Assembly (NCBI RefSeq): GCF_018873765.1
Contig: NC_057925.1
Coordinates: 49,674,010-49,738,009, forward strand
From: Telopea speciosissima
Taxonomy: Eukaryota > Streptophyta > Magnoliopsida > Proteales > Proteaceae
Direction: 5' to 3'
DNA: 64,000 nt
Shown: in pieces, positions 1-64,000 of the stretch
Layout: every line of letters starts with the position of its first letter
Position numbering within the stretch: position 1 is the stretch's first letter
The notes under the pieces: generated by a model
What the model was told of the DNA's origin: nothing
Databases searched by the model: none
The model's input: the letters and a program-made list of their open reading frames with translations, nothing else
Made by a program: the position numbers and the translations under genes

Positions 1-469
1 TTGCTTCCTCTCTGATCCTTTTCACCTATTAAGAGGCAAACTTTCTTAGTTTCAGTAAATAATTGAAATTTGGATTTCTGCCGTCCACTTTTCTAGAAAG
101 CTTATTGAAAATTCAACATTACTGAAAGAATATATCACAACCTTGTCATTATTTGAAAATATTGTCAAACTTCTCACTTGTTCTACTTGTACTATCTTGC
201 CTTTTTTTGTTCACACTTTTTGATATTGTTGAGCAGCTTTGGTCCTACTGAATATTATTTTCACAGAGAAATTAAGTTATAAGATGTTTTTGATCCTGTT
301 AGTCTTGGGTTGTGATTTGGTACATATCAAATTTTATCTTAAGGAACTTTTGTGAAGCCCCCCCAAAAGGGAATCGTACTGGTTTCAGGAATCAAGTTTA
401 CATTACCTTCTCTCTGTTTCTGTTTTTTTGCATATTGGCTGTTTTCAGTGTTTATAAAATCTACTGCAG
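1..469 (+). other. Intron of the uridine kinase-like gene
   Basis: AT-rich sequence ending in a polypyrimidine stretch and CAG at 467-469 just before the first visible exon. No other coding or repeat structure was seen. Confidence 0.75.
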
Positions 470-3400
470 GTCAATCCTTCTGATGTGATAATTTTGGAAG
501 GGATACTGCTTTTCCATGACACTCGTGTCCGAGAATTGATGAAAATGAAGATATTTGTTGATACAGGTTCTTTTGCTCCTTCCCTTTCAAGTAAATGGAT
601 GCTATTATATATTCTCCTAATTGCTAGGTTGACCTCATTGATTAGGGGCATAAGTTACGTAGTTTTACCTTTAGATCTTATACAATATACTGACTACAGA
701 CTGATTCAAATTGATTTTTTGAAACAACATTATTTTGTTGCTCTAGTACGATATTCATTCTGCATATAGTGGTGGTGGTGGAGGTTTTCGGTTTGTTTTT
801 CATATCGTTTTTTGTCTGATTGAAGTATGAATAATGTTATTATATTTTTTAATATTTCTATTAGTGTAGGGCTAGGCCAAAGATAACCTAATATACAGTA
901 GGATCGTAGGTATTAGCTAACAACCGGTTAATATGAGATTCCAGCAACACAATAACATGAAAAATTAAAGGAAAATAAAAGATAGAAGAAGATAGATTCG
1001 GGTTGAGCTTCTCACTCTTCCGTGGGCCTCTCAGCCTCTCATAGGTCTCTCACCTCACTGCATATCACAGCCATTAATGGTTGTAAACTGAACCAAACTC
1101 AGAATTTTCTCTAAATCGACTTGTCTTTGGATCAGCCTTTATTTATGATAATGCAATTACAACCTAAATCAATCTTCTAGAAATATCTCAGAAGAAAAGC
1201 AAACCAATCCCCAATTGGTTACAAACAATATAAGAAAAGCTTTCCTCTAAGCTCAGTTTTATTCGCCGCAGGCACTTTTTGGATATCCCAAGGAACAGAC
1301 ATATTGTTGTATCCTGGGTCTTGATTCATCTCTCTTGCAGTCTCCCACCTTCGTAGGTCGGGTTGCTTGTTCTTTGTTCCCCCCCCTCTTGGGGTTTGGT
1401 TATATATTTATTCACAAAAAAAAAAAATATAAGGACTCCTATTAAATAAGCAATTTAATAAACAAATAGAGATTTTCCTAAACTATTAAAACCCACATGC
1501 GAGCAACCAAAACTATTGTAATTAAAGTCCTAAACCAACTCGATTTACCTTGAGAGGAATCCTCCATGCATAGCCCTTTGGTCTTTTTGATCTCCAATAC
1601 AGCTGGCCATGGGACCCAGAAGATCTGGAAATAATCTCCTAAAAATCATCTCCACGCAAACAGCAACCTGAGGCCCAACAAATTGGAAGAAAATCTCCCA
1701 AATATTTTGGTTCAATGGGGGGGGGGGGGTTAGGGGGGATGAACCTAGCCAGGTTCTTGCTGATTTCTCTCAAACTCCTCCCTACAACTCAGTTGGTCGA
1801 GATGGCAGAATTCGATTCTCTTTAGGCTGACTCGACATCTATCCAAATCTGGAATATAACTTTGCTTGTCGATGGCATATCTTGGCAGAATCAATGGTTA
1901 ACCTGGGCAGAAATCAAGTGGATCAATAGCCCCAAAATAAGGGCCAGATTTGAACCTCCTTTGAAGCCTAGGCCTGCACTGCATCAATTCCCCACACTTA
2001 GAAAAAACTATACCACTAGTTTTGGTAAGTCAGGGACTAATCTTCACATAGTGCACGTACGTCTTCAGTCCGAAATATAATTAATGGCTGGCCATGGTAG
2101 GCTCTGATACCAAATAATGTAGGGTTAGGTCAAAGATAAACCAACCTACAGTAGGATTGTAGGTACCAGCTAAGAGCCTAAGAGCAGGTTGTTAATAACT
2201 TAATATGAGATTCCAGCAACACAATAACATGAAAAATTAAAACAAAATAAAAGATAGAAGAAGATAGATAGATTCGGGTTGAGTCTCTCACTCTTCCCTG
2301 GGCTTGTCACCCTTATAGGTCTCTCACCCAATGTTCTAAATCTCGGTTTCGAGGCCACTTTCGACCTTGGCCAAAACCGAGATTTCCCAGGTTTTGGTTG
2401 AAACCTGGTATTTTTTGGGCAAAACTCGAAATATCATGGGTTGGTCAAAACTAGTCGAAACTACTGAAATTGGTTAAAACTGGGCTGGTTGAAATTGGTT
2501 AAAATTGGTCGAAACTGGTCAAAATTATCAAAATGCCCGAAATATTGTTGAAACCTGGTCGATACAGTATTACATATGGGTTTCGACTGAGATCATGAAC
2601 CTTGCTCTCATCTTACGGCATCTCACAGCCATTAATGGTTGCAAGTTGAACCAAATTTAGAAATTTCTCTAAATCGACTAGGCTTTAGATCAGCCTTGTT
2701 CTTTATGTATAATAATGCAATTATAACCTAAATTAATTTTCTAGAAATATCTCAAAATAAAGGCAAACCCAATCCCCAATCAATTAACAATATAAGGAGT
2801 CGTATTACATAAGCAATCTAATAAACTAATAAACTTTCCTAAACTAATAAAATCCACACGCAAGAAACCAAAACTATCCTAAATAAACTCCTAAACCAAC
2901 TCGATTTGCCTTGGAAGGAATTCTCCATGTGCAGCCCTTTGGCCTTCAACTTGATCTCCAATACAGCTGGCCGTGGGGCCCAGCAGATCTGGAAATAATC
3001 TCCTAAAAATCATCTCCATGCAAATAGGAGCCTGGCGTCCTAATATATCTCCATGCAAACATCAGCATGGCCTCCTAATATATCTCCACGCAAGGTGGCT
3101 ATGGGGCCCACCAAATTGGAAGAAAATCTCCCAAATGTGTTGGTTCGATTTGGGGGGGGGGGGGGGGGAGGGATGAACCTGGACAAGTTCTTGCTGATTT
3201 CTTTCAAACTCCTCCCTACAACTCAGCTGGTTGATATGGCAGAATAGGCAGAATTCGATTCTCTTTTGGCTTATTTGACATCTATCCAAATCTGGAATAT
3301 AGCTCTGCTTGTCAATGGCATATCTTGGCAGAATCAATGGTTAAACCTGGGCAGAAATCGACTGGATCAATAGCGCTCCAAAATAAGGGCCAGACTTGAA

Positions 3401-6400
3401 CCTCCTTTGAAGCCCTATCATTGGGCCTGCACTGCATCATCTAGAAATTAGAATTCACTGGATGTTAATTGAACATGTCCACAGGATTTTTGATTGTTCT
3501 CTGAAGTTAAATGGGGTTTTCAAGCTTCCCAAGTAGTTGACCCCCTTTATTTTTGACAGCCAATGTTAAACTAATGCTTAGAAGCTTAGCTTCTTTCTTG
3601 TTTCTTCTTATGCTGAAGTTCTAGGTCAGTTTATAATGCGAAAGAAATTCTAGCTTTAGTACACTCATATAATCTAGAAAATGTCTTCAATATCATGACA
3701 CCTCATGGAAAGTTTTACAAGTTATTCAAGAAATTTACATCTAAGCAATTAGTCTTCTTAGGATGCTTGGCAGCTTGCAACTGTTAGGCCATACATGTGT
3801 ATATATTACCCAAAGCCTACCTACTCAACTCCAATTTGCCTTGTCCAGTTATTCCTGATGTTATTTACATGAATCTTGTTTCACCATTGCACACTATATT
3901 GGCCTTATTGTTTTCAACTCATGTTGAAAAAGCACACATAAATTACACATTTGACCCTGTTATCAAATAGTATGTTGTCTATGTTCGATTTTGATGTTAA
4001 AAACCATAGGGGGAGGCAGAAGGGTAGAAAATGTCATTCTGTGAACAGCTAAAAACTCCTGGAAAATTGTACAGATAAAAGTAGGAAGTGTAGCAGAAAA
4101 TGATGATAATGCATTGACTTTCCTGTTACTTCTGTCTGTTAATTTTACTAAATCAAATTTCTACTTGTACTGTTGACTGTTTACAGGCCATCAGGGTTCT
4201 TCTTACCTAAACTATCTGCAAAATTGTGTTTCTACAATGTTCTGTCTTTTATATATTTTTCATGCTGTCATGCAAAATCTGATCAATTATTCACTCCAAT
4301 TCATATGAAATATATGTTCTATTTGAAATTAGATTCAAACTATGTATTCCATTTTGTTTTGGTCCACTGTCTTCTTGTGTTAAGTTCTTACTTCTATTTT
4401 ATTCACAATGGAATTTTTTCAGTGCAGATGCTGATGTACGCTTGGCGAGGAGGATAAGACGTGATACTGTTGAAAAGGGCAGAGATATCAGAACAGTACT
4501 TGACCAAGTTAAGAAGTTCCCATTTGCTGTTTTGCGCATGGATTTCTCAATGGAATATGTTTTGAACTTTATTTTCTTTTTAGAACAATAGATTGAGTTG
4601 ATTAACTTTGGATCTGGTAGATAGTATTTTCGATGATTATATCTGCACCAGGAATGTTTTTTCAAATGGTGCCAACCTTGATTAAGATTTGAATATTGCA
4701 TATCTATTTTAGATAATTTAAGCTTGAAGAGTGGAAATCTTTCAGTTTTGTCTTGCTATTTGTCAACTTAAAGTTTATTACATCTTTCTTAAATAACTTT
4801 TTAATTTCTTATGCAGTACTCAAAGTTCGTGAAACCTGCTTTTGATGACTTTATTCTTCCAACTAAAAAGTATGCGGATATTATCATTCCCCGTGGAGGA
4901 GATAATCATGTGGCCATTGATTTGATTGTGCAACATATTCGGACGAAACTTGGTCAGCATGATCTCTGTAAAATATACCCAAATCTTTATGTCATCCAGT
5001 CAACTTTTCAGGTACTAATTTTGTTTCTATTTATTTACCTAGTTTTGTGTGTGTGTGTTTGATAAGTTCTTCTTCCTGATTTTTAATAGACTTTTAATGT
5101 CAATCCACAGTTTATTTATCTTCAGAGTTATTTTCTTTCTTATTTGCTTCGTGTAAGTTCCAGAAATTTTAACCAGCTTTGTACAGATACGTGGTATGCA
5201 TACGCTTATACGCGATGCTAAAACAACAAAGCATGATTTTGTGTTTTATGCTGATCGGTTGATTCGTTTGGTATGTCAAATTTACTGTAATATTGATTGA
5301 TTTGTTAGTGTTTTGTTGTCTTAATTGGATGTAAGGTCTTTTTTTTTCTTGGGTATGTTTGCTGATCTAGTAGTTTTCTCCATTGAGAGGTTGTTGAACA
5401 TGGCCTTGGGCATCTTCCTTTTACAGAAAAGCAGGTGATCACTCCAACTGGTAAGCTACTATTATTCTATGAATCTGCATTGGTACCATGTCTCTTAAAA
5501 TTTAAAATATTTATGTATTTTCGTAATATCTTATTTGGAGCAGATGAGGGTAATTTTATATCAACTACTTGATTTGCAGACATTTAATCTAGAGTTAGTT
5601 TTATTCCGACATGTTCTATCTTTTTTTCTGAAAATTATCATGCACTAACGAAAGAAGTCCTTGAGTATGGTTTCTAATGTTTGAAAATTTCCTTGGTATA
5701 AATGCAGAATCAGTTTATACTGGGGTTGATTTCTGTAAAAGGTTATGTGGTGTCTCGGTAATTAGAAGGTACATTTTTCTTTCTTCTTTCCAGTTTTAAT
5801 GTTCAGTTTTATGTGATGGTATCTGTTAGATTTGGGGAATTGAACTTATGTCAATGAGACACAAGCCCTCTTTATTTATAATAAACTCTATGAGATGCAA
5901 GTTATAGTTACACCCTTAGGGGCTTAGGGCAACACCAGCTAAACCCTAATGGACAAATATACCCTTGTTACCCATATTACAAGTTGACAACACTCTCCCT
6001 CAAGTTGGTGCATAGGTATCAATCATGCCCAACTTGCTAACAATAGAAACAAAATTCATACTACTTAGTCCCTTAGTAAATACATCAGCTAATTGACTAT
6101 CTTATGGGACAAATGGGATGCAAATAATTCCTTGCTCCAGCTTCTCCTTTATAAAGTGACGATCAATCTCAACATGCTTTGTTTGATCATGGCTGAATTA
6201 TGGGCAATGCTGATTGCTGATTTGCTGTCAGAGTATAGGCGCATAGGCAGCTCCACTGGGACTCCTAAATCCTGAAGTAACCCTTGAAGCCAGATTAGTT
6301 CACATATGCCATGAGCCATTGATGTAGATCGAAGCATGAAGAAGACAAAGGAAAAAAAGTTACTATTCACATGAACAGTACCTCACGACACTGTTCAAAC

Positions 6401-9400
6401 GACATTGTTCACTTGAACAGTGATTTGGGGGCTGATATCTACTGATACCCTTCAGATTAGTTTGAGATTGTAAGGGTTTTCATCCCTCAAGAAACGACTC
6501 ACCCTGCACAGTTTCGAGTTGAGATTTGACCTCTATTGGAAGTTCTTACCAGAACTTCAAATCTGGTAGCTGAGTTTTCTGCCAGTTCTGTTAAAAAAAA
6601 ATACTTGGTTTATGGAATTGAACTTGGTTGTTCTTAAGAACATAGTTCAAAAACTCATATTTCAGTCTCATTTCGGTCAGATTGAAATTAGCAAAATTTT
6701 GACCGAAATAGTGCATTTTTTCCGTGACCTACTCTTGGCCATTTTAGGGGGCAAATGGCTGAAATGATCGAAATTTTGACGAAAACAGTGCATTTTTGTG
6801 ATCAAAATTAGTGAGATTTTGACAAAATCCGCTTCCTATTTCATCTCGGGCATGTCAAAACTAGCGCAATTTCGTCGAGATTTTGGCGAAATTTTGAACT
6901 ATGCTCAAAAGACCTAGATGTCAGGGACCTACTACAATTTCAGTTGGATTGATCACATGTTGATTGAGTTCCACCGCTTGAACTTGAATTGGGTTTGAAC
7001 TATGCTCAAAAGACCTAGATGTTAGGGACCTACTACAATTTCAGTTGGATTGATCACGTGTTGAGTGAGTTCCACCGTTTGAACTTGAATTGGGTTTTTG
7101 CTGGCCTTTGGCTGCATGAGTTTGAAGACAACCTCACACATGGGTGTTATCTTAATTTTTTTATTTTGTTTTCCTAAGTTGGTCCTCCCCTTTTCTTGTA
7201 TTACCACTTATACCTTAAGTTTATTTCCCTTACAAGTTTGTCCATCATCACTAATTTTAATCCCTTTCTCATCCTTGTCCCATTGTTTTCTTAAGTAGGG
7301 TTTAAGATCCCCTTTAAATTACAAATCTGCCACTCTCATATAAGCTTCAACATATTTAGTTTCTTGCCACTAGAGTTTTGTTTTGGGTGATCTAACACTT
7401 GGGTGGCCCGGCCCCATAACGAACCCAAAATGGGTGTCCAGACCCTGGGATTGCATCATAGAGTGCCTTGTACCATATTCTGATAGCTGGGCTTGACCTA
7501 GCAATCAAACCATCTATAAGGGGAATGGCACCTTCGTAGTTGAATCTGACCACAAGATCACATCACTCAAAAACCCTAAGACAATACTGGTTTATTCTTA
7601 TGAGGTGGCTGCTGTTCTATGGACTCAGTTTTTAAGAAAAGTGGTATTAGATTTTTAAATATATATTTCCCTTTCAAACCTTAGATGTACATAAACATAA
7701 TTCTTGTTACTCTCTGATTACCCCAACAGAACTTGTTTAGCCTTTGCCCATCACAACGACCAAACTGCTAGTTGTCACTCCAATCCCTTACTGAGGATTG
7801 GAAAAGAAGAGCTTAGGAGGAGGAGGAGATGGAGCTCAGTGGATGCAAGTATGTGCTTGTAATTACTCCATCTCTGCCCCCTCTCTCTTGCTTGCTTGTG
7901 TTCTTGCTCTCACCTGCAATTAAGTTTTTCTTTTTTCTCTTTGAAACGTCTTTGTGGCTGCTTATCGTGACTGCTACAATATTGGATATGGTTGACCATT
8001 TCTTGTACAACGTAAAAGGAAAAGAAGGCCAGATCTTAATTGAGGCAATCTTTCATTGCTTTTCGATTTGCAAAACTTTAATCCTTCATTAAAGCAGAGG
8101 AGAACTTGTGGCTTAATTTGCATTTACTTATTTAATTACTGTATCTTAACTTTTTACAAAAGAACTGCATGCTTTTGAGCTTATGCATACAAGTTGCATT
8201 CTACTTAAATGGAAGGCTTCATATCATAGTGTTTGAAATAACTGATTTCCCCATTTTCTCCACTTAAATTAGAAGGCATTATACATCCCTCTTTTCTAAC
8301 TGAGCTATAGATCCTTTTTTGTAGCCTGTCTGTTGGCATAGTGTACTGGCCCTTTCTTTTCTTAAAAATTCTTGAATTAATAAAAAAGTATGATGCATTT
8401 CTATTGGAAAAAAAGAGAACCAAAAAAGGAAGTAGCAAGATAAATCATCCATAAACTAAGAAAAGATGCAAAGAATTTTAAGTTTGTGGCCTTGATGTGG
8501 ATTTGATTGTTTGACTTGTTTCATGTGAATCAAAGTCTTAGAGGGTTGCACAGAGAGGGGGAAGACACCCTCTGTATAGAACATAGTTATCAAGGTGTCG
8601 CCATGGCGTCCATGCTCCTTGGTCGCCTTGGATGCCTTGGGCGCCATGGCGGTGTCGCCTTGAATTTTGCCCCTCTAAAACGCCATGGTCTCTTTCCCGC
8701 CTTGATAACTATGGTATAGAAAGTTTATGCTGAGTTTGCATAAATTTGAATCTAGCCTACGAGGAGCTTAAATAGCCGAGTATTCAATAGGATTTCCATG
8801 GGTAATATCTCAGGTTCCTTCAAACATTAAAGGAGCCATTACCCAGTGTTGGTCTCTCCTATGTGGGGTCCTAGGAGGGATGAGTTTTGAATTGGTCCTA
8901 ACCTTTAGCAGCCGCCCTCAAGACTCGAACATGAATCCCTCTTCGGTTTCTGCTTAAGAGATGATTTATCTATTCGAAGTGAGTGGGAAGAGTGTCTTGT
9001 AAGAACTAACCAAAGAGTCCTCTACTTAACTAGCCACTCCAAACTTAATGTCAATTATCGAGTTCTTCTCTTGTCATACTTGAATCTTGAATGGTCTGTT
9101 TAAGTTGTCTGAGGGTGTTTTCATTGACAGTTTTATTTCCTAACTGTTATAGTGGTGAAAGTATGGAGAATGCTCTGCGAGCATGTTGTAAAGGCATCAA
9201 GATTGGGAAGATTCTTATTCACAGGGAAGGCGACAATGGGCAGCAGGTCTGCATGGAGCTCCTAGAATATTCTTTTTCATTCTTCCTTTCACCTTTTCTC
9301 ACCTGCTTTTCTGATGTTTGAAATATTCTCCAGTTAATCTATGAAAAACTGCCGAATGATATTTCCGATAGGCATGTGCTACTCTTGGATCCTATCCTCG

Positions 9401-10283
9401 GCACAGGTTTGTCTGTTCTTAAGATGTATAATTCTAATTTGTCATGATAATATGTCGCTTATATATGTGCTGCTATAGATTCATATTTGCAGAAATATAG
9501 ACCTGGGTCCAGCATCCTCAATTTCTTTCACCACTTTACTGTCCAGACCCAGATGGGGGCACACCAACTCATAAAGACATAAATATGGGGTGGTTAAATT
9601 GAGGATGATGAATCTTTGATTCATTTTTTATTCTTTCACATATTTTTCTTTTTGATATAATGTTGAGCTTATTACTAGATGAACTAATAAATTATTTTCT
9701 GGTTGTAATTCATTGACTCCCTTATAAAATTATTCATATTACTATTTTTCCAGGGAATTCAGCTGTTCAAGCTATTTCTTTGCTTATAAGGAAGGGTGTA
9801 CCAGAGTCCAACATCATATTTCTGAATCTTATATCTGTAAGTAACACAGTTACAGTCCACACTCCCCCCCCCCCCCCCCTCTATCTTTCTGAGGTTGCAT
9901 TGGAGTGGAGGATTTTGTGTGTATGGGGGGGGGGGTCTTATCAATCTTTTTGCTGAAAAAAAAAATACTAAACTTTCTTATTTCAGATGGTGGAAATTGG
10001 AATTGGATGTACTTCTGTAAATAAATACCTTTTCAAGTTCACATCCACCTTATGATGTATATTCTTGAGTTGATTTTTGCATAATTAGTTGTATTAATTT
10101 TATCAGGCACCTCAAGGAGTGCATGTAGTCTGCAAAAGCTTTCCAAAAATAAAGATCGTGACATCTGAGATCGAAATTGGTTTGAATGAAGATTTCCGTG
10201 TCATCCCTGGCATGGGTGAGTTTGGAGACCGATATTTTGGCACTGATGATGATGATGATCAGCTACTTGTGGTTTCAGTATAG
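470..10283 (+). CDS. UKL: Uridine kinase/UPRT-like protein (UKL type), 3' part of gene
   Basis: Ten exons join in frame into 334 residues: 470-566, 4428-4507, 4817-5011, 5187-5270, 5390-5450, 5708-5768, 9153-9246, 9334-9406, 9754-9836, 10107-10283 (TAG). All junctions are GT-AG and phases match. The first exon carries the kinase segment ([17 protein letters not shown]); the rest is the UPRT-like domain with [12 protein letters not shown] and the PRPP-loop region LLDPILGTG, ending [12 protein letters not shown]. Plant UKL proteins are about 480 residues, so roughly 150 N-terminal residues, including the P-loop, lie upstream of the window. The family phosphorylates uridine and cytidine in pyrimidine salvage; whether the UPRT domain is active in plants is doubtful. 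Introns 1 (3.9 kb) and 6 (3.4 kb) are swollen by transposons. The reading frame is intact throughout. Confidence 0.93.
865..1986 (-). repeat. LTR copy A (3' LTR)
   Basis: Starts TGTAGGGCTAGG and ends GCATCA, 1122 bp. It matches 2118-3439 over almost its whole length, but lacks the inserted hAT-like element. The many small differences from copy B imply an old insertion. Confidence 0.8.
2101..2112 (-). promoter_or_regulatory. Primer-binding site for initiator Met-tRNA
   Basis: The reverse complement reads TGGTATCAGAGC, the classical plant retrotransposon primer-binding site, placed 5 nt inside the LTR end at 2118. Confidence 0.8.
2118..3439 (-). repeat. LTR copy B (5' LTR), carrying a nested insertion
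   Basis: Starts TGTAGGGTTAGG and ends GCATCA, 1322 bp. Relative to copy A it contains the extra block 2329-2604 plus a duplicated 8-mer. It also holds a long G run near 3151. Confidence 0.8.
2329..2604. mobile_element. hAT-like iterated-core MITE inside LTR copy B
   Basis: The ends are CAATGTTCTAAATCTCGG and, reverse-complemented, CAAGGTTCATGATCTCAG. The body repeats GAAACYGG / GGTTTCGA motifs on both strands. It is flanked by CTCTCACC and CTCTCATC (7 of 8 identical), and LTR copy A shows the empty site. No ORF. Confidence 0.75.
5824..6319 (-). mobile_element. Truncated Ty1-copia retrotransposon remnant (RNase H end plus 3' LTR)
   Basis: On the minus strand, about 6319-6150 encodes a decayed copia RNase H terminus ([16 protein letters not shown], then [12 protein letters not shown]) that loses frame afterwards. 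Next come a polypurine tract (reverse complement CTTGAGGGAGAG, 6004-5993) and a short LTR at 5824-5992 with TG...CA ends (169 bp). All upstream gag-pol is missing; the copy breaks exactly where another LTR begins at 6320. It lies in intron 6 of the uridine kinase-like gene and is inactive. Confidence 0.8.
6320..6420. mobile_element. LTR end related to the solo LTR at 21555
   Basis: Begins TGATGTAGATCGAAGC, identical to the start of the solo LTR at 21555-22640, and keeps looser similarity (GAAGAAG, TTCAC/GTGAAC repeats) for about 100 bp. The far end was not found before exon 7 at 9153, so the extent is open. Confidence 0.55.
6641..6903. mobile_element. hAT-like iterated-core element, CATAGTTCAAAA termini
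   Basis: Termini are CATAGTTCAAAA and, inverted, TTTTGAACTATG. The body repeats GAAATTTTGACCGAAA-like motifs in both orientations. The flanking 8-mers CTTAAGAA and CTCAAAAG agree at only 5 of 8 positions, so the target duplication is not proven. It lies in intron 6 of the uridine kinase-like gene. Confidence 0.6.
6897..7098. repeat. Two-copy tandem duplication of about 101 bp
   Basis: The block starting GAACTATGCTCAAAAG recurs 101 bp later with a few differences (GATCACATG / GATCACGTG). The unit includes the right terminus of the element at 6641-6903, so the duplication came after that insertion. Confidence 0.8.
7099..8581. other. Rest of intron 6, no gene recognised
   Basis: AT-rich sequence with scattered polypyrimidine runs and short open frames lacking coding character. 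No TIR, LTR or tRNA-like signal was seen. 8730-8960 holds a decayed sequence with a B-box-like GTTCGAGTCTTG on the minus strand, possibly an old SINE. Confidence 0.4.
8582..8713. mobile_element. hAT-like MITE with perfect 8-bp target duplication
   Basis: 132 bp. Termini CATAGTTATCAAGG and, inverted, CCTTGATAACTATG. Flanked on both sides by GTATAGAA (8574-8581 and 8714-8721). The GC-rich body iterates GGCGCCATGG / GCCTTGG, giving an alternating palindromic texture unlike the surrounding AT-rich DNA. It lies in intron 6 of the uridine kinase-like gene. Confidence 0.85.
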
Positions 10284-12254
10284 CTCAAATGAGAGGTGCA
10301 TACTAATCCAAGTCCTGAGTTACTTTCCCATGGTACATGCATGTTGTTCTTACACCTACCAATATCAGCAAGGTCGAATCTCCTTTCCCCCTGTTGTGCT
10401 GTGACATTGAAACCAGGGGATTCGAACAAAAATTATGAGAACAATCAATTTTGTAGTTTTAACTTTGAGTGAACATACATACCCTTGGTATAAATGTTTC
10501 CTTCCTGCCTTAAGATACCGAGGGATATTTGGTTGCAACTTTCATATTGTGTGTATGCTACATGAGCCTGAACCTATTTGAATGTGTCCATCCAACCCAA
10601 TTAATTAATTAAACCATTGAATTTATTTTGTTGTTTTATTATTAAATGCGATTTAATTATGGGTTTTGATAGTCCTTAGCTTTTAACCTTAACTGTTCAC
10701 GATTAGGGACAAGACTAGACATCTTTATGTACATATGGTCATCGTACTATTTGTCTACTTGTACCTGGGAACGGAAATTCTAGGGAACAAGTGCAACTGT
10801 ACATACAATGTGTCTATTGAATTGGATCATAGCAGAAGTTTGCATGTGTGTCTGTTTATTTGTAACGAAATTCTTGTTAGTAGTATACAATTAGTCCTTT
10901 GACCTGAGGGGTCCTTATCAATGTGGGTTATGTATTTTGAATTTTTATGCATCAACGATTGATGTCTCTCTGACTATATATTGTGAATCTAAAGTTAACC
11001 ATGATCTACTCTCTTGTTGATTAAAAATTTAGATGGCCGCCCCTACCAGTAGATTGATCCCCGTCTGTTCCCCACCTCTTCAATATAGATCGTACAACAT
11101 ACTTGATAGTCTCAAGGCAAAAAAACATATCTACTGGGATAGAGTTATACATGGATATAAACTAGTTATGGAACAAATGGGCAATGTTAATCTTGTAGAT
11201 GATAACCTGTCCATTTACATTATCACTGTTGTCTTTTTTTTGCATTTTTGTTTGAATACAGATTTTGATGTCACAGTTCTGTTACAGAAGTCCCACCATA
11301 GCCAAGATTAATTGTCATACACTATGTTCCCATGATAAGCAGTGGACCAGTGGCATTAGAGTGTTGGGGTGGATTATTCATTAGAAACTGCTACTTGCCC
11401 TAGAGATAAAGGACCTTGGAATGTTGTGGCCAGGTCATTGGATTGAATCCTGGCTACACCCTTCATTTCTCAAAAAACAGTTTATAATTTTATATTTTTC
11501 TCTATTGGTTTGAGATACAATTTTATTTTTTGGGTAAGTATTTAAACATAGATTTGATGGACACACTTGCAACACCTTCAACAATATAGGGCTTAATGAT
11601 GACATTTACTATTTTAAGAGTCTAATCATTGCATGGCTCCTCCAACCATCCATTCAAAATAAGGTAAGGTTCTTACATCGGGTGTGTGCGTGTGGTGTGT
11701 GGTGTATATCTACCATTCCACGCTCCTAAAAATCGGTTAATTTTTTGGGATTGATGTGTGATTTGTTTGATTACACTTTCATAAATTAAAAAAAAAAAAA
11801 AAAAAGAAGGTAAAGCTGGCACTTAGAAACCACCATCAATATGTATATTCTATGAAAATGGGAAATGTACAACATTTTTCTTCCCCCCAACCCACCAAAA
11901 AAAATAGACAACATTTCTTAGGTCTTCTCACAAAGTATTTTTTTAGAAGTAAAAAAATATTAAAAAATAGTCAAGAGATCATTACCTGGTTGTGTCGCCT
12001 TTGCATCAACATAGGGGCCAATAAGAGAGTGTGTATGTGCAAGGGCATCAACATAGATGGGATTTTTTATTTCACGTAGGGAGGGATGGTAATTATACAC
12101 ACTCTTGTATCTAGGCACAGGATTGAGTTTTCTATCTAGCTGCATATTATACACTAGCTCCTCCCTATGTTTATTTCTTTCCTCCCACAATAGGGGGCAA
12201 ATATGTCATTTCATTTCATAGGGAGAGATAGACACAACCAAACACTCTCTTAGA
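10284..12254. other. 3' flank and intergenic DNA after the uridine kinase-like gene
   Basis: Starts with the likely 3' UTR, then AT-rich DNA without a recognisable gene. About 11985-12165 (GCATCAACATAG... TTTATTTCAC... CTAGGCACAGG) is a decayed copy of a dispersed repeat also seen near 28275, 41262 and 60535. Confidence 0.5.
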
Positions 12255-12743
12255 AGGGTGTCAATTGGTACGGTTTTGGTTCGATGGTGTAGGAGATAGT
12301 AGTGAGAAACCACAACTATACCATATAAAAAACTTGAATGCATTTTAATATCGAAACTGTATCGAGTCGGTTTGGTTTTTTATTAGTTTTATAAATGGTT
12401 TTTTATTCGATTTGGTATGGTTTTTATATTGTTTCATAAATCATATTCTCGTATATAATATATGAGATCCATATATAATACATACTGAGATACATAATTT
12501 ATTTTTACCAAAAAAAAAAAAGAGATACATAATTTATACTTACTATACATGTATATACTCGGTTTGATTTGAGAATAAGTAATTTGGTATGGTACGGTAC
12601 GTTATGGTTCATGCCGAACGGTTTTACCTTAGATACTAAAACCATGCCAAATTCATTTTCTTAATACCAAAACCATACTGATTCTTATTTGGCTCGATTT
12701 GGTAAGATGTTAAACAAGTTTCTTTTCCAAATTGACACCCTTA
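12255..12743. mobile_element. hAT-like iterated-core element, AGGGTGTCAATT termini
   Basis: Inverted termini AGGGTGTCAATTGG and CCAAATTGACACCCTT. The body repeats GGTTTGGTATGGTTTT / ATACCAAAACC motifs on both strands. CTCTTA occurs just outside both ends (12247-12252, 12744-12749), a partial or shifted target duplication. No coding capacity. Confidence 0.7.
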
Positions 12744-12806
12744 CTCTTAATGTAAACTAGCAACGAGGTACTGTTGTCTCTCCCAAAATCTATATCTGAG
12801 AGGGAG

Positions 12807-12918
12807 GTATGAGAACGTATGAGAACAGCTCACAGTTGTCAAGATGGAATCCACCCCATGTGGGTCTCAGAGGGTGGATTCCATCTTGACAGCTATGAGC
12901 CGTTTTGGTATGTTCACG
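12807..12918. repeat. Foldback (hairpin) element
   Basis: The arm GTCAAGATGGAATCCACCC (about 12838-12856) is followed after a 15-base loop by its inverse GGGTGGATTCCATCTTGAC. Weaker complementarity extends outward (GAACAGCTCA against TGAGCCGTTTT). A short MITE is likely; no clear target duplication was found. Confidence 0.6.
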
Positions 12919-13693
12919 TAAGTGAACATGAGCCCAACTCTCTGAGAGGCATGCTTTTAGGAATCATATCGAAGATGGGATTGGTCTCAATCAATATCGA
13001 TCCGATATAGATCTGGATTGACCTGTATCGGGGACTGCTCCAGAATCGGTATCTTTCTCCACCGCTTCCGATAGGAATTGCCCGATCTAAACCTGTGGTG
13101 AGAGAGCATAGAAAACAGTCAAAATATCTTATAGACTGAGAAACACTTTTCTGATGAAAGTAAAAAGCAAAAGGCAGAGAGAGAGAGATTTTTTATATGC
13201 GAGGAATCCGATAGGTCGAAAGTTCCAAAGACAGACTTTACATTCTATGCCAACCAGACCATTTGTGCCCTGAGAGATCGGATCATTAACCTCTCAGATT
13301 TTCTGTTCGGTTTAGTTGTCTCAATCCTTTTATAGGCGGCGTAAATGACGACCTAACCCTTGTCCGAACACATTACCCGAGTGAGGTTAAATCGTCATTT
13401 TCGCTGTATAAGAGGAACCACACAGTCCTATCGGGCAGCGAACCTGAGAGGGAAAAAATTCCTCTCTCAGAAGAAGGAAGAAAAGGACGAGAATGAAGTC
13501 GACCCAAGGGGTCCATCACTACGAGTCGCGACTCGCAAAAAATCTCTTATTGTGAAGATCCACAGATTGAGGAAAAAAAAGGGATCACTCATTGCTCTAT
13601 CCAAGAACGAAAACCCTTCATGGGCTAATCCTGAAACACGTATCTCCAATCTTTCATGTAAATCCTTTTGGTATATTCCTTCATCTCTGAATC
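12919..13693. other. Upstream region of the aldolase gene
   Basis: Contains decayed iterated GATCGGTATC-like sequence (about 12960-13090), a short GA run near 13180, and no coding exon that I recognise. The open frame at 13360-13707 has no coding character and probably belongs to promoter or leader DNA. Confidence 0.45.
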
Positions 13694-13700
13694 TATATAG
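13694..13700 (+). promoter_or_regulatory. Likely TATA box of the aldolase gene
   Basis: TATATAG lies about 90 bp before the start codon and is followed by a CT-rich stretch (13710-13735), typical of plant 5' UTRs of highly expressed genes. Confidence 0.55.
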
Positions 13701-13786
13701 TAACTAATTCTCTCTCTCTATCTCTCTTATCCACTCCATTTCAAATCATCAATCACCACCACCACCTTTAAGCCCTAGAAGAAGCC

Positions 13787-15168
13787 ATGTCCGCCTTCGT
13801 AGGAAAATACGCAGATGAGCTGATAAAGAACGCCAAATACATAGCAACACCAGGTAAAGGCATTTTAGCGGCGGACGAAAGCACAGGAACCATCGGAAAA
13901 CGTCTCTCCAGCATCAACGTTGAGAATATAGAATCCAACAGACAAGCTCTCCGACAACTCCTCTTCACTTCTCCCAACGCCCTTCCTTACCTTTCCGGCG
14001 TTATCCTCTTCGAGGAAACTCTTTACCAGAAAACCACTGACGGCAAACCCTTCGTTGAGGTTCTCCAAGAGAACAATGTCATTCCTGGCATTAAGGTCGA
14101 TAAAGGCACCGTCGATATTGCCGGCACTAATGGTGAGACCACCACTCAGGGCCTTGACTCACTTGGCTCTCGTTGCCAGCAGTACTACAAGGCTGGTGCT
14201 CGTTTTGCCAAGTGGCGTGCTGTACTTAAGATTGGGCCCACTGAACCATCTGAGCTGTCTATCCAACAGAACGCTCAGGGTTTGGCTCGTTACGCTATTA
14301 TCTGTCAAGAGAATGGGCTCGTCCCCATAGTGGAACCGGAGATTCTCACCGACGGCAGCCATGACATCAAGAAATGCGCCGCCGTTACTGAGACCGTATT
14401 GGCCGCTGTTTATAAGGCTCTTAATGATCAACATGTGCTTCTAGAAGGAACCCTCCTCAAGCCTAATATGGTCACTCCTGGCTCTGAGAGCCCCAAGGTT
14501 TGCTTGTTCATATAAATATTTTAGCTTAGATACCATTTATTGGGAGACTTGGGTAGAACTCGTACTTATTATTTTCATGAAACCCAACAAATGAGTTTCT
14601 GTTAGGTTACTTTGTTAGGTTACTTGACGGCTAAAAGCTCCAAAGCTGATGAAACTCGTTAAATCAAACCCTTTAACATATCTCATACTAGACTGGTCAA
14701 TCTAGTGCTCAAACAGTTGAATGGCCTCATTAGGCACAGAACATTTTCCTAAACCTTTCTTCTTTTGTTTTTTTATTTTTATTTTTTAAATCTATGCAAC
14801 AACAGGTGACTCCAGAGGAGATTGCAGAGTACACGGTTGCAGCATTACGTCGAACGGTACCACCGGCGGTGCCAGGGATTGTGTTCCTGTCGGGAGGGCA
14901 AAGTGAGGAGCAGGCAACACTGAATCTGAACGCCATGAACAAGTTGGAAGTGCTGAAGCCATGGACGTTGTCCTTCTCGTTTGGGAGAGCTCTTCAGCAG
15001 AGCACGCTGAAGTTATGGGCTGGGAAGAAGGAGAACGTGGGCAAAGCTCAGGAGACATTCTTGATTAGGTGCAAGGCCAATTCTGAGGCTACCCTTGGCA
15101 AATATACAGGCGGTTCCGGTGGAGGATTGGCCTCCGAGAGTTTGTACGTGAAAGGTTACAAGTATTGA
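13787..15168 (+). CDS. FBA: Fructose-bisphosphate aldolase, class I, cytosolic type
   Basis: Two exons, 13787-14497 and 14806-15168, separated by one GT-AG intron in phase 0 (SESPK / VTPEE). The 357-residue product matches the 358-residue length usual for plant cytosolic aldolases. Visible hallmarks are [51 protein letters not shown], the Schiff-base lysine in [10 protein letters not shown] (about residue 225), [11 protein letters not shown] and the C-terminal tyrosine in GYKY. There is no N-terminal transit peptide, which separates it from plastid isoforms. It cleaves fructose-1,6-bisphosphate to glyceraldehyde-3-phosphate and dihydroxyacetone phosphate in glycolysis and gluconeogenesis. ATG context is GAAGCCATGTCC. 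Exon GC content is much higher than the flanks. No defects were seen. Confidence 0.97.
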
Positions 15169-15361
15169 TTAAAATTAATACTGTAACCATTTCCCAAGTG
15201 AAAAATATGTTCTTCATCAATCTTCACTCCTCCTCCCCCTCTTCTTTAGTTTAAGAAGCTTTACTGCTACACTGAAAATCTGTAATTTTGTATTATTCTT
15301 CTCTTCATTTCACCATGCTTATTTCAAGGTATCAGATATTTACAAGATAATGGCTCTTCAT
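15169..15361. other. 3' UTR and downstream flank of the aldolase gene
   Basis: T-rich sequence after the TGA, with no other signal before the transposon at 15362. Confidence 0.5.
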
Positions 15362-15603
15362 CATGGTTTTAGTGCACGGTATTGGAACAGGTGTCGGTAG
15401 TCCGCAAAACCATAATGATATCGGTCTGGATCGGACAAAATTATCCTTGAATTTCTTTTAAAAATGAATTTTTTGATCATTTAATCCTTTGTCCGTACCA
15501 TACTACAGATACAGTATCGACACGATATCAATATTGATGATTAACAAATTCGATACATATCACCCATATATTGGGCGATACCATACCGATACTTAGAACC
15601 ATG
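15362..15603. mobile_element. hAT-like iterated-core MITE, CATGGTTTTAG termini
   Basis: Left end CATGGTTTTAGTGCACGG; the inverted right end reads CATGGTTCTAAGTATCGG. The body repeats GATACCGATA / TATCGGTC on both strands. Flanks CTCTTCAT (15354-15361) and CGCTTCAT (15604-15611) agree at 7 of 8 positions. It belongs to the same family as 40012-40251. Confidence 0.8.
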
Positions 15604-15920
15604 CGCTTCATCTGTTTCCACTTTCAAGAAAACCCTTTATTAGTTCAAAGCTCAAAAATGCCCCAGAGCAGGATTAGGCAATTAGGCGGTTGGGTTGGAA
15701 TGGATTTGGGACCCACTTTCAGGGAGCGGGCCCAAATTATGGCTGTGCATAGCCCACTGCCCCATAAACCCATACGAATGTTGCCTAGCATTTGCCATAT
15801 CTTATCTAACTAGCTCGCTAGAACTACCCTTGGAGCCATTAGACCTTATCCTCCTCCACTGATTGGTGGACAATTTTTCTTGTGTGCCAAATTTCAAAAT
15901 CAAATCACCATCTCAAATGT

Positions 15921-16112
15921 GGATTATTATCCTCTCTAATTCCTAAAGTGTGGCAGTGCTAGTTGGAGATGTTGACACTTGGCAGCTGCCGCATCCAATG
16001 GTCCGAGCTCATTGATATTAACGGTTGGATGTGACAGCTACCAGGTGTCGACATCTCCACCTAGCACTGCTGCACTGTCACACTTTTAAGGAATTGGAGA
16101 GAATAATTTTCC
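15921..16112. mobile_element. Foldback Mutator-like MITE with 9-bp duplication
   Basis: Nearly the whole 192 bp is one inverted repeat. The arms start GGATTATTATCCTCTC and GGAAAATTATTCTCTCC and pair through GTGTGRCAGTG and GGAGATGTYGACAC. Flanks CTCAAATGT (15912-15920) and CTCAACTGT (16113-16121) match at 8 of 9. The size of the duplication and the arm length fit a Mutator-like MITE. A fragment of the same family lies at 61951-62025. Confidence 0.8.
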
Positions 16113-16284
16113 CTCAACTGTTGCTTTCACCAACTATATTACATGAATCCTTTACTTGTTTCTCTAACAGGTCAACTTCTAACATAATAGGTGGTAGCAG
16201 TATAGACATGTTGTCAAGTCTAACAAAACGTCCTAACCTAATATTTGTTACTTGGTGATCCATTTATCATAAATGTTGGCTCAA

Positions 16285-18240
16285 AAGTACATTTTATCAT
16301 TTTTTATCTATCTATAAAATTTTAAAGTTAAAAGTTTCATGCATGATCGAGTATAAGAGGAATCATTTACACTGGTTTTTAGTAACCGTCAGATTAAAGT
16401 ATTTTAATCTAAACCGTCCAAGAATAAACTAATTGTAAATAACTCCTATACGCTTATGGGTACCTTTCAATACCTTTTCAAATACTTGTAAAAGACTTTT
16501 GTATTTATCAATAATGATTAAAAAATACAATAATTTATAATAATAAAAAAATAAAAAAAAAAACCAAAACAACTTCCTTCTTCCTTTGTTTCGTTCTCTG
16601 CAACTATTTTTTCAAATATGTTGTCACTTCAAACAACTTCCTTTTGTTTCTTCTGCAACGCTTTTTTTCAAATACGTGGAAGATGCAAGCTAAGAAGGTG
16701 AGGAAGGTTGAAGCAGCGGAACCCACACACGACGAAGAACCAGCAGGGCTTGACGACGCCCACCACGTTGACGAACCCCATGTCCGTTGCTGTTGTTTCT
16801 GATGTTTGGTGCTCTCCGGGAATAGCTTTCGTCGTCGATGCTGACCCCGTTGATTGCATTGAAGCGAGGAAACCTGTGGTAGGAAGAGGGAGAATCAATG
16901 GGAAAGGATAAATCACAGAGAGGTTTGCCTCTCCCCCCAACCCCTCCCATGCCTATTGATCTTAAAAGACGGGTGGCCGTCATTGTGGAGGTGAGAGAGA
17001 AAAGAGGGATTGAGTGGAGAGGATTCACAAAAAGAAAAAAAAACAAAGGGAAAATCGGATACAAGAAGAGAGAAAAAATAACTGAGTGAGAGAAAAAACA
17101 AAAAGAGAAAAGAAAAGAGAGAAAAAAGGAACAGAGTGAGAGAGAAAACAAAAAAGAGAAAGGAAAAGAGAGAGAGAGTTTGGTCAGACAGTTCATCGCA
17201 GGCCCTTTCTGAGCCGGGGAAGAACCAAGCTTGTTGCCGCTGTCGCTGATGCTGACCAGTGCTGCTGCCTCTTTTTCATCCTCTCTTATTTTTCCTTTTG
17301 AACTAAACCCCACGAATCTCTTCTTGTTCTTCTTCCATTCAACTGAAACCCACCTTCCATTAGTCTATCACCAAAACCATCCATTAATCCCACTTCTACC
17401 ATTTTTGTTTTACCCCACCAACATCAATCACCGATCCATTTCCCCATTCATTTTCTAATCTTCTTTCATCTTTCCTATCTTCTAAAATCCCAACCCAAAT
17501 CCACCGAGCCACTTTCTCTTCCATTTCTGTATTTGATTTCTTGTCTTTGGAATCCAAAATACCCCCACTTCTCCATTTCCATTTCCGGATCTTGTTATTC
17601 CATTTGGGAGGTATCTGCAACATTTGTGAAGAAGGCAATGGAGCAGTTCGTGAAGTTTGCTGTTGTTTAAGCGGTTCTGCTAGCATCACTTGAAGTCTCA
17701 GTTTCCATTTTTGTTTGGTTTTTATTTGTTCAAATCAGTTTGTAATAATCCTTTCCCCATTTTGATTCCTTGACTTGTAATAAATCCCTATCCCCTGCTT
17801 CCAAAGTTCATTGATCGATTGCATCGTGGAGCTACAAGTACCTTTCGTGTGATCGATTGAGATTTGAGATAGACATGAAAGAAACCGGTGTTTGAAGAAG
17901 AGTTGCAGAGAACGAAAAGGAGTTGCAGGCCAAAAGTAAAGTAATTGAAAAAAAAGAGTTGTAGAGAACGAAACAACTTTCCCCCTTTTTTCTCTAATCG
18001 TTCTAATTCCCTTTTTTTTATTTATTGTTGATATATACAAACGTATTTGAAAGAGTAATCGTATAGGAGAAGTACATATCATTACTTTATTCTTGGACGG
18101 TTCAGATTAAAACAATTCAATCTGACGGTTACTAAAATTCAGTGTAAAAGATTCTTCTTATCCACGACCGTGCATGAAAACTGCCCCCAAATTTTAATAC
18201 AATTAAAGTTTTGTAGATAAAAGAAAATAAAGTTTAAAAA
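16285..18240. mobile_element. Long-TIR, Mutator-like non-autonomous element
   Basis: About 16285-16680 is inverted at about 17880-18240. Matching segments include CATGCATGATCG / CATGCACGGTCG, TTAGTAACCGTCAGATT against its inverse, CCGTCCAAGAATAAA, and doubled GTTTCGTTCTCTGCAACT motifs. Arms of some 300 bp are typical of Mutator-like elements. The 1.2-kb interior holds a purine-rich tract (16980-17185), then CT-rich gene-like DNA. I recognise no protein in its open frames. Exact ends and target duplication were not resolved. It may be a Pack-MULE whose cargo I cannot identify. Confidence 0.65.
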
Positions 18241-18810
18241 AAAATTGCCAAAATAATTGGCCATTACGCACATACATAAATGAATACAAATTGAGTATAT
18301 GATTAAATTCTTACACATAATTTGACATATGGTTAATCCATGAGGGACCATACCAATCTATATAGTTAAAAATTGCCACATCATCAACCATATGAATAAA
18401 ACAGTTGGAAAGTGTTTTTAAGCATGCAACCCGTCCATAATGAGACATTTTTGCCATAAGATAATTGCCTACCTAGCTTTTTAATTAAGGCAAAAACGGG
18501 TTGTTTTAGTCGGCATATCTAAAGAAGTTTTCTAAATGGGCGCACCCTTTAGTTCGAGGCTGGATAATGTGATTATTTTGCCCATTGGATAATTGGATTG
18601 CTCACATGTCAAATTTTAAATTCAATTCAATCTTACACTCTCCCATGTATGCACACGCACCCTCTTAGCAACCTAATACAGTAAAACTTGACAACAAGTC
18701 AAAAGAGGAGAAATTTGAGTTTACTTGTCCACGAAACTTCAAACCCATCCAACCTTCCACATGGCAGAACTAGTGCGATGTAGAGAAATTGAACATGTTT
18801 AAGAAACAAG

Positions 18811-19235
18811 TTTGGATCACCTACCCGTGCATGTATGCTTCACATACAATAATTAGGTGATGACATGTGTCTTTTTGTTTTCATAAATGCCCTCCATGTC
18901 TTCCACGGGTAGGCCATTTGGATCATCTACCCGTGCATGTATGCTTCACATATAATAATTAGGTGATGACATGTGTTTTTTTGTTTTCATAAATGCCTTC
19001 CATGTCTTCCACGGATAGGGATTTTAGATCATCTACCCCGTGCATGTATGCTTCACATACAATAATTAGGTGATGACATGTGTCTTTTTGTTTTCATAAA
19101 TGCCTTCCATGTCTTCCACGGATAGGGATTTTAGATCATCTACCCGGTGCATGTATGCTTCACATATAATAATTAGGTGATGACATGTATCTTTTTGTTT
19201 TTATAAATACCTTGATACCTTCTATGTCTTCTCCG
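18811..19235. repeat. Four-copy tandem repeat, unit about 106 bp
   Basis: Units start near 18811, 18917, 19023 and 19130 with TTTRGATCAYCTACCC and contain GTGCATGTATGCTTCACATA, AGGTGATGACATGT and TTCATAAATGCC. The last unit decays after about 100 bp. Units differ at only a few positions, so the amplification is recent. A related single fragment occurs near 28715-28760. Confidence 0.9.
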
Positions 19236-19290
19236 TAGCATCCCTAACTATACTTGAAACCTCCATGTTAGGATGGATCTTGGTGTCATC

Positions 19291-19725
19291 TAGGGATGTA
19301 AACGGATCGGATTCGGATCGGATACGGATCAAATGTGATCGGAGCCGGATATTCCCTGGCCGAATACGAATACCTCTAAACGGATTAGGATGCGGATCGG
19401 ATTCGGATTTTCGACCATCCGTTTACATATCTGCCTTGTGTAACCCGGACCTTCCTCCCCCTAGCGGATACAATTCTCTCTCAATCCATATCTCTTAGAT
19501 CATGATTCTCTTTTCATCATATTCTAGAACTTGTTTAATCTTCAAAAACCCTAAAAATCATTATTTACTTAATTTTTTATTATTAAGTATTCGGATTTTT
19601 TTCGGACGGATTTTAATCGGAATATTCGGATTTTTTTCCGGATATCTCTAAATGAATACGGATGCCCCTAAACGAATACGGATGCGAATTCGAATTCGAA
19701 TTTCGGTTATCCATTTACATCCCTA
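19291..19725. mobile_element. hAT-like iterated-core element with perfect 8-bp duplication
   Basis: Termini TAGGGATGTAAACGGAT and, inverted, ATCCATTTACATCCCTA. Flanked by GTGTCATC on both sides (19283-19290, 19726-19733). The body repeats CGGATTCGGAT / ATCCGAATCCG. The terminus resembles that of maize Ac (CAGGGATGAAA) and carries the AAACGG hexamer that Ac transposase is known to bind. No ORF of note. Confidence 0.88.
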
Positions 19726-19915
19726 GTGTCATCTATTCTCAAGAACGCCAGCTACTCTATAAAAAATTCAACCAAAAGGGCAAAAAAGCTACTCTATAAA
19801 ATCTTAAAAAGTACAAGAAAACTACAAATAGCATCAGGATTTTAGTCATGTTCTGTCAATGTTAATCCAAATTTATCCATCCCAAAACCCTAGCAATTTT
19901 CACAAGCCAATCCTC

Positions 19916-20129
19916 AAAGTCAAGCTAAGTCTGACCCCTAGGCCCCACTTCACTCCTATGTAAAAGCCTGAGCTGATCCAATTAAATCCGGATATAAAAA
20001 AAAATGGACCCCAGTGAAGGAATTGGGACCAAAATGTGGTTTTATGTTAAATTCATGTGGCCATTAAAAAAGAATTGGACCCCAGTAAAGGGATCAGAAC
20101 TGAGTTAGGTCAGACTTAGCTTGACTTTA
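19916..20129. mobile_element. Foldback MITE
   Basis: Inverted ends AAAGTCAAGCTAAGTCTGAC and GTCAGACTTAGCTTGACTTT, with a further inner inverted pair around GGACCCCAGT. The interior is short and AT-rich. A target duplication is not visible because the right end abuts an Au SINE. Confidence 0.7.
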
Positions 20130-20247
20130 AGGGTGGGCCTTAGTGCAAGGGTAAAGGTGTAAAAAATAGGGGCAAGGCTTATATTATGACCCTTCCCAAA
20201 CCCCACAGTGGCGGGAGCCTCGTGCACTGAATACGTCTTATTTTTTT
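20130..20247 (+). mobile_element. Au SINE, internally deleted
   Basis: Recognisable Au SINE blocks: GGGTGGGCCTTAGTGCAAGG at the start (A-box region), then GGCAAGGCTTATATTATGACC, CCACAGTGGCGGGAGCCTCG and TGCACTGAATACGTCTTA, followed by a T run. The B-box segment expected between the first and second blocks is missing, so this copy could not be transcribed normally. Confidence 0.8.
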
Positions 20248-20573
20248 AAAGATTCATCTTAAATTAGAACCATTCCACAGATACAGGATTGAGCAAGTAT
20301 CGATATTAGCACCATGCAATGGCATTGAACAGATTAATCCTAAGCTGCAATACATGGAGCTTAGACTCTCACCTCCGATTCAATGCACCCTGCAATGACA
20401 ATAGAACAGAGACATGGTTCGGAGGACACGGAACAAACAAGTAGCTAATTTTTGTGAATTAACAACCCTCAACACCTGAGCAAACTCTTGCAGAATCAAT
20501 CGGCACCTCTCCCTATAATACAAAGGAGGGCAATTTCAGTTTAGTATCTCAGAGTGGTAATAGTTATTTTAAG
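20248..20573. other. 3' flank of the membrane-protein gene
   Basis: Includes the probable 3' UTR of the minus-strand gene ending at 20574. No further feature seen. Confidence 0.45.
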
Positions 20574-23500
20574 TTACACAATCTCTTCATTGTTGTAGGT
20601 TTTTCCTCCGACGTCTTTACCTCTTCTCTCTCCAGAATTGGCCGAGTTATTGCCACTAGCTTCTTGTGTCAAATCCTCGCTTCTCAAAGCATCAATTCTC
20701 ATTAATTCTATATACAGCACTTTCAACAAGCTCCTGAAACGGCGTCTGAAGGTCGGCATTCTTGACATGGAAGATACAATTCCTTGAAGTCTGCAAGTAG
20801 AACCAGTTCCCATATGATTGTCTAAAGAGACTATGTATAACCCAATATGTCTACAAATTAATCCACAAAATTTACTCCTCTAAATAGAGGATTAAAAATG
20901 ATATCATGATAAAAGTGGAATAAACATCCCTTTTGTGTGTGTGTGTGTGTGTGATTGGGAGGGTGGGGGTGAGACAGACGGGCTTATGAGATCTTTTTCA
21001 TGGTCCATCTGTTCACTGAATGTCACAATGCTTCTCATACTTTGACCATGCAAAAACAATGGAAGATATGTGTTTGAACTCGCAGTCTAGAGATATCTGC
21101 TACTCCTTACTCTACTTAGAAACTTAATAAAATCATTGTCAATGGAGATGCGAGAATCAGCAAATTAGTATAAGTTACTCTCCCAATGCTCTCTTACTAG
21201 ATTCATATTTTTTTTTAAAGTAAAAACATGGCAAAAGGTTCCCTGGCCTGGTACTAAAGGGGGGGGGGGTCTTTAGTTGGGACACCCAATTCCACCCATG
21301 TAGGAAACCTAAGAGATTGTCTGGATAGGCCATATGCCAAATGTCAGATCCAAAATTCAATCATTTATCCCATGTATGTCCATGCACACCGTTGGTATTT
21401 CCTTACACTCATGTCAAATTTCTAGATTTTTCAATGATCTGTTTTGCCAGATAACTCCATTCAGGCTGAAACTCGACATATGATCAGGGGGCATTGAGGT
21501 CTACCAGTCAACAAAATTTCAGCCCTATCCGATTTGGCAGAAGTAGGCACCCGATGATGTAGATCGAAGCATGAAGAAGAGAAGAGTCAGGACTTACTGT
21601 TCATGTGGTACTACTGTTCACGTGAACATTGTCAAAGCCAAAGCTTGCCTTGTTTGCGATTGATTTTTAGAAGATCTTGTGGGCCCATCAAGTGGAGGAA
21701 GATTCTATCCAAATGCTGCCATAGTTTAGTTCCTATTTTCAGTTTATATTAGGTAGTTTCTAATTTCAGTTTGTTACTATTTTTTTTGTTTTGTTCTCCA
21801 CAATAAGAGTTTCTATTTTGAAATAAGGAATCTAGATTTTTAGAAAGTTTCTATTTTTCTACCTTCTTCAAAATAGCCTACTTCATTAAATAAGCAGCCC
21901 TTCTTGTAATAGTTAAACAATGAATTATTGAATGAAGTTTTGAGGCATCCTTGCACTCAGTTATGGGAACAAATCCTTGTTTCAACAGCTGGTATAGCTG
22001 TGGGTGAGAGACCCAGGGCCGAGAAAGCCCATCCCTCTACCCCCTTCTTCTATCTTTTTCTCCTACCTCTACTCGATCTCCATTGCTGCTGCTGCTTGTG
22101 ACTGCAACAAATCTCTGTGAGAACACACCCTGAAGATCAGAATCCATTCCCAATCAACTCAGAAGGCTGCTGTTGCTGCAAACCATCGATTGAAGGCTGC
22201 TGCTGCTGCTGCTCCCTGCCATCTGATTTTGCTGCTGTAACTTGTGAAGGACATATCTCAGCAACACACCGATCAGAATTGGCTGAGATTTTGAGGGCTT
22301 GTCACTGCTACCAGGGCCTATACTTGATCCCTCCCTGTTTGGAGCCCAGATCGCAGTTGGTTTGTGAGATACTGTACAACCTTCTATTTTGAGGGCTAAG
22401 TTTCTATTTTCGATTCCCCTTCATATCACAGCCTTCAGCCATCAGAACTGGCTGAATTTTGGAACATAGAACATGTTCAACATACCTCCACTCGACCTAA
22501 GTTTGGTGACTTTCTGCTGGCTGGTTTGGTTCTTATTTACTAAGTTAATAATTCTGATTTTGTTTCTAATTTGATGTTCTGCTGCAACCTATCATCGAAC
22601 CTATTGTAGAGTGGTTCTTAGTTGAACCCCATCTACATTACCCGACCATGGCTTAATTATGTGGACTGCCATATTAAAAAACCTTCTTTCAATAAATATA
22701 ACGCCATGTTAATTCACTGCTAAATTAGAACCTTGCATTGTGCCCTATAATTTGAATCATCAACAATGTATTTTAGCAGTGTCATGTAATGTTTTATAGC
22801 ATAACACACTCATGTGTATTTGATTCTTAAGTTCAATAACCTGATCGACCTAATCACAAATCAGTGCAAACGTAAATCTATTTGACATCCATTCTTCAAT
22901 TCTTGAAACTAATAGATTTCATATATGTTTCTGTTCTCTGGAATCACTACTCTCTCAAGATACTTTTCAGGTGAAGATATTATTGACCTTACCTTCTTAA
23001 TATGGCCTGCAGCTGAGCTCTTCTGATGTTGTCATCAGATGGAAATTCTGTATCATTCCAGTCCTCTGGCCTTTCATTTTTGCAGTTCATTATCAATCCT
23101 CTCAAGCAGGATTCTTCATTCTCATTTAACTGAAGGCCTTTGATTTGCTCCTTCATAGTCAGTAATGGCCCCATGAACCATTCAAGCACCTTGTCCTTTG
23201 GCCAGTTAATCCTTGTTAGTTCTAACTCATCAGCTGAAAAACAGCATTACATTAACAGAATTAGAACTACTTCTAAGTTCAACCACGCTAAAAAGATTGC
23301 AAGTTTGACCACGCTAAAAAGATTGCAAATTTGAGGCAAACATACAAATTAGCAACCCAGAGGAGTTAGACTTTGCTGAGACCAGCAGGCATTGGAGAAT
23401 TGACCAAGCAGGGAGTTTAATTTCCAACTTTTTACATTTCCCTTTCACAATGCATTCCTCAATGTCTGTTCTTGTTAGCAGACCATCATGGAGGAGTATC

Positions 23501-26232
23501 CTACCATTCACCTCACAAGATCGGAACAGCCAATCCCAAACCTGCCACATCATCCAGAATGAAATTGTGAAATAGCAGCAATTAATAATACAGGTCAATG
23601 TGCAAGATCCTTACTTGCATCGGCTTTAGCTGTTGAATGGCAATCTTCAGTGTTCTTGTCCGTTCTGAAACTAATTTTGAACCATGAGGGCCTATTCTTC
23701 CATTATTTGAATCATTCTCATCATTGTCCGTTGATTTCCTTCTCTCAAGGATATCCGACGGGGGGTTCATTTGTTTACGGTACTTAGGCCTGGCTGTCAC
23801 AAGTATATTACTTGCCATCAAAATTACTATATAAATGAAAAAGACAGTTTTTCATGAATAAGTCCGGAATCTAGGAAGGAATGACAAAATCTATTAGGGA
23901 GTCGTGGTAACTCCGATGCTTAGTTGTCACAAGCATCATACTTGCCATCAAATATGAATGAAACAGACACTTTCTCATGAATGATCCTGGAATCTAGGAA
24001 AGAATAGTAAATCTACTAGGGAGTCGGGTGCCTGTGATGCTTAGTGGTGCAAGTTCAAAAGGTTAGGTAACTCAGGTTTTACCTTGGAAGGCAGGACCCC
24101 TCCCTCAAATAAAGTAAATCATTTGTGTATTCATCAAAGAGGGCAATAACAGATATAATGAAAGCAAGTCCCATCCTAGGTGAGTTTTCCTGGCAGTTAT
24201 GGATGAGAATCAGTAATGTTGCACCTTGATACATAAATAACAATACAGAACACATGTCAAACTAGAATCAAGGAAAGGAGGAGCTCTATATACCTGATAG
24301 ACAACAATACCGCTATAAGAAGCAAGAAAGAAGCTGCAGAAAAAAGCACTAATCACAGCCCCAACCACTGCTAATGGCCACAGTATGATGGCAAGTCCAG
24401 CAAATGGGACACATGCTGCCTCCAGAAATGGTCCCTCTCTGCCGATCAAGTCTTCAAGCAGCCTCTTCCATCCTTTGAACAACATGAGAGGACTTTTCCA
24501 TAGGGCAACAGCAGTTACTAAAAGCACATCTACAGGCACAGCGAGCAGGCTAACAAATAAACAAGCCGGCAGCTTCCATAACCTTTTAAGAGAAATGGAA
24601 TGTGTTAAGTTTGGTACATTTATATCCCCAATATGATCACCTCCCACAGGCCTAGGAAAAAGAGAAAAGAGAGAGAGAGAAGGGGGTTAGATCCTTCACT
24701 TAATGCTCATGGGCTTTTCATCTTCAGGTACTTCTTCAGTCAATTCATCCATGTAAGAAAAGTAAGAGTGGAAACAGAAGTCTGTAAAGTCTCGCACCAC
24801 CGTGCAGCTTCCCTCAATTGTGCTCCAGCTACCATCCTGACATTCATGCACAATCATAACCCACCCGTTTGCAGAATTTGAATCAAGTTATATATGAAAG
24901 AAGACACCATCAGGTACACAATGCAGTGAACCCCATTAGATCCCATATCTACTCCTCAAATGCAATGGATTTGAGGTCATACTTGATTGATCATACAGTG
25001 AGATTGTAGGACCTATCAAATGGTGGCTCCTGAGCATATTTTCTGGTGAACAGCTGATAACTTACTGCTATGATGTTAGCTTAAATTCAATCTCCTGGTT
25101 GACAACAGTTATTGTTTGGTTCTGTTGTCCTCATAAAGAGTAAATTGAGGAGGAATCATACCACAACGCAATGGAGAAGTTTGTTTTCGACTTGATTCCC
25201 GGCAGCTTCAAAAGTCGCAATTAATGGAGTGAAATAACCATATCCTACTCCTGCTAGAAGGCTTCCAACAATGGCAAAGATTGGCCAAAGGACAAGTGGT
25301 AGTGGCAATGATATCAATACTAGAATCTTCAAAACCAACCCAAACTTTTTGGTTCTGAAATAAGAAACAGGAGAGGAAGACAGGTGTGAACAAGTGCATA
25401 TGTGAAGAAGGTAGAAGATTCATTTAAGGTTAGATGTATAGACAGAGGTGAAAAGAAACATACTTTGCCACACAATAGTAAGTCCAGAAGACATGTGCAG
25501 GCCATAATCCAAGGATTACAGAAGAATTTCCAATTAGAATGATCACAGTTACAACTGGCCCAACGATGACCGCTGCAAAAGAAATATATTTTAGAAACTA
25601 ATATACAAGTTAACCCACAACATCATTAACAGAGCATGTTGCAGGGGAATCAAATGGGTGCCAAAGCGGGGAGGATTGATTCATGTACTTCTATATTCCA
25701 AATTCATCATTGATTCAGTATTGTACAAGTTTTGAAGACCTATTTGAACTACCTCAACAGGGCATGATGGAACTGAAGGCTGAACACTCGCCAAGGTCAT
25801 CTATTTCCATGAAAATATACTGTTTGATGGATCGTTTTGATCAAGTTCTGTCTTGCTTTCTAAAGATATATAGAAACCACTGTTTGCGCAAATTTTTGGG
25901 AGGAATATGTATCTAATGCACATGAAAATCTTTGAAAACACCCCACTCCACCCAAAAAAAAAAAAAACCCTTCAATTTTATTTCAGAATGATGCTCAGAG
26001 TTGCAGATATGATTGGATTTGTTTTTGCTAAATAAAAATCACATTCCTTTCCTTCTACCAGAGAGGAGGAAACAAAGACGAGAAAAAGGAATTGTTAGCT
26101 AAATGCTTAATTGGTTAGGTTACCTTTGAGGAGGCCGAGAATGAGGAGCAGTAGGAACAAGGGAAGAAAATAGATAAAGCTCCAAATCTTCTGCATTGAT
26201 ACCCTCCATGGGATGAACTGCTGCAGAAGCAT
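20574..26232 (-). CDS. Multi-pass membrane protein, At3g27390 family
   Basis: Ten exons on the minus strand join in frame: 26232-26124, 25572-25464, 25354-25162, 24836-24700, 24582-24294, 24189-24083, 23789-23615, 23541-23346, 23233-22993, 20790-20574. The 590-residue product matches the family length of about 590. The N-terminal half has several hydrophobic segments (FIYFLPLFLLLLILGLL, PVVTVIILIGNSSVILGLWP, LPLPLVLWPIFAIVGSLL, then LWPLAVVGAVISAFF), plus conserved WSTIEGSCTVVRDF, FKGWKRLLEDLIGREGPFLE and DEYTNDLLYLREGSCLP. The C-terminal half is soluble and ends with PTFRRRFRSLLKVLY. Function is unknown. The start at 26232 is chosen for length; 26196 is the alternative. Intron 9 contains a solo LTR. 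Confidence 0.93.
21555..22640. mobile_element. Solo LTR, 1086 bp, with 5-bp target duplication
   Basis: Begins TGATGTAGATCG and ends CCATCTACATTA, imperfect inverted termini. CCCGA flanks it on both sides (21550-21554 and 22641-22645). No primer-binding site or coding region, so the internal part was lost by LTR recombination. The TA in place of CA at the end looks like a C-to-T change. It contains CTG/CAG-rich stretches near 22090-22215 and lies in intron 9 of the membrane-protein gene. Confidence 0.85.
23783..24040. repeat. Tandem duplication spanning a splice acceptor
   Basis: The block CTTAGGCCTGGCTGTCACAAG... (from 23783) is repeated from 23919 as CTTAGTTGTCACAAG..., and a third start appears at 24040. 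Shared segments include TTGCCATCAAA, GAATCTAGGAA and AGGGAGTCG. The first copy carries the exon 7 acceptor of the minus-strand gene. In the second copy the equivalent acceptor AG has become AA. Confidence 0.75.
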
Positions 26233-26599
26233 GACCCGCAGAAATGGAGGGAAAGGAATGGAAAAGCTTAAGACTCGATTAAAAGGAACTGACGGAGTAG
26301 AAACAGAGCAGGGCTCGGTCAAGAGAAGAGGAAAATCTGTTCATGAAAACTATCAAAAAAAAAATAAAAAGTGAGAGAGGAGAAAGAGAGAGAGTAGAGT
26401 GTTGACGTGTTGTGTTGAGGGGTTACGTGGCAAAGTGGGCCGTGGCCTCGATCGACGTGTCATTTGACTGGTGTGTCTAGACTCTAGACTTTCGTGCCGT
26501 CACCCTCTCAGCTTCAGCTGCAAAAGACATGAGAGGGGAAAGCGGGCGATAAAGAAGGTTTCTATATTTTCATGTCACAGAGGCGGTTGCTTTTCCGGT
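26233..26599 (-). other. Promoter and 5' region of the membrane-protein gene
   Basis: Contains a purine-rich GAGAGAAAGAGAGAG stretch (about 26370-26400) and otherwise unremarkable sequence upstream of the chosen start. No clear TATA box was found. Confidence 0.4.
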
Positions 26600-27150
26600 T
26601 GGATAAAGCATGGTTTGAGTTATCGGTATCGTATCTTTGGTATCGGGTGATATATAGACGATACATATTGGTTTTGCTAGTCATCGATATCGATACCATG
26701 TCGATATCGATACCATGTCGATATCGTGTCGGTAACACAGTACGGACAGGGATAAAATGATCAGAAAACTCATTTTTTAAAGAATTTCAGGGTAATTTTG
26801 TTTGATACAACTGATCCAAGTCGATACCGTATCGGTATTGTATCTATTGTACATGTTGCAGATAGCCATTCCGATACCGTACACTAAAACCATGTTGGTA
26901 TCAGCCAGCATGGGTAAACTGTATCAATATCATATCATAAGCCACCGATTTTGATATCGTGCCAATATCGTATCAATGAAACGGTGCTAGTTAGAGGTAA
27001 AACGGTCAAAAAAAATCTGATTTTTTAGAAAATCAGGGCAAATCAGTTCGATATGGGCTGATCTGGTATCCATATGATATTGATCGATACGTATCGATAT
27101 CGGCATCTGATATTGATATGAAATTGATATATCGTTAGTTATCAATACGA
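26600..27150. repeat. Iterated-core hAT-like sequence, TCGGTATCG type, composite
   Basis: Starts with CATGGTTTGAGTTATCGG (26609) and has an inverted CACTAAAACCATG at about 26882-26894; the repeats then continue to about 27150. The body is dominated by ATCGATATCG, GATACCATGTCG and TATCGGTATTG. Probably two nested or adjacent members of the 15362 / 40012 family; ends and target duplications are not resolved. Confidence 0.6.
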
Positions 27151-27329
27151 AAGAGAGTAAAATGATAATGCAAAAGATTCCGTGCACACATATTCACTAT
27201 CCACCGTCAAGCACAGACCTTGGCCATTGGACAAGAAAAGATCGAAATACACCCTTCTATTTGACACATCGTAACTTGGATCTTTTCTTTTCTTTATACT
27301 GCCATGTTGGAAAACCTTGATAATAAAAA

Positions 27330-27552
27330 CCCTCAGGGGCGGCACATTTGGCAAGGGACGAGGACTAAGGAAGCTGAAGCTCCTGAGTTTGACTCTGTCT
27401 CCCCCCTTGGGATCACTCGCCTGAGAGGAAACTCCCTAGTGAACATAGGGGTCCCAGTATCTTTCGATTCGTGTGTGTTGTAGGGTCGTGCACAAATCCG
27501 AAGGGAATTAGTCGGCCAAAGGCCGCACACTTTTAATTCCAAAAAAAAAAAA
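27330..27552 (+). mobile_element. SINE with poly(A) tail and long target duplication
   Basis: A block ending in about 14 A residues is flanked by AACCTTGATAATAAAAA (27313-27329) and AACCTTGACAATAAAAA (27553-27569), one mismatch in 17. The 5' part holds an A-box-like GGCAAGGGACGAGG and a B-box-like GAGTTTGACTCT, in tRNA-like spacing. No ORF. The long duplication and A tail show LINE-type retrotransposition. Confidence 0.75.
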
Positions 27553-27693
27553 AACCTTGACAATAAAAAGGGGAGAGCGTTCTCTATTGGAAAACGCAAG
27601 GATCATGTGCACATGATAGCCAATGAGAACACGCGCTGGCATCTCTAGGGTAGAAATTTCAACTTTCATGAGAGATGGGGCGATCATTCACAA

Positions 27694-27733
27694 CCCCCCC
27701 CCCCCCCCACACACACACACACACACACACATA
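27694..27733 (+). repeat. Poly-C / (CA)n microsatellite
   Basis: A run of C residues passes directly into about twelve CA units. Confidence 0.9.
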
Positions 27734-28238
27734 ATGTCTGAGTGTGGCGTGCACGCCCCACCTGCTCCCCTAGAGAACATTTTCCCCAAAAAAACCAAGG
27801 TACCTTTATTTTGAAGGACAAAATAATCCCATCCAGCCAGATATGTACCGATATGATTATTGACATTAACCGAGACCAATATGAAATTTTTATCCTTCCT
27901 TGAAATTAAATCCTGACTAAGTTATATTGATTCTCGATAACATAGTTGGGTTAATAAAAGAGTGGAATTGGGGAAAAAACACAGTAAAATATTTTATAGA
28001 AAAATATTTTTTTTTATAAAATTTTTAATTATTTTGATTGATCATAAGTCATAATCAAGAACCAATAACTGCATTGAAAAATGTTTAAGTAGAGGAAAAT
28101 TTTTTATTCATACTGTTGGAGTCTAGGGAATTTTTATCCTTTCAAGTGCAGTCCCTTGCCTAGTGCACCTACATGGCGCAAGAATATCAGTGATCAAGAT
28201 ATCATTTTTTATAAATAACATTTTGAATTTTAAAATGA

Positions 28239-28274
<36 letters not shown>
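27734..28274. other. Intergenic AT-rich DNA
   Basis: No gene recognised. Ends in an (AT)n microsatellite at about 28242-28269. Confidence 0.5.
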
Positions 28275-28278
<4 letters not shown>

Positions 28279-28430
28279 TTGGGCAAGAGACGGTTGTTTG
28301 GTCGGGTAACCTTTGCACTAGTGTGGGGGGCAATGCGAACACACATAGGAGTATCAACGTGGATGGACTTTTTTATTTCACATGGGTAATTTGCGGTTCT
28401 GTGTCCAGCTGTAGGAACTATACAACCAAG
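28275..28430. repeat. Dispersed repeat copy
   Basis: Sequence of the type GTCGGGTAACCTTTGCACTAG... CATCAACGTGGATGG... TTTATTTCAC... GTGTCCAGCTGTAGG. Degenerate relatives lie near 11985-12165, 41262-41335 and 60535-60710. Class unknown; no terminal repeats found. Confidence 0.5.
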
Positions 28431-28514
28431 CATGGTCCTTTTTCCCTATTTTATACCAAAAAAATGATTTTTTTAAAAATTTTATTATTTCTATAAGCTA
28501 TGTATTTAATATTA

Positions 28515-28687
28515 GGGGAAAAGATCTCTGTCTGGGAATGTGGCCTACGCCAGCACTCCCATGAGTCTATCTCTTTTCTCATGTGAAAAGACACCTCTAA
28601 CCCTTGTTTTAAGGAGGAGAGATAGACACGTAGAAGTGCTGGCGTAGGCCACAGCCCCTTACAAGTCCCTTGTAGAAAACTGCTCCC
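28515..28687. mobile_element. Mutator-like MITE with 10-bp duplication
   Basis: 173-bp inverted repeat: the left arm holds AATGTGGCCTACGCCAGCAC, the right arm its inverse GTGCTGGCGTAGGCCACA. Flanked by TTTAATATTA on both sides (28505-28514, 28688-28697). A second family member is at 51229-51390. Confidence 0.82.
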
Positions 28688-28929
28688 TTTAATATTATAT
28701 ATTTTTAAATTTTAGCCATGTGAAGCGTGTCCTTTTGCTTTCATAAATGCCCCTCACTACAATAAAATATCTTCAGAGAAGCTTTTGTCAAAGAAAAATG
28801 AAGTGTGTTACGAAACCATATGTGAAGAGTTGAAAACAGGAGGAGCTGATCCGGACCCAAGGAAATGCTCTTTATTCTAAACGAAACTTCAATCCGTGCG
28901 CTACAAATTCCACATTTGGTTACCAGTAG

Positions 28930-29745
28930 GGGGTGCAAGTTTGGCTTGACGAGTCAAAGCCCGCCCTAAACCTAGTAGGCATGGGTTGAGATTTTCAGCC
29001 TGAAGGGTGGGCCAGGGTTGGGATGCCTAGGCACAAGCTAGGGTCAAGCCAGGCATGGGCTAAGGCCTTGGGTTGAGCTCAGCCCGGCCTGGCCTAAATA
29101 TATAATCTGGCATGGCCTAAATATGAATATTATCATATTTGTATTCGATTATATTCAGACGGATTCGGATAATATCCTATTGATTTTCGGATGGATTCGG
29201 ATAATTTCCGGATAGTGATTTTTTGAATACAGATTCTCTTAAATTGATTTGAATACGGATCAAATATGAAATTTTGACTATCCGTTGATATCTTTACCGT
29301 TTTTATGATGAGGATTAGGGTTGAGATTTGAGAGTTCAGCAATTACCCTTTCTTCCACTCTTCTTAGTCTTTGATTTTTTATGTTTTTTACTTTAGATTT
29401 TATCTTGTATTTATTTTAATAGATATGTGATTCCATGTATCACATTGCATAAAAATATATATATAAACCAATAGCAAATCTACAAAAAGAATCACATTAT
29501 CTTAATTTATAAATTTATAAAAATAAGATAACAAAATCCAATAAGGTAACTTAAAAGGATAGTCGAACACAGAGATATATTTTAGATATTTTATTACCAT
29601 TGGATTACTAAACGAATCGGATAATAATCGATCGGATAAGGGGATTATTATATTTATATCCGATTAGTTTCAGATAGATTCAGATTCTCCTAAACAGATA
29701 CGAATGCGGATCGAATACATATTTTCAAATATCCATTTACATTCC
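28930..29745. repeat. Two adjoining iterated-core repeats
   Basis: 28930-29110 repeats GGCC-rich words (GGGCTAAGGCC, GCCAGGCATGGGC); 29120-29745 repeats ATTCGGATAATATCC-like words and ends CATTTACATTCCTAG, close to the inverted end of the 19291 element. Left terminus of the second block is missing. Both look like decayed hAT-type elements. Confidence 0.5.
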
Positions 29746-29972
29746 TAGTTGTAGTTATTTAAATCCAAATATCCAACAAATTTGATGAAATGAGAGTCTC
29801 AAATAAGAGGGAAATATATTTACCAAAAAAAATTAATAAGAAGGAAGGATGGTTTTGATTTTCAAAGTTGGTTATTAACTTTAAGGGGAAGTTTAATTGG
29901 CAAGGACAGATAGTTTACAATTAAGAGGTCATGAGGTCACTCTCCCTTGGTGTCTACCTCCTATTAAAAAAA

Positions 29973-31732
29973 GGAGGGAATTTCCTAGATCTACTAGATT
30001 AAAAAAAGATTTACAAAACCAGTAACAGTAAATTATGTTTTACATTCATAAGTTATTTGATTTAAAAAAATTTACCAAACCCCCACATGGGTAAAAAAAG
30101 TTAAATGAATAACCCAAAATGCCCCAACATCCATCTCTCTCCTTCTTCTCTCGACGGAACCAACCACTCCCTCGATCCAAATGGAGCGCATCCCCATCAA
30201 TCTCCATATGTCAGGTTCATTCGATGGAAATATGAAATTGAACGAAAGTGCCCCACCAAGCAACATTGAGGCATAACCTTGAACTTCAAAAACAGTGTAC
30301 AAAGCAGTCCCAGGTACTGCAGGATTCTTTGTTGCGGTGGAAGTCCTGGGCGCAAAGTTGTAGTAGTCTTTTGAACAATCTGATATATAACACAAACTCA
30401 CGAAGATACAACTTGAAAGAAAATGAATTTCTCACAAGACCCAAGTTCAAATCAAGAAATTCTTAAATCCATAAAGAAAACAGACGGAATGCCATATGGG
30501 CAAAGTAAGAATTTAAATTTGAACTGAATTAAATTACTCCTAAAGCATTCACAATTCACATAGCCAGTGAAACTTAAAGCTATCCCTGGATATTGAGAAT
30601 AATAACTTTCAATGTACGAAGAACTACTTCTAGTGTTATATAGAATGTGGGTAATTGAGATTGGATGACAAAATGTTGCTTTGGTATGATGCTTTGGAAC
30701 TATATTTCGTACTCTTCCGAACACACACAGATACACCCGGGATGGTGGGTGATAATAAAAGATAACGATTAACCATAAATCATATGAATTGGGTAATGGG
30801 CATTTCCCGAAAACGATTTACGGTTCAGGTTCTAACGAAACAACAACCAATTTCAGGAAATAAAGCTTACCTTTTTTATGTCTTTATCGATTGTCGGAGT
30901 AGCAGATGAAGTAGTAGTCGAGGTGGACTCAATACTACTTCTTTTGCTTGGATCTTGGTCTCCTCCGCGTTCTTCAACCGTCTCAAGGCCATCTGACATT
31001 GCCCCGATTTTGAGTTTTCTTCTGTAACACTTTATAGTGCCGGACTCTTTTATCGGAAAGATGGCGGGAATTTTGGTTGAGACTAACGCGTGCATTTTCA
31101 ATCTAGTTTTTCCTTTCGTAAAATCCTTCAGAAATGATTTGCCATTGGAAGCCGGTGCCGGCGAGGCGGCCACACATCCACAGACAAAGTCACAGAGAGA
31201 GAAGCTGGGAGGATATGATAAAAGTGAGGTCGGATATAAGGAGATTTTTTGTTGAATTATTTGAAATTATAATTGATACATTACTCTAGCTAAATCTCAC
31301 TACTGTTGCATCTTTCCAACCTACCTTGTCTTGTGATTGTGTTGAATCAGTCCCAGTCGAAGCCTCTCCATTCCTATCTATAAATGCTATTTTAGGTTTG
31401 AATCAACCCATTAGGTCCAGGTGATCCCATTGATTGATTTACAGACCATTCCGATTAGAAATTAGAGGGTTGCTATTGAAAGGAGAAGGATGGGGCGGGA
31501 TTGCAGGGGAGGGGGATCAAGGGAGTGATTGGTTCGGTCGGGAGAAGAAGAAGAAGGAGAGAGAAGGATGTTGGGGCATGTTGGGTTATTCATTTAACTT
31601 TTTTTACTCATGTGGGGGGATTGGTAAATCTTTTTAAATCAAGTAACTTATGAATGTAAAACATAATTTACTACAACTGATTTTGTAAATTTTTTTTTAA
31701 TCTAGTAGATCTAGGAAATTCTCCCGAAAAAA
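29973..31732. mobile_element. Long-TIR element carrying an RPH1-like gene fragment (Pack-MULE type)
   Basis: The arm 29973-30179 (GGGAATTTCCTAGATCTACT ... CTCCCTCGATC) is inverted at about 31525-31732 (GATCAAGGGAGTG ... AGTAGATCTAGGAAATTC). Each arm is about 207 bp. Both flanks are A-rich, so a 9-bp target duplication cannot be recognised. Between the arms lie exon pieces and an intron of a plant gene (30180-31173) plus about 350 bp that could be its upstream DNA. The gene match stops exactly at the inner edge of the left arm. That structure is the definition of a gene-capturing Mutator-like element. Confidence 0.75.
30180..31173 (-). pseudogene. RPH1: Captured fragment of RPH1-like chloroplast protein gene
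   Basis: On the minus strand, one exon piece (about 31160-30871) encodes a transit-peptide-like segment, GAMSDGLETVEERGG and TPTIDKDIKK, then a perfect GTAAGC donor. A second piece, after an acceptor at 30379, encodes NPAVPGTALYTVFEVQGYA and NEPDIWRLMGM, highly like plant RPH1 (At2g48070, resistance to Phytophthora 1). The middle of the family protein between these pieces is absent, and the two exons do not join in phase. The conserved part after GMxSIW is cut off by the transposon arm; reading runs into arm sequence (GVVGSVERRRREMD). No ATG opens the first piece except an internal one at about 31095. It cannot make a complete protein. Confidence 0.8.
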
Positions 31733-32930
31733 AATTGATTATTAGTAGACTAACTAAATGGTCTAGTGATAAAATAGGGCCAAGCCCAGCTTGCCCTGAG
31801 CTCGACAGGATTGGGCCTGAGCTAAAATATTTCAACTCAACTTAGGGTCAGGCCAGGCTTGGGCTGAGCTTTGGGGCCTTGGGTTTTCAAAAATCCGGTC
31901 CAACAGAAGTCACCACAATCCACTTGATGCATTCGGATGCCAATCTTGAAAGCGCCTTCAACAAATGCAATTTGCCTAACATGTCTTCTTTTTTTTTTTT
32001 TTTTGGTAGGATTTGCCTAACGTGTCGAACAGAATAATAATGGTGGATTTGGATCCTCTGCGGCCTGAGTTTGTGCGACCATCATGCTGCATGCATCTTC
32101 CAGGTAATCACCTCAGCACAGATGTTCATCCAATGGTTGAGCATCCAACTCCTCAAAAATGCTGCTTACAAGCCATGGGCTTAAACTCTTTGAGTCTTAG
32201 AAATTAGACCCCACAGGAAAATTATCCACCCAGGTTCCCTGCCCGGTAAAAAGAGGCAAGATAGACCCACCCGGGTAGTGTATTAGGGCAGGGGATAAGG
32301 TGGTCATTACCATCCTTTAGGAGAGGAACCGTATGAACTGTACCGGACAGGAACCAGTGAGGATAAAGATCCGGTAACCCACATGCTTTCATCTTTTTGT
32401 ACCCTACCAATGATTTCCATTTCAACTTTCAAATTACAGGGATTTGAGCTTTGAATAGAGAATTAAACAATTGAGCCACTGGTTCTTTCCCATTGTACAT
32501 TAATCAAAAGAAAGTATTCATGTCTATTGATTTTCCCTTTTCAGGTTTCACTTCTTTTCCGTGCGACTCTTTTTTCTTTCATCTCTCCTTCCCCCAAATT
32601 TAAAAAAAAAATAAAAAATGTTCTATTCTGTATCAAAATTCAAAGACTATATCAGATTCCCATTTCGAATCATCTTCTTAACTTCACGTTTCTCATGGAT
32701 CTACTACCAATGGCTATATATTGAAGATCAATTAAGCTCTCCCATTGAATCTCAGGTTTAAAAAGAAAGGAAAATAGCAGGACTCTCTGTATTGAGTATT
32801 GACACTAATCTTTATAGCTCATAGAACGAAATCAAACCCGGCTGGTTGCTTAAAAGACAAATCAAACCTAAAAAGAATTCACAAGAGAAAAATAAAATTA
32901 CAGAAAACAATAAATCATGTATTTGGATCT
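31733..32930. other. Intergenic DNA
   Basis: About 31780-31900 is a decayed GGGCCAAGCCCAGC / GGCCTTGGG iterated repeat. A run of T residues lies at 31988-32004. The remainder up to the NHL gene is AT-rich with no gene seen. Confidence 0.45.
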
Positions 32931-33698
32931 TCACCTCTTTGTTCTGCAACTTCGAGCAACCAGGACACCATATGGTGGACCAGACATCTCAACCTGGCAT
33001 CTCCCATAAAGCCAATAAGATATATGGGTCAAACCCAGATTGAGTCTCACCCTAAATGTTCCCCTTATATTATACCGAATCCGATTATTCTGCAACTGAT
33101 TTCTGAGCTCTAATGCCAGATTTGGGGGTAAATAAGCTTCACTTGTTAACATATGAACCGAATCCAACCTCACCTCTCCAGGTCTCAAAGAGAATGCTTG
33201 AAGGGCTTGAGTTGCAATAAGCCTGTCGAAGAAATAGAGTTCGATTTCCAAGTACTGAAACCTCACATCAATCTTTCGATTTGGGTTGGAGAAGTTAGCG
33301 AGAAATATGAAATCACCGTTAACATAATCTGGGGAATCCAAGTAAACACTATTGAGGGTCGCACTGGTAGTTTCAAGTAATGGGTACCTGGGTTTGTAAG
33401 CGAGGTAGATGATCAAGGTGGAAATTCCGGCAATGATGAGAAGAAGACTGAAGATGAGACAAATGATAGCGTAACACCAGACGAAGGGGTTAGTCCGGCG
33501 AGGTTTCCGGAGTAGGGTGGCATTCCTTGGTTTGACGGCGGTGAAGTCTGTCACCGGAGACTGTTGATTCAAGTTCAAGGATTGCTTTGATACGACAATT
33601 TGGTTGAGAGGTGAGGGATTGTAGCGCTTTTGAGGTGGTAGTGGAAGCGGTGGAAGTGGTGGTGGTGGAAGTAGTGCTAGAGGTTTTGAGGGAAGCAT
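32931..33698 (-). CDS. NDR1/HIN1-like protein (LEA_2 family)
   Basis: A single open exon gives 255 residues from the ATG at 33698. The N-terminus is proline-rich (LPPPPLPPLPLPP) and cytosolic; basic residues RKPRRTNPF precede one membrane helix (WCYAIICLIFSLLLIIAGIS). The outer LEA_2 domain follows with ATLNSVYLDSP, FLANFSNPNRKIDVRF, TSEAYLPPNLAL and ISYWLYGRCQVEM, ending GVLVARSCRTKR. NHL proteins sit in the plasma membrane with an apoplastic LEA_2 domain, and several act in pathogen response; this subgroup has no settled role. An upstream in-frame stretch to 33827 lacks family similarity and is taken as 5' UTR. Exon length and the absence of introns match the family. Confidence 0.92.
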   Translation of the reverse strand: MLPSKPLALLPPPPLPPLPLPPQKRYNPSPLNQIVVSKQSLNLNQQSPVTDFTAVKPRNATLLRKPRRTNPFVWCYAIICLIFSLLLIIAGISTLIIYLAYKPRYPLLETTSATLNSVYLDSPDYVNGDFIFLANFSNPNRKIDVRFQYLEIELYFFDRLIATQALQAFSLRPGEVRLDSVHMLTSEAYLPPNLALELRNQLQNNRIRYNIRGTFRVRLNLGLTHISYWLYGRCQVEMSGPPYGVLVARSCRTKR

Positions 33699-34410
33699 CT
33701 TTGGGTTTGGGGATTGGGGAGGGGTTTTGGTTTTCAGAGGAAACCCTTGAAAGCAAAGAAAATGGAAAATTTGACAGAGCAGTGAGCACTGAGAACTGAA
33801 GAGGGTTGCTTTGCTAAAATAAAACAAGCTTATTAAAGAACCAATTAGATTTATGGTGAGGAAAAAAGAAGCTTTTGGTGGGAAAAGTCATGAATCATGA
33901 AATGGGTTAGTCTCAGTGGATTTTATCAAAAAAAAGGTTAGTCTCAGTGGATGGGAGTATGGGACCAATGTGGAATTTTTATTTTTTGGGGATTCGACAA
34001 AAGGTGGTGGTGCCATGGTGGAGATTATGGAGAACAGTAGATCTGAAATTGGAGAACAAACTATGAAAGATGAGGTGAGCCAACGGGTCCGACTGGTCGG
34101 TTTTGGTCGGCTCTAATTACTCTTCACAATTTTGAGGTGATATTTTTCCGTTTTATATTTTATCTATTGTTTTTAGTTAATTAGATTTTGTAGGCTAAGC
34201 ATGAACAAACGTTTTTATTTGATCGATTGATTACTGATTCATAATTGGGTTAATTGAGTTAATCAGCTTATAAACAAACTAATTGAGTTATTAATGGGCT
34301 ATAAATGTCTAATTAACGTTCAAGCAATGATGTTAATCGGTCTGGATTAGATGCCCATCGTGTACAATTAAATACCTGTCAATTGCAATCAAGCTCTACC
34401 AATGTGGAAT
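33699..34410. other. Upstream region of the NHL gene and intergenic DNA
   Basis: AT-rich. The likely promoter of the minus-strand NHL gene lies within the first 200-300 bp. No gene or repeat termini seen. Confidence 0.4.
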
Positions 34411-34574
34411 TTGGCTCTTCTCCAACTATGACGGGAGCTGGAGGATCCAATTCAGCCAAAAGAAAGGTGTTTGGGTCATTTCACAGACATACCTTTTCCT
34501 ATGAAATATCCAAACCCCCCTATTTTGGCTGGGCTAGATCCTCCAGCTCCTGCCATGGTTGGAGTAAAGCCAGG
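34411..34574. repeat. Foldback MITE
   Basis: The arms TTGGCTCTTCTCCAACTATG and, inverted, CATGGTTGGAGTAAAGCC pair, as do GGAGCTGGAGGATC and GATCCTCCAGCTCC. The 164-bp unit is almost wholly self-complementary. No target duplication was recognised. Confidence 0.7.
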
Positions 34575-35600
34575 TCCGCCGATATGGGCTAGCATTCTAA
34601 CGTTGAAGAGGATCCGAATCCAAAAAGATACACGAGGGTTAAACACAAGAGGCCTAAGACCTGCTGGTAGGGTGGGCTTTTTACATTCCCCACTTCTAAT
34701 AACTACGCCAGGTAGCCGTTTTCTTTAGGCATGGACTCCCAGTTTAATAATTGTTATCCACCACTAGTCCACAACCTTAAGAAGATAACTGCACTAAAAG
34801 TATAAAAAGAGCTCCTGGTCTTCGTACTCTCTTTAGTTTTTTTGGTAAAATGCTCTTCGTACTTCGAGAATGGTAGATGGATACTTTAATTCGAATCCTC
34901 AGATTCTACATTTTAATATGGTTTGCTTACAAAAGAGCATGATTATTATCGGAGGGGAATATGCAGTTATAGGAGAGGATCCGGTACCTATTGGTAGGCA
35001 AATAATGCAGAATCAGATCCCACCATAAATCTTCTGATCTGTTTTCATCCTCATCACAGTAACATGATAGAGGCAGTTTCCCTTCACCCACATGGAAAGA
35101 GGTTTTTTTTTTTTTGTGGTAAAGAAAGAGGTATCGTGAAGATATTTAGGCAGCATTTGGTATGCATTCTTGGAATGTATTTCAAATCAATTTTACATTA
35201 TCAAATGATAAAAATAATTGTTTTTATTACCTGAGAATGTGAAATCAACCTATAATGCATTCCAAAAATGCATACCAATACAGCCTTAATGTATTGAGAT
35301 GAAGGTATGGGTATTTTCAAAATTTTATCTTATTTTGTTCCTACATGACAAATTAAGTGATCTCTCCATCTGGTTTTGTGAAGGTGAATGATGGTGCTGC
35401 TCTTCCAATCGACAGTCAGATGGTAGTATCGGAATTATTATCCGTAATCATTTGGGGGACCAACTATATGCGTCCTCTGAGAGGGTAATCTTTTCTTCCA
35501 TCAGCATTGGAGAAGCATTAGCAATTAGAGAGGGTTACTTCAAGTAGTGGTTGTGGGTCTCTCTCATCTTCTAGTTGAATCGGACAACTTGAAGGTTACA
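34575..35600. other. Intergenic DNA
   Basis: Nothing identified beyond an inverted pair GGTATGCATTCTTGGAATG / CATTCCAAAAATGCATACC at about 35160-35275, probably a short MITE (about 120 bp). Confidence 0.45.
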
Positions 35601-35608
35601 TCTTCAAG

Positions 35609-38600
35609 TAGGGGTGTCAATCGGTCGGGTCTAGTCAGGCTTCACCAATTTTACAGGCTGCACCATGTCCGATTGTTTAGGCATTCAGGCTTGCCTTAGA
35701 CGGACATGGTACGGTTTGATTTTGGTCGATCGGTGTTCGGTCTTTAATCAGGGCAGCCTTATTCGAGGTAAACGTGTTACACCCGCACCCCGGATCATAA
35801 TTAATTATTATTTCTTCCCCGTGACGTGTGGTTATCACTGCCACGTATGCTGGTGAGCTGTTCTCGCTGGTGGTCAAACCCAGCTACAAAATTATTGACC
35901 ACAGTGCGGGTTTACCTGTGGAGGAAACTATTCGGGGTCACGGGGGACAAACCATGACAAGGAAATAGTAAGTTCTAGCCCTTAAGGTTATTTATTTACC
36001 CTTTCTCTTGATGCCCTCGAAGTACGGGTCAAGATTTGGACAGCCCGGGCTATTTTAGTTGAGTTGGGAATATTCCATTTGTGGGTTCCACTTATTTAAG
36101 GGAGCGTGTGATGGGCTTATAATCCCATGGTGGATGGACCCATCCCCAAGTGGGTTCTTTTCTATTTGAAACCTGTGGGCAGGCCCATTTAGTTAAGAGG
36201 CCCATTTGACTCTATTTGACCCATTTAACTTAGAGTACCCATTTAACTTGGGTGACCCATTTAACTTAAACTACCCATTTAGCCTAATGACCTATTTATC
36301 TTGGATCCACCCATTTAACTCTTGACCCATTTAACTTAAACTATCCATTTAGCTATTTGACCCATTTAACTTAGAGGATCCAAGGTCCATTTTCTTTAAA
36401 TAAGACAAAAGGGGGGGGAGAAGCATTCATTTCATTTCTTCTCCCATCTAACCTAAATCGTGGAGGAGAGAAAGAGGAGAGAAAGGAGAAAGAAGAAAGA
36501 AGAAAGAAGGAAGGAGAGAAGGAGAAAGAAGGGTGGAGAAACTTGGTTGGAGGTTGGAAGAGCACTTCTTGGAGCCTCAACATGGAGCCTTCTATATTGG
36601 GGGTAGGTAAGTCATTCAAACCCACATCTCTTCATCTATTTTGATTTTTGAGGTTTGGGAAATGGGAGAAATTCAACCTAGGGTTCTCTTGGAACCCAAG
36701 GAATCGATGGAACCTCTAAACCTAGACTATGGTGGAGTTATTTCACTCCATTACAAGCCCTAAGCCTAAGTAATCTCTTTCCATTTAAGAAATTTAAGGT
36801 TTCTACCATATTATGTCCTAATTTAGGTTCTCTTTGTTTTCTCTTAAATCCATGGGATTACATGGACCTAATGAGGTCTTAGAACCCTAATGGACCTAGG
36901 AGGAAGTTTTTTTGAAGCCTCCCTACCTTTAAACCCCTTGGAAAATGAATCCCTAGTGAGAAACCCTTCAATTTTCGGTTCTGCGGTATGTGGTTTTACA
37001 CTCGGATTCGTTTTAAACCACATCTGCATCCGACCTTGACTAAAACTATCCTAAGCCCCTGGTTAGCTAGGATTTACATGTGGTTTCGCACTGCAAGAAA
37101 CCACCCCGAAATTACCTCCCGAAAAGGCCCCTGTGAAGCTCGGATTTACACTCGGATTCGGCCAAACCACATCTCGCATCCGACCTTGACTAAAAGCGTC
37201 CCGGGCCCCTGGTTTTCTAGGATTTACACTCGGATTGTTTTCAAACCACATCTGCATCCGACCTTGACTAAAAGCGTCCGGGCCCCGGGTTTCCTAGGAT
37301 TTACATGTGTTGCGGAATTTGGGCATGAAACCACTCCTGCAACCACTCTACTTCTGAAACCTTATACTTAAATGATTTATGGGAGACCTTTTGGGGATCC
37401 GTCCCTTTACTTAATTAACCATATTTTCACTCTTTATTTAGGTTTAAAGTTTTCATCTTGTGACGTGTTACTTGATTTCGGCGACAACTCATAACATCGG
37501 GGCATAACACATATTGTGAGTGGGTTTGGTTGTTTGGGCTTGATATTATTATTGCATTGTATATTATGTCATCATTATAAATTATTAAGCATGCTTGCGC
37601 ATATTGCATATTTTTATATATGAATGTTATGATGTTGATTGGTAATGTTGTACCTTGATGGGTCTCGGTGCCGGTGGGTATCGTGTTGGAACCCCGAACA
37701 CTATATACATTTATGAAAAAATTATGTTGAATGTCATGTTGAATGTATGCGCCGCCGTGCTGGTAACGGAGCACTAAACCGGATGAAAAGTTGATGCGCC
37801 CGGATTACCTCTCGGGACGATAGGACTTGCATGTAGTGTGGCTAGGATTTTACACCCTTATGCTACGACCCTTACCAACAAGGGGTTTAGGTGTTGGGTA
37901 ATCGACATCGGATTCGTGGAGGTGGGAGAGGCCGATCATGGTAGTATTGGTTATCGGGGTCCGCCACTGAGTGGTCTTGGAGGCTTCGATCGGCGTAGGT
38001 CCCAGGTGACAATTGAGGTTTCATTGTGGCGATAAGTTAAGTGACCCACAATGTCTCCCGAGTTGTCACAGTAGCATATGCCATTGACTTAGTTGTGATG
38101 TTAGGTGGAAAATTTACTTAACATATGCATGCATCATTGGACTATGTGAATTGTGTGTTTGTGCATCCCCATCCCCTCACTGGCTCAGTGGAGAGCTAAC
38201 CCCCTCGTGTACACAATTTTTAGATTATGATGCAGGTACGGAGGAGCCGGAAGCTGTGTTAGAGGAACATGGCAACGGGTGTCCTTGTGACGATTGCGCC
38301 TACGGGCCGTGAGAATTCTAGGGACTTGTTCCCCTTTTGTTTATTTTAGGGCGTAGGCCCATGTATAAACATTTACTGTTATACCCTTGTTGATCATTAT
38401 TAGATGGTAATGAAAAATGGATTAACTACAGTATTTATCATCTAGGCTTTGATCATCTTGTAATTATTGATTTTATACGCTTCCGCAAAACTACTGATCA
38501 TTTGGAATGTAATATTTCCCTTTCCGCACTCTGATATTATATTGTTTTAATATTAGTTATGACTGTGCGTTGGGACACTGTGTCAGTGATCCTGGCAGCT

Positions 38601-39321
38601 TAGTAGGATGACAAACGTCGTCCTAGTCACCCCTTATAATGTATTTTATCCCTTGTTGGGATGGGGGCGTGACAAAACGGGCCTAAATCGGGTCCAAAAC
38701 GGGATAATGAGCCGTTTAACTCTAAACGATCTCTAAATGGTGTGGGTTTACTAATTGATATGCAACCAGAATTTTAAGTTCAAACCATCACACCGTTGGG
38801 CAGTCACGGTACACTTCAACTAAAAGTCAAATAAAGTTTATCCCAACTAAAATAGTAACACAATACTGAATAGAAGTATATCTAATAAAGTAAGTAGAGG
38901 GAAAAAAAATAGCAGCACAACACCGAATAGAAGGTACATCTAACTAAGTAAGTAAAGGAAAAAATTTGCAGCACAACACCGAAAGTAAGATCTAAAAATT
39001 AAAAAATAAGTCTCATTTCACCTATGTTAGTGTATCTAATCAATAAATGTCAAAGACCAACAAAGAGACAAACAAAAACAGAAAATTTGGAGGGAAGGGG
39101 AGGGGAAGTTTATAAGTTAAAAGGGTCGGGCTATAACCAGTCGGTCTAGGTTGAGCTTGGAATCGATCGGTCCAATCGGGCACCCAACAGGCTAGGACCC
39201 CACACCGAGACCTCCAGATTATTAAGCGTGTCGGGCTTAGTAATCGAGCTGGGCTGGGCTGGGCTTTAACCGTGCGGGCTCGGTCAGGCCTACCGGGCCG
39301 GGTCTGGAATTGACACCCCTA
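35609..39321. mobile_element. hAT-like element interrupted by a solo LTR
   Basis: Termini TAGGGGTGTCAATCGG and, inverted, ATTGACACCCCTA. Flanks TCTTCAAG (35601-35608) and TCTTCGAG (39322-39329) match at 7 of 8. Without the nested LTR the element is about 0.8 kb. Its own sequence repeats CGGTCGGGCT / GGCCGGGTC motifs near both ends, with an AT-rich middle around 38750-39100. No transposase was recognised. Confidence 0.8.
35775..38674. mobile_element. Solo LTR of 2.9 kb with perfect 5-bp target duplication
   Basis: Begins TGTTACACCCGCACCCC and ends GGGATGGGGGCGTGACA. AAACG flanks both sides (35770-35774, 38675-38679). No primer-binding site, polypurine tract or reverse transcriptase was seen. 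The LTR contains two internal repeat zones: TTTAACTTA/GACCCATTTA words at 36180-36375, and an about 80-150 bp unit (CACATCTGCATCCGACCTTG) at 36990-37320. The ends are of the Ty3-gypsy style. It sits inside the hAT-like element 35609-39321 and is therefore younger. Confidence 0.85.
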
Positions 39322-39329
39322 TCTTCGAG

Positions 39330-40003
39330 TGTTCCTCAACCTCTTCAATTAGGCTCCATCATTCAAGACATTTCCTAGCTTTCAGCTTTTTTCTACAGTC
39401 GTACCTTTCATCCTTTGCTTGGAAGGCCCTGTCTTTGACATGTAAGAGAGTTTGGTCGACCTCTCTTTCTCTCAAAAAAAAAAGGTTGATTCAATCCAGA
39501 ATATTAAACCATCTCAATTGCTTTAACCATTTATTATCAATACTTTTTTATTTTGGGTACAGGTCTTCCATATGGTCCATTTTGGAAGCTAAACTAAATG
39601 ATCCTAAAATTTGCAACATGACATATTAGATTGGGCCCAAATTTATGGATCCGTAAATCATATATCTCTTGCTAACATGTCAAGTTTCAGTCAAATCCAA
39701 GTTTGGCATGTGATTAAAAAAAAAGTTTGAAAAACCTAAACTATGGGAGAATGCTTTCGGAGTACATACACATATATTACATGCATGCCAATTACAAGCG
39801 TATATTCGATTCAATTAGGCTCTGAAGAAACTTTGTTATGGAAACACTATGAAGGAACTTGACAAGTGGCAAATCCGGACTAGATTAATTTCTCTCTATC
39901 TAGTGATGCAAATTGCCACATTATCTGTCCATGTGGCTAAAAATGCTGGATCATTAAGGAAGCCCTTCCAAACTAGGGAGGTGACTTTCCTTTTTGTTAG
40001 TAT
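39330..40003. other. Intergenic DNA
   Basis: AT-rich, no gene, no clear repeat ends. Confidence 0.4.
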
Positions 40004-40011
40004 GGAGACAT

Positions 40012-40251
40012 CATGGTTTGAGGTATTGGTATCGGGTTGCCAGATACAACTGATACTATAGGGTTTTAAAGGTGATCAATACCACATCGATGAAATGGTA
40101 TAAACAAGGGGTAAAATAGTCAAAAATATCGTTTTAAGTAAAATCAAAAGTAAACTTGTCCAATATTACTGATCTGTACCGATACTGTATCGATATCATA
40201 TTGGTTTTGAAAGTCCTGAAACCTGATCTAATATTGTGCACTATAACCGCG
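40012..40251. mobile_element. hAT-like MITE with perfect 8-bp duplication
   Basis: Left end CATGGTTTGAGGTATTGG; the inverted right end reads CGCGGTTATAGTGCAC. Flanked by GGAGACAT on both sides (40004-40011, 40252-40259). The body carries GATACTGTATCGATATC and related words. Same family as 15362-15603. Confidence 0.85.
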
Positions 40252-40259
40252 GGAGACAT

Positions 40260-41339
40260 TGAGCTTTCTCCATTATCGAAGGTCAATGTACTTACATAAT
40301 TGTTACACTAACATATAACACAATATGAGTAGGTGTACATACCCACGGACCAGGGTATTGACTTGACTTTACTAGTTCCATACCCAACCCTAGGAATGCA
40401 ACCAGACCGGGCTGAGCTGAGTTTCCCTACCCCTTACTTAGTAAATTAGCGTATTATACGCGTATTATTCGTGGTTACTAGTTTATGATAGATGTAAATT
40501 TAATCAGAGGCTACAATTGGTATTTACACGGGCTAATTAGCCTAATTACGCTATTAACATGCTTTAGCTAAATGGTTCCAAATTTGGGAACTATATATTC
40601 CTTTCAACAATATATAATAATAATAATATATTCTTAAGAATATAAATAATCAAATATCAATTTCCTTGAAGAAACAAATACTTAAAAAGGAAATATCAAT
40701 TCCTAAGCATACAAATAAATACAAATTTCCTTATCAAAAAAATAAAAAAAAAATAAAAATTCTATCCTTCCATATCTTCTTTTTTTTTGTTGGTAGGATA
40801 TCCTTCCGTATCACCAACACCAAATAAATGCCTTTAAACGGTATCTATCTGTTCTAGTTTCAATCGATTCCTAATTGGTCTTTCGATTTTAGAATCATTG
40901 GAAAACCCATCACAGAACCATCTCATCTTATTTATTAATCGGTTTGAAAATAAGAATCAGAACCGTTCCATAAATGAGATGGTCTAATTTCAAATTTTAA
41001 GTTAGCATTTCGGTTATAGTTAGTCATCAGGAACAACCGCCCTGTCGAACCGTATATGAGGCCCCGAAGGAGTGGACTTTAACAAAAAAAAAATGGAATA
41101 GGTTTATATCTATATTGCACAGCTGTCCATCTGAACTCAAGCGCTCACCCGTCCACTGAGAGTCTATAGTCTTTGTACCAATAGGTACGAGAGACACGCT
41201 CACAAATAACGGATTGGTTTTGATACGGTTCCCAGTTCCAATCCAAAATTGACACACTTATTAGGGGCATCAGCATGGATAAACCTTTTGTTTCATGGGA
41301 GTAGGATGGAAATTTTGTATGTTTTGTGCACAGGCAAAT
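40260..41339. other. Intergenic DNA
   Basis: AT-rich sequence, with an iterated TCTGTTC/GATTCT region at 40850-40990 and a decayed dispersed-repeat fragment (GGGGCATCAGCATGGATAAA) at 41262-41335. No gene recognised. Confidence 0.4.
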
Positions 41340-42260
41340 GTAAGGGTGTCAAAATCAAATTGAAACCGTTTACTGAAATCCGGTTGAACCGTTTTAATAA
41401 AAACTATGAAATAGTTTAAGAAATGGTTCGATTATGGTTTTAAAATTAAGATCTTTTAATTAAACGGTTTAAATCGGTCTAGACCATATAATCGTAATAG
41501 ACCGTTTAATACTCTTAGATGTACATAAATTAAGGGTGTCAAAACCAAACCGAAATCGAACCAAACCGTTTAAACCAAAATCGGCAGTCCGTTTAGTTAA
41601 ATGGTCTGGTATGGTTTTAGAAATGACATCATTTATTTAATCGGTTTGGTTCGATTTAGACCGATTAATTCAATGATTTCAAACCGTATAATTCAATTAA
41701 AACCGATTATAACCAAACCGTCTAACTGTTTAAAAACCTACCAACTTTTTTTTTATTTTATAAACAAAAAATCAAAACCTAGTGAGTAGCAACTACTAAG
41801 TAGTCACGTTTCTTCATTAATGATTTTCTTTCTCAAAAAATAAATAAATAATAACTTAGTAAGTAATAAGTAATAACTAGTATTAGTAAATAGAGTAGTA
41901 AATGTGTATAGAACCGTCTAACCGAAATCGTGTAAAATCATATAGAACCATTTAATCGAAACCATTTAAAAACCGTTTAACCAAAATCGTTTACTAAACG
42001 GTTCAGGTATTGATTATGAGCCCGTTTAATTAAATGGTCTGGTTACAGTTTCTACCCCCAAGCAATCAAAACGAATTGAACCGAACCGTTTAATCAAAAC
42101 CGGACCGTTTAACCCCCTTAACATAAATATACCAAACTGAAACTGAACCAAATGGTTTAAACTGAAACCGTTTAGTAAATGATTCGATTATGATTTCAAA
42201 ATTGAGACCATTTAATTAAACTGTTTAACTAAAATCAGACCGTTTAATACGCTTAGGCAT
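41340..42260. repeat. Dense AAACGGTTT iterated array, hAT-like
   Basis: Starts TAAGGGTGTCAAAATC (about 41342), restarts at 41532 with TAAGGGTGTCAAAACC, and has right-end-like ACCCCCTTA near 42120 and ACGCTTAGG near 42250. The body is filled with AAACGGTTT / AACCGTTTAA on both strands, interrupted by an AT-rich piece at 41740-41900. Two or three nested or tandem copies are likely. AAACGG is the hexamer bound by Ac transposase in maize. Confidence 0.6.
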
Positions 42261-42852
42261 TGTGGCTATGTTTGGATATAAAAAAATTTAAACCGGACCG
42301 TTTCCTTAGATTTTTTTTCCCTGATATTAAGAAAAAATAAAAAATAGACCTTGAGAAGGGAGAGAGATACATATAGCATTGAAATTTTTTTTTGGGTGAA
42401 AAATACACCATTGAATTTGACGGGCTACATAACGGTTTCCTATACATAGAGAGCAGAGATGTCATTTCAATGTGAAGTGAAGACGAGAACCTTTTCGGCT
42501 TTTCCCAAACCGATATATTTGAGAACTGGCCGAAACCTTTATTATGGTAGCGTGAATACAAACTATTATGTCGGGAAATATTAAACGTTATAGGGGAGAG
42601 TGGGAGACAGTAGGGAATGTTTCGAATGTTGGCGGGGAACATAGAATCTGTGACATTGCTTTTTTCAAAAACAGGAAATGGGCATTAATTCTTGTTTAAT
42701 TAAGGAATAAATGATTTAAATTTAAAAAGCGCAATATTCCGTCATCAATTTCTCGGATAAATAGGGGAACCGAGCAGGAACTACCGAAGTTAAAAAGACT
42801 TAAAGCAGAAAGAACGAAAACGTTAGTGGCGAAGGTGGGAAAGAGGGCATCG
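42261..42852 (+). other. Upstream region of BMT5-like copy 1
   Basis: A TATA-like GATAAATAG lies at about 42754, 100 bp before the start codon. Shared leader words with the intact copy (GGAACTACCGAAGT, about 42777) show that the duplication included the promoter-proximal region. Confidence 0.5.
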
Positions 42853-43900
42853 ATGGCTGAAGAAATAGGATGGTTAAAACACTATGCTTCCTGTCATCAA
42901 ATCCTCTTAATCGGAGAAGGAGATTTCTCCTTTGCATTGTGCTTGGCTCAGTCATTTGGTTCTGCCTCTAACATCGTTGCCACCTCCCTTGATTCTTATG
43001 GTTTGTATTCTCTTCTCTTTTTGCTGGTTATTCCATCTTTGTCTTAGTATTTGTTCTTCTCTGTTTTTGAAAGTTAGAACTACTGTATTACTATTGTTTG
43101 TCAGTAGTCAATACTTTATTCCTAGGGTTTACTCATTGCCAATACTTATTGTGTGTTTTTTGTTTTTTTCTTCTTCTTCTTCCTTTCTATCTGAATCTGA
43201 ATGTTTAACGTGTTTTTATTAATATTTGTTTTGAGGTGTGAAACGTTTATGGGTTCTTGGAAAAATAGAATATCTTAAAACAACATGTTTTTGGTCGTTT
43301 ACTCTTTTCCTGAGTTTTCTCTTCAAACAGATTCTGTAATCAGAAAGTACAAGAAAGCAAAATCGAATTTGCAAAAGTTAGAGGAACTGGGAGCAGACCT
43401 TCTGCACAAAGTAGATGCAACCAAGATGAAACTTCACACAGACCTGAAAATGCGGAAATTTGATCGGATTATCTTTAACTTCCTCATGCAGGCTTTCATG
43501 GAAAAGAAGATCATCTCCATATAATCAAGTAAGGAAGCTTCATTTATAACTCTCATTTGTTCATTCCATAATTAATTTTAAACTTGATAATGAACTAAGT
43601 GATTTATACAGGATGCACAAGCGTTTGATCCTTGGATTTTTCAAGAATGCAAGGATTATGCTGCGGCCCTATGGTGAGATTCATGTCAATCACAAAACTA
43701 CTGGTCCATTTTCCCGTTGGAATCTTAAAGAACTTGCTAGCTCGCATTTGTTAGAATTGATTGAGTGTGATGAGTTCAAGATAGATGATTATCCTGGTTA
43801 TAACAGTAAGAGAGGAGATGGACCAAGATGTGATGAACCTTTCCCTTTAGGGAAATGCAGTACCTTCAAGTTCATCATCTCCCACAATAGGAAGAAAGAA

Positions 43901-44400
43901 ACTTTGGGTGTGATGGATCTAGGTGGTTATAATAGGAGGAGAGAAACTTTGCCCCAAATTCAAGAGATGCCGCTTCAGAATCCTCATTGTGGGAGAAGAG
44001 AAACTTTGGGTGTGATGGACCTGGGTGATTATAATAGGAGGAGAGAAACTTTGCCCCCAATTCAAGGGATGCTGCTTCAGAATCCTCATTGTGGGAGAAG
44101 AGAAGCTTTGGGTGTGATGGACCTTCGTGGTTATAATAGGAGACAAACTTTGCCCCAAATTCAAGGGATGCCGCTTCAGAATCCTCATTGTGGGAGAAGA
44201 GAAACTTTGAGTGTGATGGACCTTCGTGGTTATAATAGGAGGAGAGAAACTTTGCCCCAACTTCAAGGGATGCCGCTTCAAAATCCTCATTGTGGGAGAA
44301 GAGAAACTTTGGGTGTGATGGACCTAGGTGGTTATAATAGGAGGAGAGAAACTTTGCCCCAAATTCAAGAGATTCCGCTTCACAATCCTCGTTATGCTTT
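43901..44400 (+). repeat. Coding minisatellite, five 34-residue units
   Basis: Units start at 43901, 44003, 44105, 44204 and 44306, 102 bp apart (99 bp once). Each encodes a variant of TLGVMDLGGYNRRRETLPQ followed by IQEMPLQNPHCGRRE. The intact gene has a single, more diverged equivalent (TMGVMGGLGG ... LPQIQEMPLQ). All unit lengths are multiples of three. Confidence 0.92.
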
Positions 44401-44483
44401 GCATTTGCATCCGGTTAGCTATCCTCGAACATATTTCATTTCTAATATGCAAGAGATCCCGCATTGTATTGGTGGACCATTGA

Positions 44484-44693
44484 CACGGTTTCAAGAATCG
44501 AGAATTGGATCGATAGATCGACTGATTCGGACTGGAATTGACTGTGACCGATCCCCATTCTGGCCGATTCGATATGACCGATTCATGGACCAAACTCCTA
44601 GAATCGTCGAGTTCAGATTTGAGGGCTGATTCTAAAGTTTTTCGGGACTGATTCCGGCGGACAGATCCGATCTCCGATGTTTTTTGGACCTTG
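44484..44693. mobile_element. hAT-like MITE inserted in BMT5-like copy 1
   Basis: Ends CACGGTTTCAAGAATCGAG and, inverted, CAAGGTCCAAAAAACATCGG. Flanked by ACCATTGA on both sides (44476-44483, 44694-44701). The intact gene shows a single ACCATTGATGATC at the matching place, giving an empty site. The body repeats GATCGA / GACCGATTC words. Confidence 0.92.
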
Positions 44694-44960
44694 ACCATTG
44701 ATGATCATGATGCAAAATGAATTCGAGAGAATATTTGATGGGTTTTTTGGGTAAGGCTAATGCCATGTTCCAGAATTAATTATGATTTTGCACAAGTGGG
44801 AAGGTTTTGAGAGTTAACATGTCTGGTCTGGATCACCAAGTAGGACTGTGAATGGTTTCTTACCATATCTTTTGAAGTATACTTCATTTGAGTAAGTTGG
44901 CCCTGACCTCTACGGGCCAAAATGTGATTTCTTGTTTCTTTTTGAGGCGTAGTAATTTAT

Positions 44961-47900
44961 GTGATTAATGCTTTTTCTGATATATGTATATGGAAGCAGT
45001 TTAGCAGTCTTAACAATGGTGTATAGAATGTGTGATTGAGTTCTTTTCCTATACTGTATATTGCTCCCTCCAGCGTTCTCTTTTCAGCATTTTAATATTG
45101 TGATGAATCTCTGAAGAATTAACTGAGCAAAAATGAACTTAAAGAAGAAATGATGACTTCTCTGCAACATTGATCAAATTGTGGATATGGATTAAGGGTG
45201 TCAAAACCTAGCCCGCACCTGCAACAGTGATCAAAACTGATAGAAAAAAAATATAGTTAAACCAAAATGTCTATTATGTTGATCTAATATAGATTTTAGC
45301 CAAATAAGGGATTTATATCATTTCTGGGTCAAATAAATCCAAGTCATATTTGGATCCAGAAAAGGACTATTGTGAAGACTAAAATCATAAAACAGAGCAT
45401 TTGAAGCTGGTGAAGTGGAAAATATCTGCCCCTGTGTGTGTTCATCATCTTCACTACGCCCATTCGCCCAATCTCCAAAGACCGATTCCTGAGAGGCGCA
45501 ATGTCCAGCTCCGACACAGTAGCAGTAGCACTCGCTGCAGCGGGATAACTAGTTCTGCATTTTTCTGTGGTTTGCCTTTTGAGCAGAAAAGTGGGAGAGA
45601 GGAATTGTGAAAGCTGAATCCAACATTTTCAGCAACTCTCAAATATTCATTTTTTCTTTTTAACATTGTTGAATCAATTCTAAGACTTTAGGTGCCAGCC
45701 TTTTTTTTTTGGGGAATTATCAGTGGCAGTGTGACACCCCATGAGGTTTGCCAATATTTTAAGGTTCCTACACAAAGTATGGAACTTATCAGCAGCTCCT
45801 CAAAAAAAAAAAAAAAAAAAAATTACACAGACATCCCTTACCGTTAGTCAAGGGTTGTTAAATAGTGATGTCAGCAGGTTAAATTTTTAAAAGACAATTC
45901 TGCCCTTATAAGTGTATGAACTAACTATTCTACCCTTTCAAATAAAACAACCAAACACATTCCTTCTTCTTCCTCCCACCCCTCTCCCCCACGCCTGCCC
46001 CTCTTTTGTACCTTACCGTCCCCCAACTCCACCTCCACCATGTCCTCCCGCCCCTTTCTTCCCCAGCGGCCACACCCACCCCCTGTTTCAAGGTTTTCTT
46101 TTAAGGCTGCAGGTCTACTGAAGACCCGCAAATGGAGGAGAAAAGGGGCAGCGGCCACTTCTCATCTTCATCAACCTCCAGCCACAACCTGCAACTATTT
46201 GCAGGTTGCAAATTTTTTTTTGAAGTGTCAAAGATCCTCAGCCATGGCAGGCAGTCGCCAATGTAGTCTAGTAGCCACCAGCCAGAGGAGTCATGCGTGG
46301 GATCATGTGCAAGCTGCCACGGCCAAGGCTGGCCAGCAGTTGCAAGGACACAGGGGCAAGAGGTCCAGTGGAGTGCAGGGCGCTGCTGGTGCTGCATGGA
46401 CAAGCTTAGCCAATCCACACACGAAAGGGGTTTCTATTTAGGGTCATGTTGCACAGGTCAGCGCAGGGTGTTGTCTCGGAGCATGGACATGAGAGGGCCA
46501 CACAATGCATCGGACAGTGAAATCTCCCTCTGGTGGTCTTTAACACATTGGTTCATACCTTTGCTTTTTAAAATGTTATATGCATTATCTGGTGTTAATT
46601 CTGACTTTCTCCTAATTCTTAATGGCATTATCTGTTTGGGATCATCTGCTGAATTACTGGTATAAAACTGAAGTTGGGATCTCTTAAGGTTAGATCTTTG
46701 GAAATTGACCAAATCTACTTGGTAAGAATTCATCTTTGCTACTGATGGCCTATTGCCATGCATATCAATAATTTGTGTAGCTTATATATTGATCTTATCA
46801 AAGTAGCTAGAATCTGCTGATGGATGAAATGCCACAGAATTCAAGATCTCAAAGTGATAAACAAAATATCAGATGCTTTTGTTTTGAGTGGTTCTTTTTA
46901 TCCAGTCAATGCCATGTGATAGGTTTTGACTCAGAATCCTTGGTTTGATGTCTATTTGGACATGCCAATGCCATTACAATTTTATTACTATTCTTTAGGC
47001 TTGGAAAGAATGTTATAGTTTTCAAGTCCATTTCTGATAGAAACAGTGTATTCAAGTATGTACAAATACATATATTGTTGCTACCTGGTAGACCAAGAAC
47101 TGTGAGAGAGAGAGAGAGAGAAAAGAATTGCAGCGGTCAAAGAGGAGGTAGCAAGGAACACGTTAGGTGGGTCCCAACAAGAGTGAGAAGAGGTGAAGGT
47201 GATGAGCATGATCTTGAGGGAATTTCTACTGCCAGCCAAGCCTCGTAGGCTCCTCGTTCAGGTTGGGTGATCATACCTTCAAGATTTGAAGAACCATTTT
47301 AACATTTGAAATTAACCCTGGTAACTCCACCCAAAGACTCTAACCTGGGTAAGAGTCAAACCCTCACCCCTAACCAGAGTTACTGAATCGAGTCTGTTCG
47401 ACTCCTCCACAACACTGAAGACAAGAGCTCTCAAGCTCTGGTTTAATGCAGCTCTCCTCCACTTATCTTCCTCCCTAACGCAGCTCTCATTAACGCAACT
47501 CAAAGCTGTCTTCCTCCCTGTATCGTGAAACTTTGTTTGGCGTTGGTCTAGGAACCCTAACTATAGAAGCTCTGTTCGGGCTGAAGAGGAATCCATTTCA
47601 GGATGTGTAATAGAAATTTATCTAATATGGAATAGAGCAACTTTTTTTTTTTTTGGTAGAATGGAATAGAGCAACTTGAGGGAGTAAAAGGAGAGTAAAT
47701 TCTATGGTTTTTTCAAGACCATTTTTTTCCCACGATCTTCTACAGTGGGACATACAGACCTTAAGGGTGTCAATCAGTTTGGTTTCGGTCATTCAATTCG
47801 ATTTTGGTTTGGTTCCATGCCTTATGGGTGTGACATGAAACCGAATTTTATACTACATTAAAGGGGGGAAATTATTGAAACCCCTATATTAGGGATCTGA

Positions 47901-48479
47901 TCACACCCATAAGAGACTTGAATTAAGGAAGCACTAAAACCCAATTTGCCAGTAGCCGTAAACATTCAAGAATATTTCAAACACTATATCCAGTGAGTCA
48001 AACATATATGATGAGGCCAAATCATGTGTTATTTCTTATTTTTTTTATTATTTATTATTTTCTTTTTCTTTTTCGAAGTGAAGAGGGATTAAGGCAATTG
48101 TTGCTTCACATGTGAGAAAAAAACAAAAGGATTAATATTGAAGACACCAAACAAAAACTCTAAGATTTTGTAGTTGTAGACGAAACTTAGGGTTTTAAAA
48201 TAGTATATGACAAAAATAAAATGAGACTAGATCGATAAGTTTCATTTAACTCTGGCAAAACACAAAATCAATAAAAAATGATCTGACTCGGTCTGGTCTG
48301 AATATGTCTTAAAACTCGGTGAATCTTTATGATTCCTGACCAAGTTTCACCAGTTTTTCCAACCATTTTTTGGCAAGAGATCCCACGTAAACATGATCTT
48401 ACAGCAGTGCCTCCCTAGTCACTCCTCGTCTTATTGGGTAAAATAGGAATTACAGAAGTAAGAAGTAAGGAGCAAAAAG
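44961..48479. other. Intergenic DNA between BMT5-like copies 1 and 2
   Basis: Includes the copy 1 3' flank (TGTATAGAATGTGTGATTGAG near 45020), decayed TAAGGGTGTCAAAACC ends at 45193 and 47761, and a poly(A) at 45801-45820. About 45900-46460 has higher GC and open frames on both strands without a recognised family. A (GA)n run lies at 47104-47122. No gene was recognised. Confidence 0.4.
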
Positions 48480-48605
48480 ATGAAAATGTTAAAACATTAC
48501 TCTTCCTATCATCAAATCCTCTTAGTTGGAGAAGGAGATTTCTCTTTCGCATTGTGTCTGGCTCAGACCTCTAACATCTTAGCCACCTCTCTGAAAGCAA
48601 TGTGA
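48480..48605 (+). pseudogene. BMT5-like remnant, copy 2
   Basis: Starts at an ATG in the copy 1 position and encodes LLVGEGDFSFALCLAQ, with five residues deleted before TSNILATSL. It then passes, without introns 1-2 or exons 2-3, straight into sequence matching the 3' UTR of copy 1 (GTGATTTCTTGTTTC..., TAACAATGGTGTATACAATG near 48700). A 41-codon frame remains. An internal deletion explains this best; a processed copy is unlikely because exon 2 is missing too. Confidence 0.8.
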
Positions 48606-49871
48606 TTTCTTGTTTCAATTCTTTTTGAGGCATATATAGTAATTTTATGTAACAAATGTTAATTTTATGATAAATATATGGAAGAAATTTATCAGTCTTA
48701 ACAATGGTGTATACAATGTGTGATGGAGCTCCCTCCTTAAAGCACTATAATGAATCTCTGAAGAATTTACTAAGTAAAATGAACTTTAAGGAAGAAATAC
48801 AAACTTCTCTTCTCCAACATTAAATGCAGGTTTGTCTATGCTGAGTTATTTTGGTTACAAAAATCTAGACATAGTTACATCGAAGATGGATCATGCTATG
48901 ATCACTAGGCAACATACTAGCTAGGTTTCATCGTATTGAATGAGTATATTTTTTCATGAAAATAGGTATAAATTAGAAAATACCCATGAGATTGCAATGG
49001 GAGTTTTGCTAACAATCTTAGGGAGGCCGGGAGGTTTATATATACTACTTCGATCCCACTTAGAGATGAGGAGAAGGTCATCTTGGCTTCACACCATCTT
49101 GGATTTACTCCAAGAATTGCATAGAACTCATTTTCCAATTGAAATGGTTTTATGATTTTTAAAAAAACGATTAAACTTGCTGATTTTGTCGTGACTCAGT
49201 AAAAATACTGAATCTTATTTGACTAGGACTATTTATGACCCAGTCTCGTTATTTCTTACCTTGGCCTAGTCTACATGACTCTTGACCAGATTTTTTCAAA
49301 ATTTTGACTCGACTCAGGTGACTCGCCCCAATCAAAACCCGATTTTCCAACTATGCTCTAAACAGTTATTTCCTAAAATATTTACCCAATATAACTACAA
49401 AATGATAACAATATATACAACAACAAAATAAGATTGTTTGTTCCCCAAAAAACAGTACAACAAAATAATAAAAATGACCAACACATAATACCGGTCATCT
49501 AGCCGTAATGAAGTGAAATGTGGCTGCATATGTCTGTGTCTCCTCTGAGAAGTCCTAAATCTTCAGTGATCTTCTCATCAATGAGGCTCTGAAAAATTAC
49601 CAAGAGCTTCCTGGTTTCAGATGTTATCCCAACTCGATATCCCTAATTTACGAAATGTATAAGGCATGCCCCTTGGAACGTCAAACATTGAATAAATCTG
49701 CATATCAACCAAAAGGTCTGATCGCTCTCTCTCGTCTCTAAAAGGAATATGGTTTTTTGATTTCCGGGGGGGGGAGGATCTTTTCATTTCTTCATCGATT
49801 AAGCATTTGTCCTTTTATTCTTTTCGGCACCAAGTGCAAATTGTTGCTGTGCTTGAGATCAAGTGTTGCTA
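48606..49871. other. 3' flank of the remnant and intergenic DNA
   Basis: 48606-48800 is copy 1-like 3' UTR. 49185-49365 is a decayed iterated repeat (TGACTCGACTCAGG / CCTGAGTC type) ending in AACTATG. No gene was seen. Confidence 0.45.
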
Positions 49872-50520
49872 AGGGTGTCAATTGGGTACGGAACCGGATA
49901 TTTGGTTTGGATTCGGTTCAGTTCCAAGCAGTGGCAGTGGAATCCAGATCCGGACCAAGTCTGAGAATGGTTCTAGAATTGAATACTCTATCCGTTCCTG
50001 GACGGTTTCAGTTCAAATCTGGTTACAATCCGGTTCTTGTATTCGGTTCTTATCTGGTTATTACATCCGATTACTACATCCAATTTAAATTCGGTTATGC
50101 CATTCGGTTCTCGTTTGGTTCTCATATTCACAAGACAAATCAATGTATGTTTGTTTCTCCATAAGAAACTTGTAAGAAACCACTCAATTGACACTTTTAG
50201 TCTGCTGCAGATCCTTCGTTTGCAGTTTGCTTACCCCAGGGAATATGAATCGATAAAGACTAAAGAGAAAGAAGTGAGAATTGAAGGGTTAAGTTAACCA
50301 CGTAACTGACAATTAGAGTCTTTTAAACCTAATAAAATATTAGGGTTTTATGTTAATTTTTAAGGCGGGTATTTGGTCCGGATTCGAATAAGTCCACTGA
50401 ATACGTGGGTAGATCCAGATCCTATCCAAACCAAATTATAAAGACATTTTTAGATCCAAGACTTAACCATATTAAATTCTGTTCGGTACTTGGTTACTGG
50501 TTACTCATTGACACCCTTAC
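49872..50520. mobile_element. hAT-like iterated-core element, AGGGTGTCAATTGGG termini
   Basis: Termini AGGGTGTCAATTGGG and, inverted, CATTGACACCCTTA. TTGCTA lies just outside both ends (49866-49871, 50521-50526). The body repeats ATTCGGTTCT / GGATTCGG / ATCCGG words with an AT-rich middle. A separate decayed right end (CCGTTTGACACCCCTA) follows at 50770-50786. Confidence 0.7.
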
Positions 50521-50789
50521 TTGCTATATTTGTCTCCATCATGAGGTCAATGAAGCATTTTTTTTCATCCATGAGATCAATAGAACTTCCGAAAATATAT
50601 ATTCATTCTTTCTTTTGGGGGTTGTGGAAGAAGGAAGGAGTGATTCAATCTCTATAACTATTAAAAACAAAAACTCTAATTATTCATTATTTTTTATGTT
50701 AGTTCTTATCTCTTTACTTCGTAATTATTCAAAAACCGATTCTACCCAACCGAAGCTGGGCTGAACCAACCGTTTGACACCCCTACTAG

Positions 50790-51228
50790 GCCTTTAGAGC
50801 TTGCATGCGTGTGTTGACCAATGGGAGCACATACGCAAGCATCACCATGGGTGTGATTTCCGCCTTTCTATGAGGCCAAGAGCCACCTCCTTTTAATTGC
50901 CGTTGTTTTATTTCCAAAAGTTATTTAATGCAAGGGTAAGAAAGTATTTTTAAAAGCTGAAAATCATTTTAATGTATGGGAAAAGGTTCTCGGAGCCTAA
51001 GACGTAAAAAGAAGTATTAAAATAACTATGTGAGAAAGTATAGAGTATCCTATTTGCTCATTGTCTTTCTTAATGTATTTTTTTATATGAAATAATAGTA
51101 ATTCTAGTCATTAGAGAAAAAAAAAAAGTATATTATACTAACTGACAAAAAGATTAGATTAAAATTTCTGCAACTTAAGAGGTGTTTATTTTTTTTTCGA
51201 ATAAAAACTTAAGGATTTTTAAATTTTA
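50790..51228. other. Intergenic DNA
   Basis: No gene. Contains GCATGCGTGTGTTGACCAATGG-type sequence, distantly like the dispersed repeat near 60535. Confidence 0.35.
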
Positions 51229-51390
51229 GGAAAAAAAACTTTGTCGGGGAGTGTGGCCTATGCCAACACTCCCATGAGTTTACCTCTATGCTCCCATATG
51301 AAATGACAGCTTTTCTTCCTTATTGGGAGAAGAGAGGTAGACATGAAAGTGTTGGCGTAGGCCACACTACCAGATTAAAAACTCCTTCCC
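51229..51390. mobile_element. Mutator-like MITE, second family member
   Basis: 162-bp inverted repeat with AGTGTGGCCTATGCCAACAC and its inverse GTGTTGGCGTAGGCCACAC. Flanks TAAATTTTA (51220-51228) and TAAATTTAA (51391-51399) match at 8 of 9. Same family as 28515-28687. Confidence 0.82.
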
Positions 51391-51399
51391 TAAATTTAA

Positions 51400-52196
51400 A
51401 TAATAAACAAATAATAATAATGACCCTAGACCCAAGGTGTTACATTTTCGATCGTGAAAACTTTTGAGGGAGATATTTACCAAAAAAAAAAAAGAATTTT
51501 TTTGAGGTAGATCATTTTACGAGGGGCGAAATTTTGCTGCTATATTTGTAACAGGAACAAGGTTGGCGGCAGCCAAGGAAATGGGATCTTAAAGGGTATT
51601 GTAGAAAATATTAAAACCTAAGAGGATATTTATGAACCTGAAGGAAAATGAATTATTCCATTTCCTTGGCTGCTAGCCTTGTAGTAGAAACATTCCTACT
51701 ACTCAAGTGTAACAGCAAAATTTTTTCCATGCTACAGATTACATCCAACGTCTGGAACACGTATCCCAAACGCTGCCCTGTCCAGATCCGGGTCGAAAAT
51801 AGACGCACTGAGAAAGCTTTTTGTAAGAATCATGCACAGATTCCATCCCATAAATCACAGACGCGCTTTCTCCCCATTAAATGCCGCTAGGCCCGCTACA
51901 CTACATACGAAGCGTTTCCTACTTTCCTCAGGTCAAGTGTACAAATCAATTTCACTTTTTTTTTTTTTTTTTTTTGGGTATTAAATTTCACTTTACTTTC
52001 TAAATTCCTTTTACTTGCAGCATACGTAACCATAATCGAACACTACTGTTGCCTCTCCTAGTACCCTCAATTGAGCTCCTCCATGCTCTGTAGTCTGTAA
52101 CTCCGTTGTCTCTTTTTCTCGTTTATTGGATTCTTCACGGAAAAAGGAGGAACTACCGAAGTAAGTTCTAAGGAGCCAAAAAAGGTAGAAACATCA
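51400..52196. other. Upstream region of the intact BMT5-like gene
   Basis: An imperfect inverted pair (GGCGGCAGCCAAGGAAATGG near 51563; CCATTTCCTTGGCTGCTAGCC near 51659) suggests another foldback MITE over about 51500-51730. A T run lies at 51958-51976. The leader GGAACTACCGAAGTAAG (52150) is shared with copies 1 and 2. Confidence 0.45.
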
Positions 52197-55100
52197 ATGG
52201 CGGAGGTGGTCGAGGGAGCATCATCAGTGGCGGAAGAAATATGTAGCAGTAGTAGATGGTTGAAATACTACTCCTCCTTTCATCAAATCCTCTTAGTCGG
52301 AGACGGAGACTTCTCTTTCGCATTGTGTTTGGCTCAGTCATTCGGTTCTGCTTCTAACATCGTCGCTACGTCTCTCGACTCTTATGGTACTCTTCTCTCT
52401 CTCGATTGCTGATTCCTATTTCACGATCCGTCACTGTTTTTATAATCAAAATCAATTTGGATTAATGGGGTAAATGGGTTTTCTTTCTGGTTAATAAATT
52501 CGTCGTTGGTTTCTTAGATGACTTTGTACAGGTTTTGAAACTATGGATCGTATCTGCTCCTCCTCTGTTCAATACTAAGATCAAAACTATGAAACTTTTG
52601 CATCCTTATCTTGGAAAAATTCGAAAAAGCCCTCCAATTAAACTCCAAAGCTTTAAAAAGAAATATTCTTTTGCATTCTCTTTATTATTAATATTTCTCT
52701 GTAGTTCTTGATTTTGTTTTTCCTTGGAATAATCAAAATGACTTACTCAATTACCAGATTCTGTGATCCTCAAGTACAAGAAAGCAAAATTGAATTTGGA
52801 AAACTTAAAGAAACTGAGAGCAGCCCTTCTGCACAAAGTAGATGCTACCAAAATGAAACTTCACACTGACCTGAAAATTCGGAAATTTGATCGGATAATC
52901 TTTAACTTCCCTCACGCTGGCTTCCATGGGAAGGAAGATCAAGTCCGTATGATCAAGTAAGCATCATTCATAACTATAATTATCTCATTCAATAATTCAC
53001 GAAATTCCAAATTTTTTGTTTGGTTGCTAGGAATTATTTACCATTCCCTTCAGTTTAACTATCCAATTTCCTTATTGTGGTCTCTTATTCTTATATTTCT
53101 GTACATTGCAAGGTACTAAAACTCGGGTCTCGGTATCAACTTGGCCCTTGGAAAAATCGAGTCTAGTCGAGATCTCGCCGAGTTGGTGCATTTTTTTTTT
53201 TCCGACTCGAAGCCTCAACTCGGTGGGTTTTAGACCTAATTTGGGTCTGAAACTTGATGTTCAACATATTTTAGGCCATTTAAACACAATGACACTATCA
53301 GATTTTGCAAAAACAAAGTCCAAATATGAGTTTCAATTCGGACCATAGGTTGGTAGGCGATGACGTACTAAAATACCCTACTCTACACATAATTTAGTAA
53401 TAGAAAGCAAGCAAAACATTCAATTAATAGCTAAACAACTTAAATAAGAATTAGAAATGTTAAAGTGATACATCAAACTATTTAACAGTGTTACAACTAT
53501 CATCACATAAAATGACTTTGGATCAATTATTCAGTCCCCGACTCCCCGCTAGTGTCACATGGTCTTCCCATGACATAGTGTTGCTGTAATATTGCATAGT
53601 ACTCCACAGCAAGCATATAAGAATTCTGTCGAGTTAGGTAAGTAAATACATAGTAGATGGCTCATTTTCATTGGTCAACCCGAGATCTCGACCCGAGATC
53701 CGAGATCTCGTCGAGATATGTCGAGTTAGGTAAGTAAATACATAGTAAATGAGTCATTTCCATGGGCCAACCCGAGATCTCGACCCAAGATCCGAGATCT
53801 CGCCGAGATCTTGTATTATTTTGTATTGTATCCCATCTCGTCTCGGTTTCTCAAAAAATCGAGAAACTGGCCCAGATCTCGAACTATGGTACATTGTATT
53901 ATGACCATGTGTTATTGCATTATTTTTCCATTTTCATGCCATGTCACAATAATATCATTTTTTGTTCATATGGTATATAAACTAATATGTTTCCATGTTT
54001 GGTATATTTCTGAACAAGCTCAACTGACTTGGATTCTTTAGAAAATATGCTTGTTTGTGCATAGAGGTTCATTCTTGCACTTTCATGCACTTTGCTCGAA
54101 ATTTCTTTTATTCAGTTGTAAATGCTTTTCTTGAATTTTTGAGGCCTCAGTTTCATATATTGTTCATGGAATCATATTGTTAAAATGGGGACTAAATGTA
54201 TGCGTGTATGCTTCATTGACATTCTGAAATTTTTTTTTTCACCAAGAGAAAAAAAAAAAAAAAACATTCTGAATTTTTTTTGATTACTTGAATGCTTACG
54301 TATAAGCAGGCGCAGGGGAAACATATTGATTCATGCGTAGAACAACTAGTAACATATTAATGTCAAACTGTAAGTCCTAACTAAGAAATAGTCACTAGTT
54401 TTCATGATAAAAAATGGATGAATTATAAATGAGATTCTTCTTAAAAGTTGTCGCTGAGGTTGAAAATTAGTGTTGTCAACGGGCTGGGCCGAGTTGGCCC
54501 TAAGCCCTAGCCTAACCCTAGGAGCTTTAACCTAAACCCAAGCTCAGCCCGATCCTCCCAAGGCCAAGCATACCTTCAACCCAGCCCGACCTTGGCAGGG
54601 TATTTCCAAGCCCGGCCTGGCCGTGATTGACCCTGATTGATACCCCTAGATTTGTTGTTAGGGTGCTTCTCCTTGTACTGCTTCCTGAACCCTTCCCTTG
54701 ATTTCCAAACAGGGGAAAAAAGAAGACAAAATCGAAGCGGATAGGAGAAAAAGGAACCAAAACAATACTAAAATTAACTCTAATAATAAAAAGTATTGAC
54801 AGCAATGTAAAAAAAATCAGATCTATTAAAGAACAAACAGAGACTTTTTACATGAACAAACAAATATATATTTATTGGCAGTTCTATTATTCTCATAAAT
54901 AAATGGTTCATTGATCTCATGATAGAGACCAATGTAGCAACACTTGATCTCAACCACAGCAGCAGTTTGCAGTTGGTAACAGAAAGAATAAAAGGCAACT
55001 AGTGAATAGTTGGAAAAATGAAAAGTGCCCCCAGAAATAAAAAAGATGCCTTCGTATGAGTGATCACGACTTTTGGTTGATATGTAGCTTTATTCGATGT

Positions 55101-57238
55101 TTGAAGTTCCAGGGGGATTGTCTCTCTTTTGGTCAATAGATAAGTTTTTCTTCTTTCATTAACGGGATTTATTTTAATAGTTTGATTAGAGTCATATCTT
55201 GAGTTAGTTTATGTTACCTTATTGGTTAAGGATTGGGTTAGGTCATGCATTTTTAGTATTTGTTTCTGTTTTTGAGTCTTCTATGTAAGTTTGTAAGGGG
55301 CTACAGCCTTTTATACGAATTTGATTAATGAGATTTTGGCTTGAGCCTCTTAGACGACCCCATTAGGTTGGGATAAGGCTGATTTTGTTGTTGTTTGTTG
55401 GCTTGAACCTATTCTTTAATTCTATGAGACTCAGATATGGTGGGATACCATTAATGGCTGGTGGAATTCCAGTCAAGGCTAGCTGGGATGCTTAGTCATA
55501 TCTTCTTCTTCTTCCTTTTTATACTTTGTTTTTCTGTCTATTTCAGCCTAGTTTGATTTTTTAATTAAATCTGATTTCGTAACCTGTTCAGCCCCAACTT
55601 TTGGGACATTAAAGAGCATCCCCTAGGTGACCATCAACGTTTGTTTGTTGGGTATCAGATCAATATCTTGTTTGCTATCTGAAATCACCCAAAACCTACG
55701 AATTTTCGATTCCAGAATTTTGGTTTTCAAACTTACTTTTAATCCATCTTTTGGATCGTTAGGGCTTTGCTTTAAATTACTAAGATTGAGGTCTGACCAA
55801 ATTTCAGTTCAATCTGTTGGTTGGATTGAATTTAATTTGAGTTTTACAGTTCCTGAGGTCTCTGCCCGTGAGATCGTTGTTTCTCAAATTACTCCCAAAC
55901 CACTCATCGGATTATCCTCATCTTTAAAGGGGTTCTTATCCTTCCTATCAACTATTGTTTCCTAGAGTTTGGTGTTATTTTGAAGGATTTGTGTTTTCAG
56001 TCAATTTTCAGGATTCTATCTGAGTGGTTTTTTTAACTTGGGATCCTATCTGTGAGGGTTTGAGTGTTCTTCCACCCCCACCCCCACCCCCCACTAAGAA
56101 GGCTTTATAATGGAATCTAAACAATTTCAAAAAGTATGAAACCTAAATACAACTTTTTATTAGTTTGATGTGAACTATAAAATCATGTCTTAACATTTAT
56201 TATTTCTCTTAGCCATGTATGATCGATCTTTTGGTGTATCAATTGATTTACTGGCTACAAAAGGAAATTATTGAAAATGAAAAATTGAAGATTGAGGATG
56301 GTTTATTTGATAGTTGAGGATGGAGAAATTGTTTTTATGATTGTGAATAGATTAGAGAACATATTTAAACCATTAGGAACTAATTTACAAAAAAAAAGGT
56401 TTAAAATTTGGTAAAAGAGGCTGGTTGTTCATACTAATGAAATGAACTTAGTGCTTTATACAGGATGCACAGGAATTTGTTGCAAGGATTTTTCAGGAAT
56501 GCAAAGGGTATGCTTCGGCCCTTTGGTGAGATTCATGTAAACCACAAGACTAGTGGCCCATTTTGCCATTGGAATCTTGAAGAACTTGCTAGCAAGAACT
56601 CGCTAGAATTGATTGAGTGTGCTGAGTTCAAGATAAATGATTACCCTGGTTATAACAATAAGAAAGGAGATGGACCAAGATGTGATGAACCCTTCCCTTT
56701 AGGGAAATGCAATACCTTTAAGTTCATCATCTCCCGCAGCAATAGGAGTAGAGAAACTATGGGTGTGATGGGGGGCTTAGGTGGTAATTATAATAGCAGT
56801 GGGGGATTGCCCCAAATTCAAGAAATGCCGCTTCAAATTCCTTATAATCGCAGTGGGTTGTCTCAAATTCAAGAGATGCCCCTTCAAATAGCTCATACTT
56901 TGCAATCACAGCCAGTTGGTTGTCCTCGAACAGAATTCATGTTTAATATGCAAGAGATCTCCGGTTGTGTTGGTGCACCATTGATGATCGGAATGCGAAA
57001 TGAATTTGAGAGAATATTTGATGGCTATTTTGTAGAGGCTAATGCAATGTTCGGAAGAACTGATTATGATTATGCACAAGTAGCGCAGCAAAAGATAAGG
57101 GAAGGTTTTGTGAGATACATGTCTGGAGCACCAGGTAAGACTGTGAATGGTTTCATACCCTATATTGAAGCACTTCACCATTCGAGTAAGTGGAGATTGG
57201 ACTGGCTGCAAAGATTGCTACTAAACAGTCATCCCTAA
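52197..57238 (+). CDS. BMT5-like (DUF2431) rRNA uridine methyltransferase-domain protein
   Basis: Exons 52197-52386, 52758-52956 and 56464-57238 join in frame (phases 1, 2) into 387 residues. The DUF2431 domain covers about residues 25-225: LLVGDGDFSFALCLAQSFG is the SAM-binding glycine motif, FDRIIFNFPHAGFHGKEDQ the central motif, and MLRPFGEIHVNHKTSGPF the late strand. A low-complexity linker follows (LPQIQEMPLQ twice) and then a plant-specific C-terminal helix region ending SKWRLDWLQRLLL. In yeast the homologue Bmt5 makes 3-methyluridine in 25S rRNA; plant members are uncharacterised. Intron 2 is 3.5 kb and holds a hAT-like element. All codons conserved in family motifs are present, so this is the functional member of the local cluster. 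Confidence 0.92.
53109..53888. mobile_element. hAT-like iterated-core element with perfect 8-bp duplication
   Basis: 780 bp. Ends CAAGGTACTAAAACTCGGG and, inverted, CATAGTTCGAGATCTGGG. Flanked by GTACATTG on both sides (53101-53108, 53889-53896). Both end regions repeat GAGATCTCGACCCGAGATC words; the middle (53260-53620) is AT-rich unique sequence. No transposase seen. It lies in intron 2 of the intact BMT5-like gene. Confidence 0.87.
54475..54665. repeat. Decayed iterated-core repeat
   Basis: Runs from TTGTCAACGGGCTGGGCC to CTGATTGATACCCCTA, with GGCCCTAAGCCCTAGCC-type words between. Likely a decayed hAT-type element of the GGGTGTCAA kind. In intron 2 of the intact BMT5-like gene. Confidence 0.5.
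55340..55400 (+). mobile_element. Possible RTE-type non-LTR retrotransposon 3' end
   Basis: GACCCCATTAGGTTGGGATA followed by AGGCTGATTTTGTTGTTG resembles the 3' ends of plant RTE LINEs and their SINE partners, which finish in TTG repeats. No upstream coding part was recognised. Confidence 0.35.
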
Positions 57239-58707
57239 CCCCTTTGGGCTAGAGATGGATCAAAACATGGTTTCTTGTTTCTTTTTGTGGCGTATTTATA
57301 TATATATATAGGATGTATGGAGTTCTTTTACGGTACTGTATGTTTCTCCCAGTTCCATGCTCCTTGCAGACTTTTAATACTACAACGAATCTCTGGAATT
57401 TTATGGAGTAAATGAACTTAAAGAAGAAATGCCAATCCCTATTGTATATTTCTTTAGTCTCTCTCAAATAATGTTAAATAAAGTGGTATAACTCAATGGT
57501 ATATGAAGACACATCTAAAGTTTCAGATAACCTATGTGAGGGACCTCTATAACTCCCAACATCTCAACGCTAAAACTAATCCTTCGTAGGAGGATTGACG
57601 GTATCTTAATTGTTTGCGTTATTTGTTATTATAATGAGATGGTTTCCTATTAATACTTGAGAATTGCAAGTCTTATCTGTTGAACACACAGTACAGATGG
57701 CAGTGTCTGTGTGTTGGTTGTCATTGTTGTCAACACAGTGCATGTGTTGTTGTTGTTGTTGTCAAGACAATACATTGTGGTGCAGACAGTGATTGGATAG
57801 AGTCACAACATCCCCAGTAGTTCTTATAGTGTTCATAGTGGTAGTGACATCATTACAGGGGTTTGGCAGTGTATACAAAAGTCTCATGGTGTTTTGGAGT
57901 CATCTAAGGGCATTTTTGTCATTTTTAAGCATAGACAACATTATATGGGTATTTTTATAATTTTATAGAGTACTGATGGCCTAAAGAGATGAAAGTCAGC
58001 ACAGAAGAGTGTTTTGGTGATTATGTCAGTCACAGAGGTCAATGGAGTGTTGATTCAACTCAAAGGGGCATTTTTATCATTTAATGGTGATGTGACATGT
58101 CGACAGTGATGCAGTAGCATCTGTGTTTATGTGGCAACATATGACACTTTACCTCAGCTTTTAACAGTTCTTGTAAGCCTTAAACAGCTTTGGGTGAAGG
58201 TTAGATGCATTAAGAATGTTGATTTTATAGGTATCCACATTGATAGCATGTTTATTGGTATTTTTTTAGGTGTAACGGTAGAATTGGGCGGAACAATCTA
58301 TATGAATATTTACAGAAATTTTAAAGAGCTTGAGTCTTGAATCTTAAGCTAATTTTACAACAATCGATAGCAAGAGGAAGAGAGAGAAGAAAGAGAGAAG
58401 GGAGACAACAAATAGAAAGAGTTTTCTACTCCTATTCTGAAGACATTTTTGAGTTTTTTTTTAGGCAGTGACGTTGGTGATTGAACCCTTGCTGCTTGCC
58501 ACGCTATTGAAGAAATGCTCAAGAATTGAGGCAGAATTAAAAACTGAATTGAGAAAAAATGTTGGGCTTTACGCTGCTTAATTAGATGGGAATTGAAGGG
58601 ACAAAATGAAGTCAAAACACAAACATTAATATTGGGTTTGGACGATTTTTTTTTGTTAAGTTTGGTGACAAAACAAAGACTATTTATACATTTTTCCCCT
58701 CATCTAC
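57239..58707. other. 3' flank of the BMT5-like gene and intergenic DNA
   Basis: Begins with the 3' UTR (TTTCTTGTTTCTTTTTGTGG, shared with copies 1 and 2). A GTT/GTC-rich stretch lies at 57705-57770. No gene recognised. Confidence 0.4.
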
Positions 58708-58717
58708 AGTTGGGCCA

Positions 58718-58960
58718 GTGAGTCGATCAAGGGCTTGCTCTGTTGGTTCGCTGCTCCTTTGGAGAAACAGCGTCGGGAGCTTGATCAGTGGTTCAAGTCT
58801 CCTCAGCGACACCTAGTCCACATTTAATTGCTTTCCAAGAAGTGGAGCCTGTTGGTACCATATTTGACCCCGACCCCCTTGTGGGTCCCCTCTTTGCCTC
58901 CTTGTAGGGCCATGATGGCCATTCGGCCCTTGAATTGCACCAAAAAAAAAAAAAAAAAAG
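58718..58960 (+). mobile_element. SINE with poly(A) tail and 10-bp target duplication
   Basis: AGTTGGGCCA flanks it at 58708-58717 and 58961-58970. It ends in about 18 A residues. The head carries a B-box-like GGTTCAAGTCT (58791-58801) and, about 50 bp upstream, an A-box-like GCTCTGTTGGTTCG, the arrangement of a tRNA-derived SINE. No ORF. Confidence 0.8.
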
Positions 58961-58970
58961 AGTTGGGCCA

Positions 58971-60319
58971 CTGATACACCATTTAGATACTAAGCTAGGA
59001 ATATTTTTCTGATCCGGATTGCCAACTTGACAAGTTGGAAAACGGAGTCAACCGACTTGGTTTTAAAACAATACAGATGGTGGGTTAGATGAAGCTAGAA
59101 TTTTGTAGCCAGGCAGAGATCCCTGTCTACACGCCAAATTTCAGCTCAAGTGGATCTAGAGCTTTGAAAAATCTAAGACAACAAGAGGGTGCATGCCAAT
59201 TCATGGACAATTGAAAAATACAAGGAAAGATGTCACCAATACATGGGAGTGTATATGATTCAAGTTGATCGAGTCTAAAATTTGACGTGTAACTAATTCT
59301 AATATTTCCTAGATATTCAGCTATCAGAATTGCCACATCACCCTCCAATATTACACACTTTGGTATAGCAGACCATAGATTACAATCTGGGTGGGTAAAC
59401 CAGAAAACCTTTGTTCTCGACACCAAGTGTCACTTTCCTTCTACCACTTCGTATTATGTGGATTTCTAGTTATCACAATTGAACAATATAGAACCGAATA
59501 TGATTCAAAGAACACATTTGTGGCACTCCATTTTAGCATTAGAAATAAAATAGAACTATGTTCCTTCTATAAAATAAGCACATAAATAATTGACAAAAAT
59601 TACACTTCACTACGCCTAGTAGTACATGGGTGAATCCATGTGATGAAAGCCAAGTGTAGAGATACGGTCCCCAAAATCCAATGGGCGCATCCCTTAAGTC
59701 TAAGGAAATAGAATGGGATCGTACCACGTGGTCATACGCGTTGTAAAAGAGTTTTCTTATGAGATGGGTCACTCTGATGCTACAAGAGGGTCCATTAAGC
59801 TAAAGAAGGGAAAATCGTCACTTGGGTGAAGGGCTTAGGACCCAAAAATATCTCTCCTTTTTTAAGAGGAGAGAAAACTATGACTCGATGGCATCAAACA
59901 AATGGCAATATACACTCATAAATTGATAAATAATTACCTAAATTCCTACTTCCAAATTTCTAAAGAACTATAAACAAAACTAAAAATAAATGTAGCTAGT
60001 ATTCATATTCCAGTCCAAATTCACAGAAAAAATAGTACTACTAGAAGGCGCTCTGGCAGGGGTAAGGTGAATATTGCGCATGGTGCTTTGTCTGGGCCGC
60101 ATAGGCCGCTACGAGCAGGGCACCATAGAAGATCACAATCCAATTTTCATTAGACTTCAACGGTAATATATATATAAGGTACAAGAAGAAGAAATATAGA
60201 AAATAAAAAAGAAGAAGGAAATCCATCCATATCGCATGTGATATATGGTTTCCATATAGAGAGGAATGATATGAGTGGGAATTACAAAGATCTCCAAAGA
60301 TATTTCAAACTGTTGCTCC
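58971..60319. other. Intergenic DNA
   Basis: AT-rich with no gene recognised. No repeat termini were found. Confidence 0.4.
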
Positions 60320-60323
60320 CTTT

Positions 60324-60364
60324 TGGGGGGGGGGGGGGGGAGAGAGAGAGAGAGAGAGAGAGAG
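60324..60364 (+). repeat. Poly-G / (GA)n microsatellite
   Basis: A G run passes into about eleven GA units. Confidence 0.9.
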
Positions 60365-60534
60365 GTGTTTTTGTGGTCATAGTGAGGACGATTGGTGGAT
60401 GTATTAAAGCCTATGCGGAGAGTAATAACTCTCTACGTATAGGAAGGTGTCGTGGACTACCAACTCACGCCGAGTGTCCCAGGAGCCAAATCAAGAAAAA
60501 AAAAAAAAGGGGGGCAAAAAATCACTAATTGATC

Positions 60535-60710
60535 ATGTAGCTCCTACACTAGTGGGGGAGGGGGGGGGGGTTGACAATGAGAGCACATAGTGCATCAAAC
60601 ATAAATGGGAATTTATTTCATGGGGGTGTGTTGGTAGTTTTACCACTCTCCTATGTTTAGTCACAAAGACTACACGTCCAGGCAGTGAATCTGGAACCTA
60701 GCTAACCCCT
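60535..60710. repeat. Dispersed repeat copy
   Basis: TAGCTCCTACACTAGTGGGG ... TTTATTTCATGGGGG ... ACACGTCCAGGCAG. Related to 28275-28430. Confidence 0.5.
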
Positions 60711-61801
60711 TCATCCCCAAATGCCTCATCTAGGGTCATGACATTTTGTCTCCTCTTCGAAGCTATTCCTTTCTTGTACTTGTATGTCTTCTCTTTACTA
60801 GGAATGATTCTCTTCATAGAGTGGCATATTATTTTGAATAATCCATACTATTGAGAGACATAGTTTTGCATTGGCAGCCGTCTCACTAGCTTTTGCCCCT
60901 GTAGTATAACATTTTTTTCTTGCAACAAGGGAAAATCTTATTGATTCATACACTACTTGAAAAAAAGATTGGGTAAACTTTTTTTGTTTTTGGGTGGAGA
61001 AAATTGTGTAACTTTTAATAATTACAAAATGAAGAGTTAATTTTAAAAAACTTTAAAATTTATTTTGTACTCTACATTAAATTGCTTAAGAGAATAAGAC
61101 CATGATTTTACCTATCGGTTTAGTAATAGCTGTATCGGCCAATCCATATCGATATTGGCCAACACCAATACTGATACTTGGTTAATACCGTTCATCGATA
61201 CGATATTGACATGGTACAAATTGAGTGTATAATTGTCCAAATTTGGCTTAGATATCAGGTATCTTTGAGAGCAAAATAGATTGATACGATAAATACTAAT
61301 ACACCATATTTTACCTACCCAACCCATGCTTGACACGTGGAACGACTTGGATTACAAGTAAGTGGCCCACAGCCAGAAAAGGTGAGACCATAAACGAAAC
61401 GGTTATACTGGTCTAGACACGTGGGTAAGATCAGTTGAGAACTACCAAGTGGGTGAAGGCTGATAACCGTAATTCACGTGCGAGAAAATCCAGGATCCCG
61501 ATATCTGAGGAGAGGATCCCTCTTCTTGGAAGGGTTTCCTAATCCGAGCACAGTGGGACCACCTTACCAGGAAGGTAAACCTTCTGGCGAATCCAAGGGG
61601 GATCAGGAAGAGGGGGATGAGAAGAAACTTTTATTAATAAGGGTCTATGCACCCATGTAACTTAATTCTTTGATCAATAGAGAAATCAAGAAACACTAAA
61701 GAGTAGTCTTTGTTCTCCCTAATTCCTTCTAGCCCAGACTAGCTTGACAGTTGCAGTGTTTAAAGATCTTTCTTCAAGCATCATTTTTTGTGCAATAGAT
61801 A
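60711..61801. other. Intergenic DNA with a decayed iterated repeat
   Basis: 61100-61320 repeats TATCGATATTGGCC / GATACGATATTG words of the 15362 family without resolvable ends. The rest shows no gene. Confidence 0.4.
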
Positions 61802-61874
61802 CCAATACCCATTGTATTCGATACGATACCGATATCAATGCTGAACCAACCAATATCTAATACCTAAAACCATG
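61802..61874. mobile_element. Deleted hAT-like MITE of the TCGGTATCG family
   Basis: Only 73 bp. The right end CCTAAAACCATG is the family terminus and the body has GATACGATACCGATATC. Flanks AATAGATA (61794-61801) and AATAGACA (61875-61882) match at 7 of 8. The left terminus is eroded. Confidence 0.6.
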
Positions 61875-61950
61875 AATAGACAAGAGATAATCAAAAGAAG
61901 ATTACAACTTTCTTTTTTTAGGTTGAGCTCGATATTTTTAGATATCTGAA

Positions 61951-62025
61951 CTGCCAAGTGTTGAAATCTCCCCCCCGAACGACAGCTCTGCTCAGTTTTG
62001 GGAATTGGAGAGGATAAAATTCTCC
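61951..62025. mobile_element. Fragment of the Mutator-like MITE family of 15921
   Basis: CTGCCAAGTGTTGAAATCTCC and GGGAATTGGAGAGGATAAAAT correspond to one arm of 15921-16112. It lies 390 bp before the phosphofructokinase start codon. Confidence 0.6.
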
Positions 62026-62136
62026 ATTGTAAAGTGAAATGGAAGTTACACTACCCATGCATCTACGTTGGTTAAGCTGCTCACCCAACACCTACACCTG
62101 TTCGTTGCGTTCATCTTTGATTAACACATTTCATTA

Positions 62137-62277
62137 ATGGCGTTTAAGATTTGCAAACGTGTAAAGAAAGAAGAAGCTGTTCAAGTTGTAGAAAGAAAAC
62201 ACATATCGCCCGTTCCACCTGTCAAGAAGGTTCTCTGCCACGTACTGCTGCGACAACGGCAAAGCTTTCGCTGCTAG
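62137..62277 (+). other. Possible upstream ORF of the phosphofructokinase gene
   Basis: A 46-codon frame (MAFKICKRVKKEEAVQ...) runs from an ATG at 62137 to TAG at 62277, 135 bp before the main start. The transcript start is unknown, so whether it lies in the mRNA cannot be told. It has no recognised homologue. Confidence 0.3.
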
Positions 62278-62411
62278 TCTCTACTCACTACTCCAAGACT
62301 GACCAGGTTCTTCTTTCTCCCAACCTCGTTCTTTCTTTAATCCTCTCTCCTCTGAATCTCTGATAAATCCTTCTTTCCATCAATCTTTCTATCCTCCTCA
62401 CCTCACTCGCC

Positions 62412-63047
62412 ATGACCGATTTCCATTCGAAAATCGCTCTTCCTAGTACCACCTCCGGCGATGGGTATCAGGAGAACTTGAACCAACTGCATATCCAAAC
62501 CCTCTCTTTCCCACTGAATCCCCAACTTCAAAAGTTACCACATCTCTCCGATTACCTGCAAAACCTTCCAAATTTTACAAACCCTTTGGATCACAACCAC
62601 TTCTATCACTCATTCAACGAATTCTATATTTCTCCCTCCGATGTTGTTCTCCGTCAAATTCTCTTCAATATCTCCAACACCTCCCCTGTATCCTCCGCCT
62701 CCTGCACTCTCCTTCCCCTCGCCTACCGCCACGCAGGCCCTCGTAAGCAAATCTTCTTCAATCCTTCCACAGTCCGAGCGGCAATCGTCACCTGCGGTGG
62801 ACTTTGCCCTGGAATGAATACCGTCGTCAGGGAGCTGGTGATGGGATTGTGGGAACTTTACGGTGTGCGTCAGATCTTTGGTGTCATGGCCGGCTACAGA
62901 GGATTCTATTCCATGGAACCCATAAAACTTGATCCCAAGCTCGTGCACGGCTGGCATATGAAGGGTGGTACAGTTCTTGAGACCTTCAGAGGTGGTTTTG
63001 ATCTCTACAAGATTGTTAATGCCATTGAATCTCACGGATTTAATCAG
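62412..63047 (+). CDS. PFK: ATP-dependent 6-phosphofructokinase, first exon (gene continues past window)
   Basis: The ATG at 62412 opens a 212-codon exon ending at a GT donor (63048) in phase 0. The N-terminal 70 residues are poorly conserved; then come FYISPSDVVLRQILF, YRHAGPRKQIFF, the nucleotide-binding AAIVTCGGLCPGMNTVVREL, YRGFYSMEPIKLDP and KGGTVLETFRGGFDLYKIV, all typical of plant ATP-PFK. No obvious plastid transit peptide, so a cytosolic isoform is likely. The catalytic GGDGT and PKTIDND segments would be in later exons outside the window. It phosphorylates fructose-6-phosphate in glycolysis. Confidence 0.93.
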
Positions 63048-64000
63048 GTTCTTTTGTTGATCTTCAATTCTATAAAATTAGCTAACATCCTCTGTATTTG
63101 ATTCTTTCCCCCTCCCCCACTCCCTTTCCCTTCCCTTGGTGGTTAACATGAAAAACCCCTATTTGACATTCACCAAATAGACCTTAGGTATACAGATTTT
63201 GAGGGTTTGGTGTTCTTGGATTTTTGCTGAACTCTTTTCAAGCCTCAATTGGTAAGCTGACCCCAGCTATTTTCAAGCTAAGGGAGAAATGAAAATTGGG
63301 AATGGAGGAGTCTTTCAACAAGATCTGAAAGTCTTCAACTTTTCACCTTTTTTCACCATTGCCCAACATGGATGGGTCAATAGAAAAAGGACTGTTAGTG
63401 GGCCTTCAATTGCTCAAGCCTAGCTAGTCTCCTTAAAGATACCATTTAGGTTGGGGTGATTGATGCCTCAAAGATGAGAAATCAACATCTGTAACATGTT
63501 TAGTCCTCATAAAGTACTAGAATAACATTAAGTGGATGGTCAATTTGGGTTGATAACTAGATGTGAGTAAGGGTGTCAAATGGGAAGGTTCCTTACTGTT
63601 CTGGACCCAATGGGATCAATCCCAGAACTGTCCTGTTTACTAAATGGTCTAAAATCTAGGATCCACTTCCGTTTAATAATGGGATTATCCGTTTCAATTT
63701 TTTAACGGTTCTAAGCACTCAAACAATCAAATATCTACAAAATTCTTAAGTAAACAAATAAATTTCCCAAGCATACAATTAATTAGATATATTCCTAATC
63801 AAACATCATATCTTAAGAATACAAACATTTAACTCTCCTTGGTTTATTTCCAAAAAAAAAAAAAAAAAACTCTCCTTAGTTTTTCTGTTTTTTTATTTTT
63901 TTAATTACAATCTTTTATATAATAAGTATAAACCATTCCTAAATAAGTAATTTAGGCACGTTAAACAGGTCCAAGTGGTTCTGGTTTTAGCTGGTTCCTT
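63048..64000 (+). other. Intron 1 of the phosphofructokinase gene (incomplete)
   Basis: Starts with the GT donor. From 63568 (TAAGGGTGTCAAATGGG) a hAT-like iterated-core element begins and runs beyond the window; its inverted end is not visible. No exon was recognised before 64000. Confidence 0.6.

Follow-up and report, generated by a model that had tools for sequence, protein, structure and literature searches.

Scattered through a 64,000-nucleotide stretch of the Telopea speciosissima genome, here called the window, are intervals in which short words recur on both strands between short inverted termini, and the question that they raise is what such word-rich repeats are and how they came to be composed in this way. 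An initial annotation had described nine of them (hereafter named, like their families, by their first position) as hAT-type elements of one shared plan, each built almost wholly from a single motif. Short, non-coding and dispersed in many copies with fixed ends, as MITEs are, the small elements are very probably, on the sequence comparisons below, non-autonomous hAT MITEs formed from the ends of full-length elements, their words being putative transposase sites; two ends without a coding middle is the simplest reading.

The 8-mers flanking the nine intervals are perfect duplications in five cases and differ by one mismatch in four, reproducing the match class originally given for each, whilst random intervals in the window give perfect matches at a rate of 0.006% and matches with at most one mismatch at 0.08%. 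Eight of the nine duplications are credible, and 8 bp is the length expected of the hAT superfamily. The ninth, 61802-61874, was rejected as a complete element, as one end lacks a terminus and two left positions within 400 bp score equally well; its duplication was also discounted, at least one equal match being found at 24% of random places. Nor is 35609-39321 the single element first described: because a 2,900-bp insert has split it, the hAT part amounts to 808 bp. The coordinates of all features are collected in Table 1.

Table 1. Word-rich elements, related features and empty sites in the window
Feature	Position	Strand	Termini	Words	Duplication
Single 8-bp target (empty site) in tandem paralogue lacking 2329-2604	1047-1054				
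Non-autonomous hAT element	2329-2604		CAATGTT/CAAGGTT	GTTTCG/TCGAAA-type	CTCTCACC/CTCTCATC
Additional element	6641-6903		CATAGTTCAAAA	ATTTCG	none detectable
132-bp MITE	8582-8713		CATAGTTATCAAGG	AAGGCG/ATGGCG (GGCGCCATGG)	GTATAGAA
hAT MITE, non-word middle shared in family	15362-15603		CATGGTTTTAG/CATGGTTCTAAG	GTATCG	
Ac-type element	19291-19725		TAGGGATGTAAA	CGGAT	GTGTCATC
15362-family copy 2	26609-26894	reverse			none detectable
15362-family decayed fragment, beside 26609-26894	26940-27053				
Ac-type element, 808 bp, split by later insert	35609-39321		TAGGGGTGTCAAT		
Nested insert, 2,900 bp, not hAT-like	35775-38674		TGTTACACCC...GGGGCGTGACA (TG...CA)		AAACG (5 bp)
15362-family copy 3, more diverged	40012-40251				GGAGACAT
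AAACCG/AAACGG-word element	41531-42120		TAAGGGTGTCAAAA / TAAGGGGGTTAAAC	AAACCG/AAACGG	ACATAAAT (perfect)
hAT element inside open frame of BMT5-like gene copy	44484-44693				ACCATTGA
780-bp hAT element	53109-53888			CGAGAT (as CGAGATCTCG)	GTACATTG
Single 8-bp target (empty site) in paralogous BMT5-like gene	56977-56984				
Ninth element of the initial annotation	61802-61874		single terminus		not above chance

Across the window, 122 pairs of the exact termini CANNGTT...AACNNTG include three whose adjacent 8-mers match with at most one mismatch, against none in each of 13 displaced-8-mer controls. When the termini were relaxed, perfect matches remained above chance (five, against a control mean of 0.75, with controls up to 4), one of the five being 45664-46563, the termini of which match poorly; the one-mismatch class, with 21 matches where controls averaged 14.3 and reached 24, did not clearly exceed chance. 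Genome-wide, first-look searches returned 1453 candidates for the 8582 family (the best 40 scored, all near full length), 1359 for the 15362 family (best 40 scored), 391 for the 2329 family (40 scored) and, for the rarer 44484 family, 49. Among 20 copies each of the 8582 and 15362 families, the best-scoring of those with full-length alignments, from which some copies whose ends were trimmed had been passed over, 19 and 14 respectively have flanking 8-mers with at most one mismatch; cross-paired 8-mers agree in only 1/380 and 0/380 comparisons, so that the flanks of both families are more alike than random. Of the duplication lengths from 5 to 11 scanned in these copies, 8 alone works.

Two elements are missing from paralogous sequence. 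In a tandem paralogue, 862-1054 and 1047-1234 align to the two sides of 2329-2604 and overlap by exactly the 8-bp target; similarly, 56858-56984 and 56977-57191 align to the flanks of 44484-44693 with an 8-bp overlap. Identification of the paralogue gene as a DCD-domain gene was ruled out, the Pfam match being BMT5-like. The initial description largely holds, eight of the nine elements having credible duplications and two of them empty sites, but is not supported for 61802-61874.

First-look searches for transposases yielded 2699 DUF659 and 1799 Dimer_Tnp_hAT candidates. Perfect 8-bp duplications with recognised hAT termini were found at nine of 20 Dimer_Tnp_hAT loci examined and at seven of eight DUF659 loci, the eighth (L031) having one mismatch; pairs without recognised hAT termini and nested word-on-word pairs were left out of these counts. 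There were 17 full-length elements in all, from which 10 were taken for the word matrix and 12 for the CpG comparison. Two hAT branches are represented, an Ac type, which has TA[AG]GG[GA]TG termini and CGG-based words, and a DUF659 type, in which termini are near CANNGTT and words follow the pattern NNNNCG. L024 encodes Dimer_Tnp_hAT and hAT-like RNase-H domains; DUF659 is present in L029, L031, L032, L033 and L035, with Dimer_Tnp_hAT in a second L033 frame. The zf-BED domain scores above the cut-off in L032 and L011 and just below it in L029, L014 and L019; there is no match at E 0.001 in L024, L031 or L033, and none in L035, the open frame of which begins within the finger. BED finger, RNase-H and hAT dimerisation domains hence all occur across these elements, with no single frame having all three in Pfam. 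The predicted L032 protein has nine PDB matches at E ≤0.001, all to the Hermes transposase, with which it would share the hAT fold; a PDB sequence search with the DUF659 alignment returned nothing convincing. Together with the 8-bp duplications and empty sites, full-length relatives carrying hAT transposase domains bear out the original assignment to hAT.

Full-length hAT elements of this genome have subterminal counterparts of all four core words singled out in the initial annotation, which had predicted that autonomous hAT elements would share them: CGGATTCGGAT in L024, GGCGCCATGG in L031/L032 (chiefly as AAGGCG/ATGGCG), TCGGTATCG in L033-L036 (chiefly as GTATCG) and GAGATCTCG in L029/L030, only as the halves CGAGAT and the variant ATTTCG. 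The full palindrome GAGATCTC is absent from L029/L030; of GGCGCC, L031 has one copy and L032 none. Palindromes are found in 53109 (CGAGATCTCG) and 8582 (CGCCATGGCG); as a common principle, a palindromic layout was rejected, neighbouring words being mostly tandem in L034-L036 and L024/19291 and mixed in L029/L030.

Word sharing is specific to the family: it links 8582 with L031 (z 11.3) and L032 (z 5.6), 26609 with L033/L035 (z 6.2/6.6), 19291 with L024 (z 5.8) and 53109 with L029/L030 (z 4.9/5.1), the last also scoring 4.3 with L032. It is modest for 15362 (z 2.7/3.9 with L033/L035), for 40012 (z 3.0/2.6 with the same pair, an internal piece of L033 giving 0.17 and its ends 0.20) and for 2329 (z 3.5 with L029, 2.5 with L030), and ambiguous for 41531 (z 4.9 with L019, 4.2 with L014), where the internal control for L019, at 0.14, is near the end value of 0.17. 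L027 was discarded as a partner of 41531, its left end sharing 0.156 of 7-mers and another piece of the locus 0.165. Comparison with the 10 full-length elements gave no word-sharing partner for 44484 (z at most 1.2) or for the two parts of 35609 (z at most 2.1). Short terminal inverted repeats are common to 19291 and L024 and to 8582 and L031/L032; the terminus of 53109 is similar to that of L029, that of 15362 is related but not identical to that of L033, and that of 44484 has no match among the full-length elements compared. As the L033-L036 terminus, CAAGGATTTAAG, is related to but different from CATGGTT, these elements may not mobilise the TCGGTATCG family. In part, 19291 is collinear with an end of L024 and 53109 with the left end of L029, whilst 8582 aligns to L031/L032 over the outer 27-41 bp only, and hence is not simply a deletion derivative of either.

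In the full-length elements almost every word is found in the outer 100-300 bp, the counts of end-enriched 6-mers (ends/inner) being CGATAC 32/0, ATTTCG 19/0, ATCCGA 15/2, AAACCG 13/0, AAGGCG 9/1 and ATGGCG 8/2. In each small element, most of the sequence would then come from the subterminal zones at both ends of a full-length hAT element, joined with the coding middle gone, and the words are probably binding sites of each family's transposase, contacted via an N-terminal BED-like zinc finger. The many sites per end could enable a multimeric transposase to locate the ends, excise the element there, at the short termini, and reinsert it into a target cut with an 8-bp stagger. We infer that the matching full-length families moved the small copies, and that different words reflect different transposase specificities.

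It had instead been suggested that binding repeats multiplied until they filled the small elements, which would make them expanded arrays and not leftover ends. The description of elements made almost wholly of one motif proved too strong: in the 8582 and 15362 consensuses, exact copies of one 6-bp word account for a fifth to a third of the sequence (0.20-0.33), and allowing one mismatch raises this to about half (0.42-0.52), the values for window copies being 0.10-0.20 and 0.31-0.47, and stretches of 509 bp in 53109-53888 and 127 bp in 19291-19725 have none of the four word forms counted. Small elements contain 2.1-7.6 words per 100 bp; in the terminal 100 bp at the ends of full-length elements, there are 1-10. 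The 8582 family is denser, as multiplication would predict, with 6.1-7.6 words per 100 bp where the terminal 100 bp of L031/L032 ends hold 1-4, and 53109-53888 carries a word-bearing 92-bp tandem duplication at 53627-53809. However, the small elements of the CGGAT and TCGAR families are sparser than full-length ends (2.1-4.1 per 100 bp against 5-10), and those of the GTATCG family similar or lower (5.6 in the consensus and 2.8 in 26609, against 3-9); since the small elements of these three families are no denser than full-length ends, expansion is not generally needed. The non-word middle kept across the 15362 family and the partial collinearity of 53109 and 19291 with full-length ends also argue against it, and we consider such an origin improbable.

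Somewhat less probable again is that the words are sites not for transposase but for host proteins or marks, such as CpG methylation or transcription or silencing factors. CpG is enriched at the ends of all 12 full-length elements examined (3.7-8.7%, against 0.9-2.0% inside), and in copies the rate of change at CpG positions is 2.3-4 times that elsewhere, as this would lead one to expect. Yet families in the same genome have different words, each tied to its own transposase, and a common host factor therefore does not explain them; moreover, equivalent CG-containing words in Ac bind transposase (PMC1978519, PMC3260210). That the repeats are minisatellites or chance motif-rich DNA, as the recurrence of words on both strands and the one-mismatch class of the looser scan might suggest, is already refuted for the families tested by the empty sites, the 8-bp duplications at 33 of 40 genome copies and the dispersed copies with fixed boundaries, and has a negligible probability.

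Leftover ends of hAT elements have precedents. Ac/Ds of maize (PMC3260210, PMC1978519) has 8-bp duplications, short termini and both-strand subterminal CG words (AAACGG; ACG, TCG, A/TCGG), with 25 copies at one end and 20 at the other; AAACGG and A/TCGG are the binding words, and non-autonomous members keep the words with other filler. The present elements are alike in their duplications, short termini and both-strand CG-containing words, but differ in word flanks and termini, and in the presence of several families side by side. The Ac-type termini are TAGGGATGTAA or TAGGGGTGTCAA, in all four Ac-type elements tabulated the trinucleotide most enriched at the ends is CCG/CGG (6.9-22 fold), and Ac/Ds words are found near the ends, with AAACGG in 41531-42120. 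This hexamer, said originally to fill 41340-42260 and both ends of 19291-19725, is present in the former and at the left end of the latter, the right end of which reads AAATGG; older like material at about 41341-42251, judged by eye, encloses 41531-42120. Dart/nDart of rice, as outlined in PMC4423477, includes non-autonomous elements with termini and similar subtermini in common with a putative full-length mother element, and several of the small elements here likewise share both with full-length elements. Hermes has short subterminal repeats (STRs) that a BED finger reads (PMC10368747), and the Herves binding word, quoted in PMC3143072 as CGATTCAT, also begins with CG. Both, however, are insect elements, and the Hermes word as given there, AAG(T/C), is without CG. 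The terminus of Arabidopsis Tag1, CAATGTT, is near the CANNGTT seen here. Tag1 also has short subterminal binding words, quoted in PMC3143072 as AAACCC and TGACCC; these are not the end-enriched words of the DUF659-type elements, which are GTATCG, ATTTCG/ATCTCG and AAGGCG/ATGGCG.

From what these sources describe, the principle is already known from Ac/Ds and Dart/nDart, of which our elements are further examples. Newer are the coexistence in one genome of several families whose CG-containing words differ, which is not stated in the titles and abstract openings of the literature searched, where subscription journals are sparsely covered, and a possible finger-to-word code. We suggest tentatively, and with less than even confidence, that DUF659-type words consist of a fixed CG and a four-base family flank (GTAT-CG, ATTT-CG/ATCT-CG, AAGG-CG/ATGG-CG) read by a BED-like finger, the helix of which starts differently for each word (GGVTRQKEH, GGATRLKQH, GIKRLKQH), and that finger and word changed together. 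Genome-wide, 32/36, 52/97 and 10/37 termini have the finger matching their type within 5 kb, with none of the wrong type among the matches listed; this linkage holds within the copies of each family, and so is not independent evidence for the code.

If finger and word did change together, the result would be mutually exclusive hAT systems within one plant genome, each with its own miniatures. A single genome provides several hAT families, different subterminal words and fingers that may read each, with the natural copies as a record of accepted ends; the DNA-reading rule of BED fingers, known for few hAT elements in the accounts cited, would thereby become testable by finger and word swaps. 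The puzzling word-rich repeats would be explained as ordinary leftover transposon ends, which is useful for annotation.

The small hAT elements of the window, named here by their start coordinates, were expected from the initial annotation to carry flanking 8-mer duplications, and all nine that it listed do so as described, five perfectly and four with one mismatch. Random intervals in the window gave perfect 8-mer pairs at 0.006% and pairs with at most one mismatch at 0.08%. A loose scan of the window for termini found perfect duplications in excess (5 against a control mean of 0.75) but 21 with one mismatch against a control mean of 14.3; hence a one-mismatch duplication is, by itself, weak evidence of insertion. 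Insertion is demonstrated by empty sites within the window, which also contains frames for fructose-bisphosphate aldolase, phosphofructokinase and a BMT5-like protein. The DNA flanking 2329-2604 has a diverged tandem copy, without the element, at 862-1234; the two alignments of this copy abut where the element begins and ends, their overlap being precisely the 8-bp target, CTCTCACC, which the copy has once. Similarly, the BMT5-like gene copy at 56441-57238 has ACCATTGA once, at the site where its paralogue holds 44484-44693, an insertion within an open frame that terminates inside the element.

DNA searches of the 823-Mb assembly, eleven contigs of 57-88 Mb being among those met, returned 1453 first-look candidates for 8582, 1359 for 15362, 391 for 2329 and 49 for 44484, the best 40 being scored in each case. 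Duplications were sought at fixed boundaries in the best-scoring copies with full-length alignments, omitting those with trimmed ends: 20 of the 39 other scored 8582 copies and 20 of the 42 other 15362 matches. Amongst the former, 14 duplications were perfect, five had one mismatch and one failed, its flanks having a 7-mer in common one base out of register; amongst the latter, six were perfect, eight had one mismatch, two had two mismatches and four failed. Cross-paired controls reached one mismatch or better in 1/380 (8582) and 0/380 (15362) pairings, and none of the alternative lengths tried on these copies (5-7 and 9-11) worked.

Some of the originally proposed elements required revision. 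That at 61802-61874, regarded as complete, has a single-end terminus and a duplication not above chance. The interval 35609-39321 is an Ac-type element of 808 bp split by a nested insert. The AAACGG-rich stretch holds an element not delimited before, 41531-42120, with the perfect duplication ACATAAAT. Nor are the bodies built almost wholly from one motif: in the 8582 and 15362 consensuses the 6-bp word exactly covers only a fifth to a third, rising to 0.42-0.52 at one mismatch (shuffled means no greater than 0.08), and the 15362 family has a common non-word middle, with a longest word-free gap of 79 bp.

Coordinates of further features in the window and in fetched loci (prefixed L)
Position	Feature	Details
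862-1986; 2115-3439	Tandem duplication, ~1.2 kb	79-85% identity; keeps an empty hAT site
12813-12915; 34412-34572; 35144-35290; 51218-51400	Probably other inverted-repeat miniature elements	Align to own reverse complement, 72-78%
18811-19213	About four 107-bp tandem repeats	Adjoin 19291 element on left
29137-29747	Decayed CGGAT-word element, like L024 ends	Terminus at 29747 (right); no duplication found
35775-38674	Nested 2,900-bp insert in 35609-39321; looks like LTR-type element or solo LTR	Starts TGTTACACCC, ends GGGGCGTGACA (TG...CA); 5-bp AAACG duplication
42869-45163; 52255-57431	Duplicated BMT5-like gene region	Related DNA at 48488-48810; BMT5-like domain in two copies
43893-44390	About five 102-bp tandem repeats	In open frame of the BMT5-like copy bearing the 44484 insertion
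L027:3006-3405	Further Ac-type end, ACGGTA/ATACCG words	Opposite end possibly the CpG-rich stretch near 8000-8250; no terminus found there
L031:1307-1438	90% copy of 8582 MITE	~650 bp from full-length L031 element with same termini

Genome-wide searches with hAT transposase domains gave 1799 first-look candidates for Dimer_Tnp_hAT and 2699 for DUF659, 150 of each being scored. Once chance pairs lacking a recognised type of hAT terminus had been dropped, nine of 20 fetched Dimer_Tnp_hAT loci proved to be full elements whose 8-bp duplication is perfect and which bear a TA[AG]GG[GA]TG-type terminus at one end at least; four more had such termini, but their duplicated 8-mers differ at one or two positions. 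All eight fetched DUF659 loci, picked from the 150 scored partly by open-frame length, were full elements; the duplication is perfect in seven and has one mismatch in L031. The proteins have the expected hAT domains, but never all in one frame, and their BED-like fingers score low; within the finger, C, C, H and C are invariant in an alignment of four. All nine PDB matches at E ≤0.001 to the low-confidence predicted structure from L032 (mean pLDDT 56.7) were Hermes transposase.

Short words crowd the ends of the ten tabulated full-length elements and are scarce inside: GTATCG/CGATAC in L033 and L035 (and, by position, L034 and L036), ATTTCG and ATCTCG in L029/L030, AAGGCG in L031, ATGGCG in L032, ATCCGA in L024, AAACCG in L019, CGGTAC in L014, and ACCCTG with CCGACC in L011. 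In nine elements measured, they lie mainly in the outer 100 bp at one end and 200-300 bp at the other; a few reach 450 bp in L033-L036, and in L024 they span about 200 bp at both ends. When 11 window pieces were compared with ten full-length elements, word sharing peaked in pairs with matching or related termini: 8582 with L031 (z = 11.3) and L032 (5.6), 26609 with L035 (6.6) and L033 (6.2), 19291 with L024 (5.8), and 53109 with L030 (5.1) and L029 (4.9). Weaker or ambiguous were 41531 with L019 (4.9) and L014 (4.2), 53109 with L032 (4.3), 15362 with L035 (3.9), 2329 with L029 (3.5) and 40012 with L033 (3.0); 44484 and 35609 matched none of the ten. As the shuffles preserved dinucleotides, CpG richness alone cannot produce these scores. 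The matches depend on half-words, and word counts found no whole palindrome GAGATCTC in L029/L030.

The small elements have 2.1-7.6 words per 100 bp; full-length ends have 1-10 in their outermost 100 bp and up to 12 in the second. Furthermore, 53109 and 19291 align collinearly with parts of their partners' ends. The plain reading of these sequences is that the small elements would be two ends with the middle gone, not expanded arrays. The proposal that repeats expanded to form the whole element does not hold as a general rule, densities in three families being similar to or below those of full-length ends. The exception is 8582: since it is denser than L031/L032 and alignable to them only at the tips, either local word growth or a partner outside the sample is possible.

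Fingers and termini were also compared by position, with 150 listed fingers per type (60 of the 150 L033 and L029 fingers in the case of L031 termini). An L033-type finger was near 32 of 36 exact L033-type termini and 19 of 64 listed one-mismatch termini; listed L029-type fingers were near none of either, and listed L031-type fingers near none of the exact ones. Exact L029-type termini had an L029-type finger nearby in 52 of 97 cases, and no listed finger of the other two types. For L031-type termini, the figures were 10/37 with at most one mismatch and 5/63 listed with two; random places gave about 0.2%. This shows each hAT family to be one unit, although it does not follow from proximity that the word is set by the finger. 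In all five different-word pairs the finger regions resemble each other less closely (29-41%) than the DUF659 domains do (40-61%), whilst in L031/L032, the sole pair with near-identical words, the figures are 70% for the finger region and 66% for DUF659. It is suggestive, from these comparisons, that finger divergence tracks word divergence; three families are too few for claiming a finger-to-word code.

CpG dinucleotides make up 3.7-8.7% of the ends and 0.9-2.0% of the interior in all 12 full-length elements examined. In copies of two families, change at CpG sites has run 2.3-4 times faster than at other positions, which may account for the conversion of CG to TG or CA within the words of old window copies. 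The binding words of Ac, too, have ACG, TCG and A/TCGG at their centre (PMC1978519).

Subterminal words are read by the transposases of Ac, Tag1, Herves, Tol2 and Hermes (PMC3260210, PMC3143072, PMC10368747), and in Dart/nDart a mother element and its miniature have subtermini in common (PMC4423477). A MITE survey of 207 plant genomes assigns binding to the terminal repeat, the term 'subterminal' being absent from its main text (PMC12550479). L011 and its Ac-type relatives L009, L010, L020, L022 and L028 have TGACCC among the words at their ends; the same word is published for the right end of Tag1, although the termini of this family are of a different type. As both subterminal words and mother/miniature pairs have been described in hAT systems, these elements are new families of a kind already known; what is useful is the presence of several families with different words side by side in one genome.
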